A DNA stretch of 64,000 bases. It comes from Agrocybe praecox. Lineage: Eukaryota; Basidiomycota; Agaricomycetes; Agaricales; Agrocybaceae. Made by a program: the position numbers and the translations under genes. A model generated the notes under the pieces. It was not told where the DNA came from, ran no database searches, and saw only the letters and a program-made list of their open reading frames with translations. This document shows positions 1 through 64,000 of this stretch, in pieces. Each line of letters starts with the position of its first letter. Position 1 is the first letter of the stretch. The DNA lies in contig OZ024846.1 in NCBI GenBank assembly GCA_964017145.1, positions 3,472,001 through 3,536,000 of the forward strand. The letters are read 5' to 3'.

Positions 1-1420
1 TTATGCTGAAACAGTATTTAGCTATTGCCAATCCATACCCCATCGACCTGATCACCGTCTCGATGTGGCGAATAACCTACGGCCGGCGCAAGGTGACCTA
101 CCCTTTGTGCAGTTGGATGCGCTATATACAACGATCCTCAACTCCGCCGCAGATACAGGGCATGTGCGATATATGCTTAGTATCTACTCACATCGCTTAT
201 TCAAAGATGACGATGAATTCGACATATCTACATTTATGTCGTTGGAACCGGGGGAGCTCGAGATTTTGGTCCGTGATCTAGGGGCCATTGTCTCTATCGA
301 GAAGGTCTTCTCTAAGCTGTTGAACAGGGACGTGGAGGTTGTAAAAATTTTACACATTTCACTTCATGACTTCCTTCTCGACCCCGTGAGGTCCAGAGGC
401 TATTTCCTTGACATTAATACATACAGATCAGAGCATATTGCAAATATAATTCACTATGTGATCAAAGGTAAGAGTGTTGCCAGAAATTGTTGAACATCTC
501 AAACTAAATTCTCCCAGATCCCGGGATCCATTACATTTCCACCTTCGAGGACTTTATTACAAGGGAATTTCCGCTATGCCAGAGCTCAACTTCGCTCATC
601 AATATTGCTGAGAAGTTTTCATTTGTCGACCTTATACTGAATGAAATAGAAGTCTACAAGGGATATGGAAATTTCGGTCCTTTGGACCTCCGAAAATTTG
701 TATTTTGGTTCTGGCTTCCATTCTGTGCACGCATGGTAAGGAAAAATCTTCATTTGATATTAATATTTTTAAATTTCCACATAGGCCCCTTTGGATGAGC
801 GCTGGGCTGTAATAGAGAAAAAGCATCAAGGATATTTGGAACAGATATTTTCGTCTCAGCTGCCGTACTATTACGAGAACAACGAGACGATCCTGCTCTT
901 ATGCGTTGCATGTCACCTGGGGAATGACATGCGTGTACCAATCCTTTCAGACAACCACAAGTCCCTTGCCAGAACAACTTACGAATGCGATGTGCTCCAT
1001 CTACTTCCGTCCTTTTCTCTCAAAGACGGAAAAGTTCAATACTTACGGCACTTTACGCGCTTTCTACAGCACCCAGAACAATCAGATAACTACCCTATAG
1101 GTCCTTCTGCCTACGCAAAGGCAGCCTTACATTGTCTAAACCAGGATCTCTCTTTTCTGTCCACGCACGAAGATACGATGCTCGACGCACTGACCGAGGC
1201 CAATGGCCAATGGAAATTAAACGACACCACGTCAGACTATCAGGACAGAATCAAATTTCTGCTTCTCGGTTATCTACTCTTCTTCCTTCCTCGAGCTGGA
1301 TTCTCTAAAGAACTATTCCAACGATGTGAAGAGAGAAGGCGGGAGAATTTCGCATTTTCCAGGCGGGGAGAACTCGTATACCAAGAGATGGTGAATTACT
1401 TGGACCGAGTTCGATCGTAG
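1..1420 (+). CDS. NACHT-type STAND protein, 3' part (5' end outside window)
   Basis: This is the C-terminal half of a NACHT (STAND P-loop ATPase) protein. The frame opens at base 2 with YAETVFSY, the conserved segment that follows the ATPase core in the two complete NACHT genes of this window (FIYAETVINF and FIYAATVIKF). Next come QLDALYTTIL and the typical HISLHDFLLDP block. Exons are about 2-467, 518-735 and 785-1420. Introns are GT..AG and phases agree (phase 1, then phase 0). Walker A and B lie upstream of the window. The C-terminus is a helical region of about 280 residues with no WD40 or ankyrin repeat that I can see, ending in LDRVRS and a stop. Such proteins are thought to act as intracellular NLR-like sensors, but the ligand is unknown. 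It is followed by repeat block R1. Confidence 0.8.
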
Positions 1421-1850
1421 CGCAACGGATATGAAGCGCAACGGATATGATTTTCCGCTCAAACCCATGTACGTACAATAGCATCCTCAGAAGTAAGCAC
1501 ACCCAGCTGACATATATAGACATTAAAGTGCAGAAATTAAACTTTTCGGCTAGTCGCTTCACGCTGCACTTTGACTCCAACCACATTTCTCCCATGATAT
1601 GTACTATATGAACTATGTATTTTGTTGTAAAATATACAAGATCTAATATTATTCACTTGAAGGAAAGGAAGAAATATGCAATGCGAGATTGAATATTGTT
1701 TCGAATTAATATCAAACAAAGGCGGGAGGAAGGGTGGCAGAAAGGATGACAGGGGAGGAATGATGAGAAGGTCAAGTCGTGGATTAAGGCAAAGTTGAAT
1801 TAGGAGCGTCGTAATGCGTACATAGATAATGAGTGGGAGTGTCAAATTAA
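1421..1850. other. Intergenic DNA, no gene seen
   Basis: AT-rich sequence downstream of the NACHT gene, with a near-duplicate of the decamer GCGCAACGGATATGA around 1421-1451. The minus-strand open frame here is low complexity (Ser/Leu/Pro-rich, purine-rich on the plus strand) and has no recognisable domain. Confidence 0.5.
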
Positions 1851-4745
1851 AATGGATATTTGAAGGTGAAGAAAGGACGGGAGGGGAGAAAGAGAAAGAG
1901 AGGAAAGGGAGAACGAGAAGAGAAGAGGGGCGCACGAGAGAATAATTACTATTATAACTATGATTCAGTACCAAACCGCTTGTCACGCGTGAAAATACCG
2001 AGCTACTTAGGCGGAAGGGCCAACGAGTTGGTGCGAAGTGGCGAAGTGATGTAATAAAAAAGCAAGGATATCAGCATAAGTCTGAGGGGAACAGCATTCA
2101 GGAAAGTATCTTGCAGGGAGATAGATGTAGATGTAGGAGAGAGGAAGAGATACAGAGAGAAAGAAGGAAAGAAATCAAGAGACGGGAGCGAAAATGACGT
2201 CGGAAGTGAAGACAGGAAATCGAAGACGTGAAGACACCCAAATGGAATGGAAGTGGTTTGGATTTTAAAAAACACGCATATAACTCTGGGAGCAGAGAGC
2301 GAGGCACGGTAGGGGATTCATGTTGGTGTTCATAGTAATGATATTGGTGTTGACGAGAGGTAGGTAAGAATAGGGGGCGGTCACAAAGAGGTGCGATTAA
2401 TTTAAGAACATCGTGCGTCAACGTTGAACGTAAGCGTGAGGTGTCGATGGAATACAAATGAGGAGAACCAGAGATGGCGATGATGGTGAAGGTGATGAGC
2501 AATGGCAACAGTGGAAAAGAACGGAGGTCGAGAGACCGAACTTCGCCCACGCAGCCTAATAAAGTGCGGGAGGCCCAGACACCGCAAAACAACCAGAACA
2601 GCTGGTCAAAATTTGGACGGCTGATGACAGATATTCTCGACCGAGTATTGCCTGCTATCTTCGCACCTGTCCATGTAAACTATGATTCCAATTAAACTCA
2701 AAATATAACAGGGGACGTAGCAACAACAAAGGCGAAGTTCTCTAAGGGATACAACAAGTCCACCACCGTGCTAAACCATGCGTTGGGGGTCCACACATTG
2801 ATGTTTGAAAGGTGAGAGAAGAAGAGCGTCGACGCGTGTAGAATTCATGTTCCTGGCGATGATAGCGGTTATCTTGTTGATAGTAGTGTAGACGAGAGAG
2901 GTAGGATGGGAAGAGGGGATAGTGGGATATACCAACGTGAATATGAGAGGGCGGAGAACCATGTTCGACTCTCGAACCTCGAAGAGGGCTATGGGAGGTG
3001 GCGATGGCAACGGCGACACAGAAAGTGACGCGACTATCAAGTACAGGTGGTTGCAACGAGCAGGAGAAGGGAGACACTTGGAGGGTTGTATTATTACGCA
3101 ACTTATTGCCGCCGGGAAGGAAAGGAGGAGGGCTATGATCGATTGATCATTGATAATTTGATTGGTCGTGTTGGTAAATGTAGCCTTCAATTTATATGTG
3201 CAAGCCCAAATATCCAACCTGGACGAGTTGAACGTTGAAAGGTCAATTTACAATGCACGAATGTCCCAACTCCCAACCAACTATCCTCCCCTCCCTCCAT
3301 CTGATCACTCTTTCCTCCCCCTGAACCTCCTAAACACCCGCCTCCTCAAGCCTCCCTGTCCAACGTCACTGACCATCCTCAACTCATACCGCCAAGCGTT
3401 GGCCCAAATCGTCCTATAAACCGCCCTAAGCCAAAACACCGCCTATCTGCCCACCGCAATTGTCCAGTACGATGAACTTTTATCTGGTTCCCTTCCCTCG
3501 GTGGGCCTAAACAGCGGGACGACCAACAAAAAAAAAAAGCCACAGCAGCGAGACTCGCGAGGGACGATAAGCGACAACACGGAGCATCGTGTCAATGTGA
3601 ATAGGTCCCGGGGCACTTGCGCTTGTGGACTTGGAGGGCCTGAGACGGGTCGTTTTCGACGTTGACACTCGGGCATGTGGCAGCGGAGCATTATGCATTA
3701 AGACGGGTTGATCAGGGGAGGGAGGAGCGAAACACGGATTGAAAGTAATTAGTTAGATATTTTCTTGTTTCAGTGTGGATCGTTGACGTATGGAGACATG
3801 GATGAGGCAGACGATGAGGAAACCCGGCCGTGCGTGATACCAGTCATCGCTTTTGTGTTTGCTTTCAGGGTGATGACGGTTTTGGCGAGAGGCAGGCGAG
3901 AGCAAGCGGCAGCCACTAAGAGGAACGTGGGGGTGTCATAACGATTGACACACCGACATCAGCGTTGGCGTCCACACTCGAGGGCGGGGGACGAGAGGTA
4001 GTGATGGGGACAAAGGTGATAGGATGATCGAGGGCGGATCCAGACGATGAGGAGGCAGGCCCGGAGGACGCACGATTATCAAACGGAGTAAATAGATGGG
4101 GTGGCAGTCCCGATACGATTTGATTCTTTTGCAACATAACTTTTGCTGGGGAAGGGAATGGCACTTCCTGGCCTCTCTCGCCCATGCAACCCCAGCCCGA
4201 CCTCTGCCCATGCACAACCATCCATAGTAAATATTCACGGAATCGCGCCTATACAAGTAATATATGACTCCAATTCAAATTAAGGGTATGACGGAGAACG
4301 TACCGGCAACAGAAGCAAGGTTCTCTGAGAGATACTACAAACTAACGACTGTGCTTGTCCTGCAGACGGTGCGTTGGGGCTTAGGAGTTCGTCACTTCGG
4401 AGAGCGCATAGTTGGTGTTCGAAAGACCGATGTGTCGCCCGATGACCGGTGTACCCGGAGCTTGTCGCCAAGTTCTTGTAAAAGCGAGAAATCTGCAGGG
4501 GAGATGAAGGGATGGAAGTATGTGGAAGGGAAAGAAAAAATATTACAGTGTTTGTCTGTCACTGACCGCCCGGAGCATTTCAGAAGTCTGGAAAATCGAC
4601 CGCAGGCATACTAAGAGATATATCGGCTTCGCGTTGGAAGACTATTAAAAGAGAGCTGAGCGCGTAGAAGTGAAAAAAAGAAAGAGTATTGAACACGACG
4701 GAAAGTGTTGGGGGGCAAAACTTCGACTGGAACCAAACATAGACA
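1850..4745. repeat. Segmental repeat R1, copy 1
   Basis: This block recurs, diverged, at 12840-15530 and 25985-27950. Landmarks present in copies 1 and 2 are ACTTAGGCGGAAGG (2007 and 12970) and the CTTCGC.CCTGTCCATG block (about 2658 and 13240). Landmarks in all three copies are GAGACACTTGGAGGGTTGTA (near 3070; one base differs near 13663; near 26103) and the GACCGCCCGGAGCA stretch (near 4563, 15233 and 27658). Open frames on both strands are short and are not conserved in frame between copies, so I read this as non-coding or long-decayed DNA. Homology resumes after the MITE, from about 5330 to 5450. Confidence 0.7.
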
Positions 4746-4753
4746 AGTTCCTA

Positions 4754-5324
4754 TGGTGCACAAAACCTAGTCACCGCTACTTTTGAACAACGAAATTGGT
4801 GCCACCAGATTACCTCCTTTTTCTTATCCCTTTGGTAAAAGTGGTCCTTTTCACTAGCTAAACAAAACCACCAGACCGATTTTTAATATCTTCAAAACTG
4901 GTGGAGATAAAAAAAATCGTGACCCCCAATTTGGCCGCCTTATGTAAGATTTGCTATATATATAAGGTATGTACATATATAGGTGCAGTAACGTGACGAT
5001 ATTTTAATCAAACTGCCTTGCGAGCGACTCAGGAACTCGTCGGTGTGAGGTGTGTTTCCTTGAGCTGAACTGTTTTACTCGGGAATTTGCAGCTGAGCGC
5101 TGCTTCGACTTGCTTTTATACCGCATTGCAGGAGAAAAAAGATAGTAAATTCACCGAATTTTTTTTGTTATTCATTACTACTTTGCGATTTGGTTCCCAT
5201 CCAACTTCAACCACGTGTATTTTAGGACCTCGTTGGGCCTAGATCAGAGGTATATATTTCAAATTTTTTCTGCGGCCAAATTGGCCGTTGTTCAAAAGTA
5301 GTGGTGACTAGGTTTTGTGCACCA
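4754..5324. mobile_element. 571-bp MITE with 39-bp TIRs and TA target duplication
   Basis: Terminal inverted repeats start TGGTGCACAAAACCTAG (4754-4792) and end with the reverse complement (5286-5324). They are 39 bp with one mismatch. TA dinucleotides flank both ends (4752-4753 and 5325-5326), as in Tc1/mariner-type insertions. Two related R1 copies give the empty site: near 15420 and 27850 the flank reads CAAGCTCCTATGTATGGCC with no insertion. No transposase is encoded, so the element is non-autonomous. The flank is partly palindromic (TCCTATGG/CCATAGGA), so the exact boundary could shift a few bases. Confidence 0.85.
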
Positions 5325-5329
5325 TAGGA

Positions 5330-5880
5330 TCCTATGGCCGACATTGTGTCGTCGCCTAACGGAGTCGTATCGGTCTTGTCGGAATTCGATGTGCTAAATT
5401 TATCTTCGACCTCCTTTGTCGACTAACAGACCGTCTATTCTTCTATCAAACTGTTATCAGTGCCGTATAATGGTTTCGTTGGTGCGTATTTAATTTCTCC
5501 TTTCTCAATTTCAGTTATTGGCATATAAGTTCATGTACGTGTACTTAGACTCACATCGCTCATCAACACCCTGAACACGACAGTACAAATATCGACCAAA
5601 ATTTGAAGAAAAGTCCTAGCATTCGAATTCGAACTGGAGAAACAAGTAGTAAATAAGCACATGGCTTATCTCGGGTAGAATCAGAGGTTATAGATGCTAC
5701 AGAATCAATATCGATCATTCGCACATATCATAAAGACACATACAATATAACGCTATCCTTCCTGGAAGAAAGCCATAACGCGGCTAGTGTGCTGAGAGAA
5801 TGAAATGGCCATCAGGTCCAGACCACCGAACGCGAGGGTGAATATCTTATTATCGCATAGTGAAAAGAACGAGCTTAATT
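5330..5880. other. R1 tail, then unassigned DNA
   Basis: 5330-5450 continues R1: the motif CTAAATTTATCTTCGACCTCC recurs near 15492 and 27915. From 5450 to 5880 I see no gene, repeat or element. Confidence 0.4.
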
Positions 5881-8365
5881 CCGTTCCTGCCACCTGGTCC
5901 AGGTTACGGTGTCGAGGGCCTGTCGTTGTGTATCGTTGTGTTAACCTCGCCCAGTCCAATCATTACGTCATTATAAGTTGATGTCCATATTCGAGGAAAA
6001 TAGATGCAGATTGAATTTGTAGTTTGTGAGAATGTAGTGTAGTGTAATGTAGAGAGTCATGACCATGGAGAAAGAACGCAGAGGGTGACGGAGTCCAGGG
6101 TCAGCCTTGAATGTATTTTTCAATACCAACGAAGCGCCACCGGCAGTGGTGTTCCCCGAGAATCCGACGGCGTCCCAAGCAAGCATGCGCAAGCACATAA
6201 AGCACAGCCACATTCGAATTCAGAACTTGAGCGCTTAAGCTAAAACGATTAGGGCGCTTTCATTCTTGAGTGCGATTCAAGGTTGAAATGTCATATTCAC
6301 ACATCAGTGAGCTGGGAAAGTAGTATATGCATTTATAAAAGAACCAGAATGCTACAATTAATGTTTGTAGGAATGTACAACCGCACGATCACAGGACCTC
6401 GAGTCGAAAGGGAAGAACGTGCAAATAAGCCATCCAAAGGCCATCACGAAGAAGGTTGACGTTGAAGTTGAATTAAATCTCTATAAAAGGAACAATATTG
6501 GGTGAGGGTTGAACGTTGAACGATAACGCCCGCGAAACGCAAACAGAAACCCTTCGTCCCGTTAACGCGAGACGATTCGAGCAGGGAGAGCGAGGAAGTA
6601 GGCAGGCAGAAACATCTTGGAATTTTCTTTTGGAGAAGAATGGGCTCAATTCGCGGAAACGGTAGGAGTGAGTGGGAAATATTTGAGCCCGTTCGTATCG
6701 TCCACATAAACAGAAATAAATCCATAGAGCCGGGATCGAGGGAGACGACGGAATGAGACAAGTCTTCGATAAAGAGTATATGGGTATTAGCTATGCATAA
6801 GGCATTGTCGAGCAAGGCCCAATCAACAGCACGCTGCGGTGAGCGTGAAGCAGGAGCCACAGTCGACGGGGGAGAAAAAGAGCTCGTGGATTATGCCAAG
6901 GTACGTGGCGCTACGTTTGGTGCCTCTGGAAGATGAAACAAGAGAGAAAGTCAGGTAGGATGCGAAGAGATGACTATAACTGACTCAAGATTAGCTCTTT
7001 CGATCCACCCCTCTTCGTAATCCATCCCACTAAACAACTGCTAACCTCTCTTCGCCCGCGTAAATAGCCATCATCCTGACCATTGCAGCCTGACCCAGAG
7101 ATTGGAGCGGAAGAATGCTGGTACGAAGCTGGGTGGCATGGTTGAAGGTATGTGGGACGACGTTGAAATTGGGCATTCGAGCATCGTTAGATACCACAAA
7201 GCAATGAGAACGGGATGATCAAGGGGGGGTGTAAGAGGAGAAGTCGGTAACGAGGTGTGTTTATAGCCGGGTGGAGGCTAAATGTCACAGAGGAGACGCA
7301 TTGTCTGGCTGGACGTAGGGACAAAGAGGGCAAAGAGAAATCTGCGAGACCCCTTGCGAGGAACGGGATGATCAAGGGTGGATGCAAGAGGAGAAGTCGG
7401 TAACGAGGTGTGTTTATAGCCGGACAGGAGTTAAATGACACAGAGGAGCCACATTGTCTGGCTGGACGTAGAGACAAAGAGGGAGGTCGTCATAGGACTT
7501 TTGGGCAGAAGGAAGAAGGGGATGCATGTCTTCCGAGTCCTGCAAAAAAAAAGGAAGGAAGTAAAGGTGACCTCAGAATGCGGTAAAAGACGCAAAAGGT
7601 GAACGTACAATATTGGCCTCAGTAACAGCGCCAGCAGCTAAACCTCGAGCAACCTGACCGCGAAACTAGACCTAAAGCTTTGAAGAGCTACTGATCTAAA
7701 CAACGCATAATTTGTGTTGCTGAACCCGACGTAAGACCAAATAACCTGATAACAAGTAAGAAAAAGATCAAAAGGAGGAAGGAAGAGGATACGAACCTTA
7801 TACAAGCACGCTCACAGTGCACTCCCACCACCTCCGGACTCCTCCCGTATCGTTTGCCAGGAATCAAAATTTCTGGTCCTCTCAACTCCCTCTTGAAGGT
7901 TTCCCGTCAGTGCTTGAAATCCTGCACCAACAATAATAAGCAAAATACCTGTCTTTAATATTCCCAAGGTATTTTGCCAGCGAAGCCCAGCTGGAATATG
8001 GACACAGGGAAGCAGGACCACAAACGTCAGACAGGCGAATACTACTATACGAATAGTGGGGAACAATGCCGGAATTGCACTAGAAACTGGAAGAGAAGTT
8101 GGAGCGATGGAAGCGATCGAGCATTCAGCAAAAACGAGTGAATTTCCGGCGGCATAGGACAAGAAATCGCGCATATATTCAACTCGTATTCTTCTCCGAG
8201 AGGAAGGGAATCAATTAATCATACCTAGCAGAACTGCATTGGCTCAAGACGTCGCGTCGTCAAGGATTGTGTCGGCGGCGTTGTCACAGGATGGGATCGC
8301 GGTGAGCGAAATGTAGAGCTCCGTTTTAAAGCCCGCTTACCAAGCTAACCAATCTTTTCCCCGAA
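5880..8365 (-). pseudogene. Decayed amino-acid permease-like locus, copy 1
   Basis: On the minus strand, 8174-7812 reads like the middle of a fungal APC-superfamily amino-acid permease: AAGNSLVFAE, then a hydrophobic run, GLRWQNTLGILK, then a second hydrophobic run. After an apparent GTGAGC intron a different frame gives VIWSYVGFSNTNYAL (about 7755-7710), matching the usual WSF.GYSN.NYALSE motif. Around 7690-7560 QVARGLA resembles the QELGREG motif. The frame then breaks repeatedly and no full-length protein can be made. The remaining sequence to 5880 has no readable gene but is repeated at 15.5-16.6, 24.4-25.6 and 33.3-35.9 kb. The permease call rests on motif recall. A different membrane transporter is possible. 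Confidence 0.5.
7187..7480. repeat. Direct repeat inside permease remnant
   Basis: A segment of about 150 bp is tandemly duplicated. GAACGGGATGATCAAGG, GAGGAGAAGTCGGTAACGAG and TGTCTGGCTGGACGTAG occur at about 7208-7318 and again at 7361-7471. This is a local duplication within the decayed locus. Confidence 0.7.
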
Positions 8366-8369
8366 AAAT

Positions 8370-11120
8370 AATAACGTGTTGATTTTTTTGACGTTTGAGG
8401 CAAGTGAAGTCTCACTTTCAGGTTTTTGTGATACTTCCATACTTCCATGACAGTTCAAATGAGACGATTTAGAATATTCTGATGGACCTATCTTTGGCAT
8501 GAGTCGCATCCAGGTAACCGTTGACCCCACGTTCACTCTCTTGCCTGAGCTTGCGCTGATCAGTCATGTAGATTGAATTAGACTTGCATGACTCTTCCAG
8601 AATAACACTCAGAGCTAGTCAAACTGGACTGGCCCAATATTTTCAAAATCATTGATAATTTCACATGTGGCCCAGAGTAATACACATGCATCATGCATCG
8701 ATTCATCTCTCAAGCTATTTGTGTAACAGTAGGATCCGCAAAGTTTCCGTCAATTTCCTACGAGCCAGTCCCTCAACCTGGGCTTATTCAAAGGTATAGT
8801 ATATTCATTGTTTTGGACATCAACTATATCAATTACCCTCATCTATGTCGCAGAAATAGGGTAGTTTATGGTACATTTTCCGTCGAGACTAATATCACCA
8901 GCAATATCCATGTGTTGTTAATTGGGTCTTCTGAATCGTCTTCCGAATGGCGTATCTAATCTTAACAAACTGAAATAGTTGCAGAATCTGAGATCTAAGT
9001 CTCGTGATTTGCTTGCGGGATCCATATATAAACATACCCATCTATTGCTGCGGTTGTCCAGCGACAGGTACAATGCCACGAAGCGAAAAAGCGGATGTTA
9101 ATCCAGTATGTGTTATTAATGTTCAGACGACCAACCAAACCACAATCGAAAAACCTTACGTTGTTCTAGAAACCGTCAAGCAGTCGCATCCCACCTGTAA
9201 CTCCTACGGAGTACCCTGGGCGAAAAAAGAAAGATAGTATAGTATTTGAGGTATGTTAACAGTCCGTTCATACGACTAGTCTTTGAGTTGAATATTTGAA
9301 TAATTATGAACCAACAAAGCAGAAAAATCGAACCAAAAAGAAGTCTAAGTTCATATCCAGCTCCCGCTATAACTTCCAATGCTCCTACTGATATATAAGC
9401 TACAGGAATGCTGCCATGTTTGGTTTCTTCTCGCGCGCTCGAAATGTTGCTGTTCATGGGGGTACTTTTAATATTCAACAAGGTACATTCCTTGTTAGCT
9501 CACATTTCGAACAATCACATTTATACCTTAACGTATATTAATTGGTAGTACACGACGCATCCAAAGAAGGGGAATCAGAATCAGAGAGCGCAGCTGTAAG
9601 TACATAGAAATTCGATTTCCTAATAGATAGATATTGACATTTCCAGTAGATACCGATATATCACCCTCCTGAGGCATCCCGTCCCTTACAACAAAAGTCC
9701 AGTGCTGTCGTCTACTGGGACAACCTTCTAATACATGGACGAGGCTCTCCAATTTGGCTCCCAGAGCCTAGTTCAAATAATGATTGGTTTCTTCGCCATG
9801 GTGTCTCTGTCGGTGACGTGGGACTATTACTACCGAAGGGAGGGTTTCATTTTCTGTTTAACATTTGCTATCCGAAGGGCCATCCGACAAACTTGGACCG
9901 TGTACCCGACAGTTTTACTCCTATTGAACACCCTATTAATCCCAACTTTATGACAAAGACCAATGAGCGGCCAGGATATAGCCTCACCAGCCGGTCGGTC
10001 GATAGGATTGGAATGGATCTCTGTTTTGAATCCCGTAGCAGCGAAGGAGCCATTCTCGCTCTTCCTTCGGGAATGCACTCAGAGGACCTTGTTTCCCCTC
10101 GAAGTCTCTGCGATCATGTAGCCAACCACTTAGTGAGCTGGTATAGATACGTTATCCATGAGTGCAGGTCTCCAGTTGATAATGGAGATATACGTGTTGT
10201 TACCGGCTTCTCAAAAACAAGCCAGTGGGGAGTCGCAGCCTTTTCTGAGTCTTCAAGGCCTATTCACGTCAGGCTACAACCTGACACCAGTGGGAATTAT
10301 TGTCATATTTGGGACTACTCTGGGTCTTGCGACGCACGATCTGGGCCACTGCTATCTTCAAGCAGCCAAGCATCAGCAACAGAGGCAAATCAATGCGTAT
10401 TTTTACGCACACTTAATGCAACATTCTCCGAGGACGCATGGACCAGCTTGAAGCAGAATATGTTCATTGAGCCCATCAGTAATAACCCATCAGACCTTGG
10501 ATTTCAAGAAAATATACCCATGATGAAGTCTGGGTCCCAAAATACAGGCGCATCCCAACAGCGTTTCTCGGGTCAAGGCCCAAACGATCAACAATGGGTC
10601 TATATGGTTCCGAACGTATCTTCAGCTATGGTCAGTTTTGATTTCCCATAAATTAGTCGAATTCTTTACTCAAATTACTTATAGATGTGCCATCCATCGA
10701 AATCACTGAATGATTTTCTATGGGACAATGTAAGTCAGATTTGTTCCACACCTTTTTGTATGACTATACAACCTAATCTTGCGTTGTATTTCTCAGGAAC
10801 GAACAAAACGTGTACCCAGTCAAGTTATAATTACCAGCGACAGTGACTGGATATCGATATTAAAGCCTGTATGTGGCATCTTGAGCCGTTGAAGTTTTCT
10901 AACGTGACCAACTACTGAGCGCTGATTTTGTACTTGCAGGATGATTTACACATCCCGAGCGCGGAGGAAATTTATACCAGATTAATGGATTCTGGTGCTG
11001 TAGTTTCATCAGATAAAGGTAGCTTACATTAAGCATTATAGTATTTGTATCAAAAAACTAAACACATTTTGCCGAACAGGATTTATGACCTTCCGTCGAC
11101 CTGATGTAGGTGTACCTGCA
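8370..11120. repeat. Segmental duplication shared with 28072-30880
   Basis: From ATAACGTGTTG (about 8382 and 28078) both copies run colinearly through the promoter, exons 1-8 and part of exon 9 of the shared-module genes. Exon 5 is exactly 981 nt in both. Similarity includes non-coding DNA, so this is a gene-scale duplication and not only domain homology. Copy 2 (19.3-21.3 kb) is more diverged and shows similarity mainly in exons. Confidence 0.85.
9025..9032 (+). promoter_or_regulatory. TATA box of the module-methyltransferase gene
   Basis: TATATAAA lies about 40 bp upstream of the proposed ATG at 9073. The duplicated gene has CATATAAG in the same place (about 28726-28733). The module-NACHT gene has TATATAA at 19220-19226, about 80 bp before its ATG. 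Confidence 0.5.
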
Positions 11121-12644
11121 TCAAACGTATGCAACTTCTTATGCGCCACTATGGCAGAATATGGAACCGTCCAGTAGCGAAAACACTTCGCCATTAAAAA
11201 ACAAGGATGAAAAGATGAATGGTACGCGATTTTCTTCCATTTGAGGGTTCTTTCACAACATGGTCAGCATACTTTACAATAGATCAGTTGAAGCGCACAG
11301 AAATATCAATGGAAGCGCTAGAAATTACAGAAGTATCGAAGAAACAACACACTGCTTACAGTGCATCTCAAAGAATCTCCATCCTGCTGAAGCTTAAGAC
11401 GTTATTCGACAGCAAAGGCACCGACTCGCACGACCAAGACGATAATGGCAACGAGTCGGGTTCAGACGATGGAGCTTCTATTTCCGAGGTCGAGTCCGTA
11501 GAATTCCCGTCACATTTCTCTGAGAGAAATGACCGCCTTTTCCATTCTGAACCAAGCGCTCCATACCCTCTCCCTGTCGATGGCAGAGAACAAAATGTAA
11601 AAAAATCATAATCCGAAATAAAACGATTTGCTAACTATTTCTCTTCCCTGTTTTCCAGCGGCAAGATCTGAACCATACAATTCTTCGCCGATGTTTGGGT
11701 CACCGCTACGTCGGCCCTGTAGCTGATGTCCTTCAAGTTCGTCCGGATTCCCCGCGTAAAATGGTCCTCGATATTTGCACGGGAAATGGAAAATGGTGCG
11801 TCACAATCTTGGTCAATATCTGTTATCCGATCGATGATCTTACTCTTATGTATGAACAGGCCCCTTGAAATGTCGGAAGAATTTCCCGGCGTTCATTTCA
11901 CCGCATTCGACATAGGTGATTCCCCGTCCTATGATTTGCGCGTCCCAGACTAACTAAATGCGCTGTCCAGTACCTCTCGCTACAAGATATCCACCAGACA
12001 ACGTACAGTTCGAAATAGATGACGTTAATACACCTTTCCGCTACAGAGATGGGACGTTTGATGTCGTGAACGCTCGCGACATTGCTATGGCCGTGAGCAA
12101 TATACCAGTGTCTCGCTAGTGTCGCTTCTCACAGAGTTACTCCCAGGTACGCGACTACGGCCAAGTTCTGAGAGAGGTGGCTCGAGTCCTGCGGCCTGGA
12201 GGTCTCTTTGTTTCCTGCGAATGGTCTCCCGGTCCACCAATCATTCCAAGGCTGCAGCAAGAGCAACAGGAACCAAGCACTTACATACCTACGATTGCTC
12301 GTCTTCACAGACTCGTCAACAGGGCTTTCTTTCGGACACAGAATTTAACGTCCCCTGCTGAGCATGTTCCACAATATCTGCACAACGCGGGTTCCTTTAC
12401 TGCAATAACCGCGGCTGAATACTACATTCCTATTGGCAGGCATCCGAGCCCTTCACTTCAAGATATGTCAATGTCGAACTTGGACGCAAACAAGATATAC
12501 GGCGATTCAGTTAAACCCTTACTCATGGATGCCGGGATGGTGGAGGACGATGTGGATCGGTTACTGGAGCACTATAATCAAGAACTTGACGATACTAGCG
12601 GCCTGTACAACGTCTTACACACCGTCCACGCCGTCAAAGTCTAG
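9073..12644 (+). CDS. Shared N-terminal module fused to a class I SAM-dependent methyltransferase
   Basis: I read 14 exons: 9073-9105, 9320-9348, 9406-9482, 9549-9595, 9650-10630, 10685-10729, 10797-10868, 10940-11018, 11080-11126, 11288-11596, 11659-11795, 11860-11915, 11971-12092, 12147-12644. They total 2532 nt (843 aa), with phase kept at every junction. Residues 1-25 are basic, then NVAVHGGTF, then a module with VYWDN, WLPEP, VGDVGLLLP and KTSQWGVAAFSE that I know only as an uncharacterised agaricomycete family. After a low-complexity acidic linker the C-terminus is a methyltransferase: VLDICTGNGKW (motif I, about 609-619), FDVVNARD, and LREVARVLRPGGLF (about 686-699). The substrate is unknown. 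The fusion depends on the intron 11127-11287. If that is wrong, a separate methyltransferase could start at the ATG at 11311. Confidence 0.7.
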
Positions 12645-12839
12645 GCTGAAATCAGCGAGATGTTGACCCACAATTACCCAATCTGCAGCAGGCGTTTGAA
12701 CAGCAGACATTTGTTTATATTAGAATCATACTTACCAAGAACAAACGACGATCGCATACGCTGTCCGATATGATTTAGCACAAGTCAGCAGGATCTGGCA
12801 TGTGTACGTACTCAGCTTTTCGCGTACTTAGCAGTAATT

Positions 12840-15530
12840 CTATCTCTCTTTGGGTGGAAGAAAGAAAGGAAGGGAGAAGGAGAAGAGGAGAGGTGCGCAC
12901 GAGAGAACAATTACTATTATAAATATGATTCAGTACCAAAGCGCTTGTCGTGGGTGAAAATACCGAGCTACTTAGGCGGAAGGACCAACGAGTTGGTGGG
13001 AAGTGGCGAGGTGATAAGTTTAAGGGGAACAGCGTTCAGAAAATCCTCTTTCAGGGAGGTAGATGTAGATCTGGGAGAGGGAAAGAGATGCGTAGAAAAA
13101 AAAAAAAGAGAAAAAGAAATCAAGAGACGGAGCGACTTTAACTGCCAAAAACCCGTGCCGTACTCCTCCAAAGCACGAGGTCAAACAAAACTTCAACGAC
13201 TGGCAGCAGATATTCTTAACCGACCACTGTCTTCCATCTTCGCGCCTGTCCATGCAAAACATGACTCCAATTGCAATTTAGAATACGACAGAGGATGTAC
13301 CAGCAACAGAAGGTAAGTTGGAACAACCTTTGCCCTGAAGAAGGTGCGTTGGCGGTTCACGGATAATTGATATTTGGAAGGTGTGGGGGAAGAGCGTTGA
13401 CGTACGTAGTGTTCACGCTCCTGGCGGTGATGATAGTGATTATCTGTTGATCGTAGTGTAAACGAGAGACGTAGGCCGGGAAGAGGAGATAGTGGGATAT
13501 ACCAAGGTACTCATCGGTGTTCGACGTGAATGTGAGGGCGGAGAAGGAGGTTCGAGAGTCGAACCTCGGAGAGGGCTATGGGAGGTGGTGATGGCGACGG
13601 CGACACAGAAATTAACACGACTATCAAGTATAGGTGGTGGCAGCGAGCAGGAGAAGGGAGACACTTGGGAGGGTTGTATTATTACGCAACTTGTTTTCGC
13701 CGGAGAGAAAGGAAGGAGGGTCGTGTGGTATCATTGATGCTTTCGATTGGTCGTGTTGGTAAACGTAGCGTTCAATTTGAATGTGCAAGCCTAAATATCC
13801 AACCTAGATGAGTTGGAAGGTTAATTTACAATGCACGAACGTCCTTACTCCCAACCAACCAACCAACCAACCCTCCCCTCCATCTAATCACTCTTCCCTC
13901 AAACCCGCTAAACACCCGCCTCTTTAAGCTTTAAGCCTTCCTTTCCAACGTCATTAAGCCACTTCAACTCATACCCCCAAGTGTTGGCCCAAATCGTCAC
14001 ATAAGCCGCCCTAAGCCAAAACACCGCCTATCTCCCCACCGCAATTGTCCAGTACGATGAACTTTTATCTGGTTCCCTTCCCTCGGCGGGCCTAAACAGC
14101 GGGACGACCAACAAAAAAAAAAGCCACAGCAGCGAGACTCGCGAGGGACGATAAGCGACAACACGGAGCATCGTGTCAACGTGAATAGGTCCCGGGGTAC
14201 TTGCGCTTGTGGACTTGGAGGGCCTGAGACGGGTCGTTTTCGACGTTGACACTCGGGCATGTGGGAGCGGAGAATTATGCATTAAGACGGGTTGATCAGG
14301 GGAGGGAGGAGCGAAACACGATTGAAAGTAATTAGTTAGATATTTTCTTGTTTCCAGTGTGGATCGTTGACATATGGAGACGTGGATGAGGCAGACGACG
14401 AGGAAACCCGGCCGTTCGTGATACCAGTCATCGCTTTTGTGTTTGCTTTCAAGGTGATGGCGGTTTTGGCGATAGGCAGGCAAGAGCAAGCGGCAGCCGC
14501 GAAGAGGAACGCGGGGGTGTCATAACGATTGACATACCGACATCGGCGTTGGCGTCCACACTCGATGTTTCGATAGTCAAGGTGAGTGTGAAAGCTTGAG
14601 CGCTGAGCAGTGCTAGTGAGGCCTTGAGGCCTTGAGGAGCGGATGGAGAACAAGGGCGGGGGACGAGAGATAATAATGGGGACACAAAGGTGATGGGACT
14701 ATCGAGGGCGAGTCGTGGATCCAGACGATGAGGGAGGACGCATGATTGTCAAACGGAGTGAATAGATGGGGTGACCCATGGCAGTCCCGATACGGTTTGA
14801 TACTTTGGTGGCATAACTTCTGCTGGGGAAGGGGAATAGCACTTCCTAACCTCTTTCGCCCATGCAACCCCAGCCCGACCTCTGCCCATGCACAACCGTC
14901 CATAGCAAATATTCACGGAATCGCGCCTATACAAGTAAAACATGATTCCAATTCAAATTAGGGTTATGACAGAGAACGTACCGGCAACAGAAGCGAGGTT
15001 CTCTGAGAGATACAACAGATTAACAATCGTGCTTGTCCCGCAGACTGTGCGTTGGAACTTGGAAGTTCGTCACTTAGGAGAGCACATAGTTGGTGTTCGA
15101 AAAGTCGATATGGGTCCAGATGACCTGTGTGCCCGGAGATTGTCAGTAAAGTTCTTGTAGAAGTGAGAAAGATGCAAGGGAGATGAAGTGAAGAAGAAAC
15201 ACCAACTCACATTACAGTGTTTGTCTGTGACTGACCGCCCGGAGCATTTCAGAAGGCTGGAAAATCGACCGCAGGCATACTAAGAGATATATCTGCTTCG
15301 CGTGGGAAGGCTATTAAAAGAGAGGCGAGCGCGTAGAAGTGAAAAAAAGAAAGAGTATTGAACACGACGGAAAATGTTGGGGACAAAACATCGGCTGGAC
15401 CTCTAACAACCAAATATAGACAAGCTCCTATGTATGGCTGATATTGTGCCGTCGCCGGTGCCGTATCGGTCTGGTCGGAGTTCGAGGGTCTAAATTTATC
15501 TTCGACCTCCTTTGTCGACTAACCGTTGTC
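12840..15530. repeat. Segmental repeat R1, copy 2
   Basis: Colinear with 1850-4745 and 25985-27950. It lacks the MITE and so shows the uninterrupted site near 15420. It passes directly into the second permease remnant, which shows that R1 and the permease-derived block were duplicated together. No conserved coding frame is seen. Confidence 0.7.
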
Positions 15531-15539
15531 AGGCCGTTG

Positions 15540-16640
15540 AAATTTTGAAATGTCATATATTCACACATCAGTGAGCTGCGAAAGTAGTATATGCGTTTAT
15601 AAGGGCACCAGAATGTTATAATTAATGTTTTTAGCAAAGTACAACCGTACGATCACACGACTTCGAGTCGAAAGGGAAGAACGTGTAAAATAAGCGATCG
15701 CGAAGAAGGTCGATGTTGGAGTTCAATTTCATGCAAATATATTTCCATAAAAGGAGCAACATTGTGTGGGGTTTGGACGAAAAGAGGGGGAATCCATGAA
15801 CATCAATCGCACTTACGAAAGGCAAACCGAACAGGGAGAGAGAGGAAGAAGGAAGACAGAAATGATTTTGAGGAAGAATGTACTCAAGTCGCGGAAACAA
15901 TAGGAGTAGGTGGGAAATATTTGGGCCCGGTCCTATCGTCCAGATAAACAGAAATGAATCCATGGAGCCGGGGTCGACAAGACGACGGAATGACACAAGT
16001 CTTTGATCAAGAGTATATGCGTATTAGCTATGCATATGGCGTTGTCGTGCCAGAATAAGGTCTAATCAACGAGAGATGACTATAACTGACTCACGATTTC
16101 TTTTTTCGATCCACCTCTCTTCGTACTCCATCCCAATAACCAACTTTCAACCTCTCTTCGCCAGCGTAAATATCCATCATCCCGACCATTGCAGCCTGAC
16201 CCAGAGACTGGAGCGAAAGAATGCTGGTATGAAGTTGGGTGACATGGTTGAAGGTATGCGGGACGACGTTGAAAATTGGGAATTTTAGCATTGTTAGATA
16301 CCACAAAGAAACAAGAAAAGGATGATCAAGGGGGGTGTAAGGAGAAGTCGATAACGAGGTGTGTTTATAGCGGGGTGGGAGTTAAATGACAGAGGGGGAG
16401 GCCGTCATATTATGTTTGGGCAGAAGGAAGCGGGGGATGCATGTCTTCCGAGTCCTGCGAGAAAAAGGAAGGAAGTAAAGGTGAACTCAGGATGCCGTAA
16501 AAAGACGCAAAAGGTGGACGTACAATATTGTCCCCAGTAACAGCCGCCTGCAGCTAAACCTCGCGCAACCTGACCGTGAAACTAGACCTGAAGTTTGAAG
16601 GCATGAAGCTTTGAAGCTTTGAGAAATAAGGATCTAGACA
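15540..16640 (-). pseudogene. Decayed permease-like locus, copy 2
   Basis: Colinear with 6270-7690. The block CAAAAGGTGGACGTACAATATTG with AGCTAAACCTCGCGCAACC (about 16508-16570) matches 7588-7650. The minus-strand frame at 16306-16091 retains a stretch (SLGQAAMVGMMDIYAGEERL) also readable in copy 1, but no full frame survives. The 3' side is truncated by the foldback element at 16652. Confidence 0.45.
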
Positions 16641-16703
16641 GCGGATATATATGAGTGTCCGTTTGTACATTTATGACTTTTTACATACATACTCGAAATT
16701 AAA

Positions 16704-16944
16704 TATTGTCGACCATTTAAGTAAGATTGTCGACCATTTGAGTGAGATTGTCGACCACTTATGACGGATTGTCGACCATCACAACAGATTGTCGACCATA
16801 AGATTAGATTGTCGACCATAAAATCTCATTGTCGACCATCAAAATCTTATTGTCGACCACCAAATTGCATTGTCGACCCCAAATTTTGTATTGTCGACCA
16901 CCTAAGTGAATTGTCGACCACTTGCATTAACGAATTGTCGACCA
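16704..16944 (+). repeat. Left-arm iteron array, 12 x ATTGTCGACCA
   Basis: Twelve copies of ATTGTCGACC(A) are spaced 20-24 bp apart and separated by variable AT-rich 9-13-mers. Each contains the palindrome GTCGAC. The regular pitch of about two helical turns is what would be expected of a transposase-binding array. The spacers differ, so this is not a simple tandem repeat. Confidence 0.85.
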
Positions 16945-17369
16945 CTCTCGCCTAACATGATTTTAGCATGCCGTTGCAGCCGGTCTCGCCTAATGCTAAT
17001 TTTGATGCGCATTTCGGCACTCCGGCGTTGATAATAATTTAAACTCAGCCTATGCGCGTCGCGCAAGACTCAAAATTATTATTTCTTGCTTTTTATATTT
17101 TACTTCTTACCTTATGAAATTTTTTTGCCACATACATACTAAATAACACAAGCTGTTTATACCTTAATTTGCATTGTACAGACTGAGACAGTTCGTGCAC
17201 CTGTCAAGTCTTGGTCAAGTCCCTACCATCAAGATTGCTGTGAGGTGAGCTGGTATCTACGTTAATAACAGCTTCGGACATTGGAATTATGTGAATTAAA
17301 CGTTATGACGCACGTCTCAGTGACGCGGCTGTCACACGACGTTACAACTGGCTGGCTGCAAGGACTTGA

Positions 17370-17775
17370 CTGGCTTTCAGCTCTCAGAAGGACCTGGTGT
17401 CGGTTTTTTTTGGCGGAATATCTTTATTGAATAGTCATATACATATGTACGGTGTCTCATGTAATACTGGTTCATTGGCGCAGCGCTACGAGTAGATATA
17501 GCAACGAGCGGCGAGGTGCGCGTCGGGCGCATATTGCATTCCCACGGTCCTTCTTCATACAGTAAGATGGCTTTCAACTCTCAGAAGGACCTGGCGTCGA
17601 TTTTTTTTGCCGGAATATCATTATTGCATAATAATATACATATGTACGGACTCTCATGTAATACTGGTCCATTGGCGAAGCGCTATGAGTAGATATAGGA
17701 ACGAGCGGCGATGTGCGCGTTGGGCGCATGCCGTATTCCCACGGTCCATCAGCGCGCAGGATGGGACTTGACAAG
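17370..17775. repeat. Tandem 205-bp duplication in the foldback centre
   Basis: Two copies (about 17370-17570 and 17572-17775) share CTCTCAGAAGGACCTGG, ATACATATGTACGG and ATGAGTAGATATAG. The two short minus-strand frames are translations of the same repeat and probably not genes. Confidence 0.75.
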
Positions 17776-18032
17776 CGCACGAACTGTTTGGACAATGTAA
17801 ATTAAGCTAAAATTTTGGAAACATTTTGTATTAGCTAATATGTACACGGAAAATTTGTTTTATAAGATAAGAAATGAAATATAAAGTGGAATAAATAATA
17901 ATTCTGAATCTCGCGCGACGCGCATAGGCTGAGTTTAAATTATTATCAACGCCGGACTGCCGAAATGCGCATCAAAATTAGCATTAGGCGAGACCGGCTG
18001 CAACGGCATGCTAAAATCATGTTAGGCGAGAG

Positions 18033-18272
18033 TGGTCGACAATTCGTTAATGCAAGTGGTCGACAATTCACTTAGGTGGTCGACAATACAAAATTTGGGG
18101 TCGACAATGCAATTTGGTGGTCGACAATAAGATTTTGATGGTCGACAATGAGATTTTATGGTCGACAATCTAATCTTATGGTCGACAATCTGTTGTGATG
18201 GTCGACAATCCGTCATAAGTGGTCGACAATCTCACTCAAATGGTCGACAATCTTACTTAAATGGTCGACAAT
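18033..18272 (-). repeat. Right-arm iteron array, inverted copy
   Basis: Reverse complement of the left array, with the same 12 cores and the same spacers in mirrored order. This shows that the arms have been kept nearly identical. Confidence 0.85.
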
Positions 18273-18327
18273 ATTTAATTTCGAGTATGTATGTAAAAAA
18301 TCATAAATGTACAAACGGACACTCATA

Positions 18328-19215
18328 GATATAGAGGTCTGCGAGGAAAAATATAATTGAACTTTGCGGTTAAGGCTTGCATAAGACCAACATAAGACTT
18401 TGTGTCAGAATTTGGGGTTTACGCTCTCGGAGCGTTCGGCTGTTGCCGCAGATCATGGGATCATGCGACGGCCCATTAGATTAGAATCGTCGCGTACACA
18501 TGTTTCTTTCCTTTACCCGCAAAGTCCTGCTTAACATCAGCCTGCTCGTGTTAGGTCTCATAGCCAACTGAGGATGTTCGGAAGAAACCTTAACCGGTTT
18601 TCTGACACTTTGATATCCAACATGCACCTGAGCAAGCAGGCCGGATGTATGACGAGGTGTATTACTACTTAATGCCCTAGCCACCAGCGCACTGCCCCTT
18701 TGAAGTTTCTTTGAAGGCTGCAATGTTTAGACAGACACCAGTATGAAAGGTTTAATGTCTGTATCAAAAATAGTAGAATGATGTGATCCGGTGACAAAAT
18801 TAGAAACATGAAAAAGGGACGTTTATGGTTGAGTTTGTTCAAAATCAAAATTCGTACAGACTCTTTTTTCTACTCATGTACATGTGCTGCAGTACTGCAG
18901 TGCGCACGCAAACTAATGTATAACAGTGATTGTCAAGATGTAGCGATGTATCCAAAGGTGATAAAAATTGAAGTTCTCGTTATTATTACATGCCTATTTT
19001 TGACTTTTCATTTACATCCCTAAGATTGCGTTCATGGGGAACCGGGACCCTAGAACAGATATTCTCTGATAGCCTAGCATAGCATTGAGCTATTGATATG
19101 TCACGGTCAATAAACACAGTCAGACCTGTGCGTGAGTGCAATGTCTTCCACATAGCATCGTACTTGATACCTGACATTGAAGCAGTGCATCAATAAGGTG
19201 GCGGTTGAAAGTCCA
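18328..19215. other. Unassigned DNA upstream of the module-NACHT gene
   Basis: Only short open frames (about 60-80 codons) on either strand, without recognisable motifs or splice structure. I see no gene. Confidence 0.4.
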
Positions 19216-19307
19216 TTGCTATATAACCGACCTATGCCAGGTTCCACGATTTTCTATCTTATCTTTCTCACATACATGCCTTACACCGACGCCTAAATCA
19301 AGGACAA

Positions 19308-22300
19308 ATGACAATGACTCGTGAACGCAAACGCACAGAAGCAAGTGTATGTACCATTGTCAATCAGTTAGTAACCTGTAACACTGATTGTTGATCTCTA
19401 TGTGGGCCCAGAATCGGCATAAATCGCCAAGCCATGGGAACCCCTCTAACGTTGATGCCGCTGCATCCCCTAAGCGAGCAAGAAAATATTCAATATTATT
19501 TCCCGTTTGTTACAAGTTTATCACTTTCATAATCTCTATTTTTACGTATCAAACATAGAGAAATAAGGCCGGAAAAGCGAGGTCTCGGGGTCTACTGAAC
19601 ATGAATCAAAGAACGTTGCGGTCAGTCCGGTCGAACAGGGACAAAAAACATGTGTAAATACAGCTTTCCTCAACGTTACACTTTTTCTGATGCTGTATTG
19701 GCTACAGGACTACTGTAAAAAGTGACTTCTTCTCTAGTGCACAAAATGTTACTGTGCATGGGGGTATATTTACCATTCAACAAGGTATGTACTTCATTTA
19801 GCTCATTTTAGAGAGTTAGATCTGTATTAACGTAAATTGTTTACAGGCCGTATCCCAAATGAATCTGAAAGCGTATCGGTAAGTATTTGAGTTGAAGCAC
19901 GCAGGAAAAATCCTAATTGACGATTTTCACAATCGCAGTCCCAAGACGATCGTTTCGAAGATTTTGTCCCCACTCAGTATAGATCCAGCGCTGCGGTGTA
20001 TTGGGATAATCTTCTTATGCTCGGACGGGGTGCTCCAATCTGGCTTCCAGAACCTGCTTCAAACAATGATTGGTTTAATCGCAATGGCGCCTCTATTGGC
20101 GACGTTGGACTCCTATTACCAACCGGAGGTTTTCTATTTTTGTTCAACATTTGTTATCCAAGGACCCATCCTATAAACTTGGATCGCGTACCTGACGGAT
20201 TTGTTCCTCTTGGAAATCCAATTAACCCTGCTCTTATAACAAAGACAAGTGAGCGGTCGGGATATTGCCTCCCTAGCCGTTCAGTCGACAAGATTATAGG
20301 AGCACATATGCATTTCCAATCCTTTGGCGAGCAAGGTGCCGTTCTCGCTCTCCCATCTGGAATGCAATCGGAGGATTTATTTTCCACCAAGAGTTTCTGT
20401 GAATATATTGCTGTGCACATAGTCGAATGGTATCGATACGTTATCCACGATCTCGGGTGCCAAATCGCAAATGGGGATGTGCGTGTTGTCACTGGAGTCT
20501 CCAAAACCAGCCAGTGGGGAGTAGCTGCCTTCTCCGAATCTTCGAGGCCCATTGAATTCAGGCTACAGCCCGATAATTATGGAGAATATTCTCATGTTTG
20601 GGATTATTCTGGATCTTGCGATGCTCGATCCGGGCCGCAGTTATCCTCAGAGACCCCAAATGCAACATTGCCTAGTAACCAATGTGTCCTTCTACGCACG
20701 CTCAATGCGACGTTCTCTCCACAGACATGGGCAAACTTGAACAACGACAACTTCGAGACAGGGAGCAATATTCTGCAGGACATCGCGTTTCCGGAAAATA
20801 TACCCATAATGAAAAATGGGACACAGAATGCTGGCTTCTTACAGCAACACCTGCCAGGGCAAAGTTTCAAGGGTCCTGCTCACCACTCATCTTACGCAAT
20901 TTCCAATGTATCATCAGCCATGGTGAGTACATAAATTTAACGTGACTTCCTTTCCGAGTCTCACGTTCTGATCTAATTAATAATGCTCTCTCCTTTCGTC
21001 TAGATGTGTCATCCATCAAAATCACTGAATGATTTTATATGGGAGAATGTGGGTGACGTTGAACAAATAACACCGTTCCTTTATACGTATTTCGATTAAT
21101 TTATTGGATTTTCTAGGTGCAGGGGAAACACGTGCTTACTGGAGTAATTATAACTAGTGACAGCGACTGGATATCGGCGTTAAGACCTGTATGCTAATCT
21201 GCCTGACAATGTCGATGCGACTCAACACTGACTGTTTTATCATTAGACTGATTTATGCATTCCGACTGCAGAGGAAATGTATAACAGGTTAATAAAATCT
21301 GGGGCTTTTATTGCCTCATATGGAGGTAGGACGATACAATAGCGTTTAGATTCAATTCACTTATTCTGTCATCTATATTAGGATATATATCCATATCCTC
21401 TCCAACTGTAAGTTTATTCTATAAATATTCGACATAATCGAGTCCTGATCCAGTTAAAATCTGGCTTTAAAGACAGATGCAGGTATCAGAGAAAACATTT
21501 TCTCGTCAGATAGCTGTCATCACAAAGACCACAACAGTAAGCACCATAGCACTCCCGGTCAGGAGACTTGGCTTATAATGTGGTTGCAATATTTCCTAGG
21601 TCCGTTCAGTCGCTTACTGGCGCAGGTGTCACCAACTGCCTTCCTTCAGTGCCGCGATCCCTATCACATGGAGGCCCCGAAGTGTCATCCAGGAACGCGG
21701 ACCACTGTTCTGAATAAGCTGATAGAATGGGCATCCGCGTCCACTGAAAGGAAGCAGAGTGAACGACATCTCATGTGGCTTTCTGGTGACGCAGGAGCAG
21801 GGAAAACTGCCATTGCTCACACGGTCTCTCGCTGTCTAATGGAAAGTCGGGGGCTAACTGGAGTTTTTATGTCCTCTCGGCTTGATCCAACACGGAATAG
21901 TACGGCTTCTCTTGCTGCAACTATAGCGTACCAGCTTTCGACGAGGAGTCCCATGCTTTGCAAATCAATAGCGAGCGCCATCGACAACGATCGACACATA
22001 TTCACGAGGTCCCTGACGACTCAATTTTTGTCCTTAATTGTCAACCCATTGCACGATTTCGCTACCACACGCCCGCTGAAATCACCCGCCCTGATAGTCA
22101 TAGATGGCTTGGATGAATTTATAGATCAAGGGCCGCTTCCTGAGCTTGTCAGCTTACTTTCTGCTTCAGTAAATCAACTTTACGTGGAAGCCCGAATTTT
22201 GATACTCAGTCGATCCAATTCGCCAATTGCAGCTACGTTAACGACACTCACTGCAAGAAATGATGTTTCACAGCTACCACTAGAGGGATTACCTTCCACG

Positions 22301-23962
22301 GAAGACATACGCCACTATCTATCCGATAAACTTGCAAAGCTCTCACACAAGCATACGTCGAGCACAAAAACCATCACACCCTGGCCATCAAATGATACAT
22401 TGGACATGTTGATAGAAAAATCATCTGGTCAATTCATCTACGCTGAAACCGTGATCAACTTTCTACAAACGCAATATTCTTTCCGTAAACCTTATCGGCA
22501 ACATCTCCAAGAGATACTCTCGATTCAATCTCCGAAGCAGCATGGTCCATTCACGGAGCTCGATGCCTTATACTCTTACATTTTATCGGGCGCGGAAGAC
22601 ATAGAAACTGTGCTCAGTACAGTGCGCTTTATTTTTCATCACCCTGACTTTTCCTTCAACCAGATTTCGCACGTCTTAAGACTTGACGTGAAGGTCATCG
22701 AAAAGGCTCTTCCTCACTTAGGCGGGCTCGTGACATTAAAATCGTCCGAGAAAGCAAGAGAAATACAGTTTCACTCCTCTCTTGCAGAGTATTTACTGGA
22801 CCCAGCACGATCCCATAATCTCTTCGTAGAGCCAGCACTGGATCAAACAAGATACTTAACACGATTTATCCATGGCTTATCATGTAAGCATACATTATAT
22901 GGCTGGATAGAGCCTTCTCGTCTGACATCTGAATGTTATAGATGTGACAAGAACTGCATGTCTACCCCCTGATGCAAGTTTACACCTACGAATATCTCGT
23001 ATACTCTTCAAGCCACAAAAGACACATATAACCTCCGAGCTTCTGAGTGCCGTAGGGGAATTCCCAATCTCGGCGTTTTGTGGACTTTTGGTTACCAAGT
23101 CACAGGGCGCTAGCTCAACGCAGAGCTTTTCCTATATACTCTGCAATTTCTTTAGCTGGATGAAGTCTCTGGTATGTGACGGTATCTACTATTTTCAATC
23201 ACTTCAGTAACTCATACGGCTTTGTAGGGAAAAGAGCCAGGATTCGACGATATCTATAATCATCATATACAATCCCTTCTCGCATTTGTCATATCCGAGT
23301 TTAACAGCCACTACCTCGAGGACCGTCAGTTCAATTTCTTATTCTGTGTACGATATCTTGGCATAGACTGCCAGTGTATTGACACGGAAGGCATATTAAG
23401 CACGGATATGCAATTGATACTTTCTTCAGGGCTCTCAGATAGTGTCTACTCAGACGTCCGTTATCTGGTCCCCAGAGAAATTGACAATGGTCGTTGTATG
23501 GAAATTTATGCCCGAGCAGCAGTGTATTGTCTAAGCCGCTTGTGCGATCATCTAGCCTACAGACAACATTCTGCGGATCAAGACCCACAATACACGGCCA
23601 GGAGGAGGGACAAGCCATGGAAATGGCTCCATACAATGCACCTCGTATCATATAAACCACACACCAGCAATACATTCAAAACGTCAGTCCGTGCAACCAG
23701 CATTGATAACAGGGCACTAGCAACCGCAACCTCAACCGCATCCGACATCCATCAAGAAAAACTGCCAGCAATTTATCTCTGGCTTCTGCGGTATCTGACA
23801 TTTTTCCTCCCCAGGTCTTCACGGTATGGACCCCTAATCTATGCTTGCCGCAAGAAAACATTTGCGCCAATGTCTCGCATTTTCCCTGGACGTAGTAAGC
23901 GCGCACGGCGAGAGATGTCGCGTTACATCTTACGCGTTTGCGGGCCAGCAATAGCATTATAA
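19308..23962 (+). CDS. Shared N-terminal module fused to a NACHT ATPase (NLR-like protein)
   Basis: I read 12 exons: 19308-19346, 19559-19653, 19708-19784, 19847-19878, 19939-20922, 21004-21048, 21117-21188, 21247-21325, 21382-21407, 21473-22883, 22942-23171, 23228-23962. They total 3825 nt (1274 aa), in phase throughout. The N-terminus is basic, then NVTVHGGIF, then the module with VYWDN, WLPEP, IGDVGLLLP and KTSQWGVAAFSE. The last module exons run in frame into the NACHT exon. Walker A is GDAGAGKT (about 588-595) and Walker B is LIVIDGLDEF (about 690-699), followed by FIYAETVINF and a helical C-terminal half without obvious repeats. In STAND proteins this layout puts the module in the N-terminal effector position. 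The NACHT exon also has an ATG at 21578, so an independent start cannot be excluded. Confidence 0.75.
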
Positions 23963-24430
23963 ACGGACACTATATATTTCTCAGTGGCAATTCAATGTAT
24001 TAAAATTAAATAAACAAGTACGTTACCAAAAGTGAGTGTCATAGCCGATTCTCAAGCTATCCGACGCTATACAGAAAATCAAAATGTGGAAAATGGAACA
24101 CAAGAGGTGTATTAGAAAATGATCCATTATCAAGATGAAAATCTGCAGACCAATAAGCTCAGAGGTTCAGACGTTTACGATTTAACGTGCAACGTTTCTT
24201 GAGATAAAGTTTTTCTCTCCATTGGATTCGTGAAAAATGTTTCATTGGCGAATATTTCATCCATGGTTCACGTAAGGTCGTAGTCGTGCATCGTCATGTT
24301 AAACATTGGTCACCTCAAGTCAACAGTCTTCGTAGTTACGTTTGTAAAGTGGGGGGAAGGAGGCGTACTTAGAGAATGCAGCGTGGAGAGCGTCCAGCAA
24401 TGATCTTGGAGGAAGGAAAGTAGTGGACAG
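23963..24430. other. Intergenic DNA, no gene seen
   Basis: AT-rich, containing the presumed 3' end of the NACHT transcript (AATAAA-like AAATTAAATAAAC near 24003). No coding frame is supported. Confidence 0.4.
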
Positions 24431-24439
24431 CGACTAGCT

Positions 24440-25640
24440 CAACGTTGCGAACCTGAATCTGGAATTTTTCGAATGCCGAAGAAGCGGCACCGGTAATGGT
24501 ATTCCCCGAAAATCCGATAGCGTCTCATGAAAACACACGCACATACAAAGCGCATAGCCTTGGGCGCTTCGCCAGAAACATATAAGTTGCATGTAAGTAT
24601 GCACATACATAAAACAAAAAGAACGTTCAACAATAAACCGACTTCGAAAGCGAAGGACATGCACAAGAAGTCGACAGAAAGTGAAATAGAATGAAATTTT
24701 CGAAGAACGAAACAACGAGGTGAGATTGGACAGAGGGGGGGAAATACATAAAAATCAAGAGCAGATGTGAGATATATATAGAAACCCATCGTTCCGTCAA
24801 CGAGACACGATCGTGGAGAAAGGAGAAGGAAACATCTCGATACTTTCTTTTGAGGACGAATATACTAAAGTCGCGGAAATGATAGCGAAGAGTAGGCAAC
24901 ACTGGGGATTGCACATGGATAGTAACGAACCCATAAACCCGCGATTGAGGGAGATGAAGGAAGGGGACAAATATTGTTGAAGAACACATATATATGTATA
25001 GCAGCCTCGATATGGCTTTGTCGTACTAGGGTAATGTGAGATGAACAGTGCGTTACGGCGAGCGCGAAGCGGGATACACAGGCGACGAATCCAATAATCA
25101 GGGTCGTGGATAATGCCGACACACATGGCGGTGTGTTTGATGCCCTGTGAGGATAGAATGAGAGGAAAAATCAGGTGGGTTGAGATGAGGTTATCAACTG
25201 ACTCACGATTCGTTCTTTCGATCCACCTCTCTAAGCTCGTCGCCAGCGTGAAGCATCACTAGTAGCCGTCATCCTGGCCCTTGCAACCTAACCCAGAGAA
25301 GAAAGGCCATAAACAAGAGTGGATTATTCAAGGACAGTGGGCAATAGAAGAAGTCGATAACGAAGATGTGTGCAACACCGGGTGGGAGTTAAGTATTTTA
25401 ATGACAAAGAGAAGATGAGTTGAGTGTGAGGCCAAAGAGATGGGTCGTGAGAGGATAGTTGGGCATGGCAAGGAAGCGGGGCATTCACGATGTCTGGCGG
25501 TTTCCGAGTCCTGAGAGAAAAGTGAAGGAGGTAAAGATGAGAATACGGGAAAAGAAGCAAAAGGGGGGCGTACAATATCGGCCCCATGACAGCCAGCAGC
25601 TAAACCTCGCTCAATCCAGCAAATCTAGATAGAGCTGCCC
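24440..25640 (-). pseudogene. Decayed permease-like locus, copy 3
   Basis: Matches copies 1, 2 and 4. GGCCCCATGACAGCCAGCAGCTAAACCTCGC occupies about 25580-25611. On the minus strand the frames are disrupted but retain PPGVAHIFVIDFFYCPLSLNN (about 25405-25340), resembling the PPGDAY.F...SYPL segment of APC permeases, and a hydrophobic segment IIGFVACVSRFALAVTHC (about 25104-25051) also present in copy 4. No intact gene. Confidence 0.45.
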
Positions 25641-25984
25641 TCAAGCGTTGACGCTGAGCGTTCAAACGCGGTCCACATAGTGGGGAACGAGGAAAGGTAG
25701 GTTGTGTTCATCGCCGGGATGCGAGGGCAATGATACCACGAAACTTCGAAGTTGAGTTGACCAGTCGAGTACAAGGCCAACAAGAGGAGTTGATAGAAGG
25801 GATCCAAAGCGCTGACGTTTTAAACCCCACACTGTTGGAGTCTACGAAAAAGGTTGGTGTCATGGTATTAATTGCGTTCGAAATGTTCCCTATCAAACAA
25901 TGAGTCGGGTTCTTCATGTAGGATGTAGGAGATCACATACATCGTGCTTGAAAAGTTTAAGATTTCAATTTAAATTCAAGAAAT

Positions 25985-27950
25985 GAAAAAGATTTACCAG
26001 CAAGATAAGCGAAAATTCGCTAACAGCTACAACACATTGACAACTACGATGACCATGCGGATAGAGCATCGGGGTTGGTGGTGGCAACGAGCAGGAGAAG
26101 GGAGACACTTGGAGGGTTGTATTATTACGCAACTTGTTGCCGCCGGGAAGGAAGGGAGGAGGCCATGATATAATTGATGCTTTTAATAGATCGTGTTGGT
26201 AAACGTAGCGTTCAATTTGAATGTGCAAGCCCAAATATCCAACCTAGATGAGTTGAAAAATCAATTTACAATGGACGAACGTCCCAACTCCCAACCATCC
26301 AACCATCCCACCCTCCATCCGATCACTCTTCCTCCCAAAAACCTCCTGCACACCCGCCTCCTCAAGCCTCCCTTTCCAACATCACTAACCCTCTTCAACT
26401 CATTACCCCAATCGTTGGCCCAAATCACCCTATAAAGTTATAAACCGCCCTAAGCGAAAACACCGCCTATTTCCCCACCGCAATTTTTCAGTACGATGAC
26501 CTTCTATGTAGTTCCCTTTACTCGGCGGGCCTCAACAGCGGGACGATGAACGAAAACCACATTCCTCGCACAAAGGTTGCCGCAGCAGCGAGACTCGAGA
26601 GGGACGATAAGCGTCTACCCGGAGCGTCGTGTCAACGTGATTAGCTCCGGAGGTACTTGCGCTTGTGGACTTGGGAGGGACGGGTCGTTTTTGACGTTGA
26701 GACTCGAGCCTGTGGGAGCGGAGCATTATGCCTAGGTGATCAGGGGATGGAGGAGTAAAATACGGATTGCAAGAAAGTCATATAGATATTTTCTTCTTCT
26801 TTCGAGTGTGGATCGTTGACGTATGGAGACGTGGGTGAGGCAGACGACGAGGAAACCCGGCCGTTCGTGATACCAGTCATCGCGTTTGTCTTTGCTTTCA
26901 GGGTGATGGCGGTTTCGGCGAGAGGCAGGCTAGAGCAAGCGGCAGCCGAGAAGAGGAACGTGGGGGTGTCATTCCAATTGACAAACCGACATCGGCGTTG
27001 GCGTCCACACCCGATGTTTCGATATTCAAGATGACAGGGAAAGCTTGAGCGATGAGCAGTGCTAGTGAGGAGCGGATGGAGAATAAGGGCCAGGGACGAG
27101 ATGTGGTGATGGGGACGAAGGTAATACAATTATCGAGGGCGGATCCAGACGATGAGGGAGGCCCGGAGGACGCACGATTGCCAAACGGAGGGAATAGATG
27201 GGGTGGCAGTACTTAGTACTCAGCCCCGATACAATTTGGTATTTTTGCGGCATAACTGCTGCTGGGGAAGGGGAATAGCACTTCCTAACCTCTTTCGCCC
27301 ATGCACAACCATCCACAGCAAATATTCGCGGAATCGCTCCTATACAAGTAAAAAAGTGACTCCTATTCAAATTGGGGATATGGGAAAAGGACGTACCGGC
27401 AACAGAAGCGAGGTTCCATGAGAAGTACGACAGATTAACAACCGTGCTTGTCCTGCAGACAGTGCGTCGGAACTTGGAGGTTCGTCACTTCGGAGAGCGC
27501 ATAGTTGGTGTTCGAAAGGTCGTTGTGTCGTCAGATGACCGGTGTACCCGGAGCTTGTCGCCAGGTTCTTGTAAAAGCGATAAATCTGCAAGGGAGATGA
27601 AGGGATGAAAGTATGTGGAAGGGAAAGAAGAAACATTACAGTGTTTGTCTGTCACTGACCGCCCGGAGCACTTCGGAAGTCTGGAAAATCGACCGCAGGC
27701 ATACTACTAAGAAATATATCGGCTTCGCGTTGGAAGACTATTAAAAGAGAGCTGAGCGCGTAGAAGTGAATAAGAGAAAGAGTATTGAACATGAAGGAAA
27801 GTGTTGGGGACAAAACATCGGCTAGACCTCTAACAACCAAATATAGACAAGCTCCTATGTATGGCCGATATTGTGCCGTCGCCGGTGCCGTATCGGTCTT
27901 GTCGGAGTTCGAGGTGCTAAATTTATCTTCGACCTCCTTTGTCAACCGCT
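25985..27950. repeat. Segmental repeat R1, copy 3
   Basis: Begins in the middle of the unit (homologous from about 3040 of copy 1) and runs to about 27950. It then joins the block upstream of the third module gene, skipping the permease part. It contains the uninterrupted MITE site near 27850. Confidence 0.7.
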
Positions 27951-28071
27951 TCGGCTAAAACGATTAGAGCGCTTTCATTCTTGAGTGCGATTCAAGGTTG
28001 AAGTGTTATATATTCACACGTTAGTGAGGTGCGAAAGTAGTATCTGCCTTTATAAAAGCACCAGAATATTA

Positions 28072-30880
28072 TAATTATAACGTGTTGCTTTTTTTGATGT
28101 TTGAGGCAAGTGAAGTCTTACTTTCAGATTTTTGCGATACTTGCGTACTTCCATGACAGTTCAAATAAAACGATTTAGAATGGTATTCTGATGGACCTAT
28201 CTTTGGCATGGGTCACATCCAGGTAAGCTTTGACCCTGCGTTCACTTTCTTGCCTGAGCTTGCGCTGATCGGTCATGTGAATTGAGTTAGACTTGCATGA
28301 CGCTGCCAGCATAACACTCCGAGCTAGTCAGACTGGATTGGCCCAACATTTTCAAAATCATTGATAATTTCACATGCGGCCGACTAATACACATGCATCG
28401 ATTCATCTGTCAAGCTATTTGTGTAGGATCCGCATAGTTTCCTTCAATTTCTCACAAGCCAGTCCCTCAACCTGAGCGTATTCAAAGTATAGGATATTCA
28501 TTGTTCTGGACACCAACTATATCAATTACCCTCATCTATGTCGCAGAAATCGACTACACAAGGGTAGTATATGGTCCATTTTTCCTCGAGACTAATATCA
28601 CCAGGAATATCTATGTGTTGTTAATTATGTCTTCTAAATTGTTTTCGGAATGGCTTATCTAATCTTAACAAACCGAAATAGTTGCCGAATGTGAGATCTA
28701 AGCCTTGTGATTTGCTTGCGGGATCCATATAAGCATACCCATCCTTTACTGCGGTTGTCCAGCGACAGGTACAATGCCACGAAGCGAAAAAGCGGATGTT
28801 AATCCAGTATGTGTTATTAATGTTCAGACGACCAACCAAACCACAATCGAAAACCCTGACGTTGTTCTAGGAACCGTCAAGCAGTCACATCCCATCTGTA
28901 ACTGCTACCAAGAGCCCTGGACAAAAAGAAGAAGATAGTACCAAATCTGCGGTATGTTAACAGTCCGTTCATACGACCCTGGTCTTTGTGTTGAATATTT
29001 GGATAATTATGAACCGAAAAAGCAGAAAAAGCGAGCCAAAGAGGAGTCTAAGTTCATATTCAGCTCACTCTATACCTTCCAATGCTCCTACTGATATATA
29101 AGCTATAGGAATCCTCCCACCGTTGGTCTCTTCTCGGGCGCTCGAAATGTTGCTTTTCATGGAAGTAGTGTTACTATTCATGGGAGTAGTTTTCCCAATC
29201 TACAGGGTATGTTCCTTGCTGGCTCACATCTCGAACAATCACATTTGTACCTGAACGTATATTAATTGGTAGGACACGGCACATCTGAGAAAAGGGAATC
29301 GGAATCAGAGAGCGCAGCTGTAAGCACATAAAAATCCGATTTCCTAATAGATAGATATTGACATTTCCCGTAGATACCGATATATAAGTCTCCTGAAGCA
29401 TCCCGGCCTTTACAGCAAAGACCGAGTGCTGTCATCTACTGGGATAACCTTCTAATACATGGACGAGGCTCTCCAATTTGGCTCCCAGAGCCCAGCTCAG
29501 AAAACGCTTGGTTTCTTTGCCATGGTGTCTCTGTCGGTGACGTGGGACTATTACTACCGACAGGAGGGTTCCTTTTTCTGTTTAACATTTATTATCCGGC
29601 GGACCATGAGATAAACGTGGATCGCGTACCCGACGGTTTTATTCCTCTGGAGCACTCGATTAATCATACCTTTATGACAAAGACTAATGAGCAGCCAGGA
29701 TATAGGCTCACTGGCGGATCGGCCTATAAGGATGGAAAGGGTCTCCGTTTCAAATCCAACGGTAGCGGCGAAGGAGCCATTCTCGTTCTTCCTTCAGGAA
29801 TGCACTCAGAGGATCTCTTTGCCACTCAACCTCTCTACGACCACATAGCCATCCACATAGTGAGCTGGTATCGGTACATTATCCATGAGGGCGGGTGTCC
29901 AATTGATAATGGAGACATACGTGTCGTTACCGGCTTCTCCAAAACAAGCCAGTGGGGAGTCGCAGCCTTTTCGGAGTCTTCAGAGCCTATTAGCATCGAG
30001 CTACAACCTGATATCAGTGGGGATTATTCTCATGTTTGGGAGTACTCTGGGTCTTGCGACGCTCGATCAGGGCCACCGCTATCTTCAGCAAGCCAAGGAT
30101 CAAGCACAAGGACAAATCAATGCGTATTTTTACGCACACTTAATGCAACATTCTCAGAGGACACTTGGAACAGCTTAAAGCAGAATATGTTTAAAGACAT
30201 TGATAATAACCCGTCAGACCTTGAATTTCCAGAAAATACACGCCTGATGAAGTCCGGGTCTCGAAATACAGGTGCATCCCAGCAGCGTGTCTCGGGTCAA
30301 GGCCCAAAGCATCAACAATGGGTCTACATGGTTCCGAACGTGTCTTCAGCTATGGTCACTATTGATTGCCCATGAATTATTTGAATTATTTGCTCAAATT
30401 ACTTATAGATGTGCCATCCGTCGAAATCACTGAATGATTTTCTATGGGACAATGTAAGTCAGATTTGATGCACACCTTTTTGTATGGGCATACGACCTAA
30501 TCGTGCGTTATATTTCGCAGGAACGAACAAAACGTGTACCTACTCAAGTTATAATCACCAGCGATAGCGACTGGATATCGATATTAAAGCCTGTATGTGG
30601 AACCTTGAGCCGTTGAAGTTATCTAACGTGATCAAATACTGAGCACTGATTTGCTACTTGCAGGAGGATTTACGTATCCCGAGCGCGGAGGAAATTTATA
30701 ACAGATTAATGGATTCTGGTGCTGTTGTTTCATCAGATAAAGGTAGCTTATGTCAATGACTATAGTATTTATATCCAAAAATAAACAAATTTTGCCACGC
30801 AGGATATTTGACCTTCCATCGACCTGATGTAGGGCTAGACATTACAGAAATATCGAAGACACAAAGCACTACTTACAGTG
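28072..30880. repeat. Segmental duplication shared with 8370-11120
   Basis: Partner of the block at 8370-11120, covering the upstream region, TATA-like CATATAAG, and exons 1-9 of the module gene. The two copies diverge after the shared TACAGTGCATC block (about 30873 here, about 11355 in copy 1), exactly where the C-terminal domains change. Confidence 0.85.
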
Positions 30881-31280
30881 CATCCCAAAAAATCCCCAGA
30901 AATGAGCATCACAGTAAGTCATGATAATATTAAAAACAAGCATTTCTGACTATAGCCTTGCTAAAATGTGCTTATCAATGCGTTCAGCCTTTCGATACCG
31001 TCTCCACCAATTTTCTCTAAGCTTAGGGGGGCAACTGAAGTATGTAACTGTCAAGCCAACAGCCCATGTGGGAGATTGGATAGTTATAGTATATGGTATG
31101 TTTGTACTGTTTGTCCTAGGTCAGATTTCTATGCCATCTAACATTGTTACAGTAGGGTCCACAAACATCCTTTGGGGAACTGGCAGGGCAAAGAAAGAAG
31201 AAGATGCGAAGGAAATAGCAGCAGAGCAAGCGTTCAATCTAATGTGCAGAGAACACCCCGATCATGCTCCCTTATTTTAA
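28774..31280 (+). CDS. Shared N-terminal module fused to a double-stranded RNA-binding domain
   Basis: I read 11 exons: 28774-28806, 29023-29051, 29109-29206, 29273-29319, 29374-30354, 30409-30453, 30521-30592, 30664-30742, 30803-30913, 30988-31095, 31153-31280. They total 1731 nt (576 aa), with all phases consistent. Exon 5 is 981 nt, the same as in the methyltransferase fusion. The module keeps NVAFHGSS, VIYWDN, WLPEP, VGDVGLLLP and KTSQWGVAAFSE. The last two exons encode a DRBM-like fold: RLHQFSLSLGGQLKYV, then WIVIVYV, then the typical C-terminal KKEEDAKEIAAEQAFNLM (AK..AA..A). This suggests binding of structured RNA. The domain is single and C-terminal, ending CREHPDHAPLF. The insert after IVIVY is removed by a GTATGT..CAG intron. 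Function is inferred. Confidence 0.7.
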
Positions 31281-31690
31281 AGCTATAACAACTTCGTGAT
31301 ATCCTCCCATCAGTAGTTTAACACTTTACTTCTTGGGGGTTTTGCAACCCAAAAAAGCGTCAAAGTAACAAGCTAAGAAACCCAGGTGCCCGAAATCAAA
31401 AAGTTGATTCCTTGGTGAAACAATAGGAAATAAATTGCACATATTTAGGGCTGAAATGATGACAAAATAGCATAACTTTTTACCTTTTTTAGCTAGTAGC
31501 TTTTTTGAAATTGAGAAATAAGCTAAAAGCGGCCAAAATCGGACAATTAAATTGTAAGGTTACTGATGCCGCCCCCGTCCTCTGACTCGCAACATACAAG
31601 CTGTATTTAACATTGTTTCTATAGTTTTAGTCTGTCGAAATTTGCTCCCTACATTATTTATACTCATCGACTCAGTATGCAGTAGGCAGA
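31281..31690. other. AT-rich intergenic DNA
   Basis: No gene. It contains an odd A/T-rich stretch with repeated AGCTA motifs (about 31470-31530). Its origin is unclear. Confidence 0.35.
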
Positions 31691-32150
31691 GCCTATTCGT
31701 AGAGTTTCTTGTTTTGATTTCTTGGATCATATTTATTATATCGGCGAGAAACATTCGCATTTTGATCATACAATGCTTCTAGTAAGTATATCGGGAGAGA
31801 ATAATAGGACAATTGAAGTATTATCACAACTGCCGTGTCCATCATGACGTCGGGAGAATTTTTAGCTTGGGACAATGAAAGTATTCTCTCTATCGTTGTT
31901 ACCAGAGTTCTGAATTCAGCGCATTAAGCCTCTTCCAACTAGGATTCAAATTCAAACGGCGACTTCATTTCCATCTGGGAGTTTAATGTTTAACTTCGAT
32001 TTCAGTAGCGCATCCCCTTCATTAACACATATATTGATCTTATGCTCCATTTCTTCTAGTTGTCTATCGAGACGGCTTTCTTTAAATTCACTGGCTTTGA
32101 GCTGATGCAGAGTAAGGGATGTGTAATTGAATGAGCGTCGGGGTATCGGA
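31690..32150 (-). other. Possible exons of an unrecognised gene
   Basis: Minus-strand frames carry a charged, probably coiled-coil stretch (SEFKESRLDRQLEEMEHKI, about 32105-32047) and, after a shift, LSLSQAKNSPDVMMDTAVV (about 31885-31830). Composition is protein-like, but I cannot link the pieces by convincing splice sites. They could be the 3' part of the BTB remnant or an independent decayed gene. Confidence 0.3.
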
Positions 32151-32228
32151 CTACCAGTAGGACTCTATGCGCTGTTGAGCTGATTCACACTGATTACATA
32201 TTAAAGTATCACGAGCCATGCACACAAA

Positions 32229-33165
32229 TCAACGCATTAAGTAACACATTGGTCGAGTAAAGGACGCATACATACCACTTGAAGTAACACAGACCCAACA
32301 TGGGAGAGTCAATTCCTTACTGCATCCAGCACAAAGGAACTCGGTAAGAGTGAGATGGCTTGTCACTATGTCCTCAGCTTCGGAACCCTTTGCGAGTGTG
32401 TGCGGCCCGTGTTCCACCCCTTTGTACATTTGCTGGCTAGTCCGTTTCATTTCGCTGTAGTTCTGTGGGCCTTAAATTCTTTTCAGATCTACCCCCTGCC
32501 TGGGGGATCAGGAACTTGGCTATAAAAGATATATGAAGTCGTACGTGGTAAGGAACGGGAAAGATGTCTTTTTGGATGCTCCAATGATGAAAGGCAGATT
32601 GGCGATGACAACTTTAGATGGATCATCATGATACAGAGCTAGGACTGCTCTCTGGACTTGTTCGTGTAAGAGTAGCATCGATAAAAATTTGCCGCAACGA
32701 GTATTTGACAGAGGTCTGGGAAAAGAGGTGCTTCGTACATGTACGCACTTGAATTAGATAACGTCAATTAATGGAAAAAGAAATTGTTAATGTATGACTC
32801 ACAAGGCCTCTTCCGTTGCTGTCAGAATTGTTCGACACTCGGATAGTCTTTAGAAGAGTCAAGAAAAACAGGTCAGGGCCATCCACGACCTCCACAGAAT
32901 TCAAAGTCTCCTCAATTTCGTTTTGGTTAAAATCGTCAGGAGTATTCTCAGGTAGACCATTTTGGTGTGCGTTAAAGAGATATTTGAACCACGCTGATTG
33001 GCTTGCGAGCCGACTTTTCACCAGCCTGAAACGTATCCCGTCGATCTGCACCAAAATATTTCCACCCTGACTCCAGTATATCTCGTCTTGAGTGAAGGTG
33101 CGTTATAATTTTTTGTAAGGCACCAATTTAGGTTCTTCTTCGTCTAGCTTCCTTTTCATACGGGG
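32229..33165 (-). pseudogene. BTB/POZ-domain protein, disrupted
   Basis: Minus strand. A short Lys/Glu-rich N-terminus starts MKRKLDEEEPK (about 33159) and reads in frame through a TAA at 33103-33105. It continues EIYWSQGGNILVQIDG, then FRLVKSRLASQSAWFKYLF, the start of a BTB/POZ domain as found in large agaricomycete families. Next come a charged loop and LFFLTLLKT. A later frame (32450-32229) has CAGCSKELTLPCWVCVTSS, a Cys-rich segment seen towards the C-terminus of such proteins. If the TAA is bypassed by an alternative start or intron, the gene could be functional. BTB proteins usually act as adaptors for cullin-3 ligases or as dimerisation domains. Confidence 0.5.
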
Positions 33166-33279
33166 CAGAACAGTATTGGTAACAGAGTCTGTGTGAGAGG
33201 AAACGTTCGATCGCGAACCTGTTTATCACATTAGATTCTTGGTTTGTACAATTTATGGCACAACATTGCCTCCATACCT

Positions 33280-35900
33280 ATTTCTTCAGCAAGGATCCCC
33301 CAGCCACACACCCGAAGTAAGATTAAAGATAGGACGTGCTTGTAACATAGGACGTGCGATAGACATGACGCGGTGACACAGCAGAGCCGCACAAGAAGCG
33401 ACGAAAAAACAGAAAGGTGTATTTTTGACGTTGAATCTGTTAAATATTTCCTTGGCTGGTGAATACAAGAAAGCTTGTAAAAGGATACAAAATCGTTTTA
33501 CTAATGCCAATCTAGCATATTTCCTTGACGAAGGTGTGTGCATCACCAGGTGGGATATTAAAGATAAAGAGGCGATGCATTGACCAGTTGAGCGTGAGGC
33601 CAAAGAGAAGGGGCGCGATAGAATGGTTAGGCATAAGGAAGCGGGGGATGCACGATGTCTTGCGCTTTCCGAGTCCTGAGAGAAAAATGAAGGAGGTAAA
33701 GATGAGAATGCGCGAAACAAAGAAAAGGGGGGACGTACGATATCGGCCCCAGTAACAGCCATTCCTGATCCAGGTTACGCTGTCAACGGCCTGTCGTCAT
33801 GTATCGTTGTGTTAACTTTGCCAAATCCAATCATTGTGTCGTTACAAGTTGATATCCATCTTCAAGGAGAGCAGATTCAGGTTGGATGTGTAATTTGTGA
33901 GAGTAGTGTTGTGAAGGGAGTCATGGCCATGAAGGAAAGAAAACAGAGGACGGGACTAGTCATGAATGTTTCCGTATTTTTGCAAAGCGACACCAGTATT
34001 GCACCGGTAGTAGTGTTTCCCGAGAATCCGATGGCGTTCCAAGCAAGCATGCACACACACAAAGCACAGCCACGTTCGAATTCAGAACTTGGGCGCTTCG
34101 ATTAAAACGATTAGGGCGCTTCAATTCTTGCGAGGTTCAAGGGGTCGACTCTCCATGTATTACATTTACGCATGAGTGTACTTGGGGAGTAGTATGGCCA
34201 CACATAGAAGAAAAAGGACGTCAACATCAAGTATATGTGCAATAGTATGACGATCTTCGAGAGAGAAGAATGAACAAAAATAAGTCAGGCCCGAGAACGT
34301 TGGCTTTCGCACTTGTGGAATAACAAAAACTCGAAGAAAGCATAGAGGCCGGACTAAGTCCACGAGAATCAAGAAAGTCTGAGAAAGGAAAAAATATAAA
34401 CGTGTTGTCCCCGTCGACGAGAGACGATCACAGCGCAGACCATGGGCAGAAGTACGCTCTTTGGAGGGACACCATACTGAGGTGGCCGAAATGACGGCGA
34501 GGAGTACGCGACATTTGCATAGCGGCCTGGATTTGGCGTTTTCGTACCAGGGTTATACGGACAGTAGGTTGCGGTGAGCGCGAAGCGGGATACACAACCA
34601 ACGAATCCAATAATTGAGGTTGTGAATGACGGATACACATGGTGGCGTGTTTGATACTCTATGAGGACAGAACAAGCGGGAAAATCAGGTGGGATGAAAT
34701 GGGGTTACTATAACCGACGCACGGTTCGTTTTTTTTGATCCAGATCTCTTCGTACTCCATCCTACTATCCAACTTCCAAAGGCTCTTCGCCAGCGTGCAG
34801 CATTACTACTAGCCGTCATCCCGACCCTTGCAAGCCAAACCAGAGAATGGAGCGGAAGAATGGCGGTATGAAGCTGGATAACTACCAGCATAGTTGAAGG
34901 TCCACCAATACGCGGAACGACGTTGACTCTTGGACGTGTGGGCGTTTGACCGCTTGAGCAATGCTTAATAAATATAAAGGAACATCAGTGCATTATTTAA
35001 GGTGAGTGGGTAAGAGGAGTCGACGACAAAGGTGTGCATCACCGGGTGGGAGTTTGAACGTTTAATGACATTGGCCAGTTGAGCGTGAGGCCAAGGAGAG
35101 GGGTGGTGAGAGGATGGTTGGGCACAAGGAAGCAGGGGATGCACGATGTCTTGTGCTTTGCGAGTCCTGCGAGAAGAAGGAAGGAGGTAAAGAGGAGAAT
35201 GCGGAAAACGAAGAAAAAGGGGGACGTACAATATCGGCCCCACTGGCAGCCGTCAGCCGCTACGCGCTAAACCTTGCGCAACCTGACCGCGAAATCAGAC
35301 CTGCAGCTTGAAGCTTGAAGCTTGAAGGCCCAATGCTAAAGCTTTGAAGAACTCCGGATCTAGACAGTGAGCGTACATTTATGCGAACAAAAGGACCGAT
35401 ATTGATATTAATGTTGACGTTGAAACACTGAACAGCGAATATTTGAACGCGGTCTAAATGGTAAGAGAAGTGGTTTGATTAGGGAGGGAAGGTATAATAA
35501 GAGGTCGACACTTCGATGCCCAAGTTGTGTCCGTTGTCGGGTGGGAGTGAAGTGACGTCGCAAAGAATAGTTGTCCAGTAGATCCTCGGATGAAAGGAAA
35601 GAAATAAGGATGCGAAGCTGGGAGAGGAACTTGAAAAAAGAAAAGCGTCAGGCTACCGAATAAACACTGCACCGTGACCTCGCAGGCCTCGGGTGTCTCA
35701 TCGTTTAGAAGTGTATGAAGATTCATAAATAAACTGGAAGTACTGTACTTCAACAAGTTGTGTCACCAAGGATGCGTTGGCGGCATTCTCACAGCACGGG
35801 ATTTCGGTTAGCGAAATGCAGACCTCAGTTTCAAAGTCCGCTTAGCGATCCATTCCTTCGAAAATAACGTTTCCATTGAAACGTTCGGGATTAAGTAAAG
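33280..35900 (-). pseudogene. Decayed permease-like locus, copy 4 (rearranged)
   Basis: Two partial units are joined here. 33500-33760 and 35040-35310 both contain the GGGGGACGTACRATATCGGCC block, so the 3' part is internally duplicated. 33765-34130 matches 5890-6260, and 34550-34640 shares its hydrophobic segment with copy 3 (IIGFVGCVSRFALTATYC). 35770-35860 matches 8255-8330 (the reading CISLTEIP / YISLTAIP is kept). On the minus strand HPVMHTFVVDSSYPLTLNN (about 35053-34997) again resembles a permease loop. No intact frame. Confidence 0.45.
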
Positions 35901-36103
35901 TCTCACCGGCACTGTCAGATATTTTACCATGGTAATCCAGGTGTGGGACCATTCAAAATGTTTTGATTTGATATGTCTTTCAGTGCACAGCGGTCATGCA
36001 AGGTAACCTTCCCACGTTCACTCATTTTCTTTTACCCCTTTTGCTGCTTCCTCCTAATTTCAGTATTCAGCAAAGAAGTCCTTTCCCCCCCCGAGCTTGG
36101 GCA

Positions 36104-39017
36104 ATGAACATTAATCTCAGCTCATCCTCATCGTCCAGAGGTCATTCTAGTAGAGATAGACTTGGAACTATCTCCCGCTCTAGTACACGACCGCCTCTAT
36201 CAACGAGACACAATTCCCTTGATACTGCGTCTTCTGGCCAATACCGCAACCCGAATGAAACTACAATGTTTTATGTAGAAAGTCCTCTGTCGGATATCAA
36301 CGTCACAGGGGGTACATTTACTCAAAACATATCACAATATCAACCAAGGCCATTACACGAATGTAAGTTAATATTCGTATTTCGACGTTCAGACTCGTGC
36401 ATACCTGAACGTCGATATTCATAGCCAAGTCTTTTACAATACTAAAAGAGGCAGTTGCGCCTAGCGCCTTCCACAACTCCGGTGATCAATTTGATTCCCC
36501 AAAGTGTCACCAGAATACCAGAGTGGCGGTGATGCAGAAGATAAAAGATTGGATCTTTAGTTGCGACCCGGAGACTTGGGATGGTTTTCTTTTGTGGCTC
36601 ACTGGTGCTGCTGGAGCAGGAAAATCCTCTATTGCACGAAGCGTAATAGAGCTGTACGAAAAACAAGGACGCATCCTCGGAAGTTTCTTCTTTGGAAAAT
36701 CCGACCCGACTCGTAATCACGGACGACCGCTCGTTGCGACGCTCGCATATCAGATGTACTTCTTCCTACCGGAAGTACAGGCTCTTTTGATCAAGGCAAT
36801 CGACTCCGACCCTCTCATCTTTACCCGATCAATTGCTTGTCAGTTCCAACTAATCCTAGTGGATCCTCTCAGCGAACTAGTCCAGTCAAATGGCTATTCT
36901 GTCTCAAACAAGAATTACTATCGTATGTTTGTCATCGACGGATTGGATGAATGCATTGATAGGCGAACACAGAGGCAAATACTCGACATGATATCCAACG
37001 GTGTACGTCAGTTCCACCTGCCCATCATATTCCTTATCGCGAGCAGGCCCGAACATGATATAAATACGACTTTTAACTCTAAATCCATGAGAGACATCCA
37101 CACGCGTCTTGTTCTGGACAACGAATATCTCCCGGACGACGATATTCGGGTATATCTATGTGACAACTTCGAGAAGATTAAGGAGGATCATCCATATATC
37201 GATGCAAATGCGCCGAGATGGGATAACTGGCCTGGAGAAGGGACCATCGCTGCACTAGTGCGAAAATCATCAGGGCAATTCATTTATGCCGCAACGGTCA
37301 TCAAATTCGTGCAGTCCATTCGACATCGACCAGATCATCGCCTCGAAATGGTTCTCGAGTTGCGATCGCTAGATACGGAGCTTCCCTTCGCTGAACTCGA
37401 TTCTCTCTATATCCAAGTCCTGTCCTCCGTGGAACAGGGCAGTGACACCATCAACAAAGTTCTACAGGTGTTTGGATTAATCTTCATCTGGTCCTGGCAG
37501 GTCGATCGCAAATTATTACGAGGTGAAATCGAATCATTTTTAGGTTTATATGAAGGGGAATTAAGGCTACTATTTTGCGATCTTGGATCACTCGTTTCTT
37601 TTGGAGATGTCTATGGTAACGAATATATCAACATTCTGCATGCGTCTTTGCAGGACTTTTTCTGGGATCCTTTGAGGTCGAAGCAGTTTCATATCAACAT
37701 CGAAGTCGAAGTACACAGGCACGTAATTAACTGTTTTCGGCACATACCGAGCTTGTGTGAGTACCCTTCCAATATTTACACGTAATGTTCTCTATGCTAA
37801 AAGAGAAAATGGTAACACACAGCTCAAATGAATCACAGGCACCGCTTTAGTGTTTTCTTCCCCTGCTTTTTATACGTAATTTTTGCTGCACTGTCGACGG
37901 AATGCCCAAAGACAAGAGAATTGTTCTCCTATGTCAAGCGCTTCACGTTTTACGATATTTTTTCCCCTGATTTTCCATCAACGCACCAGATCATGTTTGT
38001 CCGAACCTTTGTCTCCGCTTTCATTGATTTATTGGGCAGGCTAGTGAGTCCGCATCGTTCTAATTTAACTCTTCCAGCTATACTGATTGATAATTCCGCA
38101 AGTCTGTGGAAGATAAAGATTGGACAGACCTTCGCATTCATCATATGCGTGAGCTCGATCAGAGCTTGTTGCGTGATATGCAGAGATATCACGACATTAT
38201 CCCAAAACCGACCTTTTATTTCCTCCTCGCCCTCACCTGTCACGCAGGTACACATAAATTAATGCCCGAAGTGCAAAGGCGCCTACCAAGAGAAGGGAGT
38301 GTTCTCTTTCCAGAGGATATAGTCGACATTTCGGCTGGTGCTCCTCAACCACTTGGAATGAGACTCTGGGGACCCTGGAATCGTCCGCTGACGTCCCAAT
38401 ATAGACAGTACTTGGTTGAGTTTATACGTGATCCGACAAGGTCAGGGGTCTCTGCAGAGGAGATGTACGCACAGGCTGTGGCTTACTGTCTCAACTCTCT
38501 GGAGACTCACATTGCACTGGGAGAGTGGCGAGGTCAGAAATCTTTTTGTGCAGATGATGGTGGAGCCCTGCCAATCATAGAGGATGATGACGATCACTCA
38601 GATTCTGACTCGGATTTCGACTCCAGATCGGACAACAGCGTCAAAGATAAAGTTCACGGTCAACATGCCACTCAAGTCGCAGTCGAACATCTCATCAAAG
38701 AGCACCCCATCGTCTCAGAGTTAATGGAGCACGACGATCGATGTAGCGTCTCTGCTGGAACCTATTTCAAGAAAGGAAAGTGGTTTTGGAAAATACCACG
38801 GGCTTCAGAAGAAGCCGACATCCTGGAAATATGTACTCTTCTCCTAGGGTACCTGATTGTCTTTTTGCCTCTCTGCGGCAAGGACGAAGGTGTAATCGAA
38901 CATTGCCGACGAAACAGTCTCTACGCAGGAAACTTACAGGAATTAATACCTATCCGAGCAGCTCATCTTCGTCGAGCGGTATATGTGTACTTGCAAAGAA
39001 TGACTGGAGGAGAATAG
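36104..39017 (+). CDS. NACHT-domain STAND protein (NLR-like), complete
   Basis: Four exons (36104-36362, 36425-37756, 37823-38043, 38103-39017) total 2727 nt (908 aa), in phase. The start is the ATG after a Ser/Arg-rich leader context. An upstream in-frame ATG at 35996 is less likely because it sits before an apparent intron. The N-terminus is Ser-rich, then INVTGGTFTQN, the same short motif as in the three module genes. The linker FHNSGDQFDSPKCHQNTR precedes Walker A GAAGAGKS (about 147-154). Walker B is MFVIDGLDEC (about 254-263). The winged-helix-like part has FIYAATVIKF and ILHASLQDFFWDP. The C-terminal third is helical, with a very acidic insert EDDDDHSDSDSD (about 38580-38625). No WD40, TPR or ankyrin repeats are visible. 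It lies downstream of the fourth permease remnant. Confidence 0.85.
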
Positions 39018-39865
39018 ACTAAATTTATGTTGGTGAGTGCATTGAGCACAATATTAATAGTATACTCTAGTATACGGAACCTTTTCCGTTTTCTGTTTTC
39101 CGGTTTCCGTGTGATGGGACTGTGACTTCAGAATTTACCATTGTTTTCTCGAGCTTTTCTCTTTTTGGCGTCTTCCATCATAATCCCTGGCTTATCGTGC
39201 CCCCATCTCTCAAGATAACATGGAATCTCATTTGAAGAAGTCCTTCCCTGTCCTGGGGATACATTAGAAAACAAACTTCTATTATCTCTTTTTCCATGAA
39301 GGACTCTCCTTGTGTGAAAGTTTGCGACGGCCAGAGAATGCGTATGTTAATACCTTCAAGGACTTCATGACCAGTAAAACCAGATCAAGGCGGTATGAGG
39401 TCTCGGTATTTTGTTAAAAGGACCGAGCGGGATAGCTCTTTCGTGCGTTGGTAATCCATCATTGGGCATTGTGCCTAGCCGACGGTGGGAATTAAAGCAT
39501 TTATACGAAGGACGAAGGGGCGACGTGCGGAGGGATAAACGGAACCGTATGGTACTTGAACATGCACGTTGCAACATCAGTAAATAACACGTGTGAACAT
39601 CAGCAAGATAACACATGGCTAGGCGGCACTTGGGGGAGTTGGCGGAGTTGGGGCTACTTGGGGGCGTAGCAAAATTAAGAATCCTCGGCCAAGCGGCCCA
39701 AGTCCGCCAACTCATGCGCTGAAATTGAATTTATTTTACACTATTTTTAATGGCTTCCTGGATGATATGCCACTACAACTACGCCGTGCCAAAATTTGGT
39801 GGTTGTCCGTGGAGGGTAACATTGTCGAAGGTTGCCCACATATACCTGGACACGAAGTGGAAAGG
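39018..39865. other. Intergenic DNA with G-rich patch
   Basis: No supported gene. 39610-39680 is rich in short direct repeats (GGGGGAGTTGGCGGAGTTGG). The minus-strand frame across it is probably a by-product of that composition. Confidence 0.35.
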
Positions 39866-39867
39866 TC

Positions 39868-40015
39868 TTGTCAGGGTAGAGCAAAAACCCATATATGGTC
39901 ATGGATGCCGCACATGCCGACTAAAGCAACCGCCGCACGTGCTGAGATGGAACAGGTCATGTCAGGGTGTTGCAAAAACCCATATATGGTAGTGGATGCT
40001 GCACATGCCGACTCA
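39868..40015 (+). repeat. Direct duplication, about 58-bp units
   Basis: GCAAAAACCCATATATGGT and GATGCNGCACATGCCGACT occur at about 39881-39921 and again at 39972-40012. Two copies only, offset about 91 bp. Confidence 0.75.
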
Positions 40016-40336
40016 AGAAGGTGTAGGCTCTCGGTCTCGACTTGCATCGGACGTTCCTCGGGTATACCGGGTGCTTTTCTTATTCGTTTTCTAATATACC
40101 TCATTTTCCTATCTATCAAATCGGCAGGCCTCCACTACAGTTCTCGAGTCCCTCCAATATCTGCATCCTGATGTGGTATCATTCCCGTGTTAGAATAGAG
40201 GACAGGTTGTATTCCTACTTGGGGAGCATTGTTGAAGGATTGCGGAATGAAAGTCGTTCCCATTGATGGGTGAGTCATGTTATAAGACATTGGATAATAT
40301 GCTAATAGACAGTTTGAATTAGTATAAATAAATTTC

Positions 40337-41290
40337 TCAAGTCATGACATTGATTATACCAGGATACATCGAAGATGCAGGTGCCGCCGGCCATGGTATG
40401 TTGTTGTCAAAGGGACCCGGCATGTTTGCAGTTTGGTTTTTGGTGGTACTAACATTAATGTTTGCTGATGGAGCAGAGGTGTCGTCCTGCGCCAAATAGT
40501 ATCGAAAGTACGGATTGGCCATTAGGGATGGATCACCCTTTTTCAGTGCCCCGAAGAAAATGTACGAGAATGTGAGTACATTTGCATTCATCAAAGGATT
40601 GGAGCTCATACACTTGTATTGTTTGCGTTTGAACGGTTTCCACTTCCCTTTCCGGTGTGTGGTGCTGCGTAGGATCCCTATTGTTCCATGATTGTAAGTT
40701 GTTGGATTGCACAAGAATTATCGCACGTACCAATCCATCTAGTCCACTGAGGATGTTGGACGTGTGAGTAATCACACCACAGGAGACTCCTGTCGCATTG
40801 GCCCTTCGTTGCAAGGCATACACTCTATCTTGCCTGTCCTGTAAGTCTTGTTCCTCCTTGGTCAATAATGCAATGGGAGAGGAATCCGGAGCTGCAAGTG
40901 TCCTGTCAAGCGACTCTTTCAATCCCATAGACGAGTCAATATTTGCAGGACCTTACATTAATCCGGCTTTGTCACGTAGCTACTTCCACAGGTCGTTTCT
41001 GTTCGAAGGTATACTTTACATTAGGTACTTTATGTACTCCGTAATATTGTTATATGGTGTAGCGTACAGATCCACTGCAGATTCCCATGAGCAATACATC
41101 CGAATATGTGATGTGAACCTCTCAGCCCTTGTTTCTACGCAGAAACATATGTGACATTGTCACCGACTCCATGTGCGGTAACAAGTGCTTCCAGTCTGTG
41201 ATATTGTTATCCGAGAAGCCCCCTGGAGAGATCCTACAGTCAGGCTGAATATCAACGTCTTCTACCTTCCCATAAACTATGTGTCAATGC
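40337..41290 (-). CDS. Unrecognised intron-containing gene
   Basis: Minus strand. The best exon is 40928-40740, starting MGLKESLDRTLAAPDSS and with a charged helical stretch (TKEEQDLQDRQDRVYALQRR). It ends at a GTACGT donor with an AATAG acceptor about 50 bp on. A last exon (about 40540-40340) encodes a Pro/Asn-rich tail ending YPGIINVMT. Upstream frames (41290-41050) give EDVDIQPDCRISPGG and MYCSWESAVDLYATPYNN, perhaps earlier exons. The Cys/Trp spacing recalls fungal transcription-regulator-like proteins, but no zinc-binding motif is complete, so no function is assigned. Confidence 0.4.
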
Positions 41291-41659
41291 CGTCCATCGT
41301 GTGTCCTCTTCCCAAGGAGCAAAGATGGTAAAATTTTACTTCCTATCGTTGGGACACCTTCATACAGTAAGATAGCTGCCCATTTCATAACAAGTACTAT
41401 AACAATTCATAACAGGCACTCGTAAACCCTCTGAAATCACGGTCAACTCTCATACGCCTAGAACGAGTCTAGCTGCATTACCGATCCCCGTATCCTCATT
41501 CATAACTTATGTGGGACCTCATCAAGGAATACCACGGTGGCCGCGAAGAAAAAGGCAAACATATACAAGTAGCAATTCCTCGACCTTTATGATATACAGC
41601 CGGACTCTACAACATGGAACCTAGAATATCTGATGCTAGGCTACACTCTCCCTTTCCTT

Positions 41660-44600
41660 TATTCTCAAATACCTGTGGTGTAACAGCTCTTGTGCGCTGA
41701 GGCGTAAATGCGGGTCAGGATGAATAGATCGGTGTATGAAATCCTTGAAGTCTGGACTTCCCATAGTACACTGGATTACAGTCAGTAACACTATCTATGC
41801 CCAAAATCGATAACGTACCCAGAGCTCCTTTACCTCAACCATGAATTGTGTTTCCGTTGGTTGTGTCTTGCCATGATCTGAATGAAATTGAAAGGTTTTA
41901 GTCTAGCGTCGCGCGGTATTGCAAGCGTTGCTCCTCACCCGTATATTCATCCCTAAAACAAGCAAGCCTGCCGTTGAACCCTGTTAGACGCTCGACCTGA
42001 AATAAAATCTGCTTAATTCCGGTGGTAGTAGACAGCATCGGGTGGCACGTCTGAAGCTCATATAGGACACAGCCAAGCGCAAATATATCGACAGGAGAAT
42101 GCCAACCAATAGCTAACACAACTTGATTATTTTATGTTTGATAAAGTTTAAAATGGTCCTACTTACCAGAATAAATCTCGGGTGCCCGGTAGGAGACAGT
42201 TCCAGGAATATAGTGTAGGTGTTTGGGATGTGATACAGTATCTTCCAGGTCAATAAACTTCACCGAAACATCACGCAGCATGGACTGACACAAATAAGAA
42301 ATATCAGCTGGTTTGTAGCCATGAAGGATAGCCATACCTTCTTGTAAAGTTCTCCGTACTCGTCTACATCCTGCATCACCACTGTTCCGCCATTTACAAG
42401 TACAATATTTGCTGGGGTGATATCTGAGTGAATGATTGACAAACTGTGAAGATCTGATAGCGAGTATCAAGAAAATCAGCCGCAAAAAATAGATTGAGGT
42501 TTGTCAGAAGAGGCTTACATGAAAGTCCACGACACAGTTGTAGTGCCACCATTCGAACCTGCTTCATGGGAAGGGGAAACAATTTGCCGATTCGAGTAAG
42601 GTCCCGCAGGCTCATTGAATACAGGTCAAAGACAAGGCACTCGCGGTTGTCATAGTGTAGAGTGGCAAGGACCTCTGCAAAGAGGCTACTTGCTATTAGA
42701 ACCCAGCCTTAGCTGCTACTTTCATGTATGAAACTGGGCAGTTGACTGACATAAGTCATACATCAGGGAGGGCAACTGCCCAAGATGGCCAGTGATACAT
42801 GAATGCTTATAAAGTGCACCAGAGTGGCTGTAAAGGATCAGTGGGTGGCATTGGCAGATGCCTTAAGCAAATACACATAAACAATGCAGGATTTGGCCAT
42901 TTTTGCAGTATTTGGGCAATAGCGGAAGAATAAGTGGGTGGTTTGGGGCGCTTATTGGGAGGTTAGGATCAGATAATTAATCTTGATTTTTTGGCGCCCT
43001 TTGCCCCACCAAAAAGGAATGTTACGGGATGGATGCGCAAAAGCAAAAACGGATGACGTGTTATTTTTAGACGTCATAATATTCTTTTGGGCGCTGCGCT
43101 ATTTTTGATATTTTGTCATCATTTTTTCGTACTATATTTACTTTACATACATAAATCTAGATTAGATTAGATACCAGAAAAACAACATTTTAGCATATGT
43201 TTTAGACAACAATTCCCTATTTGGCATTTATTACCATTTTGGTAAATATTTCAAAAAAAATGGAAATTGATTTTATTTTGTACAATACAATACATTGACA
43301 TGATAATATATATAGAAAGGGGAAGGGACGGAGGTCAAGAGAGAGAAGGCAAGCAAGATAAACGAGACGAGAACACAATGGTTATCGTCTCGTCATCTTC
43401 CTGCTCGTACTTCCTACTCGTACCCACCCAGCCGCTCATCCCTCCCTGCTCGTACCCAGCCCCTCGTACCCGCTCGCACTTAACCTACGCGCTCGGTGGT
43501 TCCTACGCGTTGGTGCACACCCGTCGCGCTCGCCTGCTCGTCGTGGTCGTCCTCGTCGTACCAGCTGGTACCCATCAGTTGTGTGTGCTGGGGCCTACCC
43601 GCTGGTGCATACCCGTCGCGCTCGCCTACTCGTTGTGGTTGTGGTTGTGGTTGTGGTTGTGGTTGTGGTCATACTTGTCGTGGTCGTCGTGGTTGTACTC
43701 GCCGTGGTCGTCGTGTTCGTTCGGGGAGGGGCTGGGTACAGTCGGTTGACGATGGTGGTGGCGGTGATGGTGGGGGATGACAAGGAAGAAATCAACCATC
43801 GGCTGGTTGATTTCTTCCAAATCCGGCAGGTTCTCACGCCGGCCCGGTCTATAACTGGGTCGAGCTCATCGTCGTGCTCGACGATGGCAACGGCATGTAA
43901 CATATTACGTAGTTGTAAATTCATGGTAAATATTATAAAATCATGAGAAGCTAATTAGTGTCAAAATAATGAACAGTCTTTTATGTTTTCTAAAAAAAAA
44001 CATTGAAAACATAGTTTATAAATCGAGCGTGCTGATTTCGGTTCGACAGGTGAAGAACATACTTCATATTCTCAACGAAAAATTAGCAATTTTATTTAAA
44101 TTAGAGTACTACATAGTACAAGTACATTATGTATGTTTAAATCTCAAAAAAAAATGGGCATCAGAGAATGCTATGACGATGCTATTCATTAATGCACGAA
44201 AAATGCATCGAGTTGAATGGCGAGCATATGTACTTTTCAGACCGATGAACATTCAATGAGATATTATCGGTTAGTTTCCAATATTTTTTGGCAAAAGTAA
44301 ATTTATTGACTATAATAACATATTGTACAATTTACTTTAAGCTTACCGTTCTCAGAAACCTTCTCGTCGTCGAGCACAGCGACGAGCTCGAACCGGCTAT
44401 GAGCCGGACCGGCGTGGGAAAGGCCTGATTTGGACAGAAATGAACCAATGCGCGTTCATTTCTTCCTTATCACCGCCCATCACCACACCGGCACTCTGCA
44501 CCTAGCCCCTCCCCTTACTCCAGGGATGTGGGCAGTGCCTGGTATGGTGTGAGGCTCGCTCACGACCACCCACGACGAGGACAACCGCGACGAGCGAGGT

Positions 44601-46842
44601 GATCGTCCACAACGAGGATGACCGCCCACAACGAGGACAACCACCCACGACGCAGACAACCACGACCACGACCACGAGGAGGGTGACCACCCACGACGCG
44701 GACGAACAGGACGACCGCGAGGAGGAGGCTCACGACGACGATGCGGATGATCACCTACGACGAGTGCAAGGACCCACCTCGCGGACGATGAGGAGGAGGA
44801 GGAGGAGGAGGCTCACGACCACGACCACGACCACGATGCGGGTGATCACCCACGATGCGGACGACCACGACCACGACGAGAGTGACCAGCCACGACGCGG
44901 ACGATCACGACGAGGATGACGACGACCACGACGACGCGGGTGACCACACACGACAAGTACGAGGAGGACCACCACGACCACGACGAGGACAAGGGGGGTA
45001 GGCACCAGCGAGCGTGTATGTGTCATTGCGTAGCACCAACGCGTAGGTACCACCAGGCGGGTAGGCACCAGCGCGTAGGCACCACCTACCGGGTAAGCAC
45101 CAGCGCCTAGCACCAACGAGCGCGTAGGCACCACCGACCGGGTAAGCACCAGCGCCTGGCACCAACGAGTGCGTAGGTTCCACATTAGTAAATAAATATA
45201 ATGTATTACACGAAAATAAAATAAAATTTCATATGTTTTTGAAATATTTACCAAAATGGTAATAAATGCCAAATAGGGAATTGTCGTTTAAAACATATGC
45301 TAAAATGTTGTTTTTCTGGTATCTAATCTAATCTAGATTTATGTATGTAAAGTAAATATAGTACGAAAAAATGATGACAAAATATCAAAAATAGCGCAGC
45401 GCCCAAAAGAATATTATGACGTCTAAAAATAACACGTCATCCGTTTTTGCTTTTGCGCATCCATCCCGTAACATTCCTTTTTGGTAGGGCAAAGGGCGCC
45501 AAAAAATCAAGATTAATTATCTGATCCTAACCTCCCAATAAGCGCCCCAAACCACCCACTTATTCTTCCGCTATTGCCCAAATACTGCAAAAATGGCCAA
45601 ATCCTGCATTGTTTATGTGTATTTGCTTAAGGCATCTGCCAATGCCACCCACTGATCCTTTACAGCCACTCTGGTGCACTTTATAAGCATTCATGTATCA
45701 CTGGCCATCTTGGGCAGTTGCCCTCCCTGATGTATGACTTATGTCAGTCAACTGCCCAGGTTTCATACATGAAGTTGGCTGCTACAGGTGTAGAACCATC
45801 CTTGTCAGATCGAGATAAGCTGTTCCATACCATCTATTATCTGTATCCTCACGCTTTAGGATATCTGTGACTTCACGCGCCCGTGCAGCTTTCACACTTT
45901 CTCCGGCACTGTGCATGACCTTCGCTGCAAAGAACACCCCAGCAGACATGTCCCTGATCTTCCACACCTCTCCCGAACCTCCAGAGGCAATGTACTTGCA
46001 AAATGTATCTGCCAAAAGATCCTGAATAGTGATGTACAAGGAAATAGACATGGACTTACAGCAAGCATTTATTCGAACCCCTTCATCGATTGTAACCTGT
46101 TGGTTACTTCTAATCTCGTCAGTCCATGTTTATTGCACAACTTACTGACAGTAACATACTGCAATGCGGAAAGTTTTCTCTCCATGTCTCTCTGCCCCCC
46201 AAGTCATCTCGTCGACTTCCATTTTAAATGTCGTGTTTGTATCTTCTCCTCACTGTGAATTCCTGACAATGTGCTCATCTTCTTTGCTTGCTTCCGTGTT
46301 TGCATCCAGGCACTGCACCAAACTTTGGCATAATTGAACCAAACATGCATCAATAGAAAGCAACCCCTATGTCAACATATGTACACTAACATCTTGGGGA
46401 GTTGGGTACATTTCCTGCTCTCTGACGGAACCTTTTCCAAATGTTAGCGATGTGCTTTTTACTTTTAATGCCACATGAACCGGAGGAAATGCCGCTTTCA
46501 ATAGTCTTGTCCCGATGCTCCCGCTAGTACACTTTGCCTCTGATTCAGCCTGGTAAGTACAAAAACTCTGATATTAGATCCTTTTTCTGACGTGACCCTG
46601 CATAACATAGGTTTGTCTCTGGAGAACTTATCCTGAGCAAATGTGAGCACTCGCGTCTGAGAATGCTCTTCCCATGGTAACAGTTCTCCCCAGATCGTAT
46701 TCGCCGTAGCCTTCAAACGGGCAAAAAATCCCAGCTTGTCAGTGCCGTTGATGCAAGTACTCGGCGCTGTATTATTGTCAAGATTGTTAAATGCCAATTC
46801 GTCGACGAGAATGCTCTTAGTGATGAGCTTCTTTGGTTGCAA
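41660..46842 (-). CDS. Protein-kinase-like gene with a transposon in one intron
   Basis: Minus strand. An N-terminal region of about 115 residues (46842-46500) and short exons near 46240-46070 precede the kinase N-lobe: YIASGGSGEVWKI (glycine loop) and FFAAKVMH (VAIK-type Lys), about 46010-45920. After a GTGAGG donor (about 45855) comes a 3.1-kb intron holding the foldback element. The acceptor TTTGCAG (about 42675) leads to ECLVFDLYSMSLRDL and QLCRGLS. The following exons give IIHSDITPANIVL (catalytic loop HSD, so the usual HRD Arg is replaced by Ser), KFIDLEDT (DLE in place of DFG), VSYRAPEIYSG, PVDIFALGCVLYEL and RLSAQELLHHRYL (about 41720). The altered HRD and DFG suggest weak catalysis or a pseudokinase. 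Exon ends are approximate. Confidence 0.6.
43784..43818. other. Perfect 15-bp-stem hairpin in the foldback
   Basis: GGAAGAAATCAACCA, loop TCGGC, then TGGTTGATTTCTTCC. The opposite arm has a related hairpin (GAAATGAAC..GTTCATTTC, about 44438-44467), so the structure is older than or conserved within the palindrome. Confidence 0.85.
44600..45180. repeat. Trinucleotide and VNTR tracts inside the foldback
   Basis: Degenerate ACGACC/GACGAG runs (about 44600-45000) are followed by repeats of GTAGGCACCAGCG and GGCACCACC (about 45000-45180). The left arm has TGTGGT hexamers (43633-43670) and the complement of the VNTR near 43480-43610. All long open frames here (Thr-, Trp- or Arg-rich) are products of these tracts. 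Confidence 0.75.
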
Positions 46843-46934
46843 TCAGAACAAAGAATGGACGGCCGGTCAGTAGCCCAATCTCTCACACACATACCCATCA
46901 CTCATTCAGACAAGTAAGGCACTCATAGTTCATC

Positions 46935-47934
46935 GAACATGTCAGCAATCACAGGCATACATATCTTGTCTTTGAAGCGCCCACTGTAGCACTGGATATG
47001 GTTCTGGCTAGTCCTGGTCTCCGTCTCCCCCAACATCATATACAACAGATATCGCTCCAAATTCTTCAAGGAATTTCCAGTTGAGTCGATTTCATGCTTC
47101 CTTCAGTATACAATTCACCGGTGATGTAGAGTTGCACTCGGAACACATCTGGCATAGAGACCTTGCACCAGCAACAATAGAACTTGTGGATTCACGAACT
47201 ATTACCGAATATCAGTACAACGGAACAGACCAATTTGTTGAACATGTGAGTCCTTCTTCTTGTGATTGTTATCTTGGTTCTAAAAATCTACTGTAGACCG
47301 TGTTGCTCTGCCCTCAGATTCGAATATCGTTTTATGGTTCACTCACACTGGAGAACCGTAATCCACCAGGAAGGGATCAATATCGATCTCCCGAAATGGT
47401 TTACGATCGTAGTGAGTAATGATAAAACACATGTCGTTAATACCCCTTGCTCATATCCTCTAGACCACGATCTCCCTCAGGAAGGTGATATATTTGCTGT
47501 TGGATGCATTATTGCGGAACTCGCCATCCACAAACCCCTTTTCCCCACCATTGCTCCAGGACCATCGTATTGTCAGGGAAAGGTTCTGTTGTTCCATGCT
47601 GTTCTAGAACTGTTTCCTCCGCATCTCGTTAGAGTTATACGGCGCCGCCAGCGGTTTATCTTTGCTTATAATCATTCCGACAGTCCTATGATTCATTCCT
47701 CTGTCAGTAATGCCGTCTGCGATCTGTATTGTAATACACCATCGCTTGAGGTAAGTTCCTATATTTCTATATTCAGTCCTCGGCCACTTATGCCACCAAT
47801 GTATTCTATTGCAGGACACTGTGAAGGATGAATTGCTGCGTGACCTTGTTGAGGCCATGCTTCATAGTGATCCCGAGCGTAGAATAGTACTTTGCGATTT
47901 GGAAGACCATCCATATTTTAGTATACAAAATTAA
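46935..47934 (+). CDS. Second kinase-like gene, divergent from the first, possibly 5'-truncated
   Basis: Plus strand. HTYLVFEAP (hinge region, about 46958) continues through QQISLQILQGIS. A small intron (about 47072-47126) leads to KLHSEHIWHRDLAPATIEL, with an intact HRD and then Ala where the usual K.N is expected. After a GTGAGT intron come ISFYGSLTLENR, then RDQYRSPEMVYD (subdomain VIII), then after another intron LPQEGDIFAVGCIIAEL (subdomain IX). The last exon ends DPERRIVLCDLEDHPYF and stops at 47934. I find no convincing N-lobe (glycine loop, AxK), and the DFG is not visible. It may be a pseudokinase or a 5'-truncated copy. It lies head-to-head with the minus-strand kinase gene. Confidence 0.55.
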
Positions 47935-47939
47935 AATCC

Positions 47940-48370
47940 TAACCTTTCCCTCCTCTAACGTTCAATAAATGTCAATTTACTCCCACACCTGTGAAGCACG
48001 TAAGTCACCACATGTACCCCTGTCATGGGAACCGCGACTTGCGCTCGAGTATGCTATCACATGTGTGTCGCATCACTCTATATTACCACGTCAAATATCC
48101 TATATTTAGACACATGTTTATTTCATTCTTCATTCAATGGAATTTGTGATCTTGCCTTATCCTAGCACTTCAAAGGAATGTTCCATTTCGTATACTGAGG
48201 TCGTACTCGTCATTGACTTCCACTATTACTTACTATCTGCCTTGAAGTTGGTGACACTTTTGATGAGCTTAAGTGAAATCCCACTGAGCAGAATCATATG
48301 GCCGAGAGAAAGCTCTGAGGATTGTATAATAGTCTACACTAGTTATTGTAAATGTAGATTACATGTTAGG
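47940..48370. other. Intergenic DNA, no gene seen
   Basis: Between convergent genes. An AATAAA at about 47965 could serve as the kinase polyadenylation signal. Confidence 0.35.
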
Positions 48371-48373
48371 AAT

Positions 48374-49839
48374 TTAGGACGACCTATTTTCCTTTTCCTT
48401 CCCCTTTCCCGAAGAGCGCAAGGCCCAGGAACTCCCCCCAGCACCTGTGGTAGGTGTGCCCCCATTAGTAGTTGAAGATGTGATATCAGCCATCACAACC
48501 TCAGTGTCTGTTGCCCTCTTCTTATACTTGATACCTAAGTCAGATGGACCACCCTGCTTATCGTTATCGATGAAAGGGTTGTCATTGTCAGATTCCATCT
48601 TTCGCTTTCCCAATTTGACGGACTCCGTTGGCCCTGATTGAATGAAGAGGTCAGTCTCTTTCTGTGTCATTTATCGAAGAAAAAAACACACCATTCAATA
48701 GAGCAAACGGTATGCCAGCTTGCAGAGGGGAGAACTCAGCGTCCAAAGGTGGGTAAGGGAGCGCATCACCACCGTCAGGAGAATATGGAATATGATCTAG
48801 GCGGATTACCTCGATCAGGAACAATTTGGGCTCCCAATATGAAGGTCCAACCCGAAAGCCCATCCTAAAAGTCATTAGAATAACATCGTTCTTTTGAAGT
48901 GCCGGATTTTCGCTGTCCGCAAGGTTGCAAATCATGCCATCGACACAGTCATAGAACTTGACATGCTCAGGATTTGCCATGTATCTCGGATCCTCCTTCA
49001 ATGCATTGATAATCCATGGATGGAGTGTGTACCCTACTTCCTGGCCCCCTGATCTCTTGTTCGTAAAAATCTTAGAGGTGACAATAAATCGATTACGGGT
49101 ATTGGGATGGGCGCCGTCCTGCCAGTTACCCCTGGGCTTCCTTAACTTGTTGAACCCTGGTAGGGAGGAAGCATGATTCTCAATGACCTGTAACTCGCTT
49201 TCAGGAACCATATTATGTAGATAAGAAAGAATATGAACTTACTCGCAAATTATCATATAATGTCGGGTCCAAAAAAGTATCAAAACAGAATGAGATTTCC
49301 CCTTTATTGCTAGGAACTCGTTGTCTAAAATATTTAAACATCTTGGTAAGTATCATAGAAATGACCTTTAAAATACACATACGTACACTCTGCTTTCTGC
49401 AATATGCTCTGGAGCCATGCAACCTTCGGGAACAAAGTTGCCTGTATTGTGATCGCCAGACCACACTAAAACACCAACATATGCCAGGACGGCAACCTTT
49501 CCTGTGTCTACTCGAGACAGCTGTTAAAATAGTGAGGTTCAAGCTACAGTACTGTCACACTCAAGTAAAGATGTACGATCCATCGGCCCCCGGTCGTACC
49601 AGCCCGTGATTCAACAATAGGTGAGTTTGTGCGAATAGACTCTGCTGCCTGCTCTAAGTTGATATCTGTTGGACGAATATGTTTTCCCCTCCACTCGGAA
49701 AGTATGCTGGTAATTTGTTCTCGTGAATGCATTGCGTTCTGATGTGAATATAAAAATTGAAATTGAAACCCTTACTATGTCTATTTATCAATTCTCGCAT
49801 CCCACCTGTGACCTCTGACCTACTTTCAAGACGTAGCAT
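48374..49839 (-). CDS. Unrecognised multi-exon protein with basic C-terminus
   Basis: Minus strand. Exons are readable with good splice sites: MLRLESRSEVTGGMREL (from 49839), then MHSREQITSILSEW and RAGTTGGRWIVHLYLS (to about 49563), then VDTGKVAVLAYVGVLVWSG (to about 49381), then MFKYFRQRVPSNKGEISF (to about 49250), then IENHASSLPGF and a well-formed globular stretch with FYDCVDGMICNLAD and YWEPKLFLIEVIRLDHIPY (49190-48660). A final exon (about 48650-48374) is Lys/Arg-rich and probably disordered (LGKRKMESDNDN, KGKEKENRSS). Introns use GTAAGG, GTGTGA, GTATGT and GTAAGT donors in phase. I do not recognise the family. The C-terminus could carry a nuclear localisation signal. Confidence 0.6.
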
Positions 49840-49983
49840 GGGTCAACGCCCACTGTTTGTTACTATCTGCACCTGGTTTGTATATGTTTTGTCTGATATG
49901 TTCACATTTACTTAGAATGCGGCGCAACAGGTAATTATATAAATACATATGGTATCAGATGCCGAACCTCTCTAACATTCACC

Positions 49984-51054
49984 ATGGCCAGTAACCCTGT
50001 TAACCCGTTCTCTCCAGCTTTTTTTACAAAGATTGCGTCGCTTCCTGAAGATATTATCCTCCGTATACTGTCCTGCTTCCTAATCCCCGAGCTCTTCTCA
50101 CTCAGCAGAGTGTCGACAATAACTTGTTGCCTTGTACGGTACTACTTCCATGAGGCCTGGAACTTTGAAAGAATATTTGACGATTGGTTTGACAATCCAT
50201 GGGGATTTCACAGGCTCCTCCAACGATATGGAGTCTTAGCCTCCGGGGCCTTTGTCCTCAATGTTTTTGACAGGGCTCCTATTGGCAACTCGATGGACAT
50301 CTACGTTCGGGAGCAAAATACTCGTCAGGTCTCATTGTGGCTACTGGCACATGGGTATGCCTTGGAGCACAACATCATCGACAGAGGTGCAAGCATCTCA
50401 CGCCATATCGAGTCCGATGCCGCCCCTTTGGCTCGATCATCGTCCATTCCAGTCTTCGGTGTATTTCAGAGAACAGGGACCGTCAATGGCAATCAGAATC
50501 TTCAACAGAGAATACGCTTACACGGCGTCCGACAATCACCATTGCAACATATTCTATTGGAATCACCAAGCAGTATGTTCCACATTTTAAGTATTATGTC
50601 ACTCTTCGACGATGGTAACGTTCCATCTCTAGGTGCTGCTGTGAACTTTATCTCTGCCCACCACGCCGTCTCTCTTTTCCTTCGGTTAACCCTGTTAGAA
50701 CGCAAGAGCATAATTTTGCAACACGAGGACGACCTTCAGTGGTCGCACAAGTTGCGGAGGCACAATATTGAGGTGATCAAGTGGGTGACAGATCCTGTAC
50801 TACTTGGATATATGTGCCAAGAACGTCATGTGTCAGACAAAGTATCATGGACGATTCCTCTCCATGGTACGTTCTATATTTTACAACAGTCCATCTTGAT
50901 CAAGTACTAAACATAGTTCATCCAGCCCAACAATGTATGTCCTTCTCTGGATCGCTTATGGAAATGCCATTTCAGGTTTATCGAACTCGTCATCGTTATG
51001 GCTCATCTGGGCAAGAATCCACCATTAGGATAGGCAGAATCACGCGGCATACAT
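49984..51054 (+). CDS. F-box protein
   Basis: The ATG at 49984 follows a run without in-frame coding. The N-terminus contains an F-box-like helix set: IASLPEDIILRILSCF, then LFSLSRVS and CCLVRYYFHEAW (residues about 15-60). The rest has no known repeat. HHAVSLFLRLTLLERKSI is helical. The main exon runs to about 50868 (SWTIPLH). A GTACGT donor and an ATAG acceptor at about 50922 lead to a last exon, either ending ITRHT at 51054 or using a further GTATGT intron. Without splicing the frame stops at 50910. F-box proteins are substrate adaptors of SCF ubiquitin ligases. The target is unknown. Confidence 0.65.
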
Positions 51055-51411
51055 AATCCTTGTCCATCAGTGTACTTGATCGTCTCCATGCCTGTAGACT
51101 ACCTATGTATTCACTGTTACATTGCCGCCGAGCTAATACGGTAGATATGGGATGTATTGAAATAGCTATATATACATTGCGGCAGACATGGGATCTATCA
51201 CAACAGCTATTTATACATCTCAAGATGTGTGTCCTTTAGGCATTTCCTTTTTAGGAATCCTTAATCAAGTGCATAATGTGACGAAGCCAGCTATCCTAGC
51301 GTATTAGCGCCAATTAACAGCGAATTAACCTTCCGTACGCACCCAGACAGCAATGAGAGCACCAAAGAGAGCTCATTGCCCACATTAACCAATTCATCAT
51401 CTCCTGTACCC

Positions 51412-52061
51412 TTATACTTGTACCAGATTCCCTGTCCATTCGACGCCAAACAACGCAATAATTGAACGATTTCTGGGCTCGTTTGGCAAACCCTTGGACA
51501 CCATGATGCGCCAGTCGTGATCTAGCCGAATAGGTGTACCAGGAATGCAAGTAAGCCGGAGGCTAAAGGCGCCGTTCGGAAAGAGCATTGGTATCTGTAG
51601 GGTGTCTCTTGTGCTGGGCTGAATTGGCACTTCCAGATAGTCCAGAGATCCTCCAGTAGTCAGTACAATACATTTAACACTGGCCTTCTGTGAAGTACCG
51701 CGTGACATACGAGCTTGGTATAATGTGAATAACTCATACCGGTGCTGGTATCATCTTCAGGTCCAGTTCAGACACTGTTGGTTCTGGTACTACGAGGTCT
51801 GGGTAAAACCGCAAATGCTGTTGTGAGTCAGTAATACTGGTTTATGGTGTTATGGACTGCTGAAGACTTCTGACTTACCTCTAGTAGCCAAGTAACCTCC
51901 CGCTTTGGGAGTATATCATCAGACATCTTGGAACACCTCTGAAAATGCGTATTTCGATGTTCAGAAGAATTCTTTAGAATAGAGATATGCCCAATAGCGA
52001 ACAACTCTCTTAAGTACCAGCCTTCCAGACTACTCAGCGCTGGACCTGGTGAATTGCTCAT
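51412..52061 (-). CDS. Unrecognised three-exon gene
   Basis: Minus strand. Exon 1 (52061 to about 51879) starts MSNSPGPALSSLEGWYL and ends VTWLLE at GTAAGT. Exon 2 (about 51812-51741) reads HLRFYPDLVVPEPTVSELD and ends at GTATGA. Exon 3 (about 51686-51412) starts KASVKCIVLTTGGSLDYLEV and ends WTGNLVQV with a stop. All junctions are phase 0, giving about 175 aa. The third exon alternates beta-like hydrophobic residues (FSLRLTCIPGTPIRLDHDW). No homologue is recognised. Confidence 0.5.
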
Positions 52062-52470
52062 ACAGTTCTAAAATACCGAGCCTCAATATGGAGGCATGAC
52101 GTGACTACATATCACTTCTTGTGAGTTAAAATAATCCCAGTCACCCATATTATATTACTTCGATATCAGTGCTACGCTGGTCTCTGTTATCTCAAAATTA
52201 GAAGCTACTGTATCCAATGGATCGCGAGAAAGTGAGGGATCAACTGTTGGTAAGGTGGGTAATACTTAGTCTATCTGAGCAGCACGGTGCACAGAGATAG
52301 AGACCCCCAGGTTAGTAGGATCTTTTTGCTTGACGGGTTCCCCCAATGCCCATGTTATCTGTTTTGGAGTTAAAGAACCTTGCTGACACGCATGCTAATA
52401 ATAGTCTGCCTTCGGAATTTCCAAGTTCTAAAAAGATCCATAACTACACACATATTAGTATGTGCTGACA
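52062..52470. other. Intergenic DNA, no gene seen
   Basis: No coding frame longer than about 40 codons with protein-like composition, and no repeats noticed. Confidence 0.35.
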
Positions 52471-52471
52471 T

Positions 52472-53125
52472 GGACTAAAGTTCACGAAATGTAGTAACAG
52501 GACACCTTACATGTACTCTGGCTGTAGAGTGATAAATGGGTCATGCTGATGATCGAGCAATTCCGTCAAATTTCTCATCGCTTACCTCGGCTGGACACCC
52601 GGGCCGACCGTTCTGTTTATGTATATCCGTATGCCGAGTTGCTTGTACTTGTATTACACAATTTTGCATGACTTGTCCATGTTGGCATCCATTGTGTATG
52701 TGTTTGGATATGCCTTGTTTGTTGCAGCTTAAAATCTGGCATTGCTTACCAATGGTAGACAGTGCAACTCTCAGTATTTGTGGTTTTTATATGCGCTGAT
52801 ATAGACTAAAGTTCATGAAATGTCGTAACAGGACACCTTGCATGTACTCTGGCTGTAGAGTGATAAAACGGGTGGTCATCACTTACTTCGGCTGGATGCC
52901 CGGGCCGGCCGTTCTGTTTATGTATATCCGTATGCCGAGTTGCTTGTATAACACAATTTTGCATGATTTGTCCATGTTGGCATCTGTTGTGTACGTGTTT
53001 GTCACTCATTATGGTACCAGACTTCTATTGGCAAGTTATTGATATGCCTTATTTGTTGCATTTTGAAATCTAGCGTTGCTCACCAATGGTAGACAGTGCG
53101 ACTCAAAGTATTTGTGGTTGTTATT
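52472..53125 (+). repeat. Tandem duplication of about 300 bp
   Basis: GACTAAAGTTCA.GAAATGT.GTAACAGGACACC starts at about 52473 and about 52805. The copies stay alignable to GGTAGACAGTGC.ACTC (about 52753 and 53087), with indels. Open frames in both copies are equivalent and lack recognisable motifs. Confidence 0.8.
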
Positions 53126-53519
53126 ACCGCATGTTAACCAGATGTGACGTGTGTACACTTTCCTTTCATATCCTATGTTTACGCAAAGCTTCAATTCTTT
53201 TCAAAAGTCATACTAAAAGCCATTTGAAGCTACCCTCACATATTGTCAAAACCACCCTCTCCTAGTTTAACTATCGCTATGACAGATGTTTCCACCCATC
53301 AAATGTTGCATTCATGTGAGTTATTTAATCTCTTGTAAAGTTTCTCTTTTATCTAACCAACCACTTCCGAATTCTATCTGCTGTCCAAATTGATGTCATT
53401 CTAAATTGCAAATCACTGCCATATATATCCATGATGCACATATATGACCAGTCATTCCTATATATACATTCTCCAGCACATATCCTCTTGGAGTATGCAA
53501 CAGCATCCAAGTCTTTCGA
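53126..53519. other. DNA upstream of the Helitron gene
   Basis: AT-rich with several TATATA motifs (about 53420 and 53460). It may hold the Helitron promoter. No 5' TC terminus of the Helitron could be fixed. Confidence 0.3.
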
Positions 53520-54973
53520 ATGAATAGTTTCTATCGGTTCTATGATGTATGGATTAACGCATCCGATATTAGTAATTACATTTGTAGTCCTACATATTTA
53601 GTTATTGGTGCTGACATACAAGTATTGCTCTTTAACTTTCGTTTCTTTTCTGTTCGCGACTTGCACCTGCGTTGTCACGCACACGGAATAATACACGGCA
53701 CAGCACCAAAGGCTAAGATGTGTTCCATGATTTATGAGCATGTTTGTTCCCAGGCCTGCTGGAACTTGCTATATATTTTAAAGTCCAATCATCACCGCGT
53801 GAGAACGTTGAATCAAAATTCATTCATTCCCACGAATCATCCACGCCTTCGCATCCTGCACAATCTGTTGCAGCCGTTCCTGATAATGAAATACGTACAG
53901 TTCCGCTCCTGCCACCAGGCTTGCAGGAGAGGCATTCGGGGTAATATCATGGTTTCGCCACTGGATGTTGTTAAGATGAATCAGGTCATACCCCCAAACC
54001 CCGAAACTATTCAAGATACAATGTGTGTGATATTTGTTGGGAATCATCTACCAACGAGATCTTCTATCAAACGATTCAGGCCGGTTCTAGTTCGCAAGAC
54101 TAATGTGAAAACTATGAGCCAATTTCTCTTACAGAATAATGGCCACTATTCTAGCGCAGCAAGCTATAGCGAGGAAAATCTGAATAGTCTCTTTGAGCAA
54201 GACCAAGAAGAGGGACTACCGCGCTCAGTTCATATTGGCCAAGTTCGTCCTAACGATGCAATAGAGAGTTCTACCTCTGATTACACGTACAGAAACGTAG
54301 ACTCTCAGCAGACTCTCATGGATGAACAGGAAGATTAATTATTGATGGAAAATGTTGGTTATACAGAAGGCGATGACTCACCACAAAGCTATCATGCCAT
54401 GAAAAGTATTGCTCTCGAGAAGTGTCTTCAAGGCCGACCTTTCATAGCATCAGGCAGGGGGTCGCAACTTGTTCCTGATTTCCGCAACCCATCAATTCTT
54501 ACTTGGCTCTTCCCACATTTAGATCCTTGGGGAATCGGAGGATTCTATCATCCTGGTCGTGCCATCAAAATATCCATGAAAGATCAACTCGCTCACCTGT
54601 TAATGATTGACGAGAGTCCATTCGAGCAAGATCCCAAATTTGCCTTCGTCTTTTATAACATCATTAGGAAAGCCACCATTGCTGAAAATCTTCGATTCTC
54701 GATATTTTTCAGTAAGCATCGTAGCCTTGTCAATGATTTATTGAACATAGATCCCGAGGTTCTGATATCGCTAACAGCGAAAGTTACTGCCAATCCTCAC
54801 TATCGTCCTTCTGTAGAAGCTGAAAGTCATGTATTCAATGTTCTTAGTTCACTAAAGGTAATATCAAGGCATGTACCTGGAAGCGACGGTTATAAATTAA
54901 TGTTGCGTAATGAAATTAGCTCACTAATGAATTTCAGAGGCACCCCTACACTGTTCGTAACATTGAATCCTTC

Positions 54974-55440
54974 TGTCAGGGCAACACTAAGATCAGTGTG
55001 ACAAGGCCACCAACAAAGACAAAGCAAGAGAGAGAGAGAGAGAGAGATGAAGAGAGAGAGAGACACTCAATGGTTCTAAGAGATCACACCAATGATAGTG
55101 GATATCCTAAGAGATTGAAGCTGGGGCTACAGCTACCTACATGTCCAGTATATATACTCTACAGCTATTCTAGAATATTCCTATATTACATCATGAAACA
55201 GAAGGATGAGTAAGACAATGACATCATGAAACAAGGAGAAGAATGATGTGGAGCAATTGAGGCAGTGCTCATGAGAAATAAAGATGATAAGTATCTAATC
55301 AAAGATCTGAGTGATAATCAAGAAGATAATCAAAGAGATAATCAAAGATGTAAAAGAGATAAGATATCTGCATAACTAAGAAAGGGAAAAATACGAAATA
55401 AATATAGAAAAAATAGGGGAAAATAGGGGAAACCCTGACA
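54974..55440. mobile_element. Solo LTR 1 (467 bp)
   Basis: Starts TGTCAGGG and ends CCCTGACA, flanked by the direct repeat CCTTC (54969-54973 and 55441-55445). Removing the LTR and one CCTTC restores the Helitron frame (LFVTLNPS then DVDHPLVRLL). It includes a GA-rich microsatellite (about 55028-55060). It is the expected remnant of LTR-LTR recombination. The retroelement family is unknown. Confidence 0.9.
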
Positions 55441-56530
55441 CCTTCAGACGTAGATCATCCGCTAGTTAGACTCCTTGCTGGAGATGAAATCATTCTGGAT
55501 GACATAAGTCGCGGTGAGGATATGTCATCCTGGAAGAGGAAAATGTTTGCTGCAAATAATCCATCAGCATGTGCCCGCTTCTTTGATATTATCATCACAA
55601 AGTTTATCAGCGTGATGTTATGCTATAAACGTGGGAGGGGGGTTTTTGGTATCTGCGACGCTTATTATGGTACTGTCGAAGCACAGGGTAAGGGGACGCT
55701 ACACTGCCACATGCTAATCTGGCTTAATGGTCATCCGTCCCCACAAGTCCTCCGAGATCAGGTCGCATCATCTGAAGATTATAGAGATAAGCTTCTCACC
55801 TGGTTGGAGTCTATAATTAAGACCGAGTTTCCTGGTCCTACAACTTGTGAGGAACAACAGAATGAGTTTCCTCGAAGAATCATGCATACGGAGACTGGTG
55901 AAGCACACCCTGGTGTTCTTGCTACTATTTCGCCAAGGGGACCCTGGGCGCGAATGGAAGATTTCTGGAAAGAATACAATGCAAGGCTGACTCAACTAAT
56001 TCATCATTACCAGTGGCATGAGCATCAAGCAACTTGCTGGAAATATCTCGAGCGTGGTGAAGATAAGAATGATGCCAACTGTTGTATGGGCATGAACGGC
56101 GAAACAAGAGGCCTGTCCGCGTTGGATCCAGACAACAATGCAGTTATTCTTCGTCGACTCCATCCAAGAATAGCTGCCTTTACCGATGTTATCACGGTGG
56201 GCCTCCAATGTAACATGGATATTAAACATATAGGATCTGGTGACGCGGCAAATGCCTTCATCTTCTACTCAACAGACTATATCACCAAACCGTCATTGTC
56301 TGTTCATATCGGTATGTCAGCTCTATCGTATGCCATAATGAAAACACATGAAAAAATACCGGGTAGTACAGTCGACGAAAACATTCCAGATAATATGAGC
56401 ATTAGTGTCGTTAACACCGCCATTAACAGTATGATGGGACGGCATGAGATATCGCACCCTCAAGTCATGAGCTATCTCGTGGGTGGAGGGGACCATTATA
56501 AATCAGAAAAGTTCAGTATTCTGCACTGGG

Positions 56531-56809
56531 TGTTAAAATGACCGGGTCTTCGAGGTCACTCGGGTTGTAGTAGGGACCCTCGCAATCAAGCGAGGTTTGC
56601 ATTTCACGTAGGTACACTATAAATACAAAATGTGTAGCTACAATAGCCTACAAAGTAATAAGGAGAAAATAAAATAAACAAGGGATAGTGGCATAAAATA
56701 TGCCAAATGTCAATATAAGAATGAAATGCAGATTATCTCGAGGAGATAATCTGCGGCTATCAAGTGACCACTTCGTGGTGCGCTTGTATTTACCCCGATT
56801 ATTCCAACA
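56531..56809. mobile_element. Solo LTR 2 (279 bp)
   Basis: Starts TGTTAAAATG and ends TTCCAACA, flanked by CTGGG (56526-56530 and 56810-56814). Excision of the LTR and one CTGGG rejoins FSILHW and GGIRSYVESVW in frame. The sequence differs from LTR 1, so a second retroelement family is involved. Confidence 0.88.
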
Positions 56810-59595
56810 CTGGGGTGGAATTCGCAGTTACGTAGAAAGTGTATGGACAATGGGTGATGAACCCGCAACCGCTGAAAATACCAGCCATATACCGTTTGAG
56901 CCGCAAATGGCACTGTCCCTCGGTCAGAAGTCGATATCGGTTTCAAATCAGCAATTAGACTATGTCTATCGCTCTACGTTCCCTATATTTGACGAACTAT
57001 GTCTGTATGACTTTGCGTCAGTCACTTCAAAGGTCTGTTATCCACCAGGAGACAGTGGTATGCAACATAAACCAGGCTCGTTTTTGAGCGAAGAGCATCC
57101 TCAGTACTGGACACATTACCTTCAATTGCGCAAAACCAGGCATGTTCCCGTACTTCTCGGTCCATCCCTTCCGAATCCCAATCGAAGCCCAGAGTATAAA
57201 GAACTCTGGGCCCAAGATATGTTGATACTGTTCAAGCCATGGAGACATCCATCTGATCTGCGACAAGTAAACCAGAGCTGGACGTCCATTTTTGACGACT
57301 ACAGGGAAACTTTGTCTCCCCGACACCTACGATTGATAGCAAATATGAATGTGCTTACAGAATGTCGCGATGCTCGGGATGCTCATGCAAGCACATACGG
57401 TAGGGGAAGCGCAGCTGAGCATGACGAAGCTATGCAGAATATAACCGATAACCTGAATATTTCCTATTCAGACAGTAATCATGATTACTCAATGAACTTA
57501 CAGGATGTGTATAATGCAATTAGCCCCTTTGACCTTGACGCAGCTGACGAAGATGGTCGTATCGACGATAGCGACATGAATGGCTTGCTTAGTTCAAATA
57601 CATCCCGACTGTTGGACATGTGCTTACCAATGACAATGGAGGATATACTGGCAGCCGGTCAAGAAAGGGATGAATATGGACACGTTCAGCGCATTAGCGA
57701 TGCTGACAAGGCCCATCTCCAGCAGCTTTCTCTCATAATGAAAGAAAAGAAGAAAAGACTACATGCACAAAATAGCGATGACACCGAGGACAGCAATAGC
57801 ACGAGGAATTTCTTTCATGGATCCGATGTGCTTGTAGCTCATACGGTCTTGCGCGTGGAATCTGGAGCAGTGCACCCTGGTCTACACACGCAGAATATCG
57901 TAGAAGGGATTGTCACTTGTATGACGCTGAACGCCAAGCAATCGCAGGCATTTCGAATAATCGCCCGTCATGTCATCAATCCTGAATATCAGAGTAAACA
58001 ACTTCTCATGCATATTGCAGGTGTCGGAGGTACGGGAAAATCCCATGTTATTAAGGCAATTACAAGTCTATACGAAGAACTGGGTCGTAGAAATGAATTA
58101 CTGATTAGTGCACCCACCGGTATTGCTGTGGTGCTAATTGGTGGACAAACACTTCACTCACTACTGCTGAAGACCCCTAACGGAAAATCCAAAGATACTG
58201 CTTCACTCATCAAGATATGGAAATATGTTAGGACTCTCATTGTCGACGAAGTTTCAATGATTGGATCAACGCTCATGAGCGGTTTATCAAGCCGTACACG
58301 TCAAGGAAAGAGGGACGATGCCCAAAACTCGGACAAGCCGTTCGGCGGCATCAATGTCATTTTTCTTGGAGACCTTGCACAGCTAAAACCACCAAAGGAA
58401 TGGCCGCTATACTCACACGAGCTTATTCAGAACCAATCCTATGCACAAAGCCGAAACAACAGAGGCATAGCACAGATGAATGGCACATTTCTCTGGCGAC
58501 AAGTCAATGCAGTTGTCAATCTTGTTCAAAATCAACGACACACCGATGACCCCACATATGCAGCATTTCTGGACAGATTGAGACTTGGACAGTGTATACA
58601 GACTTCGCCCAACTCAGACATCGATTATATCAGCATGCGTCTTCTCGAAAATCAAGTATCTAATCCAAACATCTCCCTCTTTCGTGATGCTCTAATCATT
58701 GTGGGAAGTAAGGTTCTTCATGATTTACTCAACGCTCAGCTAATACAATATCACGCTAAGCGTCAGAAACAGAGCGTGCATGTGTATTACTCAACTGACC
58801 GCCTTAACCGGAACGTTCCCGAAAACTCTGTACAGAGAAAGTTGTGGGACATCCCATCATCTGTGAATAACAAGTCATTCAGCAGATTGCCCCTTTTTGT
58901 TGGTATGAAAGTTATGATAACGGAAAACCTGGCATTTGAAAGTGGTATTGTCAATGGATCGGAGGGTGTAATCCATGGAATTAAATATGACAAAGATGCG
59001 CGTGGGTGGCGGTATGCTGTTCTAGCCTATGTCCTTATTCAAGACTGCGGTATTTCTATCCCCGGGCTTCCTGTCGATGTTGTTCCAATCTTTCCAACAA
59101 CGACATCAATTCAGCACCATAATGTTATCACAACAAAAGGGAAGACATTCTCTCGAAGACAGTTGCCTCTAGTGCCTGGATACGTTTATACTGATTACAA
59201 AAGCCAAGGGAGAACTTTGAAAAGGGTCATCGTTGATCTGGCTATGGCTCGTGGGCAAGGTGTCTATGTCATGCTGTCTCGGGTCAAGTCACTTGACGGA
59301 TTACTGATTCTGCGATGGTTTCCACCGACCAAGATATATACTCGACTCAGTGCAGAACTTCAAGCTGAATTACATCGTCTCAATGTATTAGCACAAGCGC
59401 CAATAGACTTATTATAAGCTCACAACAAATACATTATGTGTACGAGATCTATTTTGTAAAGTACGATTCCACATTCAATGCTTCCAACTCGTTTCAAACT
59501 CGGCACTTCCTTCGTCTTTCCCCCATTACCAACGACTTTCAGCGCCGTTCACAATGGCCAACTATTCCTGTATATCCAGATGTCCTTGACTCAAT

Positions 59596-60845
59596 GTGAT
59601 GCAGCAGTCTTTCAACCCCCCTACGGCGTTGGCTACACTCCTAGCGAAGAGCAGCAGCAGCCTTGTCCTTCCATTCGACGATCTCCCACTTACAGAGCTC
59701 CTCGCTCACCCACCGGGATGGACATTATTCCGGAATTTATACATGGCAGATGGGATGTCGTTCATTGCCGCAGATGAGGAAGATCACAAGGCATTTCCTG
59801 AGATCAGGATTATGACAAGTATTGGGCTAGAGGCGGAGAACCCCCGGGAGAATATTGCCATGAGAGAGCCTGCAGATAAATCATGTGAATTATTTTTCCG
59901 GAAGAAGCGAGGAGACACTGGGTGTCCCCCGTCGTCACAGGGAAGAAGGAAAAGGAAAGGGCGCTGAACAGGGTGTGGACTGTAGGGGGCAATACAGTAA
60001 GTTCTCTTATATACAATATATTTTCTCCCCTTGATCACCGCTTGAAGTGGTTGTCATATGTTTAAATGTCCTTGACATGGTTTAAACGGGAGCTGATTGA
60101 GTGTTAACTTAGCTGCTTTTCAATGACCCCAAGACATTACTATCACTTTGTCGCCGAGCTATTCTTTGCTGAACAGGCTTTGTGGCATGGTGCTTTTCCC
60201 CAACCTGTACCTGCTATTGGTTCGTCCTCTGCTTCCTCTTCACCTCACTTCTCCTGGATACATCCATCGGCACCCCCGATCCATCGCGCCATTTTCGACC
60301 AATCCAACGCAAACGGATGGAGAGACAACCCAGGGTGCAATTCCCACTTCATTCACGCTGCTCTTCCTTGAAGATGTCAAAGGATGAGCAAGTCAGAGAG
60401 GCTTCTAGGACTACGGTTGGTCTTATTTTATTCACTTATCATTTTGTTTACTCATTTTTTCTTAGATCATGCTGGGCGTCCACGGCAATGGGCTCACTCA
60501 CCTTGTCTTCATGAAGCCTAATCGACTGTCTAGCATTATTGAGATCTTCTACCCCAAAGGCTTTGCACACGATTACTGTTGGACATCTAGGGCGCTTGGG
60601 ATGTGTCATTTTGACATCTGGAACAACAAGTAAGTTTGCTTTCCTTTTTTGTTTGTGAATATCGTTTTCGTTTCGAGTTACACGTTAATGCTACACATTA
60701 TTCATTCCTTTCACCCACCCAGGGCCCATTATTACCCCACAAACTGGACGTGGACTATCCCGACGGCTTCCAGGAGAATGAAATTCCCGTACATGCTGCA
60801 TCCCTAGCTAAGCTCATTGAAGATCAGGTCGAGGGCAAAATATGA
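59596..60845 (+). pseudogene. GT61-type (DUF563) glycosyltransferase, damaged
   Basis: Reads as an agaricomycete GT61-like glycosyltransferase: WTLFRNLYMADGMSF and ENIAMREPADK (59690-59880), then after a frame change EEARRHWVSPVVTG and RVWTVGGNT (about 59905-59996, followed by a GTAAGT donor), then HYYHFVAELFFAEQALWHGAF (60135-60197), ANGWRDNPGC, then MLGVHGNGLTHLVFMKP and IIEIFYPKGFAHDY (about 60474-60570), ending VDYPDGFQENEIPVHA and a stop at 60845. At least two frame changes (near 59898 and 60125) and a missing stretch of perhaps 100 residues before MLGVHGNG make it non-functional. Family members are Golgi-type enzymes that transfer sugars to protein or glycans. It lies directly 3' of the Helitron helicase. 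Confidence 0.7.
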
Positions 60846-60869
60846 TTTGTTGTGTTACTGGCAATCACA

Positions 60870-62110
60870 ATTTCCTTCTTACCCCAATTTCCAAGATACC
60901 CCTGGCGGACGATCGTTGAAGAATAAAGATATCCCAGAAGGTGGTGCTAAGGGCACAATCTTACCATTGTTAGTCGTATTTCTCTTTTTTGTTGAGTTTG
61001 GCGCATCTGATATTCCAACAATAGGCTTGGGGCGAGTCCAAGGCGCTGCTTTGAGTAATATGTTGATGTATGATTGGTTTTCTCGTGAATTTCTCAGCAC
61101 GTATGCTGACTGTACTGTCTTCCTCCTTTTTTTAATTCTAAAAAAAGGCCATCATCAACCTTTTCATTCCTTGAAGTACTCCTGGAATTAAGAAACCTCT
61201 TGTCGACCTTTACGGGAAGCCTGAACTGCTGTTCTTTGGTCCCGATGAAGGCACAGCAGATATGATGGACTGGGCAGCTTGTGAGCGAACATGCACTTGA
61301 TATAATTCCCATTCACTGATATATGTGCTATAGTGCACACTCGCTTGCGCGGTGGTGACATGTGGTGGAAGTCGTTCACTGCAGGAAAGAGTGCAGCCAC
61401 TCTTGGTGGTGTTCCACACGACACCTATGGTATTACTTCGGTGTCGATCAGACAGTATGTCCCTGGGTTCTATAAGCAGCTTGGCTTGGGGGGAGAACGA
61501 TATTACAAATGTGCAAACTGGAGGTCCGCATGGTGATCTTGGTTCCGGTACATGAATTTGATTTAATGTCTCTTTCGAGGTCGGCGATTGATCATTACTT
61601 TTTCTGCAGACGAAATATTACTTTCATCAGATAAGACAGTAGCTGTTATTGATGGAAGCGGTGTCCTCGCAGACCCTGTTGAACTTGACCGTGCTGAGCT
61701 CATCCGACTTGCGAAGCTTTTTGTGCCTGTGGCTCATTTCGATACTTCCAAGTTGAGCAAGGACGGTTATCTTGGCAAGGTTGAAGATCAAGATGTGAAG
61801 CTACCTTGTTCGTTATTCACTTTTTTCCTGCATTGTTAAGTCCTTTCTGACCTTCTTTCGATAGCTGGAGAAGTCGTTCCAGATAGGCCGGACTTCAGAA
61901 ACAGCGCTCATCTGAGGTTCAAGGCAGATCTCTTTGTGCCTTGTGGTGGACGGTAAGTTGAGGTTGCTCGCTCTAGGAATGTAATACTCAGCTGTTTATC
62001 TGGCAGACCTGAAGAGAGCACTCACGTCTGCAGGGCACCAAGACAAGGACCGCTATCTCCGACGAGCTTTGGAAATGGGATGGCTTGCGGACATATACAT
62101 TATTAAATAA
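60870..62110 (+). pseudogene. Fragment of NAD-specific glutamate dehydrogenase (GDH2-type)
   Basis: Matches the C-terminal catalytic part of the large fungal NAD-dependent glutamate dehydrogenase: LKNKDIPEGGAKGTIL (60915-60962), KKPLVDLYGKPELLFFG then PDEGTADMMDWAA (61190-61278), WWKSFTAGKSAATLGGVPHDTYG (61370-61433), QTGGPHGDLGS, then KTVAVIDGSGVL and AELIRLAKLFVPV (61636-61735), GEVVPDRPDFRNSAHLRFKADL then FVPCGGR (61868-61950). GT..AG introns remain. Only about 300 of roughly 1000 residues are present. A run of six G near 61489 shifts the frame, and the segment between LKNKDIPEGG and KKPLVDLYG is degraded. The enzyme normally deaminates glutamate to 2-oxoglutarate. This copy cannot. Confidence 0.8.
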
Positions 62111-62860
62111 GCACCCAACCCCCTGTTGTCCGCTTTTTCTCAATGAAGGTGTACTGGACGTCTGTCTTGTTCTAATAAAACCTTGTACCCGATGCAGAAA
62201 GAATATTGTCGTTTATGTTTTCCAATTGAAATAAGAGCAAATAGAAGTGATTGTACTGTTATGGCAAGGGTGGAATTGTTTCCTTAGTGACAAACAGCAT
62301 GGGCCAGATAGATCCGGCCAGTGGCAATTCCCGTGTTTGCAAAAAGGGCCATCCAATTCTACTACCAACCTACTAGGACTTGCTCATTCGTTACAAACAA
62401 GGGCCATCCAATCCTACTAGGACTTGCTCATTCGCTAGTCTCAGACACCAGCCTCGGCATTTATTATTGTCGCCATCATTCCCGACGACGACGACGGACC
62501 CTTACTTATTGTGCTTATCTGTCCCGCAACCGCTGTTCGTCTGGTACTTATACCCCTTCCACGACCCTTTATCCTGACAAAAGATCACTTGTTCTTTTCC
62601 CCGCGACACCTTTGGATCCACCTTAATCAGCTTTAGGAAACCACAATTTCAAGAGAAGAAGTTATCAATCCTTTTTTTAAACAATGTCATATCCTCCCTT
62701 ATCATCAACATCTTTGACACCGTTGCGTCCCACATAGAGCAGCTACACTGTATTGTATGGTACTGTTGAATGGGTACATACAGTGTACTGTATGATACTA
62801 GCCCAGTGGGCCCATTGGGCTCCTCCCGCAATGTATTACCGTATTGGGCAAGTGCCACTG
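62111..62860. other. Intergenic DNA with a short direct repeat
   Basis: GGGCCATCCAAT.CTACTA and CTAGGACTTGCTCATTCG occur twice (about 62346-62393 and 62401-62436). No gene is supported. The minus-strand frame to 62649 is the out-of-gene end of the minisatellite frame. Confidence 0.5.
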
Positions 62861-62939
62861 GCGGGCAGGGGTAGGTAGTGGGAGGATATTGGGCAGGGTA
62901 GGGGGGCTTGGGTGGGTGCTTGGGTGGGGTAATAGGGTG

Positions 62940-63430
62940 GTGGGTGTGCAGGATGCACTCGGGTGGGATATCGGGTAGGGTATTGGGATGGGATCTGCAG
63001 GGTACACTCAGGTGGGCACTGGAATGGGATCCAGCAGGTATTGGGTGGGCACTGGAATGGGAATGGGTGGGCATTGGAATGGGAATGGGTGGGTATTGGA
63101 ATGGGATCTGGGTGGGCATTGGAATGGGATCTGGGTGGGTATTGAAATGGGATCTGGGTGGGCACTGGAATGGGATTGGGTGGGCACTGGAACGGGATCT
63201 GGGTGGGTATTGGAATGGGATCTGGGTGGGCACTGGAATGGGATCCAGCGGATATTGGGTGGGCACTGGAATGGGATTGGGTGGGTATTGTAATGGGATC
63301 TGGGTGGGCATTGGAATGGGATCCAGTGGGTATTGGGTGGGCACTGGAATGGGATCCGGCGGATATTGGGTGGGCATTGGAATGGGATTTGGAGGGTGCA
63401 CTCAGAAGGGTACTGGGTGGGCACTGGGTT
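62940..63430. repeat. Minisatellite, TGGGTGGGCACTGGAATGGGATC-type
   Basis: Short variants of GGGTGGGYAYTGGAATGGGA with optional CCAGCGGATATTGGGTGGG inserts, mostly 18-40 bp per unit, are strongly G-biased on the plus strand. All reading frames stay open because stops are absent from the unit, giving repetitive Gly/Trp or Pro/Gln/Ile frames. I do not treat any of them as genes. Confidence 0.85.
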
Positions 63431-63734
63431 GGTAGTGGATCTTAGCAGGTGGGTAAAGTAGATTAATTAAGCAGGTATGTAGGGTGTGTAGATTCATTGG
63501 GTATGTAGGGTATGTATATTCAATGGGTTTGTAGACCAGCACCCACACTCCTGCACTGCCACACTGCCGCACTTCCGCACCTCCGCAATTATCAACGTGC
63601 GGGTCTTCCGCACAAGACAAGCCCAAAAATGAGGGGATTGGTTGAGAATTGACTGAGTTACAAGTCAATTCACGCAGAAACACAATTGAACGTAGATCTG
63701 CAATTCTTTATTATTTAAGATAATTTTGGAGTTG

Positions 63735-64000
63735 TTTAAAAGCCCAATTTCTCAACCTGTGCATGTCCTCAATACTATGCAAGTCCCGCAACCTGTGCAG
63801 GTCCCACAACCTGTGCAAGTCCCGCAACTCATGCAGGTCCCTCAATCTATACAAGTCCCACAGCCTGTGCAGGTTCCTCAACCTCCTCAACTTGTGCAGG
63901 TCCCTCAACCTATGCAAGTCCCGCAACCTGTGCGGATACTTCAACTCCCTCAACCTAGGTAAGTCCCGCAACCTGTGCATGTCCCTCAACCAATGCAAGT
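63735..64000. repeat. Minisatellite, 18-bp CCTGTGCAGGTCCCGCAA units
   Basis: About 14 units of CCTGTGCARGTCCCNCAA, with 9-bp half-unit variation, run to the window edge. Plus-strand translation is PQPVQV repeats and minus-strand is LHRLRD repeats. The array may extend beyond the window. Confidence 0.8.

What the first reader, a model, noticed from the sequence alone, without database searches (positions are those of the whole stretch)
9073..31280. One N-terminal module attached in frame to three different C-terminal domains (methyltransferase, NACHT, dsRBD)
Three same-strand genes within 22 kb share exons 1-8: a basic leader, the HGG motif, and the YWDN / WLPEP / GDVGLLLP / KTSQWGVAAFSE module. 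Exon 5 is 981, 984 and 981 nt, and exons 6-8 are 45, 72 and 79 nt in all three. By reading phase each runs into a different domain: a SAM methyltransferase (843 aa), a NACHT ATPase (1274 aa) and a dsRNA-binding domain (576 aa). This looks like a cassette in which a constant module is swapped onto different sensor or effector parts, as proposed for fungal NLR evolution. I know of no described system with this trio.
Basis: partly seen in the sequence, partly recalled or inferred. Interest (0 to 1): 0.92.

Follow-up and report, generated by a model that had tools for sequence, protein, structure and literature searches.

The report
Gasdermin-like mushroom genes with swapped tails
A mushroom-type fungus carries a family of genes in which one constant domain, predicted to fold like the cell-killing pore protein gasdermin, has been joined to different tail domains (immune-receptor ATPase, RNA-binding, methyltransferase and others), and for two of the joins a likely parent gene can still be found in the same genome.

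Summary
Confirmed: three co-oriented genes (886, 1281, 596 aa in my models) share a motif exon (degenerate in gene 3) and a ~490-residue module, then run in frame into a methyltransferase, a NACHT ATPase or a dsRNA-binding domain. They belong to a family: 33 loci in this genome, partial ones included, and 93 homologues found by capped searches, the named ones Agaricomycetes. Other tails include bHLH, HSF, caspase, HET/TPR and F-box/WD40.

Recombination is visible. The methyltransferase has a 93%-identical stand-alone relative; the dsRBD follows a chimeric intron, module-type at its 5' end and dsRBD-gene-type at its 3' end. NACHT (in c4 and gene 4), dsRBD and one methyltransferase copy enter at the same phase-1 intron.

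Best reading: a gasdermin-fold executioner with exchangeable sensor or bait tails. Cassette history is shown; the fold is predicted; pore formation and motif signalling are inferred. No transcript or assay was available.

The parts
9073..12644 (+). gene 1: leader, GG.F motif, module, SAM methyltransferase; 16 exons, 886 aa
   Evidence: spliced model with one terminal stop, all introns GT-AG; PF13847 1.3e-12 on the tail
9406..9482 (+). GG.F (HGG) motif exon of gene 1 (RARNVAVHGGTFNIQQ)
   Evidence: 77 nt and same phase in genes 1, 2 and 3; motif alignment A5
9650..10630 (+). main module exon of gene 1 (981 nt), predicted gasdermin-like fold
   Evidence: AlphaFold mean pLDDT 81.7, 206 of 327 residues at 90 or more; fold searches
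11382..12858 (+). methyltransferase island: not shared with the c4 copy, about 93% identical to stand-alone gene L057 and to L056 from 11409 and 11380 to 12845
12859..13135 (+). block downstream of gene 1 that matches the block downstream of c4 (1893-2191), 77%
19308..23962 (+). gene 2: leader, GG.F motif, module, NACHT; 13 exons, 1281 aa
   Evidence: NPHP3_N 9.3e-24, NACHT 6.3e-9
28774..31280 (+). gene 3: leader, degenerate motif, module, dsRBD; 12 exons, 596 aa
   Evidence: dsrm 2.2e-4 on the spliced tail, just under cut-off
30914..30987 (+). chimeric phase-1 intron of gene 3: 5' 23 nt module-type, 3' part dsRBD-gene-type
   Evidence: local alignments, 0 of 500 shuffles reach either score
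30988..31280 (+). dsRBD exons of gene 3
1..1420 (+). 3' end of a further module gene (c4, module plus NACHT), which starts about 3.3 kb before the window; not spliced in full
   Evidence: NPHP3_N 1.2e-21
36104..39014 (+). gene 4: Ser-rich leader and GG.F motif (SDINVTGGTFTQN), phase-1 intron 36363-36424, NACHT, no module; 3' part not spliced in full
   Evidence: NPHP3_N 1e-21

Best explanation
The constant module is a gasdermin-fold domain that most likely acts as a membrane-pore executioner of hyphal cell death. The C-terminal part is an exchangeable sensor, regulator or bait that controls it. Shown: one module in frame with different tails in an array of duplicated genes; tails exchanged by DNA-level recombination with stand-alone genes of the same genome, several of them at one entry site, a phase-1 intron after the module tail. 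Predicted by structure models: the gasdermin-like fold. Inferred: a tail event (NACHT oligomerisation, RNA or effector binding, proteolysis by a fused caspase) clusters or frees the module, which then inserts in membrane; and the N-terminal GG.F motif, whose like also tips short-N-terminus NACHT genes such as gene 4, lets those receptors recruit module proteins by motif-motif contact, as amyloid-signalling NLRs do with HET-S.
Confidence: 0.48

Rival explanations
1. The module has a gasdermin/MACPF-like fold but is no pore former. It is a nuclear scaffold or ligand-binding domain whose basic leader and DNA- or RNA-binding tails act in gene regulation.
For: Tails with DNA- or RNA-binding domains: bHLH, HSF 8.5e-17, Zn_clus, dsrm just under cut-off. 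Leaders of genes 1 and 2 are Lys/Arg-rich.
Against: NACHT, caspase and HET/TPR tails and a motif like that of NACHT genes point to immunity. Plant immune receptors also carry transcription-factor domains as baits (passages of PMC5819176).
Confidence: 0.22
2. The gasdermin resemblance is a shared beta-rich arrangement only; the module is an unrelated fungal domain.
Against: Models of two members 34% identical list gasdermin entries first, without exception, for 18 and 16 VIA rows and 13 and 10 Foldseek ranks; with model 1 the rest is mostly gasdermin or MACPF/CDC.
Confidence: 0.15
3. The fusions are by-products of an unstable tandem array and mostly drift; some are non-functional.
For: dsRBD dN/dS 1.1-1.3, not below 1; three of the four gene 3 exon 6 pairs 0.68-0.79, P 0.02-0.12 (the fourth, with gene 1, 0.53, P 0.0004); degenerate motif in gene 3; L056 kept only the module tail; stop codons in two module matches.
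Against: Methyltransferase dN/dS 0.20-0.29 with no indel in its coding exons; bHLH and NACHT fusions kept between genera; dsRBD tail also in Schizophyllum.
Confidence: 0.1
4. The tails are separate neighbouring genes; models join them by mistake or by polycistronic read-through (known in mushrooms, PMC4503453, abstract start only).
For: No RNA evidence here; Zn_clus at C4:660825 may be a neighbour with its own ATG; database proteins are predicted models.
Against: In genes 1 and 3 the tail lacks the start of its stand-alone relative: in gene 3 the only Met in the tail is residue 585 of 596; in gene 1 the methyltransferase part begins at residue 553 and its first Met is residue 651, three before DICTGNGKW. 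The intron of gene 3 is chimeric.
Confidence: 0.05

Closest known systems
Fungal gasdermins RCD-1 and HET-Q1 (passages of PMC12881547 and PMC10197012)
   Different: Known ones are described in those passages as separate genes, about 80% beside protease genes; here the domain is fused to many tails and has an N-terminal motif. No sequence match found.
NWD2/HET-S type NLR-effector amyloid signalling (recalled; abstract start of PMC4344463; passages and section 29 of PMC9815663)
   Same: Similar short motif on NACHT genes and on a candidate executioner, genes adjacent in the array
   Different: The motif is N-terminal on the effector, not C-terminal; the effector is gasdermin-like, not HeLo; amyloid formation untested
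Plant NLRs with integrated domains, grass MIC1 clade (PMC5819176, abstract and passages); putative decoys in Sordariales NLRs (PMC12258605, passages)
   Same: Repeated capture of unrelated domains near one site, DNA-level with introns kept
   Different: The constant part is a predicted executioner and need not carry a NACHT
Inflammasome plus gasdermin pyroptosis (recalled, and passages of PMC12881547)
   Same: NACHT, caspase and gasdermin-fold parts
   Different: Module and NACHT, or module and caspase, lie on one polypeptide

Membership tests
Gasdermin | gasdermin N-domain fold | tested here: met
Gasdermin | recognisable sequence similarity to known gasdermins | tested here: not met
   hence called gasdermin-like, not filed as a member. 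Whether known fungal gasdermins would themselves match these libraries was not checked
Gasdermin | oligomeric membrane pores, autoinhibition | not testable with these tools
   needs an assay
Gasdermin | protease gene next door (most fungal gasdermins) | not tested
   neighbours were not scanned for proteases; one fused caspase, P0081
Fungal NLR (genes 2, 4 and c4) | NACHT ATPase | tested here: met
   NPHP3_N 9.3e-24, 1e-21, 1.2e-21
Fungal NLR (genes 2, 4 and c4) | C-terminal WD40, TPR or ankyrin repeats | tested here: inconclusive
   0 families in one C-terminal ORF each of gene 2, c4 and gene 4; the remaining C-terminal exons were not scanned
NLR-effector amyloid pair | like short motif on receptor and effector, genes adjacent | tested here: met
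   pattern; NACHT side; gene 4 is 4.8 kb from gene 3, same strand. Single-sequence queries of the two sets do not find each other
NLR-effector amyloid pair | motif at the effector C-terminus | tested here: not met
   motif is N-terminal
NLR-effector amyloid pair | motif forms amyloid | not testable with these tools
   needs an assay
Integrated-domain receptors | exogenous domain with a parental gene in the genome, repeated at one site | tested here: met
   L057 and L062; shared phase-1 entry (c4 and L056 junctions read by eye)
Integrated-domain receptors | tail binds a pathogen effector | not testable with these tools
   needs an assay

The most novel reading that the evidence does not exclude
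Agaricomycetes run a one-polypeptide form of pyroptosis. A gasdermin-fold executioner is hard-wired to interchangeable sensors (NACHT, dsRBD, caspase, HET/TPR, baits), renewed by recombination through a phase-1 intron, and is also triggered in trans by NACHT receptors through a like N-terminal amyloid-like motif. It would be the effector side that was reported as scarce for basidiomycete NLR amyloid signalling.
Probability: 0.3. Interest if true: 0.94.

Novelty: new variant of a known kind. Interest (0 to 1): 0.8.

Why it matters
Fungal gasdermins are described as separate proteins, mostly released by proteases (passages of PMC12881547, PMC10197012), and for basidiomycete NLRs with amyloid-like N-termini few effector counterparts were found (PMC9815663, section 29 and passages). 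A gasdermin-fold domain that carries a motif of that sort and is fused to NACHT, caspase, HET/TPR and RNA-binding tails would join both questions and can be tested by expressing one protein. The array also shows domain capture soon after the event: stand-alone relatives present, junctions readable, one of them inside an intron. That makes the way immune-type genes gain new tails directly measurable.

Tried and rejected
Separate-gene reading: rejected as main view (see rivals). Pfam on the module exon gave 0 families for all three copies. Own-genome tails that stayed weak and are not counted as established: C2H2 at C7:1314744 (best 0.0015, below cut-off), Peptidase_C14 at C4:3495257 (0.026, below cut-off), GTPase-like at C5:550587 (nothing above cut-off), C1:4589361 (0 families). 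Labels in the database not borne out by Pfam at 0.001: P0028 GATA-type, P0054 nitroreductase. P0041 (eIF4E, Sua5, LYR) may be a merged annotation and is not counted. An estimate of dN/dS 3.1 for the dsRBD vanished with NG86 and Fisher tests and is withdrawn. The indel blocks printed come from a protein-guided alignment and are multiples of 3 by construction, so I do not use them. Viral structure library: nothing at E 0.001, best E 0.065. RNA folding of the chimeric intron: ordinary. Origin of the NACHT tails: the best own-genome match of gene 2's NACHT exon is 38% identical in a capped list of 85; no donor found. Literature: nine searches. In those listings and the passages I read I saw no gasdermin-NACHT fusion and no description of this module; Clave 2022 and Daskalov 2020 were not held, so this is not a claim that none exists.
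Full report
Setting. The window is G000:C7:3472001-3536000 of an unnamed 59.2 Mb genome in 347 contigs. The named module homologues (Agrocybe, Galerina, Psilocybe, Gymnopilus, Phlegmacium, Mycena, Amanita and others) are Agaricomycetes, most of them Agaricales, by my own knowledge; so I take the source to be such a fungus. This was not tested otherwise.

Observation. Hand-spliced models close with one terminal stop: gene 1 886 aa in 16 exons, gene 2 1281 aa in 13, gene 3 596 aa in 12, all introns GT-AG, 52-126 nt. The 981/984/981 exon and the 45, 72 and 79 nt exons are as reported. Gene 3 has lost about 200 bp of the tail region (a donor, a 64-nt exon, the next intron) with the frame kept. The three genes and a further copy c4, whose 5' part precedes the window, form an array: homology of c4, gene 1 and gene 3 starts upstream of the ATG and ends at one place in the module tail (gene 1 position 11381). 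Exon 6 of gene 1 against four close copies has NG86 dN/dS 0.41-0.55 (P<0.004 each); over all ten pairs of the five close copies it is 0.41-0.79. YN00 gave 0.50-0.96 for the same pairs.

How the tails were joined. (i) Methyltransferase: its last exon has three copies in the genome. L057 (C2) is stand-alone, with its own ATG followed by AIPIGPSQQ; identity with gene 1 and L056 starts about 30 nt into its coding sequence and runs past the stop. L056 (C7:2.30 Mb) keeps about 210 bp of module tail, then, by eye, a c4-like intron and the first codons of the c4 NACHT exon before the methyltransferase. I infer an ancestor in which the methyltransferase replaced a NACHT tail; gene 1 later lost the intron. 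In gene 1 the island 11382-12858 is followed by a block that matches the one behind c4 (12859-13135 with 1893-2191, 77%). Introns are present in all three copies, so this was DNA-level, not retrotransposition. The coding exons have no indel over 1007 nt and NG86 dN/dS is 0.20-0.29 (P<0.001, 3 of 3 pairs; YN00 0.31-0.40). (ii) dsRBD: L062 (C3) looks like a small gene ATGTCAA|intron|dsRBD (start exon inferred). In gene 3 the intron 30914-30987 starts as the c4 intron does (20 of 23 nt) and ends as the L062 intron does; 0 of 500 letter shuffles reach either score. The swapped comparisons give 4 of 500 (the 30-nt 5' piece already reaches into the dsRBD-type part) and 26 of 500. (iii) NACHT enters through a phase-1 intron in gene 4 and, by eye, in c4. 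So NACHT, dsRBD and L056's methyltransferase share one phase-1 entry. Gene 2 is older and enters in phase 0.

Caution on C39. Contig C39 carries a module-dsRBD gene (dsRBD 67% identical to gene 3's) and matches the window from about 30.8 to 37.5 kb with interruptions, 79-94% by piece. It may be a second haplotype of gene 3's locus, so module-dsRBD in this genome may be one locus, not two.

Family. One search lists 52 exon matches, which I group into 33 loci. Pfam-backed tails here: NACHT (gene 2, c4, C1:4600523), methyltransferase (gene 1), thioredoxin (C1:4215827, 4.6e-10, two pieces joined by eye), bHLH (C8:599422, 1.1e-6, splice not modelled), Zn_clus (C4:660825, 9.4e-8, link not tested), dsRBD just under cut-off. 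I examined tails only where DNA was in hand; most loci have 1.5 kb downstream. In the databases three searches gave 93 proteins (the last scored only the 7989 candidates that share most words, so 93 is a lower bound). A local profile finds the module in 93 of 93, and 26 of 93 have 89 or more residues behind it. Of those 26, Pfam names a tail in 12: P0001 NACHT, P0007 bHLH, P0017 and P0072 DUF6699, P0032 DUF6593, P0051 HSF, P0078 API5, P0079 dsrm (3e-4, just under cut-off), P0080 F-box and WD40, P0081 Peptidase_C14, P0091 Zn_clus, P0093 HET and TPR. The other 14: P0052 has HSF by precomputed label only; P0041 is doubtful; P0040 was not scanned; P0090 has Zn_clus N-terminal of the module; P0003, P0004, P0005, P0006, P0028, P0030, P0031, P0037, P0039 and P0074 have no tail named at 0.001. 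In P0035, outside the 26, a NACHT lies N-terminal of the module. These are predicted gene models. Two tails are kept between genera: bHLH (C8:599422 and Agrocybe P0007, 33% over 138 residues) and NACHT (c4 and Agrocybe P0001, 40% over 285 residues; gene 4's NACHT matches P0001 better, 44% over 290). dsRBD tails occur here and in Schizophyllum, and the one here still has a close stand-alone relative, so I infer that they arose at least twice.

Motif. Module genes carry F..A.N(hydrophobic).(hydrophobic).GG.F near the N-terminus. A like pattern sits in the first exon of short-N-terminus NACHT genes: a query from one of them finds 18 places, all 18 at 201-228 nt 5' of a listed NACHT exon on the same strand (88 NACHT places, a capped list). 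A module-type query finds 5 places, all module genes, so single sequences of the two sets do not find each other; the link rests on the pattern in the alignment and on gene 4 (36104-39014), a motif-NACHT gene in the array. PMC9815663 (passages and section 29 read) describes amyloid-like N-termini in Agaricomycete NLRs with few effector partners; whether this motif is one of theirs I could not check.

How it most likely works. The tail keeps the gasdermin-like module inactive; ligand binding, NACHT oligomerisation or proteolysis frees or clusters it, and pores kill the compartment, protecting the colony against viruses, parasites or foreign hyphae. Receptors such as gene 4 may recruit module proteins through the motif. 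Everything in this paragraph is inference.

Verdict. The module's predicted gasdermin-like fold and the motif like that of NACHT genes make it more interesting than reported. It stays a prediction until a transcript and one assay are done.

Noticed in passing
window 42744-43296 and 45195-45749: Inverted repeat of 555 bp at 97.7% identity; looks like a young mobile element or its ends.
   Followed up: no
window 16645-17210 and 17765-18332: Inverted repeat of 574 bp at 91% between genes 1 and 2, possibly part of the array's instability.
   Followed up: no
window 55417-59414: Long ORFs of 374 and 906 aa, the first containing GTLHCH; resembles a Helitron-type replication protein from memory, not tested.
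   Followed up: no
window 62652-63441: Region coding tandem PIP(M/V)PTQ-like repeats on the minus strand.
   Followed up: no
window 49897-50907: 337-aa ORF that looks F-box-like by eye, not tested.
   Followed up: no
G000:C39:22500-29000: Small contig collinear with window about 30.8-37.5 kb at 79-94% by piece; possibly a second haplotype with a module-dsRBD gene whose module is closer to c4 (91%) than to gene 3 (87%).
   Followed up: partly
G000:C3:502797-780112: 14 of the 18 motif-NACHT places lie on this stretch of one contig.
   Followed up: partly
G000:C9:3155368, C10:150286, C10:352722: Further dsRBD relatives, with stop codons in the match in some; not read.
   Followed up: no
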